NCBI GenBank assembly: GCA_030429345.1
Contig: JAUIFJ010000013.1
Span: forward strand, 1-64,000
DNA from: a bacterium
Lineage (GTDB): Bacteria; CAIWAD01
Length of the DNA: 64,000 nucleotides
Direction: 5' to 3'
Both the position numbers and the translations under genes were made by a program. Below are positions 1 through 64,000 of the stretch, piece after piece. The first letter of the stretch is position 1. Every line of letters starts with the position of its first letter. A model generated the notes under the pieces. The model saw nothing but the letters and a program-made list of their open reading frames with translations. It was not told the DNA's origin and ran no database searches.

Positions 1-175
1 GTGCCATGGACGGTGCCAGGGACGGTGCCAGGGACAGTGCCAGGCACGGTGCCAGGCACGGTGCCAGGCACGGTGCCACGGACAGTGCCAGGCACGGTGC
101 CAGGGACGGTGCCAGGGACGGTGCCAGGCACGGTGCCATGGACGGTGCCACGCACACTGCCAGGGACCGTCCCTG
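1..175. repeat. 12-bp tandem repeat array (GGTGCCAGGCAC-like)
   Basis: The first 175 bases are about fourteen tandem copies of a 12-bp unit with small variations (GGTGCCAGGGAC, GGTGCCAGGCAC, GGTGCCATGGAC, AGTGCCAGGCAC). The core GTGCCAGGCAC is itself a near-perfect palindrome, so single strands could fold into a row of small hairpins. The array continues off the left edge. It is open in two forward frames, giving monotonous TVPG or DGAR peptides, but there is no ribosome-binding site and no recognisable protein, so I treat it as non-coding. From 176 to 350 I see no gene or convincing signal. Confidence 0.85.
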
Positions 176-350
176 GCACTGTCAATCATTCCTGTAGACG
201 GGAGACCTTGCCGTCGATTCCGCCCGGTCTGTCTTCCCATCGGTGCATTTCCCGCATTGGGGCTACCCTCTGTTTGTGCCCCGAACAAATTGCCCCAAGA
301 AAGCCGCCGCTGGACTGAATCCGCTTCCGGACGGTCCGATATAGCTAGCG

Positions 351-1535
351 ATGAGTGAGCCAAGAAATCCGATCCTCGAGAGCGAAATCGCCAGCCCTCC
401 GACCCACGATCTGGGGGATGGCCTGCCACGTGTACTGATTGTAGACGACGAGGAATCGGTCCTTGAGCTCGAAAAGGAGCTGATGGAGTCCTTCGGCTAC
501 GAGGTGGCGACGGCCAGCGATGGTCACCAGGCCGTCGAACGCGCCGGCGAAGGCTTCGACCTGATGCTGCTTGACGTGATGCTGCCTGGTCTCGACGGGT
601 TCCAGGTGGTCCGCATGGTGCGCCGCAAGCTCGATCCCTACCAGCTGCCGATCGTGATGGTGACCTCGATGGCTTCCCGCGAGGACCGGCTGATCGCCAT
701 CCAGGCGGGAGCCAACGACTTCATCAACAAGCCCCTCGACATCACTGAACTGCGCGTCCGCGCCCGGACCCAGATCCAGATGAAGAACGCCCACGATTCC
801 CTGCGCAGCTACCAGGTCGGCCTGGAGCGCAAGGTGCGCGAGCGCACCCGCGAGCTGGAGCAGGCCAACAGCCAGATCACCGAAGCGCACATGGACACCA
901 TCCGCCGGCTGGTGCTGGCCGCGGAGTTCAAGGACGAGGACACGGCCCAGCACATCGAACGCATGAGCCGCTACAGCGCCATTCTGGCCAAGGCTATGGG
1001 ATGCAGCGACGAAGAGGTCGACATCATCCGCCAGGCGGCCCCGATGCACGATGTGGGCAAGATCGGCATTCCCGATTCCGTCCTGCTCAAGCCCGGACGG
1101 CTGACCGAATACGAGTTCCAGATCATGCAGCAGCACACCGAGCTCGGCGCCCGCATTCTGGACGGCAGTCCCTCGCACCTGCTCCAGGCCGGCAAGGTGA
1201 TCGCCATGAGCCACCACGAAAAGTGGGACGGCAGCGGCTATCCCAACGGCTTGGCGGGGGAGGATATTCCGCTTTGGGGCCGCATCTGCGCCGTGGCCGA
1301 CGTCTTCGACGCGCTGACCTCCGAGCGCCCCTACAAGCAGGCCTTCAGCCTGGAAAAAGCCTTCAACATCCTGCGAGAAGGCCGCGCCCGCCATTTCGAT
1401 CCGGACGTGCTCGACTGCTTCTTCGACGGCCTGGACGAGATTCTGCGCATCAAGGGCCAATACTCGGACGACGGCAACCGGTCGGAAATGGGCCCCTACT
1501 CCTACCTCAACGACAGCAGCTTCGAACGCCGCTGA
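351..1535 (+). CDS. response regulator with HD-GYP cyclic-di-GMP phosphodiesterase domain
   Basis: A 394-residue protein of the RpfG type. Residues about 25-145 form a receiver domain (VLIVDDEES start, phospho-acceptor Asp in LMLLDVMLP, conserved Lys in INKPLD). A short coiled coil of about 35 residues (ERKVRERTRELEQAN) links it to an HD-GYP domain at about 185-370. The metal-binding and signature motifs are intact: HIERMSRYS, MHDVGKIGIPD near residue 231, HHEKWDGSGYP near 295 and ADVFDALTSERPYK. The family hydrolyses cyclic di-GMP, so this is probably an active phosphodiesterase switched by phosphorylation. It stands alone with no kinase next to it. The ATG at 351 lacks a strong Shine-Dalgarno. 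Confidence 0.93.
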   Translation: MSEPRNPILESEIASPPTHDLGDGLPRVLIVDDEESVLELEKELMESFGYEVATASDGHQAVERAGEGFDLMLLDVMLPGLDGFQVVRMVRRKLDPYQLPIVMVTSMASREDRLIAIQAGANDFINKPLDITELRVRARTQIQMKNAHDSLRSYQVGLERKVRERTRELEQANSQITEAHMDTIRRLVLAAEFKDEDTAQHIERMSRYSAILAKAMGCSDEEVDIIRQAAPMHDVGKIGIPDSVLLKPGRLTEYEFQIMQQHTELGARILDGSPSHLLQAGKVIAMSHHEKWDGSGYPNGLAGEDIPLWGRICAVADVFDALTSERPYKQAFSLEKAFNILREGRARHFDPDVLDCFFDGLDEILRIKGQYSDDGNRSEMGPYSYLNDSSFERR

Positions 1536-1657
1536 TTTCCGGACCCCCGCCGGTCGATTCCTCCTTCGGGATTGCCGTGTTCCATTCTCATGATTGCTGT
1601 ACCTGGTGGACGGATTGGCGCGATTGCATCGCCTCGTCGTGGATCGATGGGCCGTTC

Positions 1658-1807
1658 CCGGTTCGCCCCTTCCATTGTGGACCATTGAATCGTGATCGGT
1701 TTTTCCGCGTCCCGCGGGCCTCGCTCCGAGGTGATGGCGGCAATCCGGTATCGGCGGCAATACGATGGTGGTGGCGTATCGGTGACGGTCGATCCCGTGG
1801 TGTCTGG
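1658..1807. repeat. intergenic repeat, copy 1 (conserved 63-nt segment plus 17-bp units)
   Basis: This lies in the 459-bp gene-free spacer 1536-1994. Bases 1658-1720 closely match 9532-9593 (shared runs include GTGGACCATTGAA and CGTGATCGGTTTTT). They are followed by about four degenerate 17-bp units beginning at 1740, 1757, 1774 and 1791 (GCAATCCGGTATCGGCG, GCAATACGATGGTGGTG and variants). The same 17-bp unit recurs at 9759-9949. No credible gene is present; frames open here give low-complexity Arg/His-rich peptides. Confidence 0.7.
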
Positions 1808-1854
1808 GGCGCACGCGGAATCGTAGGTGCCACGGGATAGGGCGGAATGAATAG

Positions 1855-1882
1855 TTGTGTCACAATTGTCAAATTTGCGATC
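1855..1882. promoter_or_regulatory. palindrome TTGTGTCACAA plus TGTCAAATTTGC element
   Basis: About 115 bp ahead of the giant beta-helix gene is the perfect 11-bp palindrome TTGTGTCACAA (1855-1865), followed directly by TGTCAAATTTGCGATC (1867-1882). The second element is nearly repeated at 61289-61305 (TGTCAAATTTTGCAATC) upstream of the secreted endonuclease gene. The area is AT-rich against its GC-rich surroundings, as expected of a promoter or operator. Role inferred from position and repetition only. Confidence 0.4.
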
Positions 1883-1994
1883 CAGGGCGTTCTGTGTTCC
1901 AAAACACACCCCCGCTTGCGATCTCCTCTTATTCTGACCGGCGATCGTCGGCAATCCCGGCGGCGAACACAGGCGATTTCCAAGGGAGAGAATC

Positions 1995-4900
1995 ATGAAA
2001 CAGCTGCTGGCCGGACTGGCACTCCTGGCCCTGGCGGGCTCGATGCTCGCGGACCCCGTGCCGACGTCGGTGTCCGCCGATCTGACTCTGGATTCGGCAG
2101 GCTCGCCCTGGCACATCACGGGCAATACCAATGTGCAGGGTGGCGTGACCTTGACGATAGAGGCCGGAGTGGAGCTCATCGTCGACGGCAACTACTACCT
2201 GACCATCGACGGCGCGCTGGTGTCCGAGGGCACGTCGGGCGACCCGGTCAGCATTCACGGATCGGGAGGAGCCGGCAGCTGGCGCGAGATCCAGTTCCGC
2301 TCCTCGGTGCTTTCCAGCCAGCTGGACCATACCACCCTTTCCGGCGGCGGCAGCCATTCGAGCTACGGCACGCTCCACGTGACGAATCACGCGCTGACCC
2401 TGAACCACTGCGTGCTCGACGATTCCGCCTATGACGGCCTGATCCTGGCAAGCGGCGGCGAAGCCACGCTCAGCGACTGTTCGATCCAGGACACGCGCTA
2501 CCCGATCCACGTGGTCCACGGCGATTTCGCCCTCGATCTAACGGGCAGCAACGGCCTGGTCAACAACACCTATCCCCAGGTCCGCCTGGCGATCAGCAGC
2601 CTTGCCCGCGACGTGCAGCTGGACGGGGCCCTGGACGTGGCCTACGCCCTGACCGGCGACCTGACCGTGCCCAGCGGGCATGACCTGGAACTGGGCCCCG
2701 GAGTCGTGCTCAAGCTGCCGTCGGGCGGGGACCTGCATGTACACGGCGGCTTCTTCAGCGCCGGCAGCGCGGGACAGCCGAACACGATCACCAGCCTCTA
2801 CGACGACAACGTGCTCGGGGACAGCAACGGCGACGGGCCCGCGACGACTCCCGCGCCCAACTCCTGGGAATCCCTGCGCTTCCATGGGGACTCCGACGAC
2901 GCCGCCAGCGGCATGAGTCACACCACCGTGCGCTTCGGCGACTCGGCGGTCTGGCTGCAGGACGCGGGCCCCGACTTCGACGACTGCGAGTTCAGCAATT
3001 CGGTCTACCCACTGCACATGCTGGGCGTGTCGACTCCGACTATCGACGACTGCATCTTCGCCGTGGCCACGTATACGCCGATCTACATGAGCCTGAGCAG
3101 CCTGCCGGTGATGAACGACAACGACTTCTCCACCTCCAACAACGGCTGGGACGCCATCGGCATCATTCCCGAGACCTTGGGCGCGGACGGCTTCCTGCCG
3201 GTGCGCAACTTCACCAGCGTGCCCAACGTGACCTATGTGCTCGCCGGCAACCTGGTCGTGCCCCAGGGGATCTCGCTGAGCGTGGATCCGGGCGTGGTGG
3301 TCAAGTTCACCGGCTACAGCTACGGCATCAAGGTCGAGGGGGGCCAGCTCGACGCCGCGGGCACGGCGGAGCAGGAGATCGTCTTCACCTCCGTCAAGGA
3401 CGACAACCACGGCAACCCGGCGGACACCAACAACGACGGAAGTATCACGGCCCCGGCGGCCGGCGACTGGCGGGGCATCGCCTACAACGACGGCGCGACG
3501 GGATCGATGGATCACGTCAACCTGCGCTACGCTGGCGGCTACTGGCACTACTCCGTGGACAACCTCTACCGCGAGGCGGGCCTGGGGCTCTTCGACAGCA
3601 GTCCCTCCGTGGAGCACAGCACCTTCTTCGACAATTCGGATCACGGCCTGCTGCTGCTCGGCAACAGCAATCCCCTCGTCGACGGCAACACCTTCAGCAA
3701 CCACGACCGCACGCCGATCTCGATGAGCGCCGCGGCCGCTCCGGTCTTCGTCGACAACAGCTTCAGCAACAACGGCTACACGGCCCTCGGGCTGGCGGGC
3801 GAGTACCTGGGCACCAACAGCACCCTGGGCCAGCGCACGGTCGCCGGCTACGAGAACATCACCTATGTGCTCGAGAACACGATCCGCGTGGACAGCGGCA
3901 CGCATCTGGCGGTCGATCCGGGCGTGGTCGTCAAGGGCCGCGCGGCCAATGTCTCGATCCAGGTCGAGGGCAGCCTGGAGAGCGCGGGCACGGTGGCGGA
4001 GAACGTGGTCTTCACCTCCCTGCTCGACGACAATCACGGCCATCCGGCGGACACCAACAACGACGGCAGCGCCACCGCGCCGGGCCATTCCAACTGGGGC
4101 CACCTGGATTTCCGGCCGACAGCCGATGACGCCAACTGCCTCGTCAGCCATACCTGGCTGGGCTACGGCGGCGATTCGCAGGACGGCGTGATCCGTTGCG
4201 AGAACGCCGGACCGACCATCGGGCAGTCGACCCTCGACGGCAACTACTACGGCGTCTCCTGCCGCGGCACGAGCGACCCCGTGATCACGGACTGCCTGAT
4301 CCAGAACTGCTATGCGACGCCGGTCTACATGGCGGTGACCTCGGATCCGGACATTGCCTTCGCCAACACCTTCATCAACAACGGCTATTTCGCCCTCGGC
4401 GTGATCAGCGAGCCCCTGACCGTGGCCGCCACCCTGCCGCAGCGCAACGTGGCGGGCGTGAACAACTTCACCTATCTCTTCAGCAGCAATTTCGGCATCC
4501 AGGAGTCGGGCCACCTGACCCTGGACGAGGGCGTGGTCGCCAAGTTCCTGTCCTACGCCAGCCTGCTCGTATACGGCGACCTGAGCATCGCCGGCAGCGG
4601 CGCCAACCGCGTCTACCTGACCTCGGTGCGGGACGACGCCGTCGGCGGCGACACCAACGAGGACGGCAGCTCCACCTCGCCCTCCCAGGGCGACTGGGGA
4701 CGCATCCGCTTCCACGAGACCGGCGGCGGCGACAGCGAGCTGCAGCACGCCGTGATACGCTACGGCGGCTGGAGCAGCTCCTACTACGGGCAGATCGAGC
4801 TCCTGAGCTCCAGCCCCTCGATCCATGATTGCGAGATCACCAATGTCTACTGGGGCATGGATGTGCTCGGCGCCTCCGCACCCCTCGTGGAGGACAACGT

Positions 4901-7148
4901 CTTCGTGAACATCGGCCGCACGCCTGTGCGCCAGTCGCTGGTCGCAACTCCGGCCTACAGCGGCAACCAGTTCTTCAACGCCGCGATCCAGGCGATCGAG
5001 ATCTACCCCGAGACCATCGGGGTCAACCTGAGCCTCTCGCCGCTGGACTTCGCAGGCTACGAGAACATCACCTGGTACCTGGCGGGCACGCTGACGGTCA
5101 ACAGCACGACCCATATGAGCGTGGACCCGACCATCGTGATCAAGTCCTCCGGGGGACGGATCGCGGTCAATGGCAGTTTCTCCTGCGACCAGGCGGTCTT
5201 CACCGCTGTCGCCGACGACTCGGCGGGCAACCCGGCGGACACGGAGGACAACGGCGCCGGCACGACGCCGGATGAGAACGACTGGAACGGCCTGCAGTTC
5301 AACGACATCAGCGTAGACGCCAACTGTCTGGTGGAGAACAGCGAGTTCCGCCATGCGGTCCAGGGCATTCTCTGCACCAATGCGGCGCCGGAGATCGCGA
5401 ACACGGTTTTCGACGGCTGCCGTCACGGCCTGTACTTCAACGGCAATTCGCCCGCCGTGTTGAATACGGTCGAGATCCGCAACAGCCAGTACAGTCCCGT
5501 ATACCAGAGTCTGGTCAGCAATGTGGACTATGGCAGCACGGTCTTCGGCTCCGGCAACGGCTACCTGGGCATCGGCATCAAGGGCGAGACCCTGGCCCAG
5601 GAGATCACGCTGCCGATCCGCGGCAGCGACGGCATCGACAACCTGGTCTACGTGCTGGAGGACAACCTGACGGTCGGCAGTTCCGCCGTGCTGACCATCG
5701 CGCCCGGGGTCGTCGTCAAGGCCACCAACGGCCGGACGATCACCGTGCACAAGGGCATCCAGGCGCTGGGCGGCCCGACGCCGGAGCAGCAGGTGGTCTT
5801 CACCGTGATCGAGGACGATTTCTACGGCGGCGACACCAACCAGGATGGCACGGCCTCGGTTCCCGTCAACCGCAACAATGTGATCTACGTGGCCGACGAC
5901 TCCTGGGACGCGCTCTGCGCCTTCGACTATTGCGTCTTCAACCACTGGGGCTACAACGGCAGCTATGGCGCCATCGACGCCAACAGCGCCAGTCCGACGA
6001 TCCAGAACACGGTCTTCCGCGACGGCGACCTGGGCGTGAGCTGCCGCGGGGCCTCGAGTCCCGTGATCAGCGGCTGCGACTTCAGCGGCAACCAGTACTT
6101 CGGCCTGCTCAACGAGAACAGTTCGATCACGGTCAACGCGGAGAACAACTGGTGGGGCGACGCCAGCGGGCCCCTCGACGACAGCGACGACACGGCCTCG
6201 GGTGGCCTCTACAATCCCGGCGGACTGGGCGACGCGGTCAGCGACTACGTGGATTATGATCCCTGGGTCACCAGCCTGCAGCTGCCGCTGCTGGGGGACG
6301 TGAGCCTCAACGGCTCGCTCCACGCCTATGACGCCTCGCTGGTGCTGAGCCACCTGGCCGGCGGCATCGTGCTGAGTCCGGAGCAGCTCGCGGTGGCGGA
6401 CGTGACCGGCGACGCTGCCGTCGACGCGGTGGACGCGCACTACATCCTGCAGGTCGTCGTCGGCGCGGAGACCACCTTCCCGGGCGAGACCAGCGACTAC
6501 GAGGGCGAGCCCTTCGATCCGGAGAGCGAGCTGCTGGCTTCCGTATCACAGGACCAGGAAGGCTGGTGGCTGCGGCTGGACCTGGGTGGCGACAACGCCC
6601 TGCGCGGCTTCCAGGCGGAACTGGACCTGCTGGACGGACTGCAGGTGCTCGAGGCCGAAGGCCAGGCCGACCAGAACCTGTCCTGGCACACGGATGAAAC
6701 GGGCAGGCTGCGGCTGGCCCTCGCGCCTCTGGCGGTCCAGGAAGAGGCCCTGAGCCTGCGCCTGCGCGTGGACGGGGATCCGACGGGACACTACGAGCTG
6801 CTGGGCTTCCGCGTCAACAACCAGGACTTCGAACTCGAGTCCACGGGGAGCGGGGAAGCGGAACGGCCCCTGGCCTTCGCCCTGCACGCGGCCTGGCCCA
6901 ATCCCTTCAATCCGTCCACGAACCTGAGCTTCGACCTGCCGCGGGAAGGCCCGGCACGACTTGCCGTCTACAACCTGCGCGGAGCGCTGGTCCAGGTGAT
7001 CCATGACGGGCCCCTGCCCGCCGGCAGCCACACGCTGCGCTGGGACGGCCGCACCGGAGGCGGAGGAGGCGCGGCCTCGGGCATGTACTTCATCCGGCTG
7101 GACACGGCGGCGGGCCGTGCCACTCAGGCCGTGACCCTGCTGAAGTAG
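1995..7148 (+). CDS. giant secreted parallel beta-helix protein with dockerin-like segment and C-terminal sorting domain
   Basis: A 1717-residue exported protein. The signal peptide is MKQLLAGLALLALAGSMLA and a good ribosome site (GGGAGAG) precedes the ATG. The body is about seven imperfect repeats of roughly 200 residues, each opening with a strand like NITYVLENTI, then VDPGVVVKG, then a Ca-binding-like acidic loop such as DTNNDGS; right-handed beta-helix is the likely fold. Residues about 1433-1493 resemble a two-copy type I dockerin (GDVSLNGSLHAYDASLVL and ADVTGDAAVDAVDAHYIL). Residues 1515-1615 look like a cohesin-type beta sandwich. The tail from about 1630 (AWPNPFNPSTNLSF to the end) is a FlgD-like/type IX-type sorting domain. 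Function unknown; surface adhesion or carbohydrate interaction is plausible. It overlaps the next gene's longest possible start by one base. Confidence 0.85.
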   Translation: MKQLLAGLALLALAGSMLADPVPTSVSADLTLDSAGSPWHITGNTNVQGGVTLTIEAGVELIVDGNYYLTIDGALVSEGTSGDPVSIHGSGGAGSWREIQFRSSVLSSQLDHTTLSGGGSHSSYGTLHVTNHALTLNHCVLDDSAYDGLILASGGEATLSDCSIQDTRYPIHVVHGDFALDLTGSNGLVNNTYPQVRLAISSLARDVQLDGALDVAYALTGDLTVPSGHDLELGPGVVLKLPSGGDLHVHGGFFSAGSAGQPNTITSLYDDNVLGDSNGDGPATTPAPNSWESLRFHGDSDDAASGMSHTTVRFGDSAVWLQDAGPDFDDCEFSNSVYPLHMLGVSTPTIDDCIFAVATYTPIYMSLSSLPVMNDNDFSTSNNGWDAIGIIPETLGADGFLPVRNFTSVPNVTYVLAGNLVVPQGISLSVDPGVVVKFTGYSYGIKVEGGQLDAAGTAEQEIVFTSVKDDNHGNPADTNNDGSITAPAAGDWRGIAYNDGATGSMDHVNLRYAGGYWHYSVDNLYREAGLGLFDSSPSVEHSTFFDNSDHGLLLLGNSNPLVDGNTFSNHDRTPISMSAAAAPVFVDNSFSNNGYTALGLAGEYLGTNSTLGQRTVAGYENITYVLENTIRVDSGTHLAVDPGVVVKGRAANVSIQVEGSLESAGTVAENVVFTSLLDDNHGHPADTNNDGSATAPGHSNWGHLDFRPTADDANCLVSHTWLGYGGDSQDGVIRCENAGPTIGQSTLDGNYYGVSCRGTSDPVITDCLIQNCYATPVYMAVTSDPDIAFANTFINNGYFALGVISEPLTVAATLPQRNVAGVNNFTYLFSSNFGIQESGHLTLDEGVVAKFLSYASLLVYGDLSIAGSGANRVYLTSVRDDAVGGDTNEDGSSTSPSQGDWGRIRFHETGGGDSELQHAVIRYGGWSSSYYGQIELLSSSPSIHDCEITNVYWGMDVLGASAPLVEDNVFVNIGRTPVRQSLVATPAYSGNQFFNAAIQAIEIYPETIGVNLSLSPLDFAGYENITWYLAGTLTVNSTTHMSVDPTIVIKSSGGRIAVNGSFSCDQAVFTAVADDSAGNPADTEDNGAGTTPDENDWNGLQFNDISVDANCLVENSEFRHAVQGILCTNAAPEIANTVFDGCRHGLYFNGNSPAVLNTVEIRNSQYSPVYQSLVSNVDYGSTVFGSGNGYLGIGIKGETLAQEITLPIRGSDGIDNLVYVLEDNLTVGSSAVLTIAPGVVVKATNGRTITVHKGIQALGGPTPEQQVVFTVIEDDFYGGDTNQDGTASVPVNRNNVIYVADDSWDALCAFDYCVFNHWGYNGSYGAIDANSASPTIQNTVFRDGDLGVSCRGASSPVISGCDFSGNQYFGLLNENSSITVNAENNWWGDASGPLDDSDDTASGGLYNPGGLGDAVSDYVDYDPWVTSLQLPLLGDVSLNGSLHAYDASLVLSHLAGGIVLSPEQLAVADVTGDAAVDAVDAHYILQVVVGAETTFPGETSDYEGEPFDPESELLASVSQDQEGWWLRLDLGGDNALRGFQAELDLLDGLQVLEAEGQADQNLSWHTDETGRLRLALAPLAVQEEALSLRLRVDGDPTGHYELLGFRVNNQDFELESTGSGEAERPLAFALHAAWPNPFNPSTNLSFDLPREGPARLAVYNLRGALVQVIHDGPLPAGSHTLRWDGRTGGGGGAASGMYFIRLDTAAGRATQAVTLLK

Positions 7149-7159
7149 TGGAGGCACCC

Positions 7160-9130
7160 TTGCGCACCCTTAGCCTGCTGCTGCTGCTCGCCGGCTCACT
7201 GCCCGCGGCGGAACTGCGGTTCGACAACCAGACCTTTGTCGCACAACAGGGCGGGATCGTCCATGTGCCCCTGCAGGTGAGCGCCATGGCGCCCGAGGGG
7301 ATCACGGCCCTGGAATGCAGCATGGATCTTCCACCGAACTGGGTGATCGACGGTGTCACGACGGCGGGTCACCTGGCCGAGAGCTGGGGCGCCACGCTAA
7401 GCCATTCAGCCTCCGGCCGGCACATGGAACTGGCCCTGGCCGGGGAGGCCGTCCTGGTCGGGGAGGGCGTGCTGCTGGAAGTGCGGGCGCGAATCGACGG
7501 CAGCGGCTGGACGGCGCTGGAAGCCACCGCCAACGAGGGCGATCCCGCCCTGGAGGTCTCCGCGGGCTATCTGACCCACACCCTGCCGCCCGTCCTTTCC
7601 GTATCACCTTCCGCGGCCGTGGAGCTGCTGGTCGGCGAGAGCCAGGACTACAATGCCGGCGGCGGCGTGACACCCTACGCCTGGAGCGTGGATCCGCCGG
7701 CCCTGGGCAGCATCACGGGGGAAGGGCTGTTCACGGCCGCGCAGGCCGGAGAAGGGCAGATTCTCGTCAGCGATCCGGAAGGGGCCGCCGGCGCATCCGG
7801 TCCCCTGCGGGTGCGCTCCTTCGCCATGGGATTCGGTTCGGCGGACAGCATCGCCGGAGCCACCGTGCGTCTGCCGCTTCTGCTGGAGAACCCGCTGGGC
7901 GAGGAGGTGACCGGCTTCGAGATCGAACTGGATGTCAACGCGGAGCGCCTCCACAATCCCGTGATCCGCGAGGAAGGCATGCTCTGCGCGGACTGGAGCC
8001 TGCTCGTCGTCACCTTGCAGAATGGACGGTTGAGGCTGGCGGGCGCTCACTCCGAAGGGATCACGGAAAGCGGGGCACTGCTGGAGCTGGAAGTGTCCAG
8101 CACGGTAGGCAACGGCTTCAACATGGACCTTCGTGCGGAAGAACTCCACGTCAACGAGAATCCGGCGGTGATCGCCCGGCCCGGCACCCAGCACTTCAGC
8201 CCATCGGGCAATTTCTCCATTTCGCCGGGGACGGCCCTGCTTGAGCGCGGGGAGAGCCTGGCCTTCCAGATCAGTGGCACCCCCGCCGGCGAGGTTGCCT
8301 GGCAGAGCAGCGCTCCCCTCGTCGCCGAAGTGGACGCCAACGGCCTGCTGACGGCGCTGCAGGGCGGCGAGGTGGTGCTCAGCGCCACCGACGAGCTGGG
8401 CCAGACGGTGGAAAGCGGACAGATCCGCGTCGTGGACCTGGACGCCTGGCTGCCGGACACCAGCGCCGTGATCGGCGAGGAATGGCTTTGGCCGCTGCGC
8501 TGCGACGCCCTGCCCTCGGAGGAGCTGCAGTCCCTGGAGATCACCCTGACATGGTCCTCGCCCTGGATCCAGTTCGTGGGAATCGAGAGCGAGGGCTGTC
8601 TTACACAGGACTGGGCCGACTGGGCCCTCAGCGACACCCTGCAGGAAGTGCGGATCGCCGGCGCCGGGGCGGCCCTGGCGCTCAGCGGAGCGGATCTCTG
8701 CCGGCTTCGATTCGCCCTATCGCCCGAAGCGACAACCCAGCCCCTTCCGGTGCAGCTGGAGCTTCTCTTCAACGAAGGCTTTCCGGTTGTCCGGGCAGAA
8801 GGAGGCAGCGTCAGCGGCGGAGTGCAGGCCCTGGACGACGCGGTCGAAGCTCTCGCCTTCGAGCTTCTGCCGGCCTGGCCGAATCCCTTCAATCCGGCGA
8901 CGATGGTGGAGTTCCGCCTGGCCCGAAGCGCTTCGACCCGGCTGGAGGTCTACGATCTGCGGGGCGCCCTTGTCCGCCGCCTGCTGGAACAGGAACTGCC
9001 CGCCGGCCTGCACCGGGTACGCTGGAACGGTCGCAACACGGCCGGCGGGGAAGCCGCCAGCGGGAGCTATATCCTGCACCTGGTCGCCGGGACAGGCAGC
9101 CAAAGCCGGCAAGTCACTCTGCTTCGCTGA
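7160..9130 (+). CDS. secreted protein with three cohesin-like domains, Ig-like domains and C-terminal sorting domain
   Basis: I prefer the TTG at 7160 over the GTG at 7148: GGAGG at 7150-7154 sits five bases before it, and it gives a clean signal peptide (MRTLSLLLLLAGSLPAA). The mature protein alternates cohesin-like beta sandwiches (about residues 18-140, 220-335 and 445-560 of this form; opening strands such as LRFDNQTFVAQQGG) with bacterial Ig-like modules (AWSVDPPALGSITGEGLF and AWQSSAPLVAEVDANGLL). The C-terminus is a PNPFNP sorting domain ending RQVTLLR. It is translationally coupled to the dockerin-bearing gene before it, suggesting the two products may bind each other or act together. 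The cohesin assignment rests on pattern and length, not a search. Confidence 0.75.
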   Translation: MRTLSLLLLLAGSLPAAELRFDNQTFVAQQGGIVHVPLQVSAMAPEGITALECSMDLPPNWVIDGVTTAGHLAESWGATLSHSASGRHMELALAGEAVLVGEGVLLEVRARIDGSGWTALEATANEGDPALEVSAGYLTHTLPPVLSVSPSAAVELLVGESQDYNAGGGVTPYAWSVDPPALGSITGEGLFTAAQAGEGQILVSDPEGAAGASGPLRVRSFAMGFGSADSIAGATVRLPLLLENPLGEEVTGFEIELDVNAERLHNPVIREEGMLCADWSLLVVTLQNGRLRLAGAHSEGITESGALLELEVSSTVGNGFNMDLRAEELHVNENPAVIARPGTQHFSPSGNFSISPGTALLERGESLAFQISGTPAGEVAWQSSAPLVAEVDANGLLTALQGGEVVLSATDELGQTVESGQIRVVDLDAWLPDTSAVIGEEWLWPLRCDALPSEELQSLEITLTWSSPWIQFVGIESEGCLTQDWADWALSDTLQEVRIAGAGAALALSGADLCRLRFALSPEATTQPLPVQLELLFNEGFPVVRAEGGSVSGGVQALDDAVEALAFELLPAWPNPFNPATMVEFRLARSASTRLEVYDLRGALVRRLLEQELPAGLHRVRWNGRNTAGGEAASGSYILHLVAGTGSQSRQVTLLR

Positions 9131-9383
9131 GCCGGGAGGGCTGGCCCTGCGCCGGATTCGGGAACCGCGGCCACCACGGTGAGGGCAGCTTGGCGGACGG
9201 CGGGAAACGCTTTGGTTTGTTCGCTGCCCGCGGACGATGGCCTGCCGCAACGGCGGCACAACGACGCCACAGGCCCGCAGATCGGGATGCCGCGCCTAAC
9301 GTGGAACGTGAATACATTACCAGATCGCCCATCTGGCGGATCCAATTGGATTTGCGGTTCAATCTGCGTCCCGCGGGCCTCGG

Positions 9384-9470
9384 GTGACGATTCGCGGCGT
9401 CGGGCGGCGATTCGAAAACGTCGGCGATTCGATGATGTGCGAATCGATTGCCATTGCCGTTTCGTCCCGT
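9384..9470. repeat. degenerate 17-bp repeats (GCGATTCG-type)
   Basis: Within the gene-free spacer 9131-10210, this stretch contains several 17-bp units of the form GCGATTCGAAAACGTCG, GCGATTCGATGATGTGC and relatives. They look like divergent members of the family that is regular at 9759-9949. From 9131 to 9380 I see no gene or clear signal. Confidence 0.45.
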
Positions 9471-9531
9471 CCATCGTCGACCGACGGGTCGTTTCCGGTT
9501 TGCCGGTTTGTCGTGGACCGATTATCCGATT

Positions 9532-9593
9532 CCGGTTCGCCCGTCCGTCGTGGACCATTGAACCGTGATCGGTTTTTTCGCGATCCGCGGACC
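9532..9593. repeat. intergenic repeat, copy 2 of the 1658-1720 segment
   Basis: This 62-nt stretch matches 1658-1720 with a handful of substitutions and one indel, sharing CCGGTTCGCCC, GTGGACCATTGAA and CGTGATCGGTTTTT. A shorter partial copy (TCGTGGACCGATT) lies just before it. The level of identity between two spacers 8 kb apart shows a dispersed repeat, not chance. No coding function is apparent. Confidence 0.75.
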
Positions 9594-9758
9594 AGGGCCC
9601 GCGGTTATCGTTCGTGGCCCCCTGCGGGAGCCATTTCATTGGCATGCACACCGATTCGGATGAATTCCATCGTTTAGGGCGGCAATCCATTAACTATAAA
9701 TAATCGTCCCGCAGGGGCGCAGAATGATAGCCGCGGGCCCCGGTCCGCGGTGACGGTG

Positions 9759-9949
9759 GCAATCCGACAACGGCCGATAATTCAATATCGGTTGCAATCC
9801 GGCAACGCCCGCGAAATCGATATAGGTTGCAATCCGACAACGGCCGCGATTTCGATGACGGCGGCAATCCGATGACGGGCGCGATTTCGATATCGGCGGC
9901 GATCCGGTGACGATTGCAATCCGGAAACGGTGGCATTCCGGTGACCGTG
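9759..9949. repeat. 35-bp/17-bp tandem repeat array
   Basis: Four consecutive 35-bp units start at 9759, 9794, 9829 and 9864, each beginning GCAATCCG and built of two half-units of about 17 bp. They are followed by single 17-bp units at 9899, 9916 and 9933 (GCGATCCGGTGACGATT, GCAATCCGGAAACGGTG, GCATTCCGGTGACCGTG). The copies are degenerate and there are no unique spacers, so this is not a CRISPR. The rest of the spacer to 10210 holds only a probable promoter-like AT patch around 10110-10135. Confidence 0.85.
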
Positions 9950-10210
9950 CCGATCCGGTGTCAGGTGGCCACGTTGAAACGTGTGTTTTCCCGTGTTGCG
10001 TTTCGGGATTCCCCCTTGTCCGCAGATTGGCCTCAGACTGTATGGATCCGACACAATTCCTGCACCAGAACACGGATTCGGGGCGAATTCTGACTCTTTC
10101 CTCACCCCCCATCCCTTGGGCTTTTTGTTAGGTTGTCCGCCTTGGAGGACAGTGACGCCAGCAGCAACCCCTGTCGCTGGTCCGAACAGAGTAGAGAGGA
10201 ACCCCGGGAC

Positions 10211-12412
10211 ATGCGGATTCGCGTCCTGTCAGCAACCGGTCTGGCGATCGGGCTGCTTTGCAGCAGTCTCCCTGCCGTGGACCAGTTCAACAAGTATACC
10301 TCGGCCGGCAATATCGGCCTGACCATCACCAACTTCGGCGTGCTTGGCCAGGGCTACAACATCGAGGGCCAGCCTTCCTGCCTCTACCGGCAGTATTCGC
10401 AACTGGAGTTCGAGCAGATCGAGCACTTCAGCTACGGCGGCCTCTGGGTCGGCGGCGTGGTCGAGGGCCAGCCCTACGTGTCCACCGGCGTCATCGACGG
10501 CACCTTCGGCGGCGGCGAGGGCTGGGAATGGAACAACACCTGGCCCACCGGTGAAAGCCCGGCGGCCGACGCGGCTGCCATCGCGGACACGATCGACGTG
10601 CGCAGCAGCCTGCCCCTCGAACGCAACTACCATCCCCAGGCCGTCAGCCACGAAGACTTCCATTGCGTCTTCACTGACACCTCCACCGTTGTGCCGGAAA
10701 CCGAACCGCCGCGCCTGATCGACAACCACGTTCCCATGGGCCTGGAGGTCCGGCTCGACAGCCGCGCCTGGAACTATTCCTACGCGGACGGCTTCGTGAT
10801 CTTCGACCTGACCATCCGCAACATCAGCGCCTTCCAGGATCCGGCCGGAGTCGGCCACGCCATCGACAGCGTCTACGTGGGTTTCTGGATCGACGAGGCC
10901 GTCGGCAATTTCAACCTGCACGACTACTACGCCCCGGGCAATGGCGGCTGGTCCTGGTACGACAACCTGAGCGGCGTGGTGGCCACCAACGGCTATACCC
11001 CCGCCGAAGGAGACACGATCAACATGGCCGTGGGCTACGACGCCGACGGCGACGACGGTTTTTCCCATTCCATGCTGGGTTGCCGCTTCCTGGGCGGCAC
11101 CTCGCCGACCATCAGCGACCCCCGCCGGATCCTGCCCCACGCCAACGCCTGGCAATGGAACACGCCGGTCAGCCAGGAATTCCCGGCCCTTGGCATGCCG
11201 GGCAGCGACATCGGCCGCTACAACCGCATGACCTACACGCCGGACCTGGGCTCGGCGGGCTTCCCCTACGGGAGCGAGGACGCCGCCTCCTGGATGATGC
11301 TCAGTTCGGCGGGTTCCTTCGGCAGCCTGCAGCCCGGCGAAAGCCTCAACGCGGTCTTCGCCATTGCCTGCGCGCGCTGGAAGGAACTGACCCCGGCCGA
11401 ACTGAGCTCCACTCCGCAGGAGCAGCTGCAGTACCGGGCAGGCAACCTGATCGCCTCCACGGACTGGGCGCAGATCGCCTGGCGCGGGGAAGACCGCAAC
11501 GGCAACGGCGTGCTCGACCCGGGCGAGGACCTGATCGAGAACGGCGTGCTCGACCGCTACCTGCTGCCCCAGCCGCCCCCGGGACCGCGCACGCACCTGG
11601 TCGTCGAGGACCGCGCCCTGACCCTTTACTGGGACGAAAGCCCCGAACTCTTCGTCGACCCGATCATCGGCGAGGCCGATTTCGAGGGCTACCGCGTATA
11701 CGGCAGTCCGCGCACGGCGGGCAGCGAGGAAGACAAGACCCTGCTGCTGGAAGTGGACCTGGTCAATGATCTCTGGCCCAATACCGGGCTGTCCAGCGTG
11801 CGCCTGGAAGAACCGGCCTGGTTCGAGGATCCGCAGAGCGGCGATTCGGTGGCCTTCCACTACAGCCTGCACCTGGACAGGCTGCGCAACGGCCTGCCCA
11901 GCGGCAACTGGCTCGCCGTCAGCGCCTTCGATCGCGGGGACCCCGACAACAACCTGGCCAGCCTGGAGAGCAGCTACACGGAAAACCAGCTCTTCTATTT
12001 CCCCGGCGCGACACCCGACGACCCATCCCTCAGCGGCCTGCCGGACCGCCAGCCGGGCGTATACCCGAATCCCTACCGCGGCCGGGCCGCCTGGGACGGC
12101 AGCGGCGACCGCGACCGTCTGCTCTGGTTCACCAACCTGCCCTCGCGCTGCGAGATCCGCATCTTCACCCTGGCCGGCGACCTGATCGACGTGCTGGAAC
12201 ACGATGCGGCCACCTACCGGGGCGGGGACGTGAAACGCATCACGGAAGCCCGCGAGCAGGCGGGGGAAGGGGCCATCTTCTCGGGCGGCGAGCACGCCTG
12301 GGACCTGATCAGCCGCAGCGACCAGGCCATCGCCACCGGGCTCTACCTCTTCACGGTGGAGGACCGGGCGACAGGCCGCGTGGAACGCGGCAAGTTCGCA
12401 GTGATCAAGTAA
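10211..12412 (+). CDS. large exported protein with C-terminal sorting domain, function unknown
   Basis: A 733-residue protein. The chosen ATG gives a signal peptide (MRIRVLSATGLAIGLLCSSLPA); GAGGA lies about ten bases upstream, and starting earlier would add unrelated residues before the signal. I recognise no catalytic domain in the body. Aromatic and acidic residues are abundant, with likely beta-sandwich segments, one of them around residues 440-560 that reads like a fibronectin-type module (LVVEDRALTLYWDESPE). The end is a sorting-domain variant: VYPNPYRG, then RIFTLAGDLID, a long insertion and LYLFTVEDR to KFAVIK. It is followed after 29 bp by another CTD protein and probably shares its transcript. 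Confidence 0.7.
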   Translation: MRIRVLSATGLAIGLLCSSLPAVDQFNKYTSAGNIGLTITNFGVLGQGYNIEGQPSCLYRQYSQLEFEQIEHFSYGGLWVGGVVEGQPYVSTGVIDGTFGGGEGWEWNNTWPTGESPAADAAAIADTIDVRSSLPLERNYHPQAVSHEDFHCVFTDTSTVVPETEPPRLIDNHVPMGLEVRLDSRAWNYSYADGFVIFDLTIRNISAFQDPAGVGHAIDSVYVGFWIDEAVGNFNLHDYYAPGNGGWSWYDNLSGVVATNGYTPAEGDTINMAVGYDADGDDGFSHSMLGCRFLGGTSPTISDPRRILPHANAWQWNTPVSQEFPALGMPGSDIGRYNRMTYTPDLGSAGFPYGSEDAASWMMLSSAGSFGSLQPGESLNAVFAIACARWKELTPAELSSTPQEQLQYRAGNLIASTDWAQIAWRGEDRNGNGVLDPGEDLIENGVLDRYLLPQPPPGPRTHLVVEDRALTLYWDESPELFVDPIIGEADFEGYRVYGSPRTAGSEEDKTLLLEVDLVNDLWPNTGLSSVRLEEPAWFEDPQSGDSVAFHYSLHLDRLRNGLPSGNWLAVSAFDRGDPDNNLASLESSYTENQLFYFPGATPDDPSLSGLPDRQPGVYPNPYRGRAAWDGSGDRDRLLWFTNLPSRCEIRIFTLAGDLIDVLEHDAATYRGGDVKRITEAREQAGEGAIFSGGEHAWDLISRSDQAIATGLYLFTVEDRATGRVERGKFAVIK

Positions 12413-12441
12413 GACAGTAAACCAAACGAAAGGAGAGTGGC

Positions 12442-14415
12442 ATGCGTCACGTTCTGACTCTTGCATTGCTGGCCGGCGCGGGGAGCGTCTACGGCCAGAC
12501 CGCCATGACCATTTCCGAATCCCAGCAGACGGGCGCATTCGGACCGGACAGTTCCGCCCACTGCGGCGAGCTGGTCACCGTGGAGGGCATCGCCCTCTCG
12601 GCTTCCGCCGACTTCTACAGCGGCAGCAATTCCAGCTTCTACCTGATCGACTCCAACGGCGGAGACTACAGCGGCATCCTGGTCTTCGCGCCGATCGCCG
12701 ACGCCTTCGAGATCTTCGTCGGCGACAGCCTGCGTATCACAGGCACGATCCAGGAGTACTACACCAACTCCGAAGGCGTCTTCAGCAACATGACGGAGAT
12801 CGTGCCCGACGATCCGGACACCCAGATCGAGTACCTTGGGTTCGAAGCCCAGCTGCCGGACCCGGTCTATGTGGACATGTGGAACCTGGATCCCGTGAGA
12901 CACACGGAGCATGTGGCCGAGGACATCGAGTCCATGCTGGTCGAGATCGAGGACGCCGTCGTCGTCGACATCAGCGCCCCGCCCAGCTGGCGCCAGTTCA
13001 CGGTCGCCGATCCCGATGGCAACGAAGCCGTGATCCGCACCGCCGCCGCCGACCTGGACGACTACGGCCGGCCCCCGCTGGGAGCCAGCTTCGACCTGAT
13101 CCGCGGCGTGATCTACCAGGTCTACGGCAACTACAACGTGATGCCCCGCAACCTGGACGACCTGATCCTCAGCGTGGGCCCGCCCGTCATCAGCGGTCCC
13201 GAGTTCGGCCCCTGCGGCGCGACCCCGGCCGACGCGCTGAGCTTCTCGATCATCATCACCGACGACACGGGCGTGGACGAGGCCTTCGCCTTCTACCGCG
13301 CCGACGGCGGTGCCTGGCAGGAATACGGCATGGAGCGGGACGTGGACAATCCGGCCCTCTTCAGCGTCGAGTTCCCGGCCCAGCCCGAAGGCACGATGCT
13401 CGAGTACTACGTCTCGGCCCTGGACGACGAAGGCGAGGAGAGCGCCTGGCCGGAAGACGGCGAGGACTCGGACTGGTTCCCCGAATTCTATGTCACCGGC
13501 CAGTCGGCGACGACCTGCAACGAGGTGCAGTCGCAGACCTATTCCGACGGCGACGCCAGCCTCTGGCAGTGTCACGAGGCGACGATCACCGGCACGATCA
13601 CCATGGGCTTCAGCGACTACGGCACGGACCCCGAGGACACCTTCCGCAACTACATCATCGCAGACGACTCGGGCATGTACAACGCGCTCTACGTCTACAA
13701 CAACAACACGCACGACATCTGGCTCGACATGCTGGAGCGCGGCGACAACGTCACCATCACCGGCGAGATCACCGAGTACAACGGCCTGACCGAGCTGACC
13801 TACATCAGCGCCTTCACCTTCAACAGCGACGGCAATCCCACTCCGGCGACAACCGTCGACCTGGCGACGCTGACCAGCGATCCCGAGGGCTGGGAGAGCG
13901 TCCTGGTCCACCTGGAGGATGTGGAGATCACGGACAACGACCTGGGCTTCGGCGAGATGGAGATCTCCGACGGAACGGGCACGATCGTGCTCGACAACGA
14001 GGGCGTGTGGGACATCGCCTTCGAGAACGGGGACACGATTGATGATCTCACTGGCATCATCACCTACAACTTCGGCGCCTGGAAGATCAATCCCCGAGAC
14101 AACGAGGACTTCAGCGGCCTGACCGACATCGCCGAAGGGAATCTGCAGCCGGTCTTCGAGCTGCAGGGCAATTTCCCCAATCCCTTCAACCCCTCGACGC
14201 GCATTGTCTACAGCCTGGGCAGCGCGGCCGCGGTGGAGCTGAGCGTCTACAACCTGAACGGCGAGCTCGTGACGACCCTGGTCGACGGCACGCTGCCCGC
14301 CGGCAGCCACGAGAGCGTCTGGCAGGCCGAGGCCATGGCCAGCGGCCTCTACTTCGCCCGCCTGAGCGTGGACGGAGACGCCATCGACACGCAGCGCATG
14401 CTGCTGATCAAGTAG
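12442..14415 (+). CDS. exported protein with repeated OB-fold-like domains and C-terminal sorting domain
   Basis: A 657-residue protein with a signal peptide (MRHVLTLALLAGAGSVYG) and GGAGAG ahead of the ATG. Residues about 30-130, 355-450 and 455-550 read like the OB-fold modules seen in extracellular nucleases and Bacteroidetes surface proteins (openings such as GELVTVEGIALS, HEATITGTITMG, VLVHLEDVEITD, each followed by a strand with DDSG or DGTG turns). A separate beta-sandwich lies near 250-345. The tail GNFPNPFNPSTRIVYSL to RMLLIK is a typical sorting domain. No nuclease catalytic motif is visible, so the OB folds may bind sugar, nucleic acid or protein. Transcription ends just downstream at a strong terminator. 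Confidence 0.72.
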   Translation: MRHVLTLALLAGAGSVYGQTAMTISESQQTGAFGPDSSAHCGELVTVEGIALSASADFYSGSNSSFYLIDSNGGDYSGILVFAPIADAFEIFVGDSLRITGTIQEYYTNSEGVFSNMTEIVPDDPDTQIEYLGFEAQLPDPVYVDMWNLDPVRHTEHVAEDIESMLVEIEDAVVVDISAPPSWRQFTVADPDGNEAVIRTAAADLDDYGRPPLGASFDLIRGVIYQVYGNYNVMPRNLDDLILSVGPPVISGPEFGPCGATPADALSFSIIITDDTGVDEAFAFYRADGGAWQEYGMERDVDNPALFSVEFPAQPEGTMLEYYVSALDDEGEESAWPEDGEDSDWFPEFYVTGQSATTCNEVQSQTYSDGDASLWQCHEATITGTITMGFSDYGTDPEDTFRNYIIADDSGMYNALYVYNNNTHDIWLDMLERGDNVTITGEITEYNGLTELTYISAFTFNSDGNPTPATTVDLATLTSDPEGWESVLVHLEDVEITDNDLGFGEMEISDGTGTIVLDNEGVWDIAFENGDTIDDLTGIITYNFGAWKINPRDNEDFSGLTDIAEGNLQPVFELQGNFPNPFNPSTRIVYSLGSAAAVELSVYNLNGELVTTLVDGTLPAGSHESVWQAEAMASGLYFARLSVDGDAIDTQRMLLIK

Positions 14416-14425
14416 GATCCCCGAA

Positions 14426-14458
14426 GGGGCGGCGTCCGACAGGGCGCCGCCCCCTTTT
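14426..14458 (+). terminator. Rho-independent terminator
   Basis: A 9-bp perfect stem (GGGGCGGCG with CGCCGCCCC) and ten-base loop followed by TTTT, eleven bases past the stop of the OB-fold protein. It separates the two-gene unit 10211-14415 from the six-gene run beginning at 14611. Confidence 0.85.
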
Positions 14459-14610
14459 CCAGGATCTTCAACACGGGGCACAGGGCGGATCACGGCATGC
14501 GGGAGTTCCCGCGGGACTCCGCGGCCCGGAAGGGGCCGGCTGCCAAACGCCGTGTTTCCCGTGATGCAAGAACCTGCAACCAGCTGCCCACGCGGGCAGG
14601 AGAAGCGAAG

Positions 14611-16170
14611 ATGACACGAAGCGGACGCGCGGGACAGCGCGGCCTTCTGTTCCTGGGACTGGCGACCCTGCTGCTCCTGGCCTGTGATCCGGACGAGGGA
14701 CGGAACACGAAACTGGCCAACGAGCTGCCCGAGACCCACCTGAGCCTGGGCTATTTCCGCGCCGGCACGGACACGCCGGACACTCTGGACCAGTCGACGG
14801 CCCGCGTCGGCATGGCCTGGTGGGGCGCGGACGCCGACGGCGCGATCGCCGGCTACGAGTACCGCTGGAGCTACGAGGCGGACACGGTCTGGCATGAAAC
14901 ACAGAGCGAGGCCGACACCTTCGTCGTGCTGCTTACGGCCCAGGAGGATACCTTCTCCTTCAGCGTGCGCGCCATCGACGACGAGGGGGAGCGGGATCCC
15001 TCCCCGGCGCGCGTCGTCCTGCCCGTGCGCAACAGCCGGCCGGAACTGGAATGGACTCCCAATTCTCTGGAGCTGCTCAACGGCTTCTTCGGCGGGGACA
15101 CCAGCACGACTTTTCCGCACCTGACCTTCCGCTACAGCGCCTGGGACCTGGATGGTGTCGAGACCATCCGGAAGATCTTCTGGGCCCTGGACGATACCAC
15201 CCAATGGCAGGAGCTGGACAGCCTGAACAAGTCGCTGTCGCAGGTGCCCCTGGGACCGGATCTGCTGACGCCGGGACCGCACCGCTTCTTCCTGAAGGCC
15301 CAGGACGTGGCCCTTGCCGAATCCAACATTCTCAGCTATCCCGCCGGTGAGACAGACACGAGCCTCGTCGGTGTCGAACGAGTCTGGATGGTCCGCGAGC
15401 CCGTCGGCGACCTGCTGGTCGTATACGACGACCCCGTCAGCTCGAGTACGCGCCAGGGCATCGTGCGCCAGGTGCTGGAGAACCTTGATCTGGAGGAAGG
15501 GGTCGACTACAGCGAGTGGATCGTCAACAGCAACCATTACCACTGGCTGGACCGCAACCCGGACTGGTCCGAGTTCTACTGGCTGCCCGCCAACGGGTCG
15601 GACACCTACAACACTCTTTCCGATTTCGACATGGTCTTCTGGATCAGTTCCAAGGAGACCCAGCTCAACGCGGCCTGTCCGCCGCTCGGGCAATACATGG
15701 CCGAAGGCGGCAAGGTGCTGATGGCCAGCGCCGACGTGGGCTACTACGATGACACGAACGAGGTGCCCGTGCTCAACGAGGGCATCTGCCTGCCTATCGA
15801 TTCGCTGACACACGAACGGGCGCGCATCTTTCCGGCGGGCGGCAGCCGGGACGAGCCCCTGACCCCCGGCGCCGGCTTCGAGAACCTTTATCCGGTGCTC
15901 TACGTGACCTCGCCGACCACTTTCCAGGGACCGGGCAACAATTCGCTCGATTTCGGATTCCGCCCCGCCCCGGGCGCCGAAGAGCTGTATTACATCCCCG
16001 AAGACCCCGGCAATCCGGTGGCCGGTCCCCGTGTGACGATGGGCTGCCGCATTGCCGCCGACGAGCGGCCCGACAAGGCCCGGCTGGTCTACATGACCGT
16101 GCGCCTGGATCTGCTGGACAACCTGGAAGGCTTCTTCCAGGTCCTGATCGAGGAGGACTTCGACTGGTGA
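14611..16170 (+). CDS. lipoprotein with fibronectin-like and GATase-like domains, first gene of surface operon
   Basis: A 519-residue lipoprotein. The ATG at 14611 has AGGAG eight bases upstream and gives a lipoprotein signal with lipobox LLLAC; an upstream GTG-type start at 14497 would bury it. Residues about 45-155 look like fibronectin type III or Ig modules (GYEYRWSYEADT, FSFSVRAIDDEGERD). Residues about 265-450 alternate predicted strands and helices with YDDPVSSSTRQG, DMVFWISSKET and YMAEGGKVLMASAD, recalling class I glutamine-amidotransferase-like folds without an obvious catalytic triad. The gene overlaps the TonB receptor by four bases (GTGA), so the two are co-translated. Specific function unknown. 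Confidence 0.7.
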   Translation: MTRSGRAGQRGLLFLGLATLLLLACDPDEGRNTKLANELPETHLSLGYFRAGTDTPDTLDQSTARVGMAWWGADADGAIAGYEYRWSYEADTVWHETQSEADTFVVLLTAQEDTFSFSVRAIDDEGERDPSPARVVLPVRNSRPELEWTPNSLELLNGFFGGDTSTTFPHLTFRYSAWDLDGVETIRKIFWALDDTTQWQELDSLNKSLSQVPLGPDLLTPGPHRFFLKAQDVALAESNILSYPAGETDTSLVGVERVWMVREPVGDLLVVYDDPVSSSTRQGIVRQVLENLDLEEGVDYSEWIVNSNHYHWLDRNPDWSEFYWLPANGSDTYNTLSDFDMVFWISSKETQLNAACPPLGQYMAEGGKVLMASADVGYYDDTNEVPVLNEGICLPIDSLTHERARIFPAGGSRDEPLTPGAGFENLYPVLYVTSPTTFQGPGNNSLDFGFRPAPGAEELYYIPEDPGNPVAGPRVTMGCRIAADERPDKARLVYMTVRLDLLDNLEGFFQVLIEEDFDW

Positions 16171-18941
16171 GAGTCCCCGACCGACATTGGATCACGACCG
16201 CGCTTCTCGTGCTGCTGACGGCCCTGGCGGCCTTCGCCCAGGGCAGCCTGCGCGGCATCGTAAAGGATGCCGACACCGGCGAGGGCCTGGTGGGCGTCAA
16301 CATCATCGTCAAGGGCACCTACAAGGGCGCGGCGACGGATTTCGACGGCAACTACCTGATCCGCGACATTCCCCTGGGCACCGTCGACGTGCAGGTCAGC
16401 AGCCTGGGCTACAAGACCGTCATCGAGAGCGGCGTGCCGATCCTCGACGGCCAGGAGACGCGCCGCGACTTCCGCATGGAGCGTTCCTACCTGGCCACCG
16501 AGGACGTGGTGATCATCGGCGACCGGCCCCTGCTGGAAGTGGACAACACCAGCAGCTCGACGCGCATCAAGCAGGAAGAGATCCAGACCCAGGTGGTCGA
16601 GGACGTCTCCGACGTGGTCAGCCAGCAGGTCGGTGTCACAAAGAGCGACAACGAGATCCACATTCGCGGCGGCCGGGTGGAGGAGAGCCTCTACATCATC
16701 GACGGCCTCTCCGTCAAGGACCCGATCTCGGGCCAGGGCTACGGCGTCTACCTGAGCGCGGAATCGGTCAGCGAGATCGAGGTGATCACCGGCGGCTTCA
16801 ATGCCGAGTACGGCGAGGCCATGTCCGGCGTGATCGATGTCAAGACCCGCGAGGGCGACGAGAAGTTCTTCGGCAATTTCAGCTGGAAGCGCGACAACCT
16901 GGGCCTGGACCTGCCTTCGGACAACCAGAATCAGGATGTGATCGAAACCAGCATGGGCGGTCCGCTGGGGGTTCCGGGCGTGCCGGGCAGCCTGTCCTAC
17001 TTCGTCAACGGCTACGGCAGTTTCAGTGACACGCACCTGCCCCACGCCACCGAGCTGGAGCCGACCCAGGAGTGGATGCAGGAGTTCAGCCTGCGCCAGG
17101 AAAACAACATCAGCGGACTCTTCAAGCTGGCCTGGCGGCCGATCCTGACCCGCAAGCTGGTGGCCTCCTTCGGACGCAGCTTCAAGGTCAACCAGGGCTA
17201 TTTCGATACCCTGGTCGAGGACCGGCGCTTCTACCCCTACGAGTACCAGGAGAACCTGGACAACTACAACACCTTCACCCAGGAAAGCCTCCAGTTCAGC
17301 ATGACCTGGAACGAGACCATCAGCCGGCGCAGCTATTTCGAGCTGGTGCTGGGCCGCTTCTTCATCAACCAGCACGCCGACGCCGGCAAGCACTGGAGCG
17401 AGTACGAAAGGCCGCTGGACATCGATCCCACCTGGTACATCCAGCTGCCCGACGGCACGACGCTGATCGAGCAGGGCGACGGCTTCTGGGACTACGGCGA
17501 CACGGACTTCTGGCACGACCACTTCGCCGATACCTGGTCGCTGAAGGGCAACCTGACGACGCACCTGAACGACGAGCACGAGCTGAAGACGGGCTTCGAG
17601 ATCGAGAATACGGAACTGCAGCTGCTGCACATCAACGCTCCCTGGCTGGGCAGCGGGCAGGCGCCGGGCCGCGACTACGACCAGTATCACGTCTGGACCA
17701 CCGCCGGCGCGCTCTACCTGCAGGACAAGATCACCTTCAAGGGCCTCAACGCCAACGTGGGTCTGCGCCTGGACTACTGGCGCCCCGGCGCCTACCTGGA
17801 GGACGTGGTCGCCGACAGCTCCGTATACATCCTGACCGACGCCGCGCGCAGCCTCTACGACGAGGAGACCTTCGGCCTCTTCGGCGGCCGCTGGAAGGCC
17901 CAGCTCAGTCCGCGCCTCGGCATCAGCCACCCGGTGACGGACAACGACGTGCTGCTCTTCAGCTACGGCCACTTCAGCCAGCGCCCCCGTTATTCCTATG
18001 TATACGCCAACCTGCGCAGCAAGAGCTCGAACACCTACCAGCTGATCGGCAACCCGAACCTCAATCCGACCACCACCGTGGCCTACGAGCTGGGACTGAA
18101 GCACCGCTTCAACGAGTCGAGCGCCCTGCAGCTGACCTCTTTCTACAAGGACATGTTCAACTACGTGACGGCCTTCCGCATCAGCCGCGACCATCCGCGC
18201 CTGGGCAACGTGAGCTACACGCAGTACTACAACATCGACTACGCGCGCAGCCGCGGCCTGGAGCTTTCCTGGCGCCACCGCTTCCCGCGCTATTTCAGCT
18301 TCGTCTGGAACCTGAGCTACACCGTGCTGACCGGCAAGAGCTCCAGCCCGGCGGAGAACCTGCTCAACCAGGCCAGCACCAACGCCGACGACGAGAACCT
18401 GGGCGAGAACTACCTGCGCTGGGACAAGCCGATCACCACCTCGGCCAACCTGCGCTTCTACGTGCCCTCGAGCCGTCCGCTGCGCGTCGGCAACTGGAAG
18501 AGCCCCGTCGACTGGGGCCTCAACCTGCGCCTCGACTACAGCTCGGGACCGCGCTACAGCCCCGAGTACATCGAGGAGACCGCCGGCGTGCCCGAGTCCT
18601 ATCGGGTGGACCAGGACCCGTATACGGCCCTCTCGCAGAATCTCTTCACCATGGATCTCAATGTCTGGAAGAATGTCAACCGCCTCTTCGGCACGCCCGT
18701 GCGGATGAAGGTCTTCTGCGAGACCAAGAACCTCTTCAACAGCCAGCGCGCCCGCACCACGGGCCAGATCAATCCGCTGACGGGGCAGGTCTGGCAGCCC
18801 GGCGATCCCTTCATCGCCAACAACCGGGTGTACTACGAGTACGACCCCATCCTCTCGCTGCAGGGAGTGCGCGACCCCAACACGCCCTCGCGCTTCTGGG
18901 CCCCGCGGCAGGTGATGTTCGGAATCAGCCTGGGACTATGA
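16167..18941 (+). CDS. TonB-dependent outer-membrane receptor with carboxypeptidase-like regulatory domain
   Basis: A 924-residue outer-membrane protein starting at a GTG that overlaps the preceding stop. A signal peptide ends near residue 25. Residues about 27-110 form a CarboxypepD-regulatory-like domain (GSLRGIVKDADTGEGLVGVN). The plug follows at about 130-235 (IHIRGGRVEESLYIIDGLSV, EIEVITGGFNAEYGEAMSG). The remainder is a beta-barrel rich in alternating aromatic residues. This class imports large or scarce substrates using TonB energy, or acts as a surface assembly pore. Its neighbours are a PorV-like protein and lipoproteins, a layout typical of FCB surface loci. No TonB/ExbBD gene lies in the window. 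Confidence 0.9.
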   Translation: MRVPDRHWITTALLVLLTALAAFAQGSLRGIVKDADTGEGLVGVNIIVKGTYKGAATDFDGNYLIRDIPLGTVDVQVSSLGYKTVIESGVPILDGQETRRDFRMERSYLATEDVVIIGDRPLLEVDNTSSSTRIKQEEIQTQVVEDVSDVVSQQVGVTKSDNEIHIRGGRVEESLYIIDGLSVKDPISGQGYGVYLSAESVSEIEVITGGFNAEYGEAMSGVIDVKTREGDEKFFGNFSWKRDNLGLDLPSDNQNQDVIETSMGGPLGVPGVPGSLSYFVNGYGSFSDTHLPHATELEPTQEWMQEFSLRQENNISGLFKLAWRPILTRKLVASFGRSFKVNQGYFDTLVEDRRFYPYEYQENLDNYNTFTQESLQFSMTWNETISRRSYFELVLGRFFINQHADAGKHWSEYERPLDIDPTWYIQLPDGTTLIEQGDGFWDYGDTDFWHDHFADTWSLKGNLTTHLNDEHELKTGFEIENTELQLLHINAPWLGSGQAPGRDYDQYHVWTTAGALYLQDKITFKGLNANVGLRLDYWRPGAYLEDVVADSSVYILTDAARSLYDEETFGLFGGRWKAQLSPRLGISHPVTDNDVLLFSYGHFSQRPRYSYVYANLRSKSSNTYQLIGNPNLNPTTTVAYELGLKHRFNESSALQLTSFYKDMFNYVTAFRISRDHPRLGNVSYTQYYNIDYARSRGLELSWRHRFPRYFSFVWNLSYTVLTGKSSSPAENLLNQASTNADDENLGENYLRWDKPITTSANLRFYVPSSRPLRVGNWKSPVDWGLNLRLDYSSGPRYSPEYIEETAGVPESYRVDQDPYTALSQNLFTMDLNVWKNVNRLFGTPVRMKVFCETKNLFNSQRARTTGQINPLTGQVWQPGDPFIANNRVYYEYDPILSLQGVRDPNTPSRFWAPRQVMFGISLGL

Positions 18942-19963
18942 GAATGAATCATGTAATACAACACTACGGGCCGCGCGCCCTGCTGGCCGGACTGCTGCTG
19001 GCGCCGGCCCTGCTGCCCGCCCAGGAGCTGATCCGCAACTTCGGGGAGGAGCGCGTCGGCACCACGGCGCTCAGCTTTCTCAAGATCGGCGTCGGCGCGC
19101 GCGCGGAGGGCATGGCCCAGGCCTTCGTCGGCGTCGCCGACGACGGCAGCGCCCTCTACTGGAACCCGGCGGGTCTGGGACGGATGTCGGGCGGCCTGTT
19201 CAGCGTGACACACCTGGAATGGCCGGCCGAGATCACCTACGACTACATCGGCCTGGTGCAGAACATCAACGAGCGTCTCACGCTGGGCATGGCCTACGCC
19301 CAGCTGAAGACCGACGAGATGCCCGTCACCACCGAGACCCACCCCACCGGCGACGGCCGCACCTTCTACTTCATCGACCAGAGCCTGCAGGCCACGGCCG
19401 GCCTTCGAATGACCGACCAGTTCTCCTTCGGCATCAGCCTGAAGTACATTCGCGAGGACATCGACGATGTCAGCCTGAGCACCGTGCTCGGCGACCTGGG
19501 CACCTTCTACCGCACGGGCTGGCGGGACATGTCGATCGCGGTCTCCTTAAGCAACTTCGGCGGCGTGGTACAGCCCGACGGCAGCTACCTGCCCGCCAAC
19601 TCCGACGACGGGCGCAGGCAGGACTACGAGGAATTCAGTCCGCCGACGATCTTCCGCATCGGTTCGGCCATGACCCTCTTCTCCTACAACGAGCATCACC
19701 TGCTGGGAAGCGGGCAGATCAATCATCCCGTAGACAACCAGGAAAGCTACGCCATCGGCATGGAGTACGACTGGCTGAAGCGCTATTTCCTGCGCGGCGG
19801 CTGGAAGATCAACGCCGGGGAGGAAAGCTGGACGCTGGGGGCGGGCCTCGACTTCCGCATCAACCGGATGGCCATCGTGCTCGACATCAGCTACAGCGAC
19901 TTCGGCATCCTGAGCGAGAGCAAGCGCACATCGGCCCAACTGGCCTGGGAGGACTGGAGATGA
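18938..19963 (+). CDS. PorV/PorQ-family outer-membrane protein
   Basis: A 341-residue protein overlapping the receptor by ATGA. After a signal peptide (cleavage near LLPAQ) comes the family's opening pattern: a region of conserved Ala/Gly residues (SFLKIGVGARAEGMAQAFVG) and ADDGSALYWNPAGLGRM. The rest is a FadL-like or 14-strand type beta-barrel ending YSDFGILSESKRTSAQLAWE. In Bacteroidetes PorV shuttles type IX substrates bearing C-terminal domains from the translocon to the attachment complex. Because at least six CTD proteins are encoded in this window, a related secretion role is likely here, though other members of the family have unrelated or unknown roles. Confidence 0.82.
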   Translation: MRMNHVIQHYGPRALLAGLLLAPALLPAQELIRNFGEERVGTTALSFLKIGVGARAEGMAQAFVGVADDGSALYWNPAGLGRMSGGLFSVTHLEWPAEITYDYIGLVQNINERLTLGMAYAQLKTDEMPVTTETHPTGDGRTFYFIDQSLQATAGLRMTDQFSFGISLKYIREDIDDVSLSTVLGDLGTFYRTGWRDMSIAVSLSNFGGVVQPDGSYLPANSDDGRRQDYEEFSPPTIFRIGSAMTLFSYNEHHLLGSGQINHPVDNQESYAIGMEYDWLKRYFLRGGWKINAGEESWTLGAGLDFRINRMAIVLDISYSDFGILSESKRTSAQLAWEDWR

Positions 19964-21372
19964 AGACTGCGGCTGTGAGACACACGCGCCCGCTGGCCTT
20001 CCTGGCCCTCGCCGTCGCCCTGGGCTGTTCGGTGGACAAGTTCAGCCTGCCCGCCGAGGGCGAGGGCATCGGCGGCGTGGCGGACACGACCTACCTGCTG
20101 CTCAACGCCACCATCGACCTGGGCAGCACGGAAGCGGACCCCGCCGACATGTTCATCAACGACGACGGCCACCTCTACGTGGCCGAGAGCGGCACGGGGC
20201 GGATCAGCGTCTGGAACCAGGCCCTGCTTGACCTGAATGATCCAAGCCCCGGCGAGCAGCTGGGCGAGCCGGGTCTGGCGGACTTCGAGCTGCCGGGCGT
20301 CCAGGCCGTCTGCGTGGGCAGCGAGCAGCTGCTCTTCGCCAGCGCGGGGGACAGCAGCATCTGGGCCGTGCACCTGCTGCCGGCGAGGACAGAGGTCCTG
20401 GCCGCGCTCACCCGATTCCTGGTAATCGACGGGGGCATGGCCGATACCCTGAGCGTGGTCGAGATGTCCGATCGTCTTTCGTCCTCCTCGCAGCAGGAGA
20501 TCGCCAACTGGCAGATCACGGCCCTCGATTCGATTCCCCTCGGCAGCGCCGAGCTGGATTCGATGATCGCCCCGCACCGCTTCTGGTCCGGCGCGGGATC
20601 AAACAATGTAGACGCGCTGGCGCCGGGGCGCCCCGGGGAACGGGAAGTGCTCTTCGTCAACAACGGCCAGTCGGATTCGCGCGTCCAGCAGTTGAATTTC
20701 GAGCCGGTGGCGCTGCTGCTGCACGGGACGGGCTTCACGGCCTACAGTTATCTCTATGCGGCGGTCGGCACGCCGGAGCGCGTGGTCTATCCCGGAACCG
20801 GGCTGGGCTTCATCCGCAATGGCCGCAGCCTGGCGCGCGACTGCAACAATCGCCTGTACTACACCATGTCCAACCTGGATGGGGACTCCCTCGTCGATTC
20901 CCTGAGTTTCCGCGTCCAGCGCTCGACCTACGAGCTGGACGCCAACGGGCGGGATACATGGAACGCGGACCTCAACCTGAGTCCCTTCGACGACTTCATC
21001 TCGCATCCCTACCTGGACCCGGTCGACATCAGCTACACCAACACGCATATCCTGGTCTGTGATCGCCTGGCGCGGCATGTGCAGGTCTTCAGCCTGAGCG
21101 GCGACTTCATCCGCCCCTGCGGGGCATCCCGCGTCTGGCGTGATTCGCTGGTGACGGTCAATGGTGTGACAAGCAATCTGCTGGTCAAGGACTGGGACTA
21201 CGATCTGCTCAACGAGCCGACCTGCGTCGCCAGCTTCGGCAACAGCAGCTGCCGCTCGGCGGACCTGGACCAGGAGGTGATCTTCGTCGCCGACCAGGGC
21301 GACGGCCTGAGCAACGACCGCATCCTGCTCTTCTCTCTTTCGCAGAGCAGCAGCGATCTGCCGGACCAGTAA
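19960..21372 (+). CDS. lipoprotein with NHL/beta-propeller-like repeats
   Basis: A 470-residue lipoprotein. The ATG overlaps the PorV-like stop (ATGA) and gives a signal with lipobox VALGC. The body has repeated strand patterns of an NHL or six-bladed propeller type: ADMFINDDGHLYVAESGTG, then RISVWNQALL, later DVDISYTNTHILVCDRLARHVQVFSL (abridged) and VASFGN near the end. Such propellers mediate protein-protein contacts in surface assemblies. There is no visible catalytic motif. Its position directly after the PorV-like gene suggests it belongs to the same envelope complex. Confidence 0.7.
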   Translation: MKTAAVRHTRPLAFLALAVALGCSVDKFSLPAEGEGIGGVADTTYLLLNATIDLGSTEADPADMFINDDGHLYVAESGTGRISVWNQALLDLNDPSPGEQLGEPGLADFELPGVQAVCVGSEQLLFASAGDSSIWAVHLLPARTEVLAALTRFLVIDGGMADTLSVVEMSDRLSSSSQQEIANWQITALDSIPLGSAELDSMIAPHRFWSGAGSNNVDALAPGRPGEREVLFVNNGQSDSRVQQLNFEPVALLLHGTGFTAYSYLYAAVGTPERVVYPGTGLGFIRNGRSLARDCNNRLYYTMSNLDGDSLVDSLSFRVQRSTYELDANGRDTWNADLNLSPFDDFISHPYLDPVDISYTNTHILVCDRLARHVQVFSLSGDFIRPCGASRVWRDSLVTVNGVTSNLLVKDWDYDLLNEPTCVASFGNSSCRSADLDQEVIFVADQGDGLSNDRILLFSLSQSSSDLPDQ

Positions 21373-22016
21373 TGCCGCTTCGCCTGTTCTTGTGTTCCAT
21401 GATCCTGCTGGGCCTGACGGCCTGCGCCGGCATGCGCATGCCGGATCGCAGCCTGCCGCCCCTGGGGCGGGTCATGCCCGATTCGGTCTTCGTCCACCAC
21501 TGGCCGCCGGATTCGCAGGCCGATTCGCTCTTCGTGATCCAGAAGATGCCTCGCCGCTCGCTGGGCAGCTCCGCCGACTACCTGCGTGTCTGGCGCACAA
21601 GCTTCGAGGACGAGGCGCGCCGCCAGGGCATGAAAGTGATCTGGCCTGCCGCCGGACTGGGCGCGGCGGACACGGGCTGGCCCGCCCTGCCCGGAAGCGC
21701 AAGCTGGGTGCTGGTGCCCCTGGGTTTCGAGCTGCAGGGCGTGAACCGCGGCGGAATCGGAAGCTTCTTTGCCTGGCTCGGCGTATCACAACCGGCGCGC
21801 CGCGAGTACGGCTGGCTGAAAAGCCGTTTCCGCTTCGAGGCCACCACCGGAGCCGTGCTCTGGGAGGACAGCCTGCTCAGCCGCCGGCCGGACGGGAAGT
21901 ATACGCTGAACCGCACCGACCGCGCCGGGCTGCTGGCCACGCAGGCGGCCAAGGACCTGGTCCAGGTGCTGCGCGAAGGCATCGAGCCGGCGCCGCCAAG
22001 GGAGAGCGAGGAATGA
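21372..22016 (+). CDS. small predicted lipoprotein, function unknown
   Basis: A 214-residue protein whose ATG overlaps the preceding TAA by one base. The N-terminus is a lipoprotein signal (MPLRLFLCSMILLGLTAC). I do not recognise the mature domain. It has an alpha/beta character, with the segment SWVLVPLGFELQGV near the middle followed by RSRFRFEATTGAVLWED-like strands (actual text KSRFRFEATTGAVLWED), typical of lipoproteins of the penicillin-binding-protein-activator or CsgG-like families whose cores record whether a value was set. This is only a resemblance. Tight coupling on both sides places it in the six-gene surface operon. Confidence 0.65.
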   Translation: MPLRLFLCSMILLGLTACAGMRMPDRSLPPLGRVMPDSVFVHHWPPDSQADSLFVIQKMPRRSLGSSADYLRVWRTSFEDEARRQGMKVIWPAAGLGAADTGWPALPGSASWVLVPLGFELQGVNRGGIGSFFAWLGVSQPARREYGWLKSRFRFEATTGAVLWEDSLLSRRPDGKYTLNRTDRAGLLATQAAKDLVQVLREGIEPAPPRESEE

Positions 22017-22897
22017 AGCCTGTCCATGGAATCACCCCCCTGCCCCTGTTCTGCCGCAGGATCCTGCGCCTGCTGCCGCCGCTGTTGCTGGCGCTGCTGC
22101 TTTCGGGATGCAGCGTCAAGGGCCTTGTCACACGGCAGGTCACCCCGGTGATCGACGGCATGGTCGAGAGCCTCTTCGCCGAGCCCGACCTGCAACTGGC
22201 GCGGACAGCCTTCGAGGCCGACATCAAGCTCATCGAGGGCCTGCGCCGCAGCCTGGACAGCCGCGAGCTGCAGGTCCGCCAGGCGATGGCCCTGGCCGGC
22301 TACGCGCTGCTCTTCTGCGAAGGCGTGGACAACGAGCGCGCCTCGCGCTTCTATCGCCGCTCGCTGAACGTGGGCCTGGAACTGCTGGGCGAGGATCCTT
22401 TCGAGCGGAACCAGGAGGATTTCGAGGCCTGGCTGGTTGGCATGGAGGACCAGGAGGCCCTCTTCTGGACCGCTTTCCCCTACGGCGCCTGGATGGCGCT
22501 CAACCTTAGCGAGAACGAGGCCACCTTTCGCCTGCACCGCGTCGAGGCGATGATCGCCCGCGCCAGCGAATTGAACCCCCACTACTTCTTCGGCGCCGGC
22601 GACCTCTTCGCCGGGGCGATCCACTGCGTCAAGCCCCGCTTCATCGGCGGGGACCCGGCGGCAGGCCAGGCCCTCTTCCACGCCGTCGGCGAAACCGCCT
22701 CCCGCGGGCTGCTGCTGCCGCTCTACTTCGAGGCCCGCTACTACTGCCCCGCCTCCCTCGACGAGGAGCGCTTCGACCAGATCCTGCAGTCGGCGGAGCA
22801 GTATGACCTCTCCCAAAGGCCGGACATGGCCCTGCTGAATCACTGGGCGCTGGAGCAGATTCGGGCGCTGGGGGAGATGCGGGGGGAGTTGTTTTAG
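22013..22897 (+). CDS. TatT-like (TRAP-associated) TPR lipoprotein
   Basis: A 294-residue lipoprotein, ATGA-coupled to the gene before it, with a long hydrophobic signal ending in lipobox LLLSGC. The mature part is all-helical: QVRQAMALAGYALLFCEGVD, then FYRRSLNVGLELLG, FGAGDLFAGAIHCVKPRFIG and FEARYYCPASLDEERF match the pattern of TatT proteins, TPR-fold lipoproteins that often accompany TRAP-type transporters. No TRAP transporter subunits lie here, so a role in the surface complex of this operon is equally possible. The gene ends 24 bp from the convergent beta-helix gene with no clear terminator between. Confidence 0.72.
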   Translation: MKPVHGITPLPLFCRRILRLLPPLLLALLLSGCSVKGLVTRQVTPVIDGMVESLFAEPDLQLARTAFEADIKLIEGLRRSLDSRELQVRQAMALAGYALLFCEGVDNERASRFYRRSLNVGLELLGEDPFERNQEDFEAWLVGMEDQEALFWTAFPYGAWMALNLSENEATFRLHRVEAMIARASELNPHYFFGAGDLFAGAIHCVKPRFIGGDPAAGQALFHAVGETASRGLLLPLYFEARYYCPASLDEERFDQILQSAEQYDLSQRPDMALLNHWALEQIRALGEMRGELF

Positions 22898-22921
22898 GGG
22901 CTAGCAGGCATGACCAAGAGA

Positions 22922-25309
22922 CTATTTTAGCAACAGCACCTTCCTCGCCTGCACTTCGCCCAGTGCTTCCAACCGAATGAAGTACACTCCGCTGGCCAGC
23001 CCCTCCGCCCGGAAGACGACCTCATGGCTCCCCGCCGGCAGCAGCTCATGCACCAGGGTCCGCACGCGTTGTCCACGCAGATTGTATACGCTCAGGGTGA
23101 TCGGCGCGGCCAGGGGCAGATCGAAGGCGACGGTCGTTGCCGGATTGAAGGGATTCGGCCAGGCCGGATTAAGGGCAATGCTCTCCGGCAGGGCCGGGGC
23201 CTCCTTCGGTGTGACAGAGACCTGCGAATCCAGTTCCCGGGCACCGGGGCCGCCGGTGTATCCCATGTCATTGCGCAGGCCGCCCTGGCTGGGCCAAAGG
23301 GCAAAGCCGGGGGATTCCGGGTCTTCCAGGTCATTGTAGACGGAATCCGGATTGCCGGTGTCAATGGCGGGCGAGGCGGTCAATAAATAGGGAACGCCCA
23401 GCTCTTCATCGAAGAGGGGGTCTTCCAATATGTTGTTGGTTCCGGTCATCCCTGGTTGAACAATGGAGTATGAGAATTCGGGAGCCTCGAACCACTGATC
23501 CGACAAGACATCGTAGTCGTTTCCCCACACAATCGAGTTTGTGAAGTCAAGGGGGCCCGTAAACAACTTGGACATCGAGCAATTGGTCACCGTCACATTA
23601 TTCAACGATGTCTCCCCGGGAACGACTCCGGCTGTCAACACATCCTGGTAGGAATCCGTGTACGGGTAAGGGATGTAGTTGTCTTGCTCGGTGATATCCT
23701 CGAACAGGCAATTTACCATGGACAGGGTATCAGGCCCGACGATCTGTACTGCAAATCGATTTGTACGTCGAACCACGACTTGATTCATGATGACTCCGCT
23801 AGGTCCATCATCTAACCAGATCCCCCCATCATCGCAGTCTTCCATCAGGATATTCTGGAGATGGTAGTGTTTGCCAGGACCGGAGCTTTTAAACTCTACA
23901 GTACTGCCCACACTTCGGTGCCAGAGGTCCATACCTGCCCATTCCGGGGCGTGGTTGGGTTGGCGATTATTGCGGAAGGTGCAGTCTCGCATCTCGATGT
24001 ATTCATTCTCTATGCCGCCATTCATATAGAAGGCACGGCCTAGATTAGGGTCAGGATTCAGAATCTGGGAGTAGTCGTCTGGATCATGGAGGTAGTTGTC
24101 TACAAAACGACAGTTAATCCAGCGCATCGTGTCTCGATCAGCACCGACTGTTACTACATGACCTCCCCACGTAGATTCACCATCCTCAGCAGGACCATTT
24201 AACAGAAAGTTGCGACTGAACTCACTATCAATCACATCAACGTTGTATACCTGGAAGATCATTCCTCTTGCATCCTGCACTAAGGAATCGCCTACGACAT
24301 TGTCCGTCACATGAAGATTCCGAACCGTCCCATCATTAGCACCTACAGCACCTGCGCCATCACCCTGATATAGAACCCGATTGCGTTGTATGTAGAGGCT
24401 ATCGATATCCACATACGTGGTGCCATATATTGCATTGGCATTGCCAGTATCCGTGCCCTGGTTTAGGTTGTCAGTAATGATAATGTTGCGAGCAACTAGT
24501 GTATCCCCATGTATAAGAAAAACTCCACCTCCCACATTGAAGCAATTCTGCAAACGCACATCTCGTCCTGTTGTGTTTGCATTGCTATAAAAGGTCAAGT
24601 TATTGTGTACTGGTTCTGTGCCACCTTCCATTCTCACTCTTGCGAGTTGTAACCCTGCATCCGCTATGAAGTGGTGGCCGTTACTACCCGCATTCTCTTC
24701 TACGACTAGATCCTCGACAACTCCAGTTCCTTCGACTGTAATGTGTACGCACAAATCGGCCGGCCCAGCTTCGATTAGCTCGTTGTCATGAAGGTGAATC
24801 CGCCTAAAAGAAAAACTACCCTCGCGACCGAAGGTTGTATGCGGTTGTCTTGTAACGGCTCCGCCAGCGCGATATCCACGATTGTGCCGGAATACCAGGT
24901 CCTGAAAATCGATGCTCACATCGCCATGCAGGAAGAATCCGCCCGGACGATGATCCGTGAAGCCATTGAAGTACCCTTCCCCGTGTTGAATCGTGAAGCC
25001 GCGAAGATGGAACACGGAGGGAGTCTCGGTGAACACGTCAATCACGGTTCCCTGATAGTCCCCATCCAGGATGGTTTCCTGGATGTCCATTGTGTCATCA
25101 CTGAAGACATAGTGCGAGGCCAGAGTGACTTCCCAAACGGGTGTGGACAACAGTTCGACATAGGAACCATTGGCAACGAGGACAGTGTCTCCAGGGCTGG
25201 TCGCATCCAGCGCCTGCTGGATACTCGAATACTCATCGGGAACATGGAGCTGGCTTGCCTGCGATTGCGTACAGGTAACAAGCAGACAAGCAAGAACCAA
25301 AGCTATCAA
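22922..25309 (-). CDS. secreted pectin-lyase-fold (beta-helix) protein with C-terminal sorting domain
   Basis: A 795-residue protein starting at TTG, with GGAG seven bases upstream; upstream ATG and GTG codons run into stops. The signal peptide (MIALVLACLLVTCTQSQA) is followed by the characteristic entry to a right-handed beta-helix (YSSIQQALDATSPGDTVLV), then many Asn-rich turns. No pectate-lyase catalytic residues are obvious. The tail AWPNPFNPATTVAFDLP to KVLLLK is a sorting domain. Base composition is mosaic: the C-terminal 500 bp are GC-rich like the chromosome, while the beta-helix portion is clearly AT-richer. Nineteen bases separate it from the next minus-strand gene upstream, so both probably share a transcript. 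Confidence 0.82.
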   Translation of the reverse strand: MIALVLACLLVTCTQSQASQLHVPDEYSSIQQALDATSPGDTVLVANGSYVELLSTPVWEVTLASHYVFSDDTMDIQETILDGDYQGTVIDVFTETPSVFHLRGFTIQHGEGYFNGFTDHRPGGFFLHGDVSIDFQDLVFRHNRGYRAGGAVTRQPHTTFGREGSFSFRRIHLHDNELIEAGPADLCVHITVEGTGVVEDLVVEENAGSNGHHFIADAGLQLARVRMEGGTEPVHNNLTFYSNANTTGRDVRLQNCFNVGGGVFLIHGDTLVARNIIITDNLNQGTDTGNANAIYGTTYVDIDSLYIQRNRVLYQGDGAGAVGANDGTVRNLHVTDNVVGDSLVQDARGMIFQVYNVDVIDSEFSRNFLLNGPAEDGESTWGGHVVTVGADRDTMRWINCRFVDNYLHDPDDYSQILNPDPNLGRAFYMNGGIENEYIEMRDCTFRNNRQPNHAPEWAGMDLWHRSVGSTVEFKSSGPGKHYHLQNILMEDCDDGGIWLDDGPSGVIMNQVVVRRTNRFAVQIVGPDTLSMVNCLFEDITEQDNYIPYPYTDSYQDVLTAGVVPGETSLNNVTVTNCSMSKLFTGPLDFTNSIVWGNDYDVLSDQWFEAPEFSYSIVQPGMTGTNNILEDPLFDEELGVPYLLTASPAIDTGNPDSVYNDLEDPESPGFALWPSQGGLRNDMGYTGGPGARELDSQVSVTPKEAPALPESIALNPAWPNPFNPATTVAFDLPLAAPITLSVYNLRGQRVRTLVHELLPAGSHEVVFRAEGLASGVYFIRLEALGEVQARKVLLLK

Positions 25310-28300
25310 TACATCACTCCATAAATGATTACTTCAATAGAAGCATCTTTCGGGTTTCTGCGCCCTGATTCGACTGCGCGTGAATGATGTAAACGCCGCT
25401 GGCATAGGCACTGCCATCAAAACGGAGCTTGTGACTTCCGGCTTGCAGTTCTTCACTTACCAGAGTCGTTACCTCTTGTCCTAGCAAATTATAGACCAGA
25501 ACCTGCACCGGGCCTTGCTTCGGAAGGTCTATGACGATGGTCGTGCTTGGATTAAAAGGGTTTGGATACACATTCTCGATCTGGAACGTTGAAGGCAATA
25601 CAGGTTCGTCCTCAACGGTAGCAGGAATCGTATCAACGAACTCATAGTGGAGTAAATCATGGACTGCCTGAATTTCCTGAACAGTCAGTGCTTGCGACAT
25701 ACCTGCTGATGAAGTTGCGGACGTGCCACCTGGCGGAGGCGGGTATGCCTGGATTTCCAGTTTGGCTAGTTTGATCGTGTTGAAGTTGATCGGGTCCGTC
25801 TCCTTGACCAACATGCTATCCAGAATGCCCAGGATTTCGCTGCGCCGCTGCCAACGGGCCTCGACGCACCATGCGGCACATTCCTGTAGCATAGCCTGGT
25901 GAACAACTGAGTAGGCTAGACTAGTATCTGCACTTTGAAACAGATCTGTCTGCAAAGAATCGAAATTCAGTTCACCGTAATCCTTGTCAAGTCCGAGTGC
26001 TTTCAGCTTCAGTGTTGCCTCATTGGCTTCCATGTCTTTGGGATAGCCTAGAACAACGGCTCGGAAGTGGCCGTGGGCGGTTGCAAGATCGCCAAGAAGC
26101 TCGGCGTCTTTACCAGCTTTCAGAGTCAGCAATGCAGATGACTCGTCATGAGGACAAATATCTGAATAGAATTCTGGGCACGTTCCAAGGTTGTACTCCA
26201 GCTCAGCCCAAGACGGAATTCCAGGAATCAAATCAACAGTGGGGATGGATTCTGTACAAGACCAGCCCCAGAAGTTTCGTCTCCATGATCGTGGATTCGT
26301 GTGTGGTGTTCCGCTTGATGCTGATACGAACCCAGGAGTACCGCTTAAATACCCCGGTATGATGAATGAGTTGTAGCCACAGTACGAATCCAGATAACCA
26401 TCACCAATGATCTCGATTAATGGTTGAACAAATGACGGGGCGTCACTTCCATGAAATCTATTCATAGCCCCATCGCTCATATGTACAGTTGAGGTAAACT
26501 CCAGGTTTAAAGCTGTTACACTGCAATCAATAAACTGATTGTCACGCATCTCGAGAATACCAGTAGTTACTAGAACTGGTGATGTCAGATTGATAGGAGG
26601 TACTTGGCCTTGATAATCGAAGCTGTTTCCCCAAAGTACTGGGTTTGCCCCAAGTGGTGCACCTTGAACTTTTACCGTCCAGTTTGCATCGCCTAAGGTT
26701 GGAACACCAAATTCACAGTTGTAGATCTCAAGACCAGATTCCAGAAGCGTTAACTGCTTAGGTGTCGGGAAAGCCTCAAAGTCTTCTGGAGGTTCTCCTT
26801 CCTTATATCGAATCGAGTACCCGCTCACATCCCCACTACACGACCAGAATTCCAATTCTGCTTCACCATAGTTCTGGAATTGAACAGAAGAAGGATTCAA
26901 ATTTAGATCTTCGAGTGAGCGAAACTTCAGCTTGTAGTCATCACCCGACTTTGCGGGATAGTTGAACAGTACGCCTTCAAGATTTGCAGACTTGTCTACT
27001 CCAGGCTGCCCGATGTGGATGACTAATGCGTTTTCATCAGCACTTGGATCGGTTGTGCCTACAATTGCAGTCCTCGGACCTGAGGCATCACCAATTTGTA
27101 AGTCGCTGTCCCCGAAAACGAAAAGAGTCTTGTTTGACCCTACTCGAATTGTAGTGCCTGCTGGAATTGGACAGTTGATAACAGTATTCGCGTCCACCTC
27201 GTACCATCCGACCTCCAGGCTACTCACGGATGTAGGCAACTGTTTCACCGAGTAATGCGCTGTATAACCAATGTCGGAAGCTGTCAGGTCGAAATCCTCG
27301 ATAGCCGGGTCGCCCTTGTCCAGGCACTGGCTGTCGTGGCGCAGTCGGCAATCCGGTAAAGCTGCATCCCCATCCACATAGCCAACGAAAACTGCAGCCT
27401 CACTGAAGGGAACTACAATGTTATTCGCCGGTTCTGTCGTGTCGAACCAGGGAACGGCCCAGTCATGCTGGTCGCACAGGCTGTGCCGAATTACTGTATT
27501 CCATGCGGGTTGTCTTAAGTCTACGTTGTAGATTGCTGCTGCAGTCCCCTCGGTGCCGGAGTGTGTAAACAGACAGGATGTAATCTCAACGATGTCATCA
27601 TCGTGAACGATTAAGTCGAAGCGATCGCCAGTGAGAGATTGGTTGTTGTGGAAGGTACAGTTTTGAATGGTCATCGTTCCGTCCACATTGATGGCAGACC
27701 AACTGGTGACTTCTGTACCACTGATACTACCGGCAATTACGGAGTTCTGGATATTGACTTCACCATCGTGTTGTTTGAGTACTCCCAGATCTCCAACAGT
27801 ACCAAGGAACTGGCAATTGTCTATGTTCGCAGAATCCAAGACATTCAACAACGCTTGCCCAGATTCAACGAAGACGTTCTCGAACGTAAGGTCCTGTAGT
27901 TCTAGGTTGCATCCATTGAGATAGAACCCGGCTTGACTCCCTGTGATACGAACCGAACCTGAAGCGGCAGATTCGTATTCGTCGACGCTACCTTTTACAC
28001 CCAGTATACTCAGGGTAACTTGTTCTGTCTGATTAAAGGAGACCCAGGATAGGTTGTAGGGATCTTCGGAAGCATGAAGTAGGATCGTCCAGTGATCTCC
28101 CAGGGGAGGCGGATTCGTCTGAATATGAAGCAACGCGGTATCCAAGTCAGAATAATCACACTCCACCGCAGGCCCGACATGCAGCTCCGTCTTGCGGTCA
28201 AGATCGACCCTGTAAACGAAGGAAGACTTGGTCGTGGATCCTTCCGGCACTCCGTTCTTTGTTCCAAGATACAGATAGCCGTCTTCGAAGGCAGTCGTAC

Positions 28301-30790
28301 TGCCCGGACGCCCCTTGGCGGAGGCAAGTCCCAACGGAATCTGCTCGTCTTCAAGAATTGTGACCTCACCGCTGAAGTCCACGAAGCCGATGTCCGTATG
28401 ATCTGGAACCACGCGTTCGGTGAAGACGAACCCGTTCCGGTAAGGATAGACGGCCCCAAAATACTCGATGACATCCACCAAGGCACCCGCATTCTGTTCG
28501 ATGGCCAGTGTCGCACCCGTAGCGAGGTCGAGTATGCGTAAGTGCTGGTAGTCGGTCCAGCAGAGGTATTCCTGGTTGTAGGCGATGTCGATCACCTGCG
28601 AATTCAGGGTTGTGTTTCCAGCGAAGATGCGATCGGCTGATGTAATGTCCGGCCCGTCAATCCGCACCCGGTAGATATCCCCGAGTCGGCTAGTAGATTC
28701 TCCGGGTGCGCTTGGAGGCTCAAACCATTCGGTGCCGACGAAGTATTCGCCAGCAACTGGGCTCGGCTCAATACACTGGACTCCATGCGCCAGCTTATCC
28801 AGTGTTGCTTGCGAGATGTCGAGCGTCATTTCAACACCCGAATCACCTGAAGCACTTGTGTAGAACCGCGCTCCATGCAAGGACGTCAATTCTGCGGTTG
28901 TCCATGAAGTAGGATCAAACCATGTCAGCTGACCTCGTTCCTTGGCACCGGCGGCGATATCCGGTTCCCTAAGAATGGTCTGAATGGAGACACCCGAGAG
29001 TACGATTTCGTTCAGGGCCTCATCCAGGCCGTACTCAAAGTCCCTTTGACGTGGCATCAGTGGTGCGAGGTCCGGATTGTCGGTGTCATTAGGAATGAAA
29101 GGTCCGAATTGCCTTTGCAAGGAACCAGTAAAGATCCACTTCGACCAGGCAGGTCCGGAATATCCACCGACGAAAAGAGTAGGTTGTACCTGGCCGGGCC
29201 AGCAAGTCATGGCATGATAACCTATACCCGGTATTCCGCTACTGATCTGGTTGGGGAGGGATGTATCAGTGTAGAATAGGGCTCCTTCTCCTCGATAGAA
29301 CAAGTGCGGTCCGTGGACGTCAAGGCAACGAATCTCGCCTCCGCCGACTGGACCTGTTACAGAACCATAGATGGCACCAATTTGGGAATGATAGTACGGA
29401 AGGAAATGATCTACCAGGGCAAGACCACTACTGGTGAACAACTGAATTGACTCGTCATACTGATCCAGACGATTGTGCTCCATAAACCCATGGATTGAAT
29501 AACTCGGTAACAATTGGAACTTCGGGCCGTCAGTTGCAATCGCTTTGGCAACTTTCAATCGATTATCGGGATATCTCTCGTTCTTAACTCCTATAGGATC
29601 AGGAGTGCTGTCGATTGTGATTTCCAAACCGGAAATGCCAGTATGGAAGGATAATGTATGGTGATGCTCTCCATTATGCACAGTAACCGTATTAATTCCA
29701 GTTTGTGTGAGCGAATAAACTGCTGGGTAGTTCTCGTCAACGAAATCACTCCAGTTTGCTGAAGGGGTCCCGTTCATGGAGTACATCCGAAACTTGCGAG
29801 TGATAGGAGAAGTGCTGGTTACCCGATACGAATTGAGGATCATGCATTCGTCTGTCGAACCGTTCGTGTGATTATAGAAGCAGTAAGCGCCGCCCCCCCC
29901 ATCTGATACCTGCAGATTTATTGACTGTCTTGCAGGATCCAGGATGTACTGCCCGGCACTGTTCCTGTATTTGTAGTAGTGAAGTACTTGGTCATCCCCG
30001 ATATAACCGAAGTAGGACTCGCCCGTGGTCGGATTCTCGAAGACCTCAAGGAACTCGATGTAGGCTTCCAGATCCGTACTGGGATTTTCTGGTCCACCAT
30101 AGAGTACTTGGATACTCCCCCCGGACAGCAACGAATGCAATGATTCATCTGTGGGCCACTGCTCTCCCTCGGGCATATGCAGCCAGAGCACTGTACCGCC
30201 ATCGTTGTCGTATAGCGAAAAGAAGTAGTTGCCACGTGTATCTGCTACACCATCGATAACGGGCTGGTTGTATGACAGAGCAATCGAACGGGCATTACCG
30301 AACAGAGCCGTACTCTCAGGATCTGTCATGGTCACGTATACGCCATCTCCTGAAACATAGCTGGCGCTGTATAGTGCAGGCCGAAGTGTATTCGTTCCCT
30401 CTTCTCGAACAGCGCCAATGCTCAGCGCACGCCCAGGTTGGGAAAATGGCGTCGTCCACAAGTCGCTGGACAAGGACAAATGACGGAATGTCGGAGGTCC
30501 CAAGGGGGCGCCACTTGTTGTGGGGTACTCAGCGGCGATGAAGTGAAGATTTGGTTGTGTGGCGGTGACAACGCCCACAGTCTCTGTTCCGCTTGAGCTA
30601 TCATGCAGTTTATACAGATCGAAGCAGTAGTGGTATGCTGGCCACTCATCAACATCATAGCCAGCATCCGCAATAATTTCATAGGCATTCGTGGAAAAGA
30701 AGAGCCCCAAAAGGAGCATGGCGACAACCAGGCGAAACATGGTCGACCTCTACAAATGAATGCTTGGCAATTGATACAGGATTCAAATAA
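23450..30790. other. AT-rich genomic island carrying two surface-protein genes
   Basis: From about 23450 to 30790 the sequence uses far more A/T, including third codon positions, than the GC-rich DNA on both sides. Both resident genes are CTD-bearing surface proteins on the minus strand. No integrase, transposase, tRNA or direct repeat marks the edges. The left boundary falls inside a gene: its sorting domain is host-like in composition while its beta-helix is not. I estimate the edges by eye. Confidence 0.6.
25329..30740 (-). CDS. very large secreted repeat protein with C-terminal sorting domain
   Basis: An 1803-residue exported protein. ATG is preceded by AGAGGT at good spacing, and a signal peptide (MFRLVVAMLLLGLFFSTNA) follows. 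The first half reads as beta-propeller-like strands (IHGFMEHNRLDQYDESIQLF, DIYRVRIDGPDITSADRIF); from about residue 880 it changes to a right-handed beta-helix (CDYSDLDTALLHIQTNPPP, then NCTFHNNQSL-type turns). Near residues 1570-1690 a helical segment with KAGKDAELLGDLATAHGHF intervenes, TPR-like. The end NVYPNPFNPSTTIVIDLP to KMLLLK is a sorting domain. Codons and base composition are noticeably less GC-rich than neighbours, pointing to acquisition. No enzymatic motif recognised. Confidence 0.82.
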   Translation of the reverse strand: MFRLVVAMLLLGLFFSTNAYEIIADAGYDVDEWPAYHYCFDLYKLHDSSSGTETVGVVTATQPNLHFIAAEYPTTSGAPLGPPTFRHLSLSSDLWTTPFSQPGRALSIGAVREEGTNTLRPALYSASYVSGDGVYVTMTDPESTALFGNARSIALSYNQPVIDGVADTRGNYFFSLYDNDGGTVLWLHMPEGEQWPTDESLHSLLSGGSIQVLYGGPENPSTDLEAYIEFLEVFENPTTGESYFGYIGDDQVLHYYKYRNSAGQYILDPARQSINLQVSDGGGGAYCFYNHTNGSTDECMILNSYRVTSTSPITRKFRMYSMNGTPSANWSDFVDENYPAVYSLTQTGINTVTVHNGEHHHTLSFHTGISGLEITIDSTPDPIGVKNERYPDNRLKVAKAIATDGPKFQLLPSYSIHGFMEHNRLDQYDESIQLFTSSGLALVDHFLPYYHSQIGAIYGSVTGPVGGGEIRCLDVHGPHLFYRGEGALFYTDTSLPNQISSGIPGIGYHAMTCWPGQVQPTLFVGGYSGPAWSKWIFTGSLQRQFGPFIPNDTDNPDLAPLMPRQRDFEYGLDEALNEIVLSGVSIQTILREPDIAAGAKERGQLTWFDPTSWTTAELTSLHGARFYTSASGDSGVEMTLDISQATLDKLAHGVQCIEPSPVAGEYFVGTEWFEPPSAPGESTSRLGDIYRVRIDGPDITSADRIFAGNTTLNSQVIDIAYNQEYLCWTDYQHLRILDLATGATLAIEQNAGALVDVIEYFGAVYPYRNGFVFTERVVPDHTDIGFVDFSGEVTILEDEQIPLGLASAKGRPGSTTAFEDGYLYLGTKNGVPEGSTTKSSFVYRVDLDRKTELHVGPAVECDYSDLDTALLHIQTNPPPLGDHWTILLHASEDPYNLSWVSFNQTEQVTLSILGVKGSVDEYESAASGSVRITGSQAGFYLNGCNLELQDLTFENVFVESGQALLNVLDSANIDNCQFLGTVGDLGVLKQHDGEVNIQNSVIAGSISGTEVTSWSAINVDGTMTIQNCTFHNNQSLTGDRFDLIVHDDDIVEITSCLFTHSGTEGTAAAIYNVDLRQPAWNTVIRHSLCDQHDWAVPWFDTTEPANNIVVPFSEAAVFVGYVDGDAALPDCRLRHDSQCLDKGDPAIEDFDLTASDIGYTAHYSVKQLPTSVSSLEVGWYEVDANTVINCPIPAGTTIRVGSNKTLFVFGDSDLQIGDASGPRTAIVGTTDPSADENALVIHIGQPGVDKSANLEGVLFNYPAKSGDDYKLKFRSLEDLNLNPSSVQFQNYGEAELEFWSCSGDVSGYSIRYKEGEPPEDFEAFPTPKQLTLLESGLEIYNCEFGVPTLGDANWTVKVQGAPLGANPVLWGNSFDYQGQVPPINLTSPVLVTTGILEMRDNQFIDCSVTALNLEFTSTVHMSDGAMNRFHGSDAPSFVQPLIEIIGDGYLDSYCGYNSFIIPGYLSGTPGFVSASSGTPHTNPRSWRRNFWGWSCTESIPTVDLIPGIPSWAELEYNLGTCPEFYSDICPHDESSALLTLKAGKDAELLGDLATAHGHFRAVVLGYPKDMEANEATLKLKALGLDKDYGELNFDSLQTDLFQSADTSLAYSVVHQAMLQECAAWCVEARWQRRSEILGILDSMLVKETDPINFNTIKLAKLEIQAYPPPPGGTSATSSAGMSQALTVQEIQAVHDLLHYEFVDTIPATVEDEPVLPSTFQIENVYPNPFNPSTTIVIDLPKQGPVQVLVYNLLGQEVTTLVSEELQAGSHKLRFDGSAYASGVYIIHAQSNQGAETRKMLLLK

Positions 30791-31011
30791 AGGAGTGCTT
30801 GTTTGTTGATCCATGTCAAATTGTTATGGGCTTGACGGAGAACCTGGCAAGGGCAATCTCTCATCGAGAGGTATATCTCTTCCGCCTCGATCCAAGTGTT
30901 GTGCCCCATTGGCGGACCGATCCCCCCTTCCCTATATTCCTCAATTGTTTCCGCTGGCAACAGGGGCTGCGCTGCAGCTTCAATGCCCTTCGAAAATCCG
31001 GCCGGAGGCCG

Positions 31012-31644
31012 ATGACCGACCACTCCCCAGCACTCCGTCTTGCCGTTTTCGCCTCCGGGCGAGGCAGCAATTTCGAGGCGATCCTTCGGGCCAGCCGCCA
31101 GGAAGGCTACCCTTGCCGTCCTGTCTGCGTGCTCAGTGATCGTCGCTCGGCGCCCGTGCTTAAGACCGCCCGCGAGGCCGGGCTTGCCGCACGGGCCTTC
31201 GGACCAGCCTGCTGGCGCAAGGAGGAGCCCCGAGCAAAGCCTGTCATCGAGTGGCTGCGGGAAGAGCGGGTCGAGGCGATTGCCCTGGCCGGCTTCCTCA
31301 GGCTGCTGCCGGCGGAGCTGCTCGCGGCCTGGCCGGGGAAGGTGCTCAATGTCCATCCGGCCCTGTTGCCGGCCTACGGCGGTCCCGGCATGTACGGCAT
31401 GCGCGTGCATCACGCGGTCTACGAGGCTGGAGAGGAAACCAGCGGAGCGACGATTCACCGTGTCGATGAGATCTACGACCATGGCGAAATCCTGGCCCAG
31501 GCAAGCGTGGACATTCGCGACTGCCGCAACGCGCAGGAGGTCGCCGACCGCGTGCTCGAAATCGAACACACCCTCTACCCGGAGACCCTGGCGCGCTTCT
31601 GCCGGGGCGAACTCCCCCAACGCGAGAAGGTTGCCCCTTCATGA
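31012..31644 (+). CDS. purN: phosphoribosylglycinamide formyltransferase
   Basis: A 210-residue PurN, which transfers a formyl group from 10-formyltetrahydrofolate to GAR in purine synthesis. Visible marks are the phosphate-binding start (LRLAVFASGRGSNFEAIL), the catalytic Asn/His segment KVLNVHPALLPAYGG and the final catalytic Asp region SGATIHRVDEIYDHGEIL. I start at 31012, preceded by GGAGG, which gives the usual family length; upstream starts add an unrelated 71-residue extension. The stop overlaps the purH ATG (ATGA), so the two purine enzymes are co-translated. The 270-bp spacer to the divergent surface gene holds AT-rich promoter-like DNA. Confidence 0.95.
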   Translation: MTDHSPALRLAVFASGRGSNFEAILRASRQEGYPCRPVCVLSDRRSAPVLKTAREAGLAARAFGPACWRKEEPRAKPVIEWLREERVEAIALAGFLRLLPAELLAAWPGKVLNVHPALLPAYGGPGMYGMRVHHAVYEAGEETSGATIHRVDEIYDHGEILAQASVDIRDCRNAQEVADRVLEIEHTLYPETLARFCRGELPQREKVAPS

Positions 31645-33218
31645 ACCTCGCCGATCCCGGCCGCCGGCCGGTCAAACGCGCACTGCTTTCCGTATACGAC
31701 AAGACCGGCCTGGTCGACTTCGCCCGCGGCCTGGCCGATGAGGGCGTCGAACTGCTCTCCACCGGCGGCACGGCCCGCGCCCTGCGGGAGGCCGGTCTGA
31801 AGGTCCTTGACGTCAGCGAGCTGACGAAGTACCCGGAACTCTTCGACGGTCGGGTGAAGACCCTGCACCCCGCGATCCACGGCGGCCTGCTGGCGCGGCG
31901 AGCCAATCCGCAGGACATGGAACACGCCGAGGACAACGGCATCGGGCTGATCGACCTGGTGGTGGTGACGCTCTATCCCTTCGAGGAGGTCAGCCGCAAG
32001 CCGGACGTAGACATTCCGACGCTGATCGAGAACATCGACATCGGCGGTCCCTCCATGCTGCGCAGCGCGGCGAAGAACCACGAGGATGTCACGGTGATCT
32101 GTGATACGCGGGACTATGAGGATGTCCTGGCCGAAATCCGCGAGGGCGGCCCCCTGCGCATGACCCGGCAGCAGCTGGCGGTCAAGGTCTTCACGCGCAC
32201 GGCGGCCTACGACGGCCTGATCGGCCAGACCCTGGGACGCCGCTTCGAGGGCCTTGACACGATCTCGAAGGAGGTCACGCCGCCCGTGCTGAGCCTGACG
32301 CTGCCCCGCACGCAGGAGCTGCGCTATGGCGAGAACCCGCACCAGAAGGCGGCGGTCTACGGGGACCTGGGCGCCCTGGAGGTGCTGCACGGCAAGCAGC
32401 TGTCCTACAACAACCTGCTCGATGTCGACGCGGCACTCAGCCTGAACAAGGCCTTCGCCGGCGAACCGGAACCGGTCTGCGCCATCCTGAAGCACACCAA
32501 TCCCTGCGGCGTCGCCCAGGGCGCGACTCCCGCCGAGGCCTTCGAGCGCGCCTTCGCCTGTGATACGCGCAGCCCCTTCGGTGGCATTGTCATCTGGAAC
32601 CGGCCGGTGGACCTGGCCACGGCCGAGGCGGTGCACAAGCCCTTCATGGAGATCCTGCTCGCGCCCTCCTTCGACGAGGAGGCCCTGGCGCTGCTCAAGC
32701 GCAAGAAGGACCGTCGCCTGGTGCGCTTCGGTTCGGGTGCGCAACCCTGGTTCGATTTCCGCATGAGCAGCTTCTTCGGAGGGCTGCTGGTTCAGGGGCA
32801 CGACCGAGGGGACCACACGCCGGGCAGCTACGACTGTGTGACAAAGCGTCGTCCGGACAGCGGCGAGTTCGTCTCGCTGCTTTTCGCCTGGAGCGTCTGC
32901 CGCTACGTGAAATCCAACGCCATCGTGCTGGCGCGCGAGGGGCGGACGATCGGCATCGGCGCCGGGCAGATGTCGCGAGTCGACGCCTGCGAGATCGCCG
33001 TCCACAAGGCGCGGCTCGAGGGCCACGATCTGCAGGGCAGCGTGCTCGCCTCCGACGCCTTTTTCCCTTTTGCCGATTCCATCGAGGAGGCGGCGAAGGC
33101 CGGCGTGAAGGCGATCATCCAGCCCGGCGGCAGCGTACGCGATGCGGAGGTCATCGAGGCCGCCGACCGTCTCGGCATGACGATGCTCTTCACCGGCTAT
33201 CGGCATTTCCGCCACTAG
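31641..33218 (+). CDS. purH: bifunctional AICAR formyltransferase / IMP cyclohydrolase
   Basis: A 525-residue PurH, performing the last two steps of IMP synthesis. The N-terminal MGS-like cyclohydrolase domain (about 1-190) shows [28 protein letters not shown] and [15 protein letters not shown]. The transformylase domain follows with [24 protein letters not shown], the catalytic Lys/His region and [13 protein letters not shown], ending in the family's typical GYRHFRH. Length is normal and every signature I know is intact. It is coupled to purN and followed after 27 bp by mreB. Confidence 0.97.
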
Positions 33219-34280
<1,062 letters not shown>

Positions 34281-34284
34281 GCCC

Positions 34285-35067
34285 GTGGCCGGCGACCGGC
34301 ACAGTCCCGGCCGCGCCTGGCTCACATGGGCCGCGCTGAGCCTCTTCTCGCTCCTGCTGATCGCGGCCGGGGACAGTTATCCCGCCCTGCGCTTCCGCGC
34401 CTCCGTGATCCAGGGCTTTCGCCTGCCCCTGCGCCTGGTCTCCTGGATTCCCCAGCGCTTCGACCTGGCGGCGGAGAACCGCCGCCTGCGCGAACGGACC
34501 ATCGACCTCTTCATCGAGAATTCCCGCCTGCGCGAGTACGCCCTCGAGGCGATCCGCCTGGAGGCCCTGCTGGGCATGCGGCCGCAACCGGAGCTGCGGA
34601 GACAGGCGGCCCGCGTGATCGCCCGCGGGAGCAGCCTGGGGCCGCAGAGCGTGGTGCTGGATCGCGGAGACCTGGACAGCGTGCGGGTCGGCGATGCCCT
34701 GCTGACGGCCTATGGCCTGGCGGGGACCGTGGTACAGACCGGCAGCCACAGCGCCACGGCGGCCCTGCTCGGACACCGCGATTTCCGCTGTCGCGCCCTG
34801 GTGCAGCGTACACGGGAAGAGGGCATCCTGGCCGGCAGCGGTCCCGGCGAGCTGGTCCTGCAGGAGATTCCGCTCTCCAGCGATCTGCAGGTGGATGACG
34901 TGATTGTCACATCGGGCAAGGGCAGCCGCTTTCCCGGCGGAGTGCCGATCGCGGTGGTCCGCGAGGTCAGGCCGGGAACCGGCCTCTTCCTCGAGGTCCG
35001 CCTGCGGCCCCTGGCGCGTCTTACACGGCTCGAGGAGCTCTATGTGATCGGCCGGAGGGAGCCATGA
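34285..35067 (+). CDS. mreC: rod-shape-determining protein MreC
   Basis: A 260-residue MreC beginning at GTG four bases after mreB. A single transmembrane segment near residues 12-30 (LTWAALSLFSLLLIAAGD) is followed by a coiled coil (about 55-90, AAENRRLRERTIDLF) and the two-barrel periplasmic domain (GSSLGPQSVVLDRGDLDSVR, LQVDDVIVTSGKGSRFPGG). MreC connects MreB to the wall-synthesis enzymes outside the membrane. It overlaps mreD by four bases. Confidence 0.93.
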   Translation: MAGDRHSPGRAWLTWAALSLFSLLLIAAGDSYPALRFRASVIQGFRLPLRLVSWIPQRFDLAAENRRLRERTIDLFIENSRLREYALEAIRLEALLGMRPQPELRRQAARVIARGSSLGPQSVVLDRGDLDSVRVGDALLTAYGLAGTVVQTGSHSATAALLGHRDFRCRALVQRTREEGILAGSGPGELVLQEIPLSSDLQVDDVIVTSGKGSRFPGGVPIAVVREVRPGTGLFLEVRLRPLARLTRLEELYVIGRREP

Positions 35068-35534
35068 AGTTCCGCCTGATCCTGCTCTTCGGCATGACCC
35101 TGCTGCAGGCCGCCATCGGGGACCTGTTGCGCCTGGGGCCCTGGGCGCCAGACCTGCAGCTGCTGGCGGTGCTCTGGCTGCTCAGCGACCGGCCTCCGGC
35201 GCAGGCGGCGCTGCTGGGTTTCGCCAGCGGCCTTCTGCTCGACCTGCTGGGCGTCGATCCCCTGGGGGCCGGAGCCCTGGCCTCCTGCGGCGCGGGCTTC
35301 TTCGGCTCGCTGCTGCTGGGACAGCCCCTGGGATTCCTGCTTCGCGCACTGCGCGCCCTGGCGCTGCTGGTGCCCCTGACGATCCTGCTGGGCCAGTTGC
35401 GCTGGTTCGGCCTGGAGACCGATCCGCTGGTCCAGGTCTTCGCCGTCTACCTTCCGGCAGGCCTGTATACCTGGCTACTCTATCTCCCCTTAAGCCTCGC
35501 CCCCCTCGGCGGCACCGAAGGAGGAGCGCGCTGA
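35064..35534 (+). CDS. mreD: rod-shape-determining protein MreD
   Basis: A 156-residue membrane protein with about five hydrophobic segments (e.g. LLRLGPWAPDLQLLAVLWLL, ALLGFASGLLLDLLGVDPLG), matching the length and topology of MreD. Sequence conservation in this family is low, so the call rests largely on topology and on its place directly after mreC and before mrdA. ATG overlaps the mreC stop and has GGAG upstream. Confidence 0.88.
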   Translation: MKFRLILLFGMTLLQAAIGDLLRLGPWAPDLQLLAVLWLLSDRPPAQAALLGFASGLLLDLLGVDPLGAGALASCGAGFFGSLLLGQPLGFLLRALRALALLVPLTILLGQLRWFGLETDPLVQVFAVYLPAGLYTWLLYLPLSLAPLGGTEGGAR

Positions 35535-35558
35535 TGAAGGTATACGCGGTGACACAAT

Positions 35559-35689
35559 CGCTATCGCTATCGGGATCGCTATCGCTATCGATGTTTCGTC
35601 CTGCCCGGAGAGCAGCGCAATCCGTCGACCGGACACAGTGCTGCGAAGGAAATACATCGATAGCGATCCCGATAGCAATAGCGATAGCG
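35559..35689. repeat. large hexamer-based inverted repeat between mreD and mrdA
   Basis: Left arm 35559-35594 and right arm 35654-35689 are each 36 nt, made of CGCTAT/ATAGCG hexamers, and are reverse complements apart from one shifted hexamer and one mismatch. The 59-nt loop contains no gene. If transcribed as part of the mre operon, this would form a long stem just upstream of mrdA. A 63-codon frame crosses it but gives a low-complexity SLSLSG/IAIAIA peptide, which I reject as a gene. Confidence 0.8.
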
Positions 35690-35721
35690 ACGGGGTGTCG
35701 TGATGCAGAAGGTGTATGCGC

Positions 35722-37527
35722 ATGAAGGAGGTCCAGCAGCTCCAGCTCCGCGGGGTGGCCTTGATCCTGGCTGTGCTCGGCGGCTTTCTGCTTCTGCTGG
35801 GGCAGCTTTTCCGGCTGCAGGTGCTGGGCGGGGAGGACTGGCAGGACCGCAGCCAGCGCAACACGATCCGCGCGGAAACGATTCCGGCGCACCGCGGGCT
35901 GATCCTGGACCGTCGCGGCCGCGTGCTCGTGGACAACCGGCCCAGCTATTCGGTGACCGGCGTGCCGGCCCAGCTTTCGCAGGACAGCAGCCTGGTGCGG
36001 GCCATTGCCGAGCGCTGCGGTCGCGACGAGCAGCTGCTCTTCCGCCGCATCGACCAGGCCGGGCGCTGGCGCCAGCACCCGGTGGCCCTCCTGCGAGGCG
36101 TCAGTTTCGAGGAGCGGGTCTGGCTGGCCGAGCACCGTTTCGAGCTGCCTTCGGTCGAGCTGGGCATTGAAGCGGCGCGGGCCTATCCGCGCCCGGTGGC
36201 TCCGCACGCCCTGGGCTACCTGGGCGAGATCAGTCCCGAGGAACTGGACCGAGCGCTCTTTCCAGGAGTGCTTTCCGGGGAGCTGGTGGGCAAGAAGGGA
36301 ATCGAACGCGCCTACGACGAGATCCTGCGCGGCAAGAGCGGACAACGCTTCTATTCGGTGGACGCCCGCGGTCGCGTGCTCGGTCCGGCGAGCCAGCTTC
36401 CGGAGATTCCGGCGGATCACGGCTGGAACCTGCGCCTCGGCCTGGACCTGGAACTGCAGCAGCTGGCCCAGAACCTGCTGGGCGAGCGGCGCGGAGCCGC
36501 CCTGCTGATGGACCTTCAGAGCGGCGCCCTGCTGGTGGCTCACAGTTCGCCGACCATCGAGCTGGAGCATTTCAGCGGACGCATGCCTCCGGAAGTCTGG
36601 GAGCGCCTCAGTGACGAGGAAACGCGCCCCATGCTCAATCGGCTGGTCCAGGGCACCTACCCGCCGGGCAGCCTGTTCAAGATCGCGGTCACGGCCTGGG
36701 CGCTGGAGAAGGGCCTGGTCACCGAGAACACGACCCACGACTGCAAGGGTTCGATCACGCTGGGCACGCGCACCCAGCGCTGCTGGCTCGAAGAGGGGCA
36801 CGGCCCCATGGACCTGGTGCAGTCGATCCAGCACAGCTGCGATGTGTGGTATTACCGCCTCGGCCTGCGCTTGAGTCCCGACCAGATCCGCGAAATGGCC
36901 GAGTCCTTCCTGCTGACGCAGATCACCGGCGTCGACCTGCTGGGGGAGAAGAGCGGCCTGGTGCCGGACACGGACTGGTACGACACGCACCTGGGAAGAC
37001 GCGGCTGGACCCTGGGCGTGATGCTCAACCTGGCCATCGGCCAGGGCGAGATCCTCAACACGCCGATGCAGATGCTGCGTTTCGCGGCCCTGGTCGCCGG
37101 GCGCGGTGAATGCGTCACGCCGCACTTTGTCACACAGCTCGAGCATCCGGTCAGCGGGGAGGTCCGTCGCCTGGAGTATCCGCGGCAGCAGGTGCAGTTC
37201 AGCGAGCGCACCTGGCGCACGCTGCAAAGAAGCTGCCGCGCCGTGGTCCAGGAAAAGGGCGGAACGGCCTATCCCATGCGCCGGGCCGAGTACCGCAGCG
37301 CGGGCAAGACCGGGACCTCCGAGAATCCCCACGGGGAGCCGCACTCGATCTATATGGGATGGATGCCGGAAGACAAGCCGCGCATCGCCGGGCTGGTGCT
37401 GGTCGAGAACGCCGGGCACGGCAGCGAAGTGGCGGCACCGATCTGTTTCCAGCTCTTCGACGCCTGGCTGGAACTGGAAATGGGCCGGGTCGTCCTGCAG
37501 CCGGAAAGTGCCGCATGGGCGCCCTGA
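35722..37527 (+). CDS. mrdA: penicillin-binding protein 2 (elongasome transpeptidase)
   Basis: About 601 residues. Of two in-frame ATGs (35716 and 35722), the second has AGAAGG nine bases upstream, the first only three, so I choose 35722. One transmembrane anchor (GVALILAVLGGFLLLLGQLF) is followed by a pedestal domain and a transpeptidase with all three active-site motifs: SLFK in PPGSLFKIAV, SCD in QHSCDVWYY and KTG in SAGKTGTSENPHG. It cross-links peptidoglycan during rod elongation together with MreBCD. The partner glycosyltransferase rodA, often next in the operon, is absent; queG follows instead with a 13-bp overlap. Confidence 0.95.
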   Translation: MKEVQQLQLRGVALILAVLGGFLLLLGQLFRLQVLGGEDWQDRSQRNTIRAETIPAHRGLILDRRGRVLVDNRPSYSVTGVPAQLSQDSSLVRAIAERCGRDEQLLFRRIDQAGRWRQHPVALLRGVSFEERVWLAEHRFELPSVELGIEAARAYPRPVAPHALGYLGEISPEELDRALFPGVLSGELVGKKGIERAYDEILRGKSGQRFYSVDARGRVLGPASQLPEIPADHGWNLRLGLDLELQQLAQNLLGERRGAALLMDLQSGALLVAHSSPTIELEHFSGRMPPEVWERLSDEETRPMLNRLVQGTYPPGSLFKIAVTAWALEKGLVTENTTHDCKGSITLGTRTQRCWLEEGHGPMDLVQSIQHSCDVWYYRLGLRLSPDQIREMAESFLLTQITGVDLLGEKSGLVPDTDWYDTHLGRRGWTLGVMLNLAIGQGEILNTPMQMLRFAALVAGRGECVTPHFVTQLEHPVSGEVRRLEYPRQQVQFSERTWRTLQRSCRAVVQEKGGTAYPMRRAEYRSAGKTGTSENPHGEPHSIYMGWMPEDKPRIAGLVLVENAGHGSEVAAPICFQLFDAWLELEMGRVVLQPESAAWAP

Positions 37528-38528
37528 ACAAGGCCGCGGATCACGCGGAACGGCTGCGTCGCCTGGCCCTGGAGGAGGGAGCCGCCGTCGCCGGGATCGC
37601 CGCCGCCGACGAGCCGGTGACACACGCGGAGGCCTTCCGCGGCTGGCTGGAACGCGGCGACCATTCGCCCATGGAATGGATCGAGCGGCACGGCGAACTG
37701 CGCGTGCAGCCGGAAGGGCTGCTGCCGGGCCTCAAAGGCATGCTCTGCGTCGGCGTCAGCTGTCGGCACGAAGCGGTGGATCCGCAGGACCGTCCGCGCG
37801 TGGCGCGCTACGCGCGGGGCAGGGATTACCACCGTGTGCTCAAGGGCCTGCTGAGGCGTGTCGCACGAAGAATGGAAGCCGAGATCGGCCCTTTCGGCTG
37901 GCGGATCTGCGTGGACACGGTGCCTTTGTTGGAACGCTACTGGGCCTGGCGCGCCGGCCTGGGCTGGATCGGAAAGAACTGCATGCTGATCCACCGCGAG
38001 CACGGCACCTGGCTGATGCTGGGCGAGTTGCTGACCGACCTGTCCCTGCAGGCCGATGCGCCGGGAAAGGAATACTGCGGTCGCTGTAGCCGGTGCCTGG
38101 AGGGTTGTCCGACACAGGCCTTCCGCGGACCCGGCCAATTGATCAGCGAACGCTGCATCAGCGCCCAGACCATCGAGAACCGGGGAACGGAACTGCCGTC
38201 GGCCATGCGTCCGCTTCCGCAGAACTGGCTCTTCGGCTGCGATGTCTGCCAACTGGTCTGTCCCTGGAACGGGGGCCTGGAAAGGCGTGGCGGCGCTTCG
38301 GCCGGTCACCCGGAGCTGCAACCGGATCCGGAACTGGAAGCCCTGCTGGAAAGCGGCAACTGGCCCGAAGAGGCGGAACTCGACGAGGAGGGCTGGATCG
38401 CCTTCCATGATCGGATCACCCGTGGAAAAGCCCTGCGCCGCATGACAGTGGAGATGTTGCGGCGCAATCTGAGGGCAGTGCGGAAGGGGAAAGAGAAAAA
38501 AGGCCCCTGTCCACAGACAGGGGCCTGA
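37515..38528 (+). CDS. queG: epoxyqueuosine reductase
   Basis: A 337-residue iron-sulfur, cobalamin-dependent enzyme that reduces epoxyqueuosine to queuosine in tRNA wobble positions. Key marks are the conserved catalytic-Asp segment WRICVDTVPLLERYWA, GLGWIGKNCMLI, and two ferredoxin-like cysteine clusters, CGRCSRCLEGCPTQAF and FGCDVCQLVCPWN. ATG at 37515 lies inside the end of mrdA, implying coupled translation; starting upstream in the same frame would produce a nonsense N-terminus. Its last codons form one arm of a terminator hairpin serving the opposite-strand gene. Confidence 0.94.
   Translation: MGALNKAADHAERLRRLALEEGAAVAGIAAADEPVTHAEAFRGWLERGDHSPMEWIERHGELRVQPEGLLPGLKGMLCVGVSCRHEAVDPQDRPRVARYARGRDYHRVLKGLLRRVARRMEAEIGPFGWRICVDTVPLLERYWAWRAGLGWIGKNCMLIHREHGTWLMLGELLTDLSLQADAPGKEYCGRCSRCLEGCPTQAFRGPGQLISERCISAQTIENRGTELPSAMRPLPQNWLFGCDVCQLVCPWNGGLERRGGASAGHPELQPDPELEALLESGNWPEEAELDEEGWIAFHDRITRGKALRRMTVEMLRRNLRAVRKGKEKKGPCPQTGA
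38495..38526 (-). terminator. terminator of the minus-strand HTH gene, inside the 3' end of queG
   Basis: A perfect 11-bp stem (AGGCCCCTGTC, four-base loop, GACAGGGGCCT) spans 38501-38526. Its U-tract is on the minus strand (38495-38500, six T when read leftward), so it ends the small HTH gene. The same hairpin lies in queG's last coding codons and could also slow plus-strand transcription. Confidence 0.85.
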
Positions 38529-38531
38529 GTC

Positions 38532-38918
38532 CTACTTGCTGTCGGCCAGCGCGTCGAGGATCTTTCGCAGATCGTTGACCGTGCGCACCTTGGTATCCAG
38601 AAGATTCAAGGCCGTGGAAGTTCCGATACTGTCACAGAAGGTATCCAGCTGTTCCAGTTCCAGAAAGGTCAGATCCGTGAATCCGCGATCCTTGACCCAG
38701 TCCCGTACCTGTTTCCGGCTGTCGTCGACCACCTCGATGCGTGCGCCCAGCTGGGAAAAGACCTTTTCAAGGGAATTGATCTGCGGACTGAAACCATCCT
38801 TGTTCAGCATGTCGTGGACCGTACTGGTGGACAATCCGGCAGAACGGGCCAGTGCCCGGGCAGACATGCGCTGTGACCCGAGCATGTTCTTCAGGCGTGT
38901 TCTCCAATCACTCGACAT
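38532..38918 (-). CDS. small HTH-type transcriptional regulator
   Basis: A 128-residue protein. The ATG at 38918 follows GGGGGG at about nine bases; a longer frame to 39104 would overlap the probable regulatory region and adds residues unlike a DNA-binding protein. Residues about 17-40 form a Cro/XRE-type helix-turn-helix (MSARALARSAGLSTSTVHDM). The C-terminal half is a helical domain with no assignment (FLELEQLDTFCDSIGTSTA). It is transcribed away from the histidine kinase gene, and a matching inverted repeat lies between them, so it may control itself and the two-component pair. Confidence 0.75.
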   Translation of the reverse strand: MSSDWRTRLKNMLGSQRMSARALARSAGLSTSTVHDMLNKDGFSPQINSLEKVFSQLGARIEVVDDSRKQVRDWVKDRGFTDLTFLELEQLDTFCDSIGTSTALNLLDTKVRTVNDLRKILDALADSK

Positions 38919-38933
38919 TAACGATACCCCCCG

Positions 38934-39050
38934 TTTGTGTCGTTCTTCAATGAAACCGATCAATTCTGTCGCAGGTGGCGGGAAGATGTCTCGCGAGCGT
39001 CCCGACACAAATGAAAATATAACACCATTGGGTTTGTACGTGTCAAAAAC
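38934..39050. promoter_or_regulatory. divergent control region with inverted repeat TTTGTGTCG / CGACACAAA
   Basis: Between the divergent HTH and kinase genes, TTTGTGTCG (38934-38942) and CGACACAAA (39003-39011) are exact reverse complements 60 bp apart. A looser relative (TTGTACGTGTCAAA) sits at about 39034-39047. AT-rich DNA between (AAATATAACA around 39015-39023) could hold a -10 element for the rightward gene. I infer operator sites for the adjacent HTH protein. Confidence 0.5.
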
Positions 39051-39089
39051 GAAGGGCAAAAAGCCCAGATGAAAACATGGAGGACACGT

Positions 39090-42000
39090 TTGCGCCCGGT
39101 TCACGGAATTTTCCTGCGAATGCTCCGTTTTAGCATTTCGATTTTTTTGTTCCTATTACTGATCGCTCCTCGGGAAAGTTCCTGCCGTGAAATTCATCCT
39201 GCGGGAGAGGATCTGCTCCAGGATCCCGCCGAAGTGGTGCTGGACAGCCTGGGACGCTGCTGGATCGCGACGAACCGGGGACTCTTTCTGTACGACGGCA
39301 CCTGGCTGAACCGCCAGGGAGACTGGGAAGGCTACGAAGGCGGCGGCGTGCAGGCCCTGGCCTTGCGGGGACAAAGCGAGCTGTGGGTCGCTTCCGACAG
39401 CGGCCTCTATGTCGGCAAGGACCGCTTCCAGCGACATCCGGGCCGCCTGCCGGCCACCGCGAAGGTCCGCGCGCTGGCCTTCTGGCGCGGCGAGGCCCTG
39501 CTGGCCAGCTCGGAAGGGCTGTTCTGGCTGAATGGACAGCAACCCCGGGTGCTGCTCTCCGGCATCGACGTCCTGGCCCTGGCCGTGACGGAAGAAGGAG
39601 AGATCTACGCCGGCAGCCGGAAGGAAGGGCTCTACCACCTGGATCGCCGCGGCAATCCAGGTGGCGGACTGCCTGCCGCCGTGTCCAGGCTGGAAACCGT
39701 CGATGCTCTTTGCCTGGGGCGGGAAGGATTGTTTCTCCTGGGAGCCAGTGCGCGGGAAGGGCGACTGCTGATGCGACTTGCAGACGAGCGCATCGAGGAC
39801 ATGAGCGCCCTGCTCCAGGATCCCGGCGCTCAGGGAACACCTGTCCTGATGCGCCTGCCGCAGGGCGCAGCACTCTACCAGAACGGCGCCTGGCGCCTGC
39901 TGGAGGGGGAAGGAGGACGGCTGGAGGCCGGGGGGCTGGGCCTGCAATGGCCTCTGGAAGACCCCTTGGCCTGGCTGCCGACGCTCTTCCTGCAGTCGCT
40001 GCCTGGCCGCCTGAGTCCGGTCGATGAGCGCCATGGCCTGCTGCTTTCCGGAAGCGAGGGCCCCAGCCTGCTCCCCTTGGGAGGCGGCATTCCCCTGCAG
40101 CTGCTGGAACGGCGCACAGTCCAGGGGAGGGAGCGCCTGCTGTTGGTCGAGCAGGAAGAAGGGCGGCGCCTCTTCATCGACGCGGATGGAAAGGGTTTCC
40201 GGCCCCTGCCTTTGCCGGCCCAGGCGGGAAGCGGGCCGGCAAACAGCCTGTGCTGGCTTCCCGGAAAGAATTCGGAGCAGGTGCTGGTCGCCTTCGCCGA
40301 TCGCCTGATGAGTGTGGATGCGCAAGGCCGCTGGAGCCGGCAGGCGGATCGCGGCGCCCGCTGGCTGGAACCTCTTTCTCGCGAACAGATCCTGGTCGGC
40401 GGGGACGAGGGCCTGGCGCTCTTCGACGGCGAGAACTGGCAGGCCATGGACATTCAGGAACCGGTCTTCCGCTTTGCCCGCAACGGGCAGCGGGAGCTGG
40501 TGGCCCACTGCCGGGACTATCTGCTGCGCCTCGACGCCTTCAATGAACTGGATACCCTGGACCTGCCAGCGGGGCGAAAGGGCGAACTGCGACAGCTGCT
40601 GCTCAGCCCCCGAGGCCGGGTCTGGCTGCTGGACGAGGGGGGGCTCCATCTGCAGGGCGGCCGCGACGGCCCCTGGGGCCGCCCGTTGGGCAAGGGCGAG
40701 TCCCTGCCGAGCTCGATGGCCTTCGACGGCGGAGAAGGAGTCTGGCTTTCCGGCCTAGCGGGTACCGCCCGCCTGGGCGAAGACTCCTGGCCGCCCCTGC
40801 TGCACCTGCAACAGGATCCGGACCGCCTCGACCTGAGCCGCCCCCTGGAGCTGAAGCTGCTGGTGGCGGATCCCTTCTCGCCGCGGGCAAGGCCGCTGTT
40901 GCGCTACCGGGTCAATGAAGGCGCCTGGAGTTCCTGGCAGGAAGAGCCGCGCATCTTTTTTCCCCGGGGCGGAGGCGAAGGGCTGCGCAAGGGAGCCAAT
41001 CGCCTGCAGCTGCAGGCGCGTGACGACTGGGGCAACCTGGGCGAGCCCTCGGCCCTGACGCTCTTCCTGCCGGAAGACGCGGGCCGCATCCGGCTGGCGC
41101 GCAAAGCGGCTCTTCTCGTCAGCCTGGTGGCCCTGGTGCTGGCCCTGACCCTGGTCTGGCCAGGCAGGACCAGCCTGGTGCTGACCCTGGCCCTGGGCTT
41201 CGGCTGCAGCGCCTGGATCTTCCTGCGGACCGAAGAGCCCTACTTGTGGATGGTTCTGCCGCTGCTGCTCTTGCTGATCCGCAAATCGACGCGGCTCTAT
41301 CGCGTGCCGGAAGAAGAGGGAACCGCCCCGCGCGGGAACCCGCTCTACGAACTGGTCGACCTCTTCCGCGAGTTCGGACACAGCGGCGTCGCCACCCGCA
41401 ACCTGGACCGGTTGCTGCGCAGCGCGCGCAATCTCTACCTGGACGGCCAGACGGATCCGGAGGTGCTCGGCCGCTACCAGGGGGCGCGCGAGCTTTTCCT
41501 GGAAACGACGGCCGGCCAGGTGCTGGAAATCCTCCAGGCCTTTCGCCGCTTGCCGGAAGAACAGAATCCGGTGGCGCCGATCCTCCTGCGCCAGGCCCAG
41601 GATCGTGTGCGCAAACTGCTCGACCTGCTGAAGGGGGCAGAGCTGCCGACGGCCGCCCTCTGCGAGGAACTGGCCCTGGAGCTTTCGGCGCTGGAACGGC
41701 AGCTGGATCGCCTGGAGCGGGCCATCGACCGCCAGGTGGCGACGCGGCCGACCCGGGTGCTCGACGGACTGCTCAGACAGAAGCGGGAGGAGCTGGCGGG
41801 AGTGGCGCTGGAACTGCACATTCCCTCGGACCTGCGCGAAATGGGCATCCGCCTGCCCGCCGGCCAGCTGCAGTTCATCCTGGAAAACCTGATCAGCAAC
41901 GCGCTCTACTGGATGAAGGACTGCGAACAGCCTGTGCTGTCGCTGGAACTGCGGGAACGGCCGACGCGTCTGCAGGTGCTGGTGAAGGACAATGGAGCGG

Positions 42001-42194
42001 GCATCGATCCCGCGGATCACGAACGCGTTTTCGAGGCCGGACGCAGCGGACGCGAGGGGGAGGGCGGCTACGGCCTCTACCGCAGCCGCGAGATCCTGGC
42101 GCGATTCGGCGGAAGGCTTGTCGTACACGAAAGCGCGAAGGGCGACGGGGCGACCTTCCTGCTCGAGGCCAAGAAGGTGGAACTGGGCGAATAG
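39090..42194 (+). CDS. large membrane histidine kinase with extracytoplasmic beta-propeller
   Basis: About 1034 residues. I favour TTG at 39090, which has GGAGG six bases upstream; the in-frame ATG at 39069 has no ribosome site. A signal/anchor (ISIFLFLLLIAP) precedes about 570 residues of propeller blades of the two-component-regulator type (LGRCWIATNRGLFLYDG, GRVWLLDEGGLHLQGG), then a Y_Y_Y-like domain and paired membrane helices near residues 673-730. The cytoplasmic part has a conserved REFGHSGVATRNLDRL segment that may supply the phospho-acceptor His, and an ATPase with N-box ENLISNAL, DNGAGID and GGYGLYRSREI. It probably phosphorylates the regulator 69 bp downstream. Confidence 0.85.
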   Translation: MRPVHGIFLRMLRFSISIFLFLLLIAPRESSCREIHPAGEDLLQDPAEVVLDSLGRCWIATNRGLFLYDGTWLNRQGDWEGYEGGGVQALALRGQSELWVASDSGLYVGKDRFQRHPGRLPATAKVRALAFWRGEALLASSEGLFWLNGQQPRVLLSGIDVLALAVTEEGEIYAGSRKEGLYHLDRRGNPGGGLPAAVSRLETVDALCLGREGLFLLGASAREGRLLMRLADERIEDMSALLQDPGAQGTPVLMRLPQGAALYQNGAWRLLEGEGGRLEAGGLGLQWPLEDPLAWLPTLFLQSLPGRLSPVDERHGLLLSGSEGPSLLPLGGGIPLQLLERRTVQGRERLLLVEQEEGRRLFIDADGKGFRPLPLPAQAGSGPANSLCWLPGKNSEQVLVAFADRLMSVDAQGRWSRQADRGARWLEPLSREQILVGGDEGLALFDGENWQAMDIQEPVFRFARNGQRELVAHCRDYLLRLDAFNELDTLDLPAGRKGELRQLLLSPRGRVWLLDEGGLHLQGGRDGPWGRPLGKGESLPSSMAFDGGEGVWLSGLAGTARLGEDSWPPLLHLQQDPDRLDLSRPLELKLLVADPFSPRARPLLRYRVNEGAWSSWQEEPRIFFPRGGGEGLRKGANRLQLQARDDWGNLGEPSALTLFLPEDAGRIRLARKAALLVSLVALVLALTLVWPGRTSLVLTLALGFGCSAWIFLRTEEPYLWMVLPLLLLLIRKSTRLYRVPEEEGTAPRGNPLYELVDLFREFGHSGVATRNLDRLLRSARNLYLDGQTDPEVLGRYQGARELFLETTAGQVLEILQAFRRLPEEQNPVAPILLRQAQDRVRKLLDLLKGAELPTAALCEELALELSALERQLDRLERAIDRQVATRPTRVLDGLLRQKREELAGVALELHIPSDLREMGIRLPAGQLQFILENLISNALYWMKDCEQPVLSLELRERPTRLQVLVKDNGAGIDPADHERVFEAGRSGREGEGGYGLYRSREILARFGGRLVVHESAKGDGATFLLEAKKVELGE

Positions 42195-42263
42195 GCGCCG
42201 GCGAACGGTAGGAACGCAATGGCCGGAGCCGGAGCCGCTCCCACGGAACTGTGAGACATCTGA

Positions 42264-43610
42264 ATGGATAATCTGCTCATCATCGACGACAACGAGGAAT
42301 TCGTCGAGGACCTGCTGCTCGCGCTGAAGCGGGATTTCATGTGCTACACCGCCGACACGGGCGAGAAGGGCCTGGTCCAGGTGGATCAGCTCGAGCCGGA
42401 TCTTGTGCTGCTGGACTACGACCTGGGCGAGGGCAAGTCCGGACTGGAAGTGCTCGAGCTGCTGGTCGAGCGGCATCCGGAACTGCCGGTGGTGATGGTG
42501 ACCAAGGAGAACAGCGCGCGCACGGCGGTCCGCGCGATGAAGATCGGGGCCTTCGACTACCTGGTGAAGAACGCGGCCCGCGAGGAGTTCGTCGAGGTGA
42601 TCCGCAAGGGCCTGGCCCTGCACCGCGTGAGACAGGAGAACGCCGTCCTGCGCCGCGCGCTGAGCAAGAGCCTGGGCCGGCTGATCGGGGACTCGGAGGC
42701 GATCCGCGCCCTGAAGCGCGAGATCCACGAGGCGGCGCGCACGGACCTCTGTGTGACGATCACCGGCGAGACCGGGACCGGCAAGACGATGATCGCCCGC
42801 CTGATCCACGAGGGCAGCGCAAGGGGGCGCAAGCCCTTCGTCGATGTCAATGTCAGCGCCATCGAGCGCGAGCTCTTCAACAGCGAGGTATACGGACACG
42901 AGAAGGGCAGCTTCACCGGCGCCACCGGCACCAAGAAGGGCCTGGTCGAGCTGGCCGACCAGGGCACGCTCTTCCTCGACGAGATCGGGGACCTGACGCC
43001 CGAGGCCCAGATCAAGCTGCTGACCACCATGGAGTCGGGCCTGATCCGCCGTGTCGGCGCGCTGCAGGACATCCGCGTCGATTTCCGCCTGCTGGCGGCG
43101 ACGCACCAGGACCTCGAAACACGGATCACGGAGGGCGTCTTCCGCCAGGATCTGTATTACAGGCTCAACCAGTTCCGCATCCGCATTCCTCCTCTGCGAG
43201 AACGCAGCGAGGACATTCCGGCGCTGCTGCGCTATTTCATCCAGAAGCATTTTCCCGGTCGCAGCGACATCGAACTGCCGGCGGAAACCATCGAGGCCCT
43301 GGCCCGGCAGGAGTGGAAAGGCAACGTGCGCGAATTCGAAAGCGCGGTCCAGCTGGCCATGGTCCGCGTGCGCGAGGACCGGCTGCTGCCCTCGCATTTC
43401 GCGCTGGGGGACGGCAAGCCGACCAGCGCGGCGGAAGCGGACTTCGGTTCGCTGACCGACCAGCCCTTCAACGAGGCTCGGGACCTGCTGATGGAGCGTC
43501 TGCGCAAGGCGTATCTGGAGCGTTACCTGGGGCAGGGGAGCATGAAGGAGACCGCCGAGAGGATCGGCATCAGCCGCGAAGTGCTGCATCGCTGGGTGAA
43601 GAAGGCCTGA
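42264..43610 (+). CDS. NtrC-family sigma-54-dependent response regulator
   Basis: A 448-residue activator. The receiver domain (about 1-120) has LLIIDDNEE, acceptor Asp in VLLDYDLGEG and conserved Lys in YLVKNA. The AAA+ domain shows Walker A GETGTGKT near residue 170, the sigma-54-contact loop GSFTGATG (a GAFTGA variant with Ser) near 216, Walker B TLFLDEIGDL and RLNQFRIRIPPLRER. The C-terminal Fis-type helix-turn-helix ends MKETAERIGISREVLHRWVK. It should activate sigma-54 promoters in response to the upstream kinase. No clear -24/-12 promoter was identified nearby. Confidence 0.94.
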   Translation: MDNLLIIDDNEEFVEDLLLALKRDFMCYTADTGEKGLVQVDQLEPDLVLLDYDLGEGKSGLEVLELLVERHPELPVVMVTKENSARTAVRAMKIGAFDYLVKNAAREEFVEVIRKGLALHRVRQENAVLRRALSKSLGRLIGDSEAIRALKREIHEAARTDLCVTITGETGTGKTMIARLIHEGSARGRKPFVDVNVSAIERELFNSEVYGHEKGSFTGATGTKKGLVELADQGTLFLDEIGDLTPEAQIKLLTTMESGLIRRVGALQDIRVDFRLLAATHQDLETRITEGVFRQDLYYRLNQFRIRIPPLRERSEDIPALLRYFIQKHFPGRSDIELPAETIEALARQEWKGNVREFESAVQLAMVRVREDRLLPSHFALGDGKPTSAAEADFGSLTDQPFNEARDLLMERLRKAYLERYLGQGSMKETAERIGISREVLHRWVKKA

Positions 43611-43621
43611 GGCCTTTCGCA

Positions 43622-43693
43622 TACCCCCGGATGGAATCGAACCATCGCACCCGGTTCCGGAGACCGGTGCTCTATCCACTGAGCTACGAGGGC
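43622..43693 (-). tRNA. tRNA-Arg (anticodon CCG)
   Basis: The minus strand folds as a complete 72-nt cloverleaf: acceptor GCCCTCG with CGGGGGT, D stem GCTC/GAGC, anticodon stem CCGGT/ACCGG around loop CTCCGGA (anticodon CCG), and T stem GATGG/CCATC around TTCGATT. CCA is not encoded. It reads Arg codon CGG. It faces the sigma-54 regulator gene, whose stop is 11 bases away, and has its own promoter. Confidence 0.96.
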
Positions 43694-43724
43694 TTGGTGC
43701 CTGTCCACAAAAAGACAGACTCCG

Positions 43725-43754
43725 AATGTAGCACCGGGCCCATCTGCCAGTCAA
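43725..43754 (-). promoter_or_regulatory. sigma-70-type promoter of tRNA-Arg
   Basis: Read on the minus strand, TTGACT (43754-43749), an 18-bp spacer and TACATT (43730-43725) lie about 31 bases ahead of the tRNA 5' end. Both hexamers match the vegetative consensus at five and four of six positions, and position relative to a stable RNA gene supports the call. Confidence 0.65.
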
Positions 43755-43944
43755 GAAAACAGTCGGCTTTCCTGCGCGGTGATTCAGGATCCCGGATTCT
43801 CCTGGCCCCGGGTGAAATCACTCGGGAACGAAGAGAAGTGGCCCAGGTCACAGGAATTCTGTGATGGATTTAGGATTATAGACTCCGATGGTCGGATTTC
43901 CGGCCTGTATCGACGCTGACAGGACTGCATCCCGGGAGAGGTGG

Positions 43945-44838
<894 letters not shown>

Positions 44839-44943
44839 GCCCGATCACAGGCGGAGAGTTTTGCACCGCGTCGCTCGCCGGATCGATCCCGAACGCAGCC
44901 GATCCCCGGAACCACTGCCCACTCCTTTGACCGGAACCTGCCC

Positions 44944-46341
44944 ATGGCCCGCAAACCCCTGCCAGAGCTTGAACTAGAGATCGAGTCCGTCGCCTTCGGC
45001 GGCCTGGGTGTCGCGCGCCCGCCGGAAGGCCCGGTGGTCTTCGTCCGCGGCGGCCTGCCCGGAGACCGCGTGAGGGCCCAGGTGACGAAGAAGAAGCGCA
45101 AGCACCGGGAAGCCGTGCTGCGCGAAGTGTTGCGGCCCGGAACGCAACGGGTCGAAGCCCGCTGCGGGCACCAGGGAGTCTGCGGCGGCTGTCCGCTGCA
45201 GTGCCTGTCCTACGAGGGCCAGCTGGAGCAGAAGACGCGCATGGTCCGCGACGCCTGGGAGCGCGTCGGCGGGCTGCAGCTGCCCGAGCTCGAGCCGATC
45301 CTGCCCTGCCCCGAGCCCTGGTTCTACCGCAACAAGATGGAATTCACCTTCAGCGACATGCAGTGGGTCGAGGACCCGGAGGACCCCCGCGGCCAGCGCT
45401 TCGGCCTGGGCCAGCACGCCCGGGGAGTGCACAGCAAGGTCTTCGACCTGCGGGAGTGTCACCTGCAGGCGCCCTGGACCGCGCCGCTGCTGGGGGCGAT
45501 CCGCGACTTCGTCACCGAGGAGGGGCCGCAGCCGGATGTCTGGCGCTACCGCGCCGGCAGCGGCTTCTGGCGCTTCGTCGTCATGCGGCGCGGCGAGCGC
45601 ACGGGCCAGATCCTGCTCGAGCTGGTCACCGGCAGCGGGGACGATCCGCGGCCGGCCGCGCTCTGCGAGCGCCTGCTGAAGGACTTCGACCTGCACACCG
45701 TGATCCATACCGTCAACCCGGGCCGTGGCCAGGTGGCGAAGGGCGCGACAGAGGCGGTGCTGCACGGGCCCGGGCATATCCACGAGAGGCTGCTCGGACT
45801 GGACTTCCGTCTCACGCCGCGGGCCTTTTTCCAGACCAACACGGGACAGGCCGAGCGGCTTTTCGACCTGGTGCGGGAAATGGCGGCCGCCGGTCCTTCG
45901 ACGAGACTGCTCGACCTCTACTGCGGCTCCGGCGCCATCGGGCTCTGCCTGGCGCGGGACGTAGAGCGTGTGACAGGGATCGAGATCGTGCCCGAGGCCA
46001 TCGCCGATGCCCGTGGCAACGCCGAGCGCAACGGCATTGCCAATGCCGAGTTCTTCTGCGGGGATGTCAAGGAGGTGCTCGGCGAACGGGGCAAGGACTT
46101 CGACCTGGTGGTCGTCGACCCGCCGCGCCCCGGCCTCAGCCCGCAGGTGGTCGAACAGCTGGGCTGGATCGGCGCTCCGCGGCTGGTCTACGTCTCCTGC
46201 AATCCGGTGACACAGGCGCGGGACGCGGCGCTGCTGGCCGCAGAAGGCTATCGCGTTCGGCGGCTGCGTCCGGTGGACATGTTCCCCCATACCAGCCACG
46301 TGGAGACGGTCGCGCTTTTCGAAAGGGAGAACCATGCGTAG
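44944..46341 (+). CDS. rlmD: 23S rRNA (uracil-5-)-methyltransferase, RlmD/TrmA family
   Basis: A 465-residue SAM-dependent enzyme. A TRAM domain (about 1-65) is followed by an iron-sulfur cysteine cluster (RCGHQGVCGGCPLQC), the C-terminal Rossmann domain LLDLYCGSGAIGLCLARD, the motif VVDPPRPGL and the catalytic Cys in VYVSCNPVTQARD. The pattern matches RlmD-type enzymes that make m5U in 23S rRNA; exact position (747, 1939 or tRNA U54) cannot be read from sequence. It overlaps the next gene by eight bases. Confidence 0.9.
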   Translation: MARKPLPELELEIESVAFGGLGVARPPEGPVVFVRGGLPGDRVRAQVTKKKRKHREAVLREVLRPGTQRVEARCGHQGVCGGCPLQCLSYEGQLEQKTRMVRDAWERVGGLQLPELEPILPCPEPWFYRNKMEFTFSDMQWVEDPEDPRGQRFGLGQHARGVHSKVFDLRECHLQAPWTAPLLGAIRDFVTEEGPQPDVWRYRAGSGFWRFVVMRRGERTGQILLELVTGSGDDPRPAALCERLLKDFDLHTVIHTVNPGRGQVAKGATEAVLHGPGHIHERLLGLDFRLTPRAFFQTNTGQAERLFDLVREMAAAGPSTRLLDLYCGSGAIGLCLARDVERVTGIEIVPEAIADARGNAERNGIANAEFFCGDVKEVLGERGKDFDLVVVDPPRPGLSPQVVEQLGWIGAPRLVYVSCNPVTQARDAALLAAEGYRVRRLRPVDMFPHTSHVETVALFERENHA

Positions 46342-47311
46342 AACGGAACTGGAGAAGCTGCTGAGGGCCTGCCGGGGCAAGCGGGTGGCCGTCGTCGGCG
46401 ACCTGATGCTCGACCGCTACATCTGGGGCCGAGTCGACCGCATCAGCCCGGAAGCCCCCGTGCCCGTCGTCAGCGTGGAACGCACCAGCCACGCCCTGGG
46501 CGGCAGCGCGAACGTGGTACACAACCTGCGCAGCCTGGGGGCGGAGGTCCTGCCCGTCGGCGTGATCGGTCCCGACGCGGAGGGAGAACAGCTCCGCGAG
46601 ACCTTTGCCGAGGCCGCGATTCCCGCCGACGGCATCCTGGTGGACTCTTTTCGCCCGACCACGGTCAAGACCCGCGTGATCGCCCATGACCAGCATGTGG
46701 TACGCGTGGATTCCGAACGCACCGATCCGCTCGGAGATGCCCTCTGCGGACAGCTGCTGGAGGTCCTGCGCGCGCGCATCGACCGCCTGGACGCCGTCAT
46801 TTTCCAGGATTACGACAAGGGCGTGCTGCAGCCGGAACTGATCCGCGAACTGCGCGAGCTCTGCCGCGATCACGATGTATACACGGCCGTGGACCCCAAG
46901 TTCCGCCATTTCGACAGCTACGGCGCCGTCGACCTCTTCAAGCCTAACGAGAAGGAGCTGGGGGACGCCTGCGGACGCAAGCCCTCCAGCGACGAGGAGC
47001 TGGAGGAGATCGGCAAGGGCTTCCGGAAAGACAGCGGATGCCGCGAGCTGGTTGTCACACGGGGCAGCCGCGGCATGATCAGTTTCAGCCCGGAAGGGAC
47101 CCACAGTGTTCCCGCCCTGAGCCATGCCATCGTGGATGTCAGCGGCGCGGGGGACACGGTCATCTCCTGCCTGGTGCTGGCGCGCCTCGCCGGGGCATCG
47201 GTCCGGGACGCGCTTTGGTTCGCCAGCCTGGGCGCGGCCTGCTCCTGCCAGGTCGTCGGCGCGGTGCCCGTGCGCGGCGAACAGCTGCTCGACCTGCTGG
47301 GCAAACTCTAG
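46334..47311 (+). CDS. rfaE1: D-glycero-beta-D-manno-heptose-7-phosphate kinase
   Basis: A 325-residue PfkB-family sugar kinase matching the kinase half of HldE. Landmarks are VAVVGDLMLDRYIWGRVDRI, ISPEAPVPVV, the GGSANVVHNL substrate loop, FKPNEKEL and the anion-hole/catalytic motif VDVSGAGDTV. It phosphorylates heptose-7-phosphate on the way to ADP-heptose for lipopolysaccharide core. The nucleotidyltransferase half is missing, so a separate rfaE2 is expected elsewhere. Presence implies an outer membrane with heptose-containing glycans. It overlaps the methyltransferase gene. Confidence 0.93.
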   Translation: MRRTELEKLLRACRGKRVAVVGDLMLDRYIWGRVDRISPEAPVPVVSVERTSHALGGSANVVHNLRSLGAEVLPVGVIGPDAEGEQLRETFAEAAIPADGILVDSFRPTTVKTRVIAHDQHVVRVDSERTDPLGDALCGQLLEVLRARIDRLDAVIFQDYDKGVLQPELIRELRELCRDHDVYTAVDPKFRHFDSYGAVDLFKPNEKELGDACGRKPSSDEELEEIGKGFRKDSGCRELVVTRGSRGMISFSPEGTHSVPALSHAIVDVSGAGDTVISCLVLARLAGASVRDALWFASLGAACSCQVVGAVPVRGEQLLDLLGKL

Positions 47312-47413
47312 CCAGGCGCAATCTGTCCGCTTCCCTGGACACTGCGCAGCTCCCGCACCCGAATCCGGCATTCAGGCCTTGCGCCCTTCCTGCGGCGGAG
47401 GCACATTCGCGCC

Positions 47414-48172
47414 ATGGCCGAACACCTTTTTCATTCCCTGCTGCAGCTCTTCTGGCCGGCCTCCTGCGGGCAGTGCGGGCGGCCCCTGCTTCTCGACGAA
47501 GCGCTTGCCTGCCGCGCCTGCCTGCGGAAGCACTCCGCGGCCCAGTCCGTGCTCCTGGACGAAGGCCTGAGGGTCAATGCGGCCTTCAGCTACCAGGGAC
47601 CGGTCCGGGAGTGGATCCGCCATGTCAAGGAGCACCCTGCGCCTCGTATGCTGGCCCGCATGGCCGAGGCGGACCGAAGGCCGGGGCTGCGCGGGGCGGC
47701 CTGGCTCTGCCCGGTGCCCCTGGGACCTGCCGCGCGACGGGAGCGGGGGCATAACCAGGCCGAGTGCATTGCCCGCAGTCTCTCCCTTTCTACCGAGAAC
47801 CTGGTCACACGCCCACTGCTTCGCTGCACCAGGGATCTGCGCGGCCACAAGTCCCTGGGACGGAAGGCCCGCCTGGGCCTGCATCGTGGCTACCGCATGC
47901 GACGCGGAGCGAAAGAGCTGGCCGCCTTCGCGCCGGGCGTCTGGCTGGTGGATGACGTGGTCACCACGGGCGCGACCCTGGCGGAATGCGCGGAAGTGCT
48001 CAGGGGCGCAGGCTTTCGCGTGCCGGGTGCCCTGGTGCTGGCGCGAACCCCGTGTTCCATGGATCAAACGTTGCCTGTTCAGCCATCTATTACTATGATT
48101 CGCGGTTCTTTCGAACCTTTTGGCAAGCTTCCAGGGAGCCCATGTCGCAACGCGGCGCGCATCTCTTCTTGA
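47414..48172 (+). CDS. ComF-family phosphoribosyltransferase-like protein
   Basis: A 252-residue ComF. It has a zinc-ribbon-like N-terminus (PASCGQCGRPLL, then ACRACL), the family core WLCPVPLGPAARRERGHNQA and the PRPP-binding loop VWLVDDVVTTGATL. In naturally competent species ComF helps process imported DNA, but many non-competent bacteria keep it. The C-terminal 30 residues overlap the start of the MltD gene in another frame and look unlike the family, suggesting a slightly overextended end. No ribosome site is striking. Confidence 0.88.
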   Translation: MAEHLFHSLLQLFWPASCGQCGRPLLLDEALACRACLRKHSAAQSVLLDEGLRVNAAFSYQGPVREWIRHVKEHPAPRMLARMAEADRRPGLRGAAWLCPVPLGPAARRERGHNQAECIARSLSLSTENLVTRPLLRCTRDLRGHKSLGRKARLGLHRGYRMRRGAKELAAFAPGVWLVDDVVTTGATLAECAEVLRGAGFRVPGALVLARTPCSMDQTLPVQPSITMIRGSFEPFGKLPGSPCRNAARISS

Positions 48173-50349
48173 GCAGTCGACGACTCGGCACTCTTCTCAT
48201 GCTGTTGCTGTTTGGCGCCTGTGCCCTCAGGCCGGCGCTGGAACCGGACCCGCCGTCCGCTCTCTCCGTGCCTGCGGACAGCCTGGACGAGCAGCAGCTG
48301 CAGCGCCTGGAAGCCCGCCTGGACAGCCTGAAGGAGAGCGGGTCGGATCCCGTCGCCCTGAGGCGCCTGTTCCTTGACATCCAGACCATCGACAGCGACA
48401 GCTTCGACCAGCGAAGGGATTCGTTGAGCGCAGCCGTCGCCGTGCTGTTCATGAAAAGCGTGGAAGACGTGCCGGACACAGTGCTCCAGCAGGAGACCGC
48501 CGAAGGCATCCATTCCCTGGAGTATGCCGTCGAGCAGTACGGGGATTCGCTGACCGCCGACAGCCTGGCCAGCATGCTGGTCGAGATCGAGGGAGCCGCG
48601 GAGGAGCTGGACAGCCTGCTCATCGAAGGGCCGGAAGTCGCTGGAGCCCTGCCCGGGATTCCCCATGCGGACAACGAACGCGTGGCCCACATGGTCGAGT
48701 ACTTCACCAGCGGCAAAGGGCGCAAGTACTACGAGATCTGGCTCAGCCGCTACCCGGAAATGGAGCGCCACATCCTGCCCATCCTGCGCGAGGAAGGGGT
48801 GCCCGAAGACCTGATCTTCCTCTCCATGATCGAATCCGGATTCCGCATCAAGGCCCGCAGCCGGGCCCGCGCCGTCGGCCCCTGGCAGTTCATCGCCAGC
48901 ACGGCGCGCATCTCCGGCCTGCGTGTCGACTACTGGGTCGACGAGCGTGTCGACCTGGAAAAATCGACCCGCGCCGCCGCCGGGCTGCTGCGCAGCCTCT
49001 ACGGCACCTATGAGGATTGGTACCTGGCTTTCGGAGCCTACAACGCGGGGCCAGGCAACATCAACCGCGCCATGCGCCGCGCGGGCGGATCGCGGGATTT
49101 CTGGCAGCTGCGTCGCCTCCCCGCCGAAACCCGCAACTATGTCCCGACCTACCTGGCCGCGCGGCAGGTCTTCCGTGAAATGGACCTGCACGGTTTCCGC
49201 CTGGAAGAGGCCGCGGATCCTCCGCTCTTTGCCCGCATCCATGTGCCCGGCGCTCTCAACCTGGACCGGGTGGGGGACCTGCTGGGCGTGAGCGAGGACC
49301 AGGTGCGGGAATGGAATCCCCAGTTCCGCCGCTTCTGCACCGCGCCAGAAGGCAGCGAGGTGCTGGTGCCGCAGGAACAGGGCGAATCCTTCGCCAAGTC
49401 CATTGCCGCCCTGCCCGACGACGCCTTCCAGCAATGGAAGCGCTACAAGGTCCGCGGGGGAGACACCCTGAGCGAGATCGCCGCACGTCACGGAATCGGG
49501 CTCTCGAGCCTGCTCAGCGCCAACAAGCTGCGCTCGCGCAGCATCATCCGCCCCGGGCAGAACCTGCTGATCCCCGTGCCGGAGGGCGCGACGCCGCTTC
49601 GACTGAGCGGTCAGGCGGGCACGCAGGAAGGGCGCGGGACCTGGACCGTGGCCAGCGGGGACGTGCTGTCCCTGATCGCCAACCGGGCCGGCTGCAGCGT
49701 GGCCGACCTGAGGCGCTGGAACAACCTGCGCCGGGACCGGATCTACCCGGGGCAGGTGCTCTATACGAGCGCGCCGGGCGGACAGGGTTCCGCCCCGTCG
49801 AGCTCCGGCACCACGGCCACACGCAGCTATACGGTGCGCAAGGGAGACACGGCCAGCGAGATCGCCGAGCGTTTCGGCATCGGATTGAGCCGCCTGCGCG
49901 AGGCCAACGGCCTGAGCCGCCGTGCAACGATCCGGGTGGGCCAGGAACTGAGAATTCCCGACGCCGACCTGAGTCGCGTCCAGGCGCCGGCAGCGCCGGA
50001 GAGACAAGAGAGCTCCGGAAGGAGCCACAAGATCCGATCCGGTGAAACCCTGGAGAAGATTGCCGCCCGCTATGGCGTGAGCCAGGGCGAGCTGATCCGG
50101 CTGAACGAGCTTAGCCGTCCGGACCGCATTCGCGCGGGAGCCGTCCTGCGGATTCCGGACACGGCCTCCGAACAGGGCGCCGAAGTGACGCACTCCCGGC
50201 GCTATACCGTGCGCCAGGGAGACACGCTCTGGGAGTTGGCCCGGGACCACGGAGTAAGCGTGAAGGAGCTGAAAGAATGGAACAACTTGAGTTCCAATAC
50301 GATTCAGCCGGGAACGAAGCTGATCATCCGCAACCGGGCGGAAGGCTGA
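48142..50349 (+). CDS. mltD: membrane-bound lytic transglycosylase with five LysM domains (MltD-type)
   Basis: About 735 residues. The ATG at 48142 follows AGGGAG and gives a lipoprotein signal (lipobox LLFGAC); it overlaps comF by 31 bp. The transglycosylase domain at about 205-330 carries the catalytic Glu in FLSMIESGFRIKARS, with GPWQFIASTAR and AFGAYNAGPGNINRAM. Five LysM repeats follow, starting near residues 433, 500, 562, 628 and 686 (e.g. YKVRGGDTLSEIAARHGI, YTVRQGDTLWELARDHGV). It cuts glycan strands of peptidoglycan during wall turnover. Its last 73 bases also encode the start of the downstream DNA-binding protein. Confidence 0.95.
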   Translation: MSQRGAHLFLSSRRLGTLLMLLLFGACALRPALEPDPPSALSVPADSLDEQQLQRLEARLDSLKESGSDPVALRRLFLDIQTIDSDSFDQRRDSLSAAVAVLFMKSVEDVPDTVLQQETAEGIHSLEYAVEQYGDSLTADSLASMLVEIEGAAEELDSLLIEGPEVAGALPGIPHADNERVAHMVEYFTSGKGRKYYEIWLSRYPEMERHILPILREEGVPEDLIFLSMIESGFRIKARSRARAVGPWQFIASTARISGLRVDYWVDERVDLEKSTRAAAGLLRSLYGTYEDWYLAFGAYNAGPGNINRAMRRAGGSRDFWQLRRLPAETRNYVPTYLAARQVFREMDLHGFRLEEAADPPLFARIHVPGALNLDRVGDLLGVSEDQVREWNPQFRRFCTAPEGSEVLVPQEQGESFAKSIAALPDDAFQQWKRYKVRGGDTLSEIAARHGIGLSSLLSANKLRSRSIIRPGQNLLIPVPEGATPLRLSGQAGTQEGRGTWTVASGDVLSLIANRAGCSVADLRRWNNLRRDRIYPGQVLYTSAPGGQGSAPSSSGTTATRSYTVRKGDTASEIAERFGIGLSRLREANGLSRRATIRVGQELRIPDADLSRVQAPAAPERQESSGRSHKIRSGETLEKIAARYGVSQGELIRLNELSRPDRIRAGAVLRIPDTASEQGAEVTHSRRYTVRQGDTLWELARDHGVSVKELKEWNNLSSNTIQPGTKLIIRNRAEG

Positions 50350-50624
50350 ACCGGGAGGAGCTTCTTCGTCGCATTGCCCGCAGCAGCGGACTGCGTCGCG
50401 AGGAGGTGTCGGTGGTCCTGGAGGGAGTGCTCGAGGAGATCCGGGAAACCCTGGCCGCCGGCGGCCGCGTGGAACTGCGCGGTTTCGGCGTCTTCCAGCT
50501 GGCGACCCGCAAGGCCCGGCCGGCGCGCAATCCGCGCAGCGGCGAAGAGGTCTGGTTGCCCGAGCGCCAGGTGGCGGTCTTCAAGGCCGCGGAAAAAATG
50601 AAACGACAGATAGACAACGGATAA
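50277..50624 (+). CDS. HU/IHF-family DNA-binding protein
   Basis: A 115-residue nucleoid protein. The core from about residue 24 matches HU/IHF: LNREELLRRIARSSGL, VVLEGVLEEIRETLAAGG, VELRGFGVFQLATRKARPA and the DNA-intercalating arm with RNPRSGEE, followed by the final helix. The only start codon is ATG 50277, which lies 73 bp inside mltD; AGGAG about eight bases upstream within mltD supports it. The first 23 residues are thus an unusual Gln/Asp-rich extension. It shares a transcript with the ribosomal peptide 21 bp downstream. Confidence 0.92.
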   Translation: MEQLEFQYDSAGNEADHPQPGGRLNREELLRRIARSSGLRREEVSVVLEGVLEEIRETLAAGGRVELRGFGVFQLATRKARPARNPRSGEEVWLPERQVAVFKAAEKMKRQIDNG

Positions 50625-50645
50625 CCAACTTTCGGGAGGCCGATC

Positions 50646-50735
50646 GTGCCCTGCGGAAAAAAGCGGAAGCGTGCCAAGATCTCGACGCACAAGCGCAAGA
50701 AGCGGCTGCGCAAGAACCGCCACAAGAAAAAATAG
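50646..50735 (+). CDS. AURKAIP1/COX24-domain small ribosomal protein, 29 residues
   Basis: A 30-codon gene starting at GTG with GGGAGG six bases upstream. The product is almost entirely basic (VPCGKKRKRAKISTHKRK, then RLRKNRHKKK) and matches the short AURKAIP1/COX24-type peptides of FCB bacteria, which are accessory proteins of the small ribosomal subunit. It is easily missed because of its length. It follows an HU/IHF gene and precedes a weak hairpin around 50742-50775 lacking a U-tract. From 50736 to 50874 nothing else is evident. Confidence 0.88.
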   Translation: MPCGKKRKRAKISTHKRKKRLRKNRHKKK

Positions 50736-50874
50736 GCCGTGAGCAACCGTTCCTGCGGACGGTTGTTCGCTCCGCCTTTGAACGACCCCTGCACGCGACG
50801 GAGCCGACAGTGCCCGTGGCGGACGGGGGTTGTTTCATTTCATCAGGCCATGTCTCACAATCCTTCCTGCAGCC

Positions 50875-52287
50875 ATGAGTGACGAGAAGATCCTCAGCAT
50901 CACCCACCTGGCCCGCCAGCTGAGCCGGCGGCTGGAAGAGGACTTTCCGCCCTGCTGGGTCAAAGGGGAGCTCTCCGGCTACAAGAAACACGGCAGCGGG
51001 CACCACTACTTCACCCTCAAGGACGAGCAGTCCCGCTTCAGCGCCGTTCTGTGGCGCAGCCGGGCGGCCCGGCTGAGCTTCGATCCGGCCGACGGCCAGC
51101 AGGTCGAGGCCTTCGTGCAGCTGGTCTTCTACGGCCCCGGCGGCCGCCTGCAGCTGGATGTAAGACAAATGCGCCCAGGCGGCCTGGGCGAGCTGATGCG
51201 GCGCTTTCTTGAGCTCAAGGAACGCCTGCTGCGGGAAGGCCTCTTCGACGAGGAGCGCAAGCGTCCGCTGCCCGCCTTTCCCGCGCATGTGGGCCTGCTG
51301 ACGGCGGCCGGCGGAGCTGCCCTGCGGGACCTGCAGAGCGTGCTCGCGCGGCGCTGGCCGGGTCTGCGGACGACCTTGTGCCCCACGCCCGTGCAGGGCC
51401 CCGAGGCCGGACCGGCCCTGGCGCGCAACCTGGAGCGCCTGCAGCAGGTGCCGGGGCTGGACCTGATCATCCTGGGCCGGGGCGGTGGCAGCTTCGAGGA
51501 CCTCTTCGCCTTCAACGACGAGCAGCTGGCGCGGGCGATTGCCGCCTGTCCCGTGCCGGTGATCAGTGCCGTGGGCCACGAGGTGGATCACAGCATCAGC
51601 GACATGGTCGCCGACCTGCGCGCGCCGACCCCGTCCGCCGCCGCGGAACTGGCCGTGCCCCTCAAGGAGGAGGTCCAGGAGGAGCTGCTCCGCCTGAAGC
51701 GGGATCTCGACCAGGGCCTGGCTCGCCGGCTTGGGGAAGCGCGTCGCCAGCTGGACAGCCTGCGCAGGCACCGCGGCCTCTTCCTGCCGCACCTGCGCCT
51801 GCGCGAAGCGAGGCAGCGCATCGACGAGGCCCTGCAGGGCCTGCTGCGCGGCATGGAGCGAAGCGCCAGGAACGAAGAGCAGCGCCTGCGCGCGCTCTCC
51901 GATCGGGGGGCGCTGGCCCTGCGTTCGCAGGCCCGCCAGTCCGGCGAAGCCCTGCGGGGCCTGGAGCCGCGCCTGCAGGCGGCCCTGCGCCGTCGGGCCC
52001 TGGCGGCGGGCGAGGGGCTGGGCGCTTTTCCCGGGCGCCTGGTGCGGGCCCTGCTGACGCAATTGGCCCGGCGTCAGGAGGACCTGCGGGCCCTCGAAGC
52101 GCGCCTGCTGAGGCAGGAGGCGGGCGAGCGGCGCCGGCAGGCCTTGGCCCAGGGCTACGCGGAGGTGCTGGACGAAGACGGCCGCTGGCTGCGCCGCAAG
52201 GAGGATCTCCCCGCCGCAGGCCCGTTGCGACTGGGATTCCAGGACGGCGAGCGGGAGATTCACCTTCCCCCGTCGACCGAGCGCTGA
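50875..52287 (+). CDS. xseA: exodeoxyribonuclease VII large subunit
   Basis: A 470-residue XseA. The ATG at 50875 opens the conserved N-terminal OB-fold (ILSITHLARQLSRRLEEDFP, VKGELSGYKKHGSGHHYFTL). The nuclease domain contains LIILGRGGGSFEDLFAFND, VPVISAVGHEVDHSISDMV and RAPTPSAAAE. A long Arg/Glu-rich coiled-coil arm follows, as in the family, and the end is IHLPPSTER. With XseB it degrades single-stranded DNA in repair. An upstream start at 50830 would add 15 unrelated residues. Confidence 0.96.
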   Translation: MSDEKILSITHLARQLSRRLEEDFPPCWVKGELSGYKKHGSGHHYFTLKDEQSRFSAVLWRSRAARLSFDPADGQQVEAFVQLVFYGPGGRLQLDVRQMRPGGLGELMRRFLELKERLLREGLFDEERKRPLPAFPAHVGLLTAAGGAALRDLQSVLARRWPGLRTTLCPTPVQGPEAGPALARNLERLQQVPGLDLIILGRGGGSFEDLFAFNDEQLARAIAACPVPVISAVGHEVDHSISDMVADLRAPTPSAAAELAVPLKEEVQEELLRLKRDLDQGLARRLGEARRQLDSLRRHRGLFLPHLRLREARQRIDEALQGLLRGMERSARNEEQRLRALSDRGALALRSQARQSGEALRGLEPRLQAALRRRALAAGEGLGAFPGRLVRALLTQLARRQEDLRALEARLLRQEAGERRRQALAQGYAEVLDEDGRWLRRKEDLPAAGPLRLGFQDGEREIHLPPSTER

Positions 52288-52341
52288 CAGAAAATGTTGA
52301 TCTCGGAATCGTCCGAGAAGCGAAGGAACAAGGACACTCAC

Positions 52342-52596
52342 ATGGCCAAGAAGGAAAGCTTCGAGCAGGCCCTGGGCCGCCTCGAGGAGATTGTCACACG
52401 GCTGGAGGACGGCGAACTGCCGCTGGAGGAATGCCTGAGCCAGTACCGCGAAGGCCTGCGCCTGCACAAGGTCTGCCAGGAGCGCCTGGCGCGGGTGGAA
52501 GAGGAATTGAGCCGTTACCTTGACGAGGACGGCGAACTGCGCCCCCTGGACGAGCCCGGTCGGGCCGCGTCCGGAGAACTCTTCGATTCTGCCTGA
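52342..52596 (+). CDS. xseB: exodeoxyribonuclease VII small subunit
   Basis: An 84-residue partner of XseA. The core FEQALGRLEEIVTRLEDGEL, LEECLSQYREGLRLHKVC and the following helix match XseB; the acidic C-terminal tail is variable. The ATG at 52342 gives the usual start; an in-frame codon at 52294 would add 16 residues. It lies 54 bp after xseA and 10 bp before nadK. Confidence 0.93.
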   Translation: MAKKESFEQALGRLEEIVTRLEDGELPLEECLSQYREGLRLHKVCQERLARVEEELSRYLDEDGELRPLDEPGRAASGELFDSA

Positions 52597-52606
52597 GGGA
52601 AAAGCC

Positions 52607-53479
52607 ATGCGATTCGGAATCCGGGGCAAGGCGCGCCGGGCGGCCCTGCGCAAGGTGCTGCCCCGCCTGCTCGCCGAGCTGCGCGATCTGGGACAGGAGT
52701 GCCTGCTGGCCGAGGAGCTGGCGGAGCTGGCCTGGAGCGCAGAGGAGAACGGCCCGAGGGTCGAGCGGGTTTCCGCGGCGGAGCTCTCGGCCTCCTGCGA
52801 CATCCTCCTTTCCCTTGGCGGAGATGGCGCCATGCTCGGGGCGGTCCGCGACCTGGAACACGATCGTCCCGTTCTTGGTCTGCAGATGGGCCACCTGGGC
52901 TTCCTGACCTCGCTGCATCCGGATGCCCTGCGCAAGGGCCTGGAGCAGGTGATCCGCGGAGAGGCCATCGAGGAGCGCCGCATGACCCTGGAACTGGAGC
53001 TGAAGGATTCGAACGGCACGCGCCGCGCGAGGGCGCTGAACGACATCGTGCTCCACAGCGCCCGGCCCGGACGCATTACGCGCATCCGCACGCGCATCGA
53101 CCGGGTGGATCTCTTCAGCCTGGTCGGCGACGGGTTGATCCACGCCACACCGACGGGCTCGACGGCCTACAGCCTGAGCGGAGGAGGCCCCCTGATGGAC
53201 CCGAGCATGGAGGCGATCCTGCTCACTCCGCTGATGGCGCACAGCCTGACGCACCGCCCGATGGTGCTGGGGCCCGAAGCCGTCATCGAAAGCCGGGCCG
53301 GCGAACGCGGAGCGCCGCTGAAGGTCACCGTCGACGGCCAGCTGGCCTTCCGGCTGCGGCGCGAGGCCAGCATCCGGGTCTGCCGCGGCCCGCGTCCGGC
53401 GCGCCTGCTGCATCTGGACCAGCAGGGATTCCTGAAGACCCTGCGCGACAAACTGCAATGGAACCGGGAGGAGAGCTAA
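52607..53479 (+). CDS. nadK: NAD(+) kinase
   Basis: A 290-residue NAD kinase, which makes NADP. Signature motifs are ILLSLGGDGAMLGAVRDL, LQMGHLGFLTSL, ALNDIVLH and ATPTGSTAYSLSGGGPLMDP. GAGGGA precedes the ATG at 52607. It is followed with no gap by ftsY, whose GTG begins at the next base. Confidence 0.95.
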   Translation: MRFGIRGKARRAALRKVLPRLLAELRDLGQECLLAEELAELAWSAEENGPRVERVSAAELSASCDILLSLGGDGAMLGAVRDLEHDRPVLGLQMGHLGFLTSLHPDALRKGLEQVIRGEAIEERRMTLELELKDSNGTRRARALNDIVLHSARPGRITRIRTRIDRVDLFSLVGDGLIHATPTGSTAYSLSGGGPLMDPSMEAILLTPLMAHSLTHRPMVLGPEAVIESRAGERGAPLKVTVDGQLAFRLRREASIRVCRGPRPARLLHLDQQGFLKTLRDKLQWNREES

Positions 53480-54403
53480 GTGGGACTGCTGGGGAAATTC
53501 TCGCGGGCACTGAGCCGCAGCCGCGACTCCCTTGGCGAACGCATTCGCCAGCTGGCCGGCGTGGGCCGGCGCCTCGACGCCGAACTGCTCGAGGAACTGG
53601 AGGAGGCCCTGCTGGTCTCCGACCTGGGGCCGGACCTGTGTGATACGGTGATCCATGCCCTGCGCGAACGGGCAAAGCTCGATTCCGGCACCGGCCTGGC
53701 GAAGATGATCGAGGAAGAGCTGCTCAAGGCCATGGGCGAGCGGCAGCAGGACGCGCCGCGCCCCCCGGCCGGAGAGCTGCGGGTGATCCTGGTCGTCGGG
53801 GTCAACGGCGCCGGCAAGACCACCACCATCGGCAAGCTGGCGCACCGCCTGCGCGAAGAGGGCGGCCAGGTGATGATCGCCGCCGCCGACACCTTCCGCG
53901 CCGCGGCCATCGAGCAGCTGGAGCGCTGGGCCGAACGCGCCGGTGCGCAGCTGGTCAAGTCGAAACCCGGGGCTGATCCCGCGGCGGTGGCCTACGACGC
54001 CCTGGGCGCGGCGAAGGCCCGCGGTTGTGACACGCTTCTGGTCGACACGGCCGGCCGGCTGCAGAACAAGAAGAACCTGATGCAGGAACTGGAAAAAATG
54101 GGCCGCGTGCTCGGACGCGCCCTGCCCGGCGCGCCCCACGAGGTGCTGCTGGTGCTGGACGGCACGACAGGCCAGAACGCCCTGAGCCAGGCGCGGCTCT
54201 TCAGCGAGGCCAGCGGCGTCAACGGCCTGGTGGTGACCAAGCTCGACGGCACGGCCCGCGGCGGCATTGCCCTGGCGATCCACCGCGAGCTGGGCCTGCC
54301 CCTGCGCTGGGTCGGCACGGGCGAGGGCATCGACGACCTGCAGCCCTTCGACGCCGGCCTGTATACGCGCGCCCTATTCGAGGAGCTCAAGCTGGATGAG
54401 TAG
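53480..54403 (+). CDS. ftsY: signal recognition particle receptor FtsY
   Basis: A 307-residue GTPase that docks SRP-ribosome complexes at the membrane for co-translational insertion. GTP-binding motifs: VGVNGAGKTTTIGKLAH, AADTFRAAAIEQLERW, LVDTAGRLQNKKNLMQEL and VTKLDGTARGGIALAI. It has the short N-terminal form without a long acidic A-domain. It starts at GTG immediately after nadK and overlaps rimO by eight bases. Confidence 0.96.
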   Translation: MGLLGKFSRALSRSRDSLGERIRQLAGVGRRLDAELLEELEEALLVSDLGPDLCDTVIHALRERAKLDSGTGLAKMIEEELLKAMGERQQDAPRPPAGELRVILVVGVNGAGKTTTIGKLAHRLREEGGQVMIAAADTFRAAAIEQLERWAERAGAQLVKSKPGADPAAVAYDALGAAKARGCDTLLVDTAGRLQNKKNLMQELEKMGRVLGRALPGAPHEVLLVLDGTTGQNALSQARLFSEASGVNGLVVTKLDGTARGGIALAIHRELGLPLRWVGTGEGIDDLQPFDAGLYTRALFEELKLDE

Positions 54404-55751
54404 CAAACCCGGCCTCTATGTCCACACGGTGGGCTGCGCCAAGAACCTGGTCGATTCGGAAATGCTGGCCGGCCTGGCCGGGGAGCGCGTGCGCCTGGTC
54501 GATGAAGGCGAGCAGGCGGACCTGATCGTGGTCAACACCTGCGGCTTCATCGACGCCGCCAAGACCGAGAGCATCGACGCCGTCATGGAGGCCGTGCAGC
54601 TGAAGGGCGAGCAGCCCGGGCGCAAGGTCTTCGTGATGGGCTGCCTGAGCAAGCGCTACCGGGAAGAGATCCGCGCCGAGATCCCGGAAGTCGACGGCGT
54701 ATACGGAGTCGGCGAGTTCCAGGCCGTGCTGCACGACGCCGGGCTTTCCGGAGCGGCCAGCGTGCCGCCGGAGCTGGAAGTCTTCGAGCGGCGTACCCTG
54801 CTCGGCCCCTCGCACAGCGCCTACCTGCGCATCTCCGACGGCTGCAACCAGCACTGCACCTATTGCGCGATTCCCGGTATGCGCGGCCGCATGGTCAGCC
54901 GGCCCTTCGAGGACCTGCTGCACGAGGCGCGCTCGCTGGCCGGGCGCGGAGTGGTCGAGCTGAATGTGATCGGGCAGGAGATCTCGAGCTACGGCGAGGA
55001 TCTGGGCGCCAACCGCATCGGCGAACTGGTGCGCGAGCTGGGGCAGCTGCCGATTCCCTGGATCCGCCTGCTCTACAGCCATCCTCCCAAGGTCGACCGC
55101 GCCTTTGCCGAGGCCATCTCCGAAGCGCCCTCCGTCCTGCCCTACCTGGACTTTCCCGTGGAACATGTCAGCGGGGCCGTGCTGCGCCGCATGGCGCGCA
55201 AGGGCAATGCCGAAAGCCTTGCCGGGACCATGCGCATGCTGCGCGAGGTCAATCCGGGCATGGTGATCCGCACCTCGATCATCGTCGGGTTTCCGGGAGA
55301 AAAAGAAGAGCACGTGCAGGAGCTGCTGGACTTCATGGAGTACAGCCCCTTCGACCGGCTGGGCGTTTTCTGCTACAGCCCGGAAGAGAACACGCCCAGC
55401 TTCCGCTACCCGGACCAGGTGCCCAGGGAAGAGGCCGAAGAGCGCAAACGCCGCGTGATGGAAAAGCAGATGGAGCTGAGCCTCTCCGCCAACCAGGACC
55501 TGATCGGGCGGGAAGAGTGGGTGCTGGTCGACGAGGTGGATCCGCAGGCCGGCATTTCGGAAGCGCGCAGCTGGCGCGACGCCCTCGAGATCGACAATAC
55601 GGTGGAAATCCAGACCGCCTGCCAGCCGGGCAGCTTCGTTCCGGTGCGCTATGTGGACGCCGGCGAGTACGACCTGCGCGCCGAAAAGCTGGACCGCGAG
55701 CCGCAGGGGAACCCCGGAAAGGGGCCGGGAGTCCACCCTGTCAGGACCTAA
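54396..55751 (+). CDS. rimO: ribosomal protein S12 methylthiotransferase RimO
   Basis: A 451-residue radical-SAM methylthiotransferase that modifies Asp of ribosomal protein uS12. The N-terminal iron-sulfur domain has VGCAKNLVDSEML, VVNTCGFIDAAK and MGCLSKRYREE; the radical-SAM motif is DGCNQHCTYCAIPGMRGR, where CxxxCxxC binds the second cluster; the TRAM domain ends the protein. ATG at 54396 overlaps ftsY and follows GAGGAG by ten bases. The GCAKN rather than MiaB-type spacing and the CAIP loop favour RimO over MiaB. Confidence 0.94.
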   Translation: MSSKPGLYVHTVGCAKNLVDSEMLAGLAGERVRLVDEGEQADLIVVNTCGFIDAAKTESIDAVMEAVQLKGEQPGRKVFVMGCLSKRYREEIRAEIPEVDGVYGVGEFQAVLHDAGLSGAASVPPELEVFERRTLLGPSHSAYLRISDGCNQHCTYCAIPGMRGRMVSRPFEDLLHEARSLAGRGVVELNVIGQEISSYGEDLGANRIGELVRELGQLPIPWIRLLYSHPPKVDRAFAEAISEAPSVLPYLDFPVEHVSGAVLRRMARKGNAESLAGTMRMLREVNPGMVIRTSIIVGFPGEKEEHVQELLDFMEYSPFDRLGVFCYSPEENTPSFRYPDQVPREEAEERKRRVMEKQMELSLSANQDLIGREEWVLVDEVDPQAGISEARSWRDALEIDNTVEIQTACQPGSFVPVRYVDAGEYDLRAEKLDREPQGNPGKGPGVHPVRT

Positions 55752-55764
55752 TGCAGGAGAGTGT

Positions 55765-57075
55765 ATGCGATTGCTCCAGTTGCTGGGCCTGAGCCTGCTG
55801 GCGTCCGGCCTGCAGGCGGCCAGTTTCACGGATCGGCAATGGCAGCCCGACTTCCAGGTCGAGCTGCAGGATTATTTCCCCGACGAGACCTCGCCCCGCC
55901 GCACGGTCTTCACCTGCATCTTCAGCAATGCGGACCTGCAGTACCTGCGGCGCGGCGGGGAAAGCATGCCCCGCAACCTGAGCGGCTACACCTTCGAGGA
56001 AGGGCAGGAAGAGCTGCCCTTCGCCGCGCGCTACGAGATCAGCCTGGAAGTCTTCGAGCTGGATGAGCGCGAGCGCAAGGGGCGCAACGTGACCGGCGAC
56101 TACGGCCGCTGGCTGGTGGCGGCTCCCGACTACGAGAGCACGCTGGACCGCAAGGAGCTGCGCTGGCATCCCTTCCAGGTCGATCTGCCCCCCGGCGACT
56201 ACATGTGGTGGATCGAGTTCCAGGACCTCAACACGCGGCGCAGCTACCGCGAGGACGGCAGGATGACCGTCCACGAGCCCGGGCCGGGCTGGGAACTGGG
56301 CCGGCTGTGGAAGACCCAGGACAGCCGGGACGAGGCGGAGAATCCGCTCGAGCTGCGCCCCGCCCCGCCCCGCGGGCTGGAGGACGGCAGCACTTTCCGC
56401 GTCTACTACCAGGTGCGCAGCGGGAAGGGGGACCGGCTCGAGCTGGGCTCGCGGATCCTCGACGGCCGCGGCAAGGTGCGGCACGAGAACCACGTCGAGA
56501 GGGACTACCCGCAGGGCGTGTCGCACAACCAGTTCCAGATTCCCCTGCAGGAGCTGGGCGCGGGCGAGTATACACTGGAATTGAGCCTGGACGACGGGGC
56601 GCACAAGAGGACAAGCAGCACGCGCTTCAACGTGCGCTGGCAGAACGGCCCCGTATCACGGGAAGACCTGGACACGGCCATAGCCCAGCTGCGCTACATT
56701 GCCGGCCGCCGGGACCTGAAGGACATGCAGAACTCGCGGCCGCCGCACAACCGCAACCTCTTCGAGCAGTTCTGGGAGCGCTACGATCCGGATCCGGAAA
56801 CGGAGGAGAACGAGCTCAAGGAAGAGTACTACGACCGCGTCGCCGTCAGCAACGCCAGTTTCGCCTGGGCCCGCTTTCCCGGCTGGAAGTCGGACCGCGG
56901 CCGCGTATACATTCTTTACGGCGAGCCGACCACCCGCGAGTTCTACGAGGAAAGCTTCGAGAAGCCGGCCATGGAGCGCTGGGTCTACGCCGAAAACGAC
57001 CGCGAGTACTACTTCGTCGACGAGCACGGCTTCGGCGAGTTCCGCCTGGTGCCGGAACTGGAGCTGCAGCGGTGA
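55765..57075 (+). CDS. GWxTD-domain exported protein, function unknown
   Basis: A 436-residue protein with a signal peptide (MRLLQLLGLSLLASGLQA); the ATG at 55765 follows AGGAGA by four bases. The C-terminal domain contains FPGWKSDRGRVYILYGEP near residues 370-390, a GWxTD-type motif (here GWKSD), and ends with EYYFVDEHGFGEFRLV. The N-terminal two thirds is a series of beta-sandwich-like segments (FTCIFSNADLQYL, DYMWWIEFQDLNT, EYTLELSLDDGA). GWxTD proteins are found mainly in FCB bacteria and lack a defined role. It is sandwiched between housekeeping genes and overlaps the S66 peptidase by four bases. Confidence 0.85.
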   Translation: MRLLQLLGLSLLASGLQAASFTDRQWQPDFQVELQDYFPDETSPRRTVFTCIFSNADLQYLRRGGESMPRNLSGYTFEEGQEELPFAARYEISLEVFELDERERKGRNVTGDYGRWLVAAPDYESTLDRKELRWHPFQVDLPPGDYMWWIEFQDLNTRRSYREDGRMTVHEPGPGWELGRLWKTQDSRDEAENPLELRPAPPRGLEDGSTFRVYYQVRSGKGDRLELGSRILDGRGKVRHENHVERDYPQGVSHNQFQIPLQELGAGEYTLELSLDDGAHKRTSSTRFNVRWQNGPVSREDLDTAIAQLRYIAGRRDLKDMQNSRPPHNRNLFEQFWERYDPDPETEENELKEEYYDRVAVSNASFAWARFPGWKSDRGRVYILYGEPTTREFYEESFEKPAMERWVYAENDREYYFVDEHGFGEFRLVPELELQR

Positions 57076-58028
57076 TCCGCTTGCAGCCGGTGCGCGCACC
57101 CCGCCACGACCCTCCGCGGATCACGGTGGTCGCCCCGGCGGGACCGGTGGATCCCGAGGCCCTGCAGAAAGGCCTGCAGGCCCTGCGCAAGGAAGGCTTC
57201 GAGCCGCGCGCCGCAAAGGGACTGGACGCGCGTTGGGGCCATTTGGCGGGACGGGACGAGGAACGGGCCCACTCCCTGCAGGAGGCCCTGCTCGACGAGG
57301 ACTGCGACCTGGTGCTCGCCGCGCGCGGCGGTTTCGGCTGCGCGCGCCTGCTTCCGCTGTTGGACTACGAGGCCCTTGCCCGCCGCGCGCCGACCCTGAT
57401 CGGCTACAGCGACCTGAGCGCCCTGCAGATGGCCCTGCTGGCCCGCTGCGGCCTGCCTTCCCTGCACGCCCCCATGCTGGCCAGCGAATGGAGCCGCGGA
57501 CTGGATCCCCCCAGCCGCGATTCGCAGCTGGCCTTCTTTCAGGCAGGCCTGGCCGGCGGACCGCTGCAGGAACTGCAGCTGCGTCCCGACCAGGTGCTGG
57601 TGCCCGGCCGCTGCGAGGGCTGGCTGGCCGCCGCAAACCTGAGCGTGCTGACCAGCCTGGCCGGCACTCCCTGGCTGCCGGACCTGCGGGGGGCCGTGCT
57701 TTTCCTCGAGGAATACGGAGAGTATCCCTTCCGCCTGGATCGTCACCTGGCCCAGCTGCGCAACTGCGGGGCCCTCGAGGGGCTGGCGGGCATCGTGCTG
57801 GGGCAGGTCTTCGGCTGCGAGGAGCCGGATCCCGACAAGTCGACCTTCAGCGCCGAGCACCTGCTGGAACAGTATTTCGGCGACCTGGGGCTGCCCGTCC
57901 TGCGCGATTTCCCCTTCGGACACCGTCCGCCCCGGCTCAGCCTGCCGCAGGGCGGACGAGTGGTCTGTGATACAGAGAAAAGCCGGCTGCTCATCCTGCC
58001 TCCCGGAAGCCCCATTCTTGCATCATAG
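57072..58028 (+). CDS. LD-carboxypeptidase, peptidase family S66
   Basis: A 318-residue serine peptidase beginning at GTG that overlaps the previous stop. It has the nucleophile Ser in TLIGYSDLSALQMALL, the Glu and His of the family triad in VLFLEEYGEYPFRLD and FGHRPPRLSLP, and the opening ITVVAPAGPVDPEAL. S66 enzymes trim the terminal D-residue from tetrapeptides during peptidoglycan recycling. It is a cytoplasmic form without a signal peptide. Confidence 0.88.
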   Translation: MIRLQPVRAPRHDPPRITVVAPAGPVDPEALQKGLQALRKEGFEPRAAKGLDARWGHLAGRDEERAHSLQEALLDEDCDLVLAARGGFGCARLLPLLDYEALARRAPTLIGYSDLSALQMALLARCGLPSLHAPMLASEWSRGLDPPSRDSQLAFFQAGLAGGPLQELQLRPDQVLVPGRCEGWLAAANLSVLTSLAGTPWLPDLRGAVLFLEEYGEYPFRLDRHLAQLRNCGALEGLAGIVLGQVFGCEEPDPDKSTFSAEHLLEQYFGDLGLPVLRDFPFGHRPPRLSLPQGGRVVCDTEKSRLLILPPGSPILAS

Positions 58029-58081
58029 CTGCTGAACTTCTATCATTTGCGGTTTCGCGACATCGCTCTACGGGAGGACCC

Positions 58082-58840
58082 ATGCGCCGTCCGCTGATCG
58101 CCGGCAACTGGAAAATGAACCAGGACAACCGCGAGGCCATCGAGCTGGCCCGCCAGCTCAAGGTCAAGCTGGCCGGACTGGACGGGGTCGACCTGCTGGT
58201 CTGTCCTCCGGCAACGGCCCTGGCTTCTGTCTGCGAGATCCTTGGCGGAAGCGCGGTGGCCGTCGGAGCGCAGAACCTGCACGACCGCCGGAGCGGCGCC
58301 TTCACCGGCGAGATCAGCGGAGCCATGATCCGCTCGACGGGCGCCGACTGGGTGCTGATCGGCCACAGCGAGCGCCGGCAGTTCTTCGGGGACGACGAGG
58401 ACTGGATCGCCCGCAAGCTGCTGGCGGCCTTTGAATGCGAGATCCACCCCGTGCTCTGCATTGGCGAGACCCTGGCCGAACGCGAAGCCGGGCAGCTGGA
58501 AACGGTCCTGCGCCGCCAGCTGCTGCAACCGCTGGAGAACCTGGGCGAGGACCAGCTGGCGAAAATCATCGTCGCCTACGAGCCGGTCTGGGCCATCGGC
58601 ACCGGAGTGGTGGCCACGCCTCAGCAGGCGCAGGATGCCCACGCCCTGGTGCGCGGCCTTTTCGCCTCGCGCGCCGGCCAGGCCGCGGCCGACAGGCTGC
58701 GCATTCTCTATGGCGGCAGCGTGAAGCCGGACAATGCCGGCGAACTGCTGTCCTGCCCGGACATTGACGGAGCCCTCGTGGGCGGCGCCAGCCTGGACGC
58801 CGCCAGTTTCCAGGGCATCGCCGCCGCGGCGACCAACTGA
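58082..58840 (+). CDS. tpiA: triose-phosphate isomerase
   Basis: A 252-residue TIM barrel. All active-site landmarks are present: Asn/Lys in IAGNWKMNQ, the catalytic His in LIGHSERRQFF, the catalytic Glu in AYEPVWAIGTGVVATP and the phosphate loop in LYGGSVKPDNAGE. It interconverts glyceraldehyde-3-phosphate and dihydroxyacetone phosphate. GGGAGG ahead of ATG. It is followed after 10 bp by secG, a linkage seen in many bacteria. Confidence 0.97.
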   Translation: MRRPLIAGNWKMNQDNREAIELARQLKVKLAGLDGVDLLVCPPATALASVCEILGGSAVAVGAQNLHDRRSGAFTGEISGAMIRSTGADWVLIGHSERRQFFGDDEDWIARKLLAAFECEIHPVLCIGETLAEREAGQLETVLRRQLLQPLENLGEDQLAKIIVAYEPVWAIGTGVVATPQQAQDAHALVRGLFASRAGQAAADRLRILYGGSVKPDNAGELLSCPDIDGALVGGASLDAASFQGIAAAATN

Positions 58841-58850
58841 AGGAATTCTC

Positions 58851-59240
58851 ATGCTCTATTCCATCGTCTTCATTCTTGCCGTGCTCTGCTCCCTGCTGCT
58901 GGGGATCGTCATCCTGATGCAGTCCAGCAAGGGCGGCGGGCTTTCCAGCGCCTTCGGCGGCGCCGGCGACAGCGGCGCGGCCTTCGGCACCCGTCAGGCG
59001 GCCAACGCGCTGCACAAGCTGACGATCAACCTGATCGCCGGTTTCATGGTCCTCAGCCTGGTGGCGACGGTCCTTTCCCGCAACACGACCGGCTCAAGCC
59101 AGATCGTGACCCGGGAAGCCCTCGAAGAGCAGAAGCTGAACAGCGGCTTCAGCGAGAGCATTCCGGCACTGGAGCTGCCGCCCCCGACCCAGAGCGGGGA
59201 AACGGCTGCGCCCGCCGGCGACGACGCCGAAGGAGAATAG
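58851..59240 (+). CDS. secG: preprotein translocase subunit SecG
   Basis: A 129-residue membrane protein with two transmembrane helices (about 3-20 and 58-75) and the conserved linker LMQSSKGGGLSSAFGG, followed by a charged variable tail rich in Pro and Glu. AAGGA precedes the ATG. SecG stimulates SecYEG export. Translation start at 58851 fits the canonical N-terminus (MLYSIVFILAVL). Confidence 0.95.
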   Translation: MLYSIVFILAVLCSLLLGIVILMQSSKGGGLSSAFGGAGDSGAAFGTRQAANALHKLTINLIAGFMVLSLVATVLSRNTTGSSQIVTREALEEQKLNSGFSESIPALELPPPTQSGETAAPAGDDAEGE

Positions 59241-59250
59241 ATCTTTTCCA

Positions 59251-59334
59251 GCCCGAGTGGTGAAATTGGTAGACACGCCATCTTGAGGGGGTGGTGTCCT
59301 AACGGACGTAGCGGTTCGAGTCCGCTCTCGGGCA
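59251..59334 (+). tRNA. tRNA-Leu (anticodon GAG)
   Basis: An 84-nt class II tRNA. Acceptor GCCCGAG pairs with CTCGGGC, anticodon stem CCATC/GGTGG encloses loop TTGAGGG (anticodon GAG), a long variable arm follows (GTCC/GGAC), and the T arm carries GGTTCGAGTCC. It reads CTC/CTT codons. CCA is not encoded. It lies 10 bp past secG with a strong terminator after it, so it may be transcribed with the operon. Confidence 0.97.
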
Positions 59335-59337
59335 TGG

Positions 59338-59368
59338 CCCTGTCGGTGGGAACCGGCAGGGTTTTTTT
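59338..59368 (+). terminator. Rho-independent terminator after tRNA-Leu
   Basis: CCCTGTCGG and CCGGCAGGG form a 9-bp stem (one G-U) around a six-base loop, followed by seven T. It closes the long xseA-secG-tRNA run. Confidence 0.9.
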
Positions 59369-59447
59369 CTGGTTTCAATCGAAAGCATTGCCGCGGCCTC
59401 CAGGAGCGCCGCGCAGGCAACCCAGCAGGCAAAACCGAGGAAACCCT

Positions 59448-60479
59448 ATGATTCGCACCCTTTTCGCCCTGGCCATGCTCTGCAGCCTGGCATTGGCTCC
59501 CCTGCAGGCCCAGACTCCCGAAATCGACGCCAAGAAAAAGGAGCTGGAGCAGCTCGTCCAGGACATGGGCAACGCGGCCAGCACCGACGAATACAACCAG
59601 ATGCTGGAACGCTACAACGCCCTCAACCGCGAAATCAAGGGCCTGATGGCCGACCACAGCGCGGCCACCAACAAGGACAAGGCCTGCGCCCAGAGCATCA
59701 ACAGCGCCAACGACTGCCTGCGCAGCCGCGATTACGCCTGCGCCCGCGACATGGCCCAGCGCGCCATCGAGAGCTGCCCCGACAACCCCAAGGCCCATTA
59801 CACGCTTGGACTGGCCGAAGCCCGCCTGGGCAACGACAGCGCGGCCCAGGCGGCCTACGGGCAGGCGACCACGGCCGACCCGGGCTACTACAAGGCCTGG
59901 TTCAGCCTGGGAAAACTGCATGGCAAGGCCGGTCGCAGCAGCGCGGCGCACAGCGCCTACGACAAGGCCCTGGAGATCAACCCCTCCTACGCCAAGGCCT
60001 GGTACGAAAAGGGGCTGCTTGAATTCAACGAGCGCGACTTCGGCAACGCGGCGAAGCACTTCGCCAAGGCGACGGATGCGGACGCCAGCTACACCCTGGC
60101 CCACGAAGCCCTGGGCAAGACCTATATCGAGCTCAAGCAATGCAGCAAGGCGATCACGGCCCTAGACAAGGCGCTCAAGGACCGCGGCAACCGCAACATC
60201 GCCAGCGCCTGGTACTACAAGAGCCATGCCCTGAACATGTGCGGTCGCTTCAACGAGGCCATGCAGGCCGCCGAGAACTGCCTGGAGAAGCTGGGAAGCC
60301 TGCGCAGCAACAAGGCCTTCGTGCGCGGCGGAGCCCACTTCGAGAAGGGCACCGCCCTGGCGGCCCAGTCCAGCTGGCAGCCGGCACTTGCTTCCTTCGA
60401 GCGTGCGACCCAGGAACGCGCCTGGCGCGACCAGGCCAGCTGGGAGATCGACCGCATCAAGAAAGAACAGGGGCTCTAG
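59448..60479 (+). CDS. exported TPR-repeat protein
   Basis: A 343-residue protein with a signal peptide (MIRTLFALAMLCSLALAPLQA) and GAGG ahead of the ATG. A helical segment (DAKKKELEQLVQDMGNAA) precedes tandem tetratricopeptide repeats with the expected 34-residue spacing (AHYTLGLAEARLGNDSAAQA, AWFSLGKLHGKAGRSSAAHS, AWYEKGLLEFNERDFGNAAK, AHEALGKTYIELKQCSKAIT). It is probably periplasmic, acting as a scaffold. A terminator follows 22 bp downstream. No partner can be deduced from neighbours. Confidence 0.88.
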   Translation: MIRTLFALAMLCSLALAPLQAQTPEIDAKKKELEQLVQDMGNAASTDEYNQMLERYNALNREIKGLMADHSAATNKDKACAQSINSANDCLRSRDYACARDMAQRAIESCPDNPKAHYTLGLAEARLGNDSAAQAAYGQATTADPGYYKAWFSLGKLHGKAGRSSAAHSAYDKALEINPSYAKAWYEKGLLEFNERDFGNAAKHFAKATDADASYTLAHEALGKTYIELKQCSKAITALDKALKDRGNRNIASAWYYKSHALNMCGRFNEAMQAAENCLEKLGSLRSNKAFVRGGAHFEKGTALAAQSSWQPALASFERATQERAWRDQASWEIDRIKKEQGL

Positions 60480-60501
60480 TTCCTCGGGATCCGGAATCAG
60501 C

Positions 60502-60535
60502 ATGGCGCAGCTCTCGGGTTGCGCCATTTCTTTTT
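60502..60535 (+). terminator. Rho-independent terminator of the TPR gene
   Basis: ATGGCGCA and TGCGCCAT form an 8-bp perfect stem, followed by TTTCTTTTT. It lies 22 bp past the TPR stop. Confidence 0.82.
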
Positions 60536-60548
60536 GGGGAAGAGCTCG

Positions 60549-60591
60549 CACAAAGAGCACAGAGCGGACAGAGATCACGGAGAAGAAAGAG
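60549..60591. repeat. purine-rich degenerate 9-bp repeat (CACAGAGNN type)
   Basis: Several imperfect units (CACAAAGAG, CACAGAGCGG, ACAGAGATC, ACGGAGAAG) run up to the next ATG. A related stretch (CACGGGGCACAGGGCGGATC) occurs at about 14473-14492. The opposite strand would encode a LCALCALCA-like low-complexity peptide. It resembles dispersed intergenic repeats seen in many environmental genomes; I know of no established function. Confidence 0.5.
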
Positions 60592-61203
60592 ATGGAGAAA
60601 GGAGACCTGCTTGCGCTGTGTCGTGTGACGGGGCTGGTGCTGGATCACGAAGAGCAGGAGGCGGGGAGGGAGCTCACCCGGCTTGCGGAGCGGGGAGGGA
60701 TCACGGCGGAAGAGGGGCACGAATGGGCACTGATGCTGCTGCTCTTCGCGGGCTATCCGGCGAGCATCTCGGCTGCCGGTCTGCTGGAACAGGCCTTCCC
60801 GGATTCCCGGGAGCTCCGCGCCGAAGAGGCGGAAACGGGAGTCTTTCTGCCACGCGGACGCGAGCTCTTCGATGCCGTCTACGGGGCGGTGGCCGATCGC
60901 GCCCTGGAGTCCCTGGCCGCGCGCAGCCGCACTTTGGCCGACTGGATCCTGGATCACGGCTACGGGCGGATTCTCTCGCGGCGTGGCCTCGATGGGGGAG
61001 CCCGCGAGGGGCTTTCGGTCTACCTGCTGGCCCGCGCCGGCTGGCGGACGCAGTTGAAGGCGCACCTGCGCGGATCCCTGCGCCTGGGACTTAAGGCGCA
61101 GACCCTGGAGGAGGTGCTGGATCTTGCTCCCGCCAGCGAGGGACTCAAGGCCGAAGCCCGCGAGTGGCTTCGCCAGCTGAGCCGGCCTTCCTCCGCTTCC
61201 TGA
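60592..61203 (+). CDS. small carboxymuconolactone-decarboxylase-like protein (weak)
   Basis: A 203-residue helical protein. Residues about 43-65 (EWALMLLLFAGYPASISAAG) resemble the conserved helix of the carboxymuconolactone decarboxylase/AhpD fold (typically AxxAGFPAAxNAL). The redox CxxC of AhpD is absent, and no catalytic residue can be proposed. The start at 60592 follows a purine-rich repeat, with the run AGAAGAAAGAG perhaps acting as a weak ribosome site. It may be a genuine gene of unknown function; the codon bias is similar to neighbours. Confidence 0.55.
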   Translation: MEKGDLLALCRVTGLVLDHEEQEAGRELTRLAERGGITAEEGHEWALMLLLFAGYPASISAAGLLEQAFPDSRELRAEEAETGVFLPRGRELFDAVYGAVADRALESLAARSRTLADWILDHGYGRILSRRGLDGGAREGLSVYLLARAGWRTQLKAHLRGSLRLGLKAQTLEEVLDLAPASEGLKAEAREWLRQLSRPSSAS

Positions 61204-61252
61204 AGGAGAAGGGGATCGATCCGCGGCGGGGGCTCACTTGTCCCACATCTTC

Positions 61253-61305
61253 GAGTGTCATCTTGCTTTGACACTCCGCATTCCTTACTGTCAAATTTTG
61301 CAATC
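61253..61305 (+). promoter_or_regulatory. promoter with overlapping 8-bp inverted repeat upstream of endonuclease gene
   Basis: A -35 TTGACA (61268-61273), 17-bp spacer and -10-like TCAAAT (61291-61296) lie ahead of the endonuclease ATG. GAGTGTCA (61253-61260) and TGACACTC (61269-61276) are perfect reverse complements separated by eight bases, and the right half covers the -35. A repressor bound there would block transcription. TGTCAAATTTTGC (from 61289) recurs upstream of the gene at 1995. Confidence 0.65.
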
Positions 61306-61322
61306 AACCTGGAGATCGCTTC

Positions 61323-62864
61323 ATGATTCACCGCCCCGCACTGGGTCTCCTGTTCCTGGGAACCTGCCTTGCCGGCCCGCTGCACGCCCTGCGCTGGCAG
61401 CCCGCCGCGCTGGATTTCGGCACGCGCAGCGTCGGTCAGCCGGCAACAGCCACCGTCTGGCTGGTCAATGACGGCAGCGAGGCCATGGACCTGCCCACCC
61501 TGAGCACGCACCTGGAAGGCCTGGACTGGCAGATTCAGGGCGGCAGCCTTGCTGCCGGCGACAGCCTGGAACTGGCACTCGACTGGACCCCGTCGCAGAA
61601 CATGCCCTATCTGGGCGCGCTGGCGGCAGAGGGCGATACCGGCGGTTGGGGGCTTTCCCTTTCCGGTTCCGGCGATCTGGCTGGCAGCACCTGGGACGGA
61701 AGCTATGGCCTGAGCGGAAACGCCCTGCGCGACCACCTGCGCACGGTGGTCCGCCAGCACAGCGAACTGGGCTATACCACGGCGCGCACGATCATGTTCG
61801 GCAGCCTGGACAACGTGGGCGGCTGGGTCGAGAGCGTGTATACGGGTTTCCAGCTGCAGACCTCCGGCATTCCGGATCACACGGTGATGAACACCGAGCA
61901 CACTTGGCCGCAAAGCCTTTTCAACGGCGCGGACAGCATTCGCACGGACCTGCATCACCTTTTCCCCTGCAAGAGCAACATCAACAGCAGCCGCGGAAAC
62001 CTGCCTTTCGGCAACGTGGTCAACAGCTCGAGCGGCTTTCCCACGGGAGGAGCGGACCGCGGCACCGATGCCAACGGCACCACCGTCTTCGAGCCGCGCC
62101 TGTCTCACAAGGGGGACTGCGCGCGCTCCATGTTCTATGTCGCCCTGCACTACGGCAACCTGAGCGGCTTCCTGGGCTACCAGGAAGCCACCCTGCGGGA
62201 CTGGTCGGAGCTGGACCCGGTCAGCCAGAAGGAGCGGGATCGCAACGACGGCATCGAAGGCGCCCAGGGCAACCGCAATCCCTTCGTCGATCACCCGGGC
62301 TTCCTCGATCGTTTGGCCACGCTCTCCGGCAGCAACGCCAACCTGCCGGCGGTGCAGGAACTGGCGGCCTTTCCCGCTGGGGGGCTGGACCTGGGCAGCG
62401 GCACGGAAGCCGAACTGGCAGGCGGCCTGCTGCTCTGCAACACGGGCAGCCAGGTGCTGCACTTCGGCGCGCCCCTGCTCAGCCCGGCGGTCTTCGTCCT
62501 GGAGGGCTTCCCGGCCAGCCTGGCGCCCGGCGAGAGCGCGCAGTGCGTGATCCGTCCCGCGGCGGGCGAGGAAGGCGGCCTGCTGGCCAGCCTGCAATAC
62601 ACCAGCGAGGCGGGATCGGCGAGCCATGTGATCCAGGCCCTGGTCGAAAGCGCGCAGCCCCAGCCGCTCGAACTGCAGATCCGCATCGAGAATTTCCAGG
62701 TGGTGCTCGAATGGAACGAGGTTCCCGGCGCCGGCGGCTATCGCATCCAGAGCCGCCTGCCCGGCGAGGGCTGGGGCGACACGAGCTTCACGACGAATCT
62801 CGCGGCCCAGCTGATCTGGGACGAGTACGAGGAAATCCGCTTCTACCGCGTGCTGTCGGAATAG
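61323..62864 (+). CDS. secreted endonuclease I-family nuclease with flanking beta-sandwich domains
   Basis: A 513-residue protein with a signal peptide (cleavage near LAGPLHA) and GGAG before the ATG. An ASH/choice-of-anchor-like sandwich (ALDFGTRSVGQPATATVWLV) precedes the nuclease, which spans about 120-335: the catalytic His motif MNTEHTWPQSLF, then DLHHLFPCKSNINSSRGNLP, FYVALHYGNLSG and RNPFVDHPGFLDRL, typical of EndA/NucM enzymes that cleave nucleic acid nonspecifically outside the cell. A second similar sandwich follows, then a fibronectin-like module ending FYRVLSE. It lacks a PNPFNP sorting tail, unlike other exported proteins here, so it may be released. It has its own regulated-looking promoter and a strong terminator. 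Confidence 0.9.
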   Translation: MIHRPALGLLFLGTCLAGPLHALRWQPAALDFGTRSVGQPATATVWLVNDGSEAMDLPTLSTHLEGLDWQIQGGSLAAGDSLELALDWTPSQNMPYLGALAAEGDTGGWGLSLSGSGDLAGSTWDGSYGLSGNALRDHLRTVVRQHSELGYTTARTIMFGSLDNVGGWVESVYTGFQLQTSGIPDHTVMNTEHTWPQSLFNGADSIRTDLHHLFPCKSNINSSRGNLPFGNVVNSSSGFPTGGADRGTDANGTTVFEPRLSHKGDCARSMFYVALHYGNLSGFLGYQEATLRDWSELDPVSQKERDRNDGIEGAQGNRNPFVDHPGFLDRLATLSGSNANLPAVQELAAFPAGGLDLGSGTEAELAGGLLLCNTGSQVLHFGAPLLSPAVFVLEGFPASLAPGESAQCVIRPAAGEEGGLLASLQYTSEAGSASHVIQALVESAQPQPLELQIRIENFQVVLEWNEVPGAGGYRIQSRLPGEGWGDTSFTTNLAAQLIWDEYEEIRFYRVLSE

Positions 62865-62931
62865 CGGCAGCGGGCGGTATCGATTTCGGAATCGAGCGAG
62901 GTCGAAGTCCCACTTTGTACCTGGTAACCGC

Positions 62932-62969
62932 AACGGCCCCCCGGCAAGATCTCGCCGGGGGGCCGTTTT
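62932..62969. terminator. strong bidirectional terminator between convergent genes
   Basis: A 14-bp perfect stem (AACGGCCCCCCGGC with GCCGGGGGGCCGTT) and eight-base loop followed by TTTT. It lies 67 bp after the endonuclease and 20 bp from the stop of the minus-strand beta-helix gene, so it can end transcription from both sides. Confidence 0.93.
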
Positions 62970-62988
62970 CGTGTTTCGAGGTCTTTGT

Positions 62989-64000
62989 CTATTCGGTGAC
63001 GGCTTCCACGTAGTAGTAGCTGTTGAAGGCCGGCGCGGGAGCGGCCCAGCTCTCGCCGACGAAGCTGCCGCTTTCGTCGATGGCGAATCCGGCCCAGGGG
63101 GCGGCGCTGCTGTAGACATTGTAATACAGGACGCCCGGCACCGTCGTCCATTCCAGCTCCACCAGGCCGTCGGCGACGGTGATCGAGGTGATCACCGGGC
63201 GGCAGGATTCCGTGTTCCAGGGGTCGAAGCTGACCACGCCGAGCGTGCCGTCCTCCTCGTCGTCCCGGATCCGCGCGTCGATGGCGGAGGCCGTGGTCGC
63301 GCCCCAGAAGTTGCCGCAGGCGGACACGTTCTGCGTGCTGCTGTTGTTCAGGGCGAAGCCGCCGTTGTCATGGATGCAGTTGCCGCCGTCGCCTGTCGGA
63401 CAGGCGCCCATGTCGAGGCCGCTGCCCGTGTGCAGCAGGCCGTCGCCCGCGTTGTGGCTGATGTGCGTGCCGCGCAGGCTGAGGCTGAAGCCGGCATGGT
63501 CGATGCCCACTCCCGCGCTGCGGCTGACTTCGCAGTTGTTGAGCGCCATCCAGTTGGACTGGTAGCAGCGCAGGGCCGCCTGTCCATCGCCGGCGTGGCG
63601 TAGACGCAGGCCGCTCAGGTTTCCGACGCCTTCATAGTGGGAATAGCCGTAGAAGTAGAGGCCGATCCAGTCTCCGGGTGATCCGGCGCTGGGGCCGTCG
63701 CCGTTGGTGTCCCCGTCCACATCGTCCGCGGCGAAGGAGCAGAAGGTGATCGGCTGGGTACCGCTGCCGTTGGCGATCAGCGTGCCGTAGGCCAGCAGCT
63801 GGGTCCCGGGCTGGGCCTTGAGGGTCTGCCGGCCATTCAGGCTCAGGCTGACATTGTCATTGATCGTGATCCCCCCCGTCATCACGAAGGGAAAGCCCGG
63901 GCCGCCCTGCTCCCAGCTGCGGTCGGAGCTCACGCTGCCGTTGAGGGCGAAACCGTTGAAGGCGTTGCCGCTTCCCGTGTTTCCGGAATAACTGGTCAGG
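62989..64000 (-). CDS. secreted beta-helix protein, partial (5' end beyond window)
   Basis: At least 337 codons are open from the right edge to the stop at 62989; the true start is outside the window, and the GTG near 63933 is merely internal. The visible part has the acidic-loop module GDTNGDGPSAGSPGDW that is found repeatedly in the protein at 1995-7148, then beta-helix rungs (LSLRGTHISHNAGDGLLH, GGNCIHDNGGFALNNSS) and a closing fibronectin-like domain (VADGLVELEWTTVPGVLYYN) ending VEAVTE. This final domain resembles that of the facing endonuclease, and again there is no PNPFNP tail. Function unknown. Confidence 0.8.
   Translation of the reverse strand, partial: LTSYSGNTGSGNAFNGFALNGSVSSDRSWEQGGPGFPFVMTGGITINDNVSLSLNGRQTLKAQPGTQLLAYGTLIANGSGTQPITFCSFAADDVDGDTNGDGPSAGSPGDWIGLYFYGYSHYEGVGNLSGLRLRHAGDGQAALRCYQSNWMALNNCEVSRSAGVGIDHAGFSLSLRGTHISHNAGDGLLHTGSGLDMGACPTGDGGNCIHDNGGFALNNSSTQNVSACGNFWGATTASAIDARIRDDEEDGTLGVVSFDPWNTESCRPVITSITVADGLVELEWTTVPGVLYYNVYSSAAPWAGFAIDESGSFVGESWAAPAPAFNSYYYVEAVTE

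What the first reader, a model, noticed from the sequence alone, without database searches (positions are those of the whole stretch)
1..64000. Frame-independent excess of the palindrome GTATAC
I hand-counted about 26 GTATAC sites. Examples read as Val-Tyr (GTA TAC): 4569, 5499, 11696, 12059, 15421, 17823, 31692, 33327, 42888, 44467, 46877, 54699, 56905. Others read as Tyr-Thr (TAT ACN): 3071, 10294, 18620, 21899, 35465, 54361, 56568, 61838. Another lies in a spacer (35540). GTA and TAT are rare elsewhere in these GC-rich genes, so codon preference alone does not explain it. A composition-only expectation at about two-thirds GC is five or six. This recalls HIP1-like highly iterated palindromes, or a methylation, segregation or DNA-uptake mark.
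Basis: partly seen in the sequence, partly recalled or inferred. Interest (0 to 1): 0.65.

Follow-up and report, generated by a model that had tools for sequence, protein, structure and literature searches.

The report
Iterated GTATAC words with species dialects
An uncultivated bacterium has thousands of copies of the short sequence GTATAC and several look-alike words scattered through its native DNA in every reading frame, and relatives overuse different words of the same shape, so something in these cells probably recognises the shape and has reshaped whole genomes around it.

Summary
The window has 27 GTATAC (dinucleotide shuffles: mean 1.3, maximum 5). The genome (4.24 Mb) has 1793, against 128 for the reversed word; three relatives of the same family have 16-23 each. 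In 1311 called genes GTATAC exceeds a synonymous-codon shuffle about sixfold. GTATAC is one of a discrete set of overused words with shared flanks: YGTATACR, YGTGWBACR (GTGAGAC, GTGTGAC, GTGATAC, GTGACAC) and YGTGATCCR. They occur in all frames and both orientations, without strand bias. Different words avoid each other within 50 bp, and density falls in low-GC, probably acquired DNA. Relatives use other words of the same shape: G001 mostly GTGACAC, G004 mostly GTGATAC. The Y/R flank requirement follows the 'ACR' end: two-sided in words with ACR on both strands, mainly one-sided in GTGATCC. This behaves like cyanobacterial HIP sequences, and also like uptake-sequence dialects. My preferred mechanism is several adenine methyltransferases (GTAT-m6A-C is known in Clostridium isatidis) plus a shared reader of ACR ends that drives accumulation. 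No methylation data exist and no methyltransferase gene tracked the dialects, so the mechanism is inference. DNA uptake is the main rival.

The parts
3071..3076 (.). GTATAC
4569..4574 (.). GTATAC
5499..5504 (.). GTATAC
10294..10299 (.). GTATAC
11696..11701 (.). GTATAC
12059..12064 (.). GTATAC
15421..15426 (.). GTATAC
17823..17828 (.). GTATAC
18000..18005 (.).
18620..18625 (.). GTATAC
21899..21904 (.). GTATAC
23084..23089 (.).
24245..24250 (.).
28004..28009 (.).
30336..30341 (.).
31692..31697 (.). GTATAC
33327..33332 (.). GTATAC
35465..35470 (.). GTATAC
35540..35545 (.). GTATAC in a spacer
42888..42893 (.). GTATAC
44467..44472 (.). GTATAC
46877..46882 (.). GTATAC
54361..54366 (.). GTATAC
54699..54704 (.). 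GTATAC
56568..56573 (.). GTATAC
56905..56910 (.). GTATAC
61838..61843 (.). GTATAC
12894..12902 (+). YGTGAGACR
19274..19282 (-). YGTGAGACR
19974..19982 (+). YGTGAGACR
33549..33557 (-). YGTGAGACR
42250..42258 (+). YGTGAGACR
42626..42634 (+). YGTGAGACR
45808..45816 (-). YGTGAGACR
50851..50859 (-). YGTGAGACR
62101..62109 (-). YGTGAGACR
16030..16038 (+). YGTGTGACR
22126..22134 (-). YGTGTGACR
32835..32843 (+). YGTGTGACR
37128..37136 (-). YGTGTGACR
42750..42758 (+). YGTGTGACR
45967..45975 (+). YGTGTGACR
47053..47061 (-). YGTGTGACR
52392..52400 (-). YGTGTGACR
60622..60630 (+). YGTGTGACR
4751..4759 (+). YGTGATACR
6542..6550 (-). YGTGATACR
12733..12741 (-). YGTGATACR
21782..21790 (-). YGTGATACR
27942..27950 (+). 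YGTGATACR
32100..32108 (+). YGTGATACR
32559..32567 (+). YGTGATACR
53639..53647 (+). YGTGATACR
56652..56660 (-). YGTGATACR
57966..57974 (+). YGTGATACR
1856..1864 (-). YGTGACACR
19204..19212 (+). YGTGACACR
54026..54034 (+). YGTGACACR
3508..3516 (-). YGTGATCCR
3637..3645 (-). YGTGATCCR
4187..4195 (+). YGTGATCCR
7960..7968 (+). YGTGATCCR
13029..13037 (+). YGTGATCCR
14486..14494 (-). YGTGATCCR
14683..14691 (+). YGTGATCCR
16188..16196 (-). YGTGATCCR
21533..21541 (+). YGTGATCCR
34404..34412 (+). YGTGATCCR
36413..36421 (-). YGTGATCCR
37537..37545 (-). YGTGATCCR
42013..42021 (-). YGTGATCCR
43122..43130 (-). YGTGATCCR
45699..45707 (+). YGTGATCCR
51584..51592 (-). YGTGATCCR
57117..57125 (-). YGTGATCCR
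60641..60649 (-). YGTGATCCR
60950..60958 (-). YGTGATCCR
61873..61881 (-). YGTGATCCR
62546..62554 (+). YGTGATCCR
62627..62635 (+). YGTGATCCR

Best explanation
GTATAC is one word of a genome-wide iterated set (YGTATACR, YGTGWBACR, YGTGATCCR) that has accumulated at the DNA level in long-resident DNA, much like cyanobacterial HIP sequences. Shown: the excess, its independence of frame and strand, the shared flanks, the short-range mutual avoidance, the depletion in low-GC DNA, and the different words in relatives. Inferred mechanism: several adenine methyltransferases, gained and lost between species, each set a core word (GTATAC, GTGWBAC, GTGATCC/GGATCAC) and methylate the A of its terminal AC. 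One shared factor reads the modified ACR end. A process such as strand-directed repair, or selection for such sites, then favours mutations that complete a site where none is near.
For: Observed/codon-shuffle in 1311 genes: YGTATACR 461/37, YGTGAGACR 249/12, YGTGTGACR 266/23, YGTGATACR 201/18, YGTGACACR 196/23, YGTGATCCR 720/178; the sister G002 shows no comparable excess. Single-base changes at G2, T3, G4, A7 or C8 return mostly to about 1x. A scan of all 6-mers ending in AC finds the strongest R-flank dependence in members of this set. Words with ACR on both strands need both flanks (GTGAGAC: both 20.7x, one 3.3-3.4x, none 0.8x); GTGATCC, with ACR on one strand only, depends mainly on that side (both 4.0, Y only 2.3, R only 1.1) and is less enriched. 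Cross-type avoidance within 50 bp: GTATAC versus 7-mers 12 against 26, GTGATCC versus the rest 42 against 62.5; 0 of 400 circular shifts reached either. Site density rises from 0.2/kb below 50% GC to 1.6/kb above 66% GC. Dialects. m6A at the fifth base of GTATAC is documented in Clostridium isatidis (PMC12311949). In cyanobacteria HIP1 extends a methyltransferase core by one base on each side, and alternate HIPs accompany matching methyltransferases (PMC4390886). The genome encodes at least nine DNA methyltransferase-like genes.
Against: No modification data exist. No methyltransferase family surveyed tracks the dialects: strong HsdM genes are in G000 and G002 but not in G001 or G004; D12 genes are in G000, G002 and G003 only; the small orphan enzymes of G001 and G003 are close relatives although only G001 overuses GTGWBAC. 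MutS and MutL were not found in the half of the genome held, which is inconclusive. No methyltransferase of GTGWBAC specificity is known to me. GTGATCC does not avoid itself. The one-sided flank pattern was noticed in the data before it was tested formally, so it is support after the fact.
Confidence: 0.42

Rival explanations
1. The words are DNA uptake sequences: a type IV pilus receptor prefers DNA with YGT...ACR words, and biased uptake plus recombination has spread them as a molecular drive, with species dialects as in Neisseriaceae.
For: Pooled density 1.32/kb resembles about 1/kb for Haemophilus USS (PMC7811141). USS are under-represented in newly acquired DNA, and here density falls in low-GC DNA. 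Related species differ in the word. ComEC, DprA and a PilM/PilO/secretin cluster are present. In published data two USS within 100 bp give no extra uptake, so nearby second sites should be undriven.
Against: Known uptake sequences are asymmetric and essentially one consensus per species (for DUS). Here there are several near-palindromic words with two different spacings (GTATAC and GTGWBAC). The competence genes are widespread and prove nothing. The avoidance range is about 50 bp, shorter than a recombination tract.
Confidence: 0.3
2. The words are binding sites of an abundant dimeric nucleoid protein, kept at roughly one per 760 bp by selection on chromosome organisation.
For: Dyad symmetry YGT...ACR, no strand bias, short-range avoidance of about a protein footprint, even distribution in and between genes for the 7-mers.
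Against: Sharp base requirements and a discrete list of allowed centres are unusual for nucleoid proteins (own knowledge). Words change between related species. No candidate protein was identified.
Confidence: 0.14
3. Codon-pair or mutational preference without any recogniser.
For: Some words such as GCTCTAC are also raised in the sister genome and look like ordinary context effects.
Against: GTATAC excess remains 5-6 fold after codon shuffling; sites occur in every frame and orientation, even with the very rare ATA codon (28 versus 0.1); near-identical words are not raised; different words avoid each other.
Confidence: 0.07
4. Oriented marks such as Chi, KOPS or replication-segregation signals.
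For: High copy number.
Against: Plus and minus counts are nearly equal on every long contig, and the main word is a palindrome.
Confidence: 0.03

Closest known systems
HIP1 and alternate HIPs of cyanobacteria (GCGATCGC, GGCGCC, GCCGGC)
   Same: Short, mostly palindromic, about one per kb; related genomes can lack it or use another word; core extended by preferred flanking bases.
   Different: Outside cyanobacteria; AT-rich core in a 64% GC genome; several words at once, most not perfectly palindromic; no matching methyltransferase identified; the mark proposed here is on A, not C.
DNA uptake sequence dialects (DUS of Neisseriaceae, USS of Pasteurellaceae)
   Same: Similar density, species dialects with a conserved core, fewer sites in probably acquired DNA, competence genes present.
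   Different: Several near-palindromic words per genome and two spacings; no uptake data.
GTAT(m6A)C methylation of Clostridium isatidis BK32 (PMC12311949)
   Same: Same six bases as a methylation target.
   Different: C. isatidis has only 460 sites in about 3 Mb; no cognate gene was identified in the present genome.

Membership tests
HIP (highly iterated palindrome) | Genome-wide excess of a short palindrome over composition and codon expectations | tested here: met
   1793 versus 128 reversed control; 678 versus 115 codon shuffle
HIP (highly iterated palindrome) | Sporadic presence among relatives | tested here: met
   16-23 copies in G001-G003
HIP (highly iterated palindrome) | The iterated words are palindromes | tested here: not met
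   GTATAC is, but GTGAGAC, GTGTGAC, GTGATAC, GTGACAC and GTGATCC are not; alternate HIPs also include degenerate words
HIP (highly iterated palindrome) | A methyltransferase able to modify the word is present | tested here: inconclusive
   At least nine methyltransferase-like genes, specificities unknown
HIP (highly iterated palindrome) | Found in cyanobacteria | tested here: not met
   Closest named MreB relatives are Krumholzibacteriota and similar lineages, 61% identity
DNA uptake sequence | High density in native DNA, low in acquired DNA | tested here: met
   acquired DNA judged by low GC only
DNA uptake sequence | Single asymmetric consensus of about 9-12 bases per genome | tested here: not met
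   At least six words in G000
DNA uptake sequence | Competence machinery | tested here: met
   ComEC, DprA, PilM/PilO/secretin
DNA uptake sequence | Preferential uptake of site-bearing DNA | not testable with these tools
   Needs an assay
Chi/KOPS-type oriented mark | Strand bias along the replichore | tested here: not met
   Near-equal strand counts per contig

The most novel reading that the evidence does not exclude
A phylum-wide sequence system in which one unknown reader acts on any word ending in (methylated) ACR, so that several words are iterated at once and the spelling changes from species to species with the methyltransferases present.
Probability: 0.3. Interest if true: 0.85.

Novelty: new variant of a known kind. 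Interest (0 to 1): 0.72.

Why it matters
The cause of HIP1 is still open, largely because it was studied in one phylum. An independent case with several exchangeable words, close relatives that lack or respell them, and flanks shared between different cores gives a natural experiment to separate the methyltransferase core from whatever reads the site. It also shows a DNA-level force strong enough that site words encode a quarter to half of some short peptides in the proteome (24% of Val-Tyr pairs, 53% of [RW]-Ile-Thr).

Tried and rejected
Codon bias alone: rejected by the codon shuffle and by use of all frames. A stricter shuffle that keeps codon-junction context still leaves excess (GTATAC 678 versus 387; 8-mers such as GTGTGACA 254 versus 22), though it absorbs part of the signal because the words themselves fill its pools. 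Dispersed long repeats: contexts are unrelated. Very-short-patch (C-to-T) repair: T and G replacements of the last C of GTATAC are equally depleted, so not specific to T. Oriented marks: no strand bias. Preferred regular spacing: only short-range avoidance is solid; the 250-400 bp excess is weak. Amino-acid replacement at sites: identity to the sister at site codons is 44% versus 50% overall, but 41 versus 38 after matching dipeptides, so not shown. Literature search found no report of GTATAC iteration in the library searched. Naming the organism: the one named-genome scan gave only distant relatives.
Full report
Check. Dinucleotide-preserving shuffles give 1.29 with a maximum of 5. It is by far the most over-represented 6-base palindrome of the window relative to a first-order model (27 versus 1.4).

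Genome. The window lies in contig 47 of a 4.24-Mb draft assembly with 92 contigs. The whole assembly holds 1793 GTATAC and 128 of the reversed word. Three genomes of the same family but another genus hold 16-23 GTATAC; a fifth genome, of the same class but another family, holds 199, about equal to its control. The excess therefore most likely arose in this lineage. The phylum has only five genomes in the collection; the closest named MreB relatives, 61% identical, include a Krumholzibacteriota bacterium.

Codon control. I fetched 1.81 Mb of the genome, called 1311 genes with a simple codon-based caller, and permuted synonymous codons genome-wide. GTATAC: 678 observed, 115 expected. In the sister genome G002: 0 observed, about 11 expected. 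A harsher shuffle that fixes the codon-junction context still leaves an excess.

More than GTATAC. The most over-represented 7- to 9-mers form a discrete set with shared flanks: YGTATACR 461/37, YGTGAGACR 249/12, YGTGTGACR 266/23, YGTGATACR 201/18, YGTGACACR 196/23, YGTGATCCR 720/178 (observed/expected). In G002 the same words give 0/2.8, 1/1.6, 3/3.5, 2/2.9, 11/3.8 and 9/24. Changing any of G2, T3, G4, A7, C8 brings counts mostly to about expectation; position 5 tolerates A, T and weakly C; position 6 tolerates G, T, C. Hence the short form YGTGWBACR.

DNA-level behaviour. Each word is over-represented in both orientations relative to the gene and in the frames the code allows, including ATA and CGT codons that are otherwise rare. 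Plus and minus copies are balanced on every long contig. Density is similar along genes. In gaps of 20-400 bp between genes the 7-mers are as dense as in genes (0.59 versus 0.63 per kb); GTATAC and GTGATCC are about 40-50% less dense there. Pooled density is 1.32 per kb.

Mutual avoidance. GTATAC and the 7-mers together show 33 pairs within 50 bp where 71 are expected. Against circular shifts of each word class: GTATAC with 7-mers 12 versus 26, GTGATCC with all others 42 versus 62.5, neither reached in 400 shifts. This suggests that different words serve, or are made by, one system. Excess at 250-400 bp is weak (z about 1-2).

Native versus acquired DNA. Density rises from 0.2 per kb in 4-kb stretches below 50% GC to 1.6 per kb above 66% GC, although the words themselves are AT-richer than the genome. 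Low-GC stretches, including window 23-28 kb, are nearly bare. I read this as slow accumulation in resident DNA; low GC as a sign of acquisition is an assumption.

Dialects. YGTGWBACR counts (both strands) against the reversed control: G000 3061/374, G001 943/194, G002 337/204, G003 177/374, G004 882/244; nine genomes reached through the MreB search show little or no excess. Among sites listed for G001, 30 of 71 are GTGACAC/GTGTCAC; for G004, 46 of 92 are GTGATAC (tallied; the lists cover only the first contigs). YGTGATCCR: 0.42 per kb in G000, 0.03-0.08 elsewhere. So the shape is shared across the class while the spelling differs.

What the flanks say. If one factor reads the end ACR, a word with ACR on both strands should need both flanks and a word with ACR on one strand only one. 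Observed: GTGAGAC both 20.7, Y only 3.3, R only 3.4, neither 0.8; GTGATCC (complement GGATCAC) both 4.0, Y only 2.3, R only 1.1, neither 1.4. The Y beside GTGATCC is the R beside CAC on the other strand. Among all 6-mers ending in AC, R dependence is strongest in members of this set. This parallels HIP1, where a CGATCG methyltransferase core is extended by G and C, and where Elhai proposed a reader of methylated ends that drives accumulation (PMC4390886).

Candidate genes. Methyltransferases found: orphan beta-class L159:8734-9558 (homologues in G001 and G003, 52-56% identical), orphan gamma-class L083:3230-5041 (43-44% identical in G001-G003, similar to M.BseCI and M.TaqI), Type I systems in L106 and L160, a Type ISP enzyme in L074, an HsdM-like gene in L161, an Eco57I-like gene in L162, two D12 genes in L163 and L164. 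None follows the dialects across the five genomes. ComEC, DprA and a PilM/PilO/secretin cluster are present, which keeps DNA uptake open.

Verdict. Phenomenon: secure. It behaves like HIP-type and uptake-type iterated sequences; membership in either is not established. Mechanism: methylation-linked accumulation is my preferred reading at 0.42, uptake drive 0.3.

Noticed in passing
window 1-350; L026:4027-4219; L028:15259-15475; L030:67-151: 12-base tandem arrays of the kind CCAGGGACGGTG / CCAGGCACGGTG, several of them at or near contig ends, so probably responsible for assembly breaks (seen in contexts of ACGGTGCC).
   Followed up: no
window 23000-31000: Stretch of about 50% GC with a 1803-codon minus-strand ORF and a beta-helix protein at 22922-25309; nearly free of the iterated words; likely acquired.
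   Followed up: partly
L074:3624-8552: Complete single-polypeptide Type ISP restriction-modification enzyme (Mrr nuclease, helicase, coupler, methyltransferase, specificity domain).
   Followed up: no
L163:11231-13702 and L164:4416-7358: Two paralogous very long D12-class adenine methyltransferases (824+ and 980 aa) on small contigs, with relatives in G002 and G003.
   Followed up: no
L160:9117-16250: Type I-like locus with two HsdM genes in a row and an HsdR; a specificity subunit was not looked for.
   Followed up: no
sister G002, loci L048-L067: Its own mild excess words are of another kind (CCTGCTCA 92 versus 26), not tested further.
   Followed up: no
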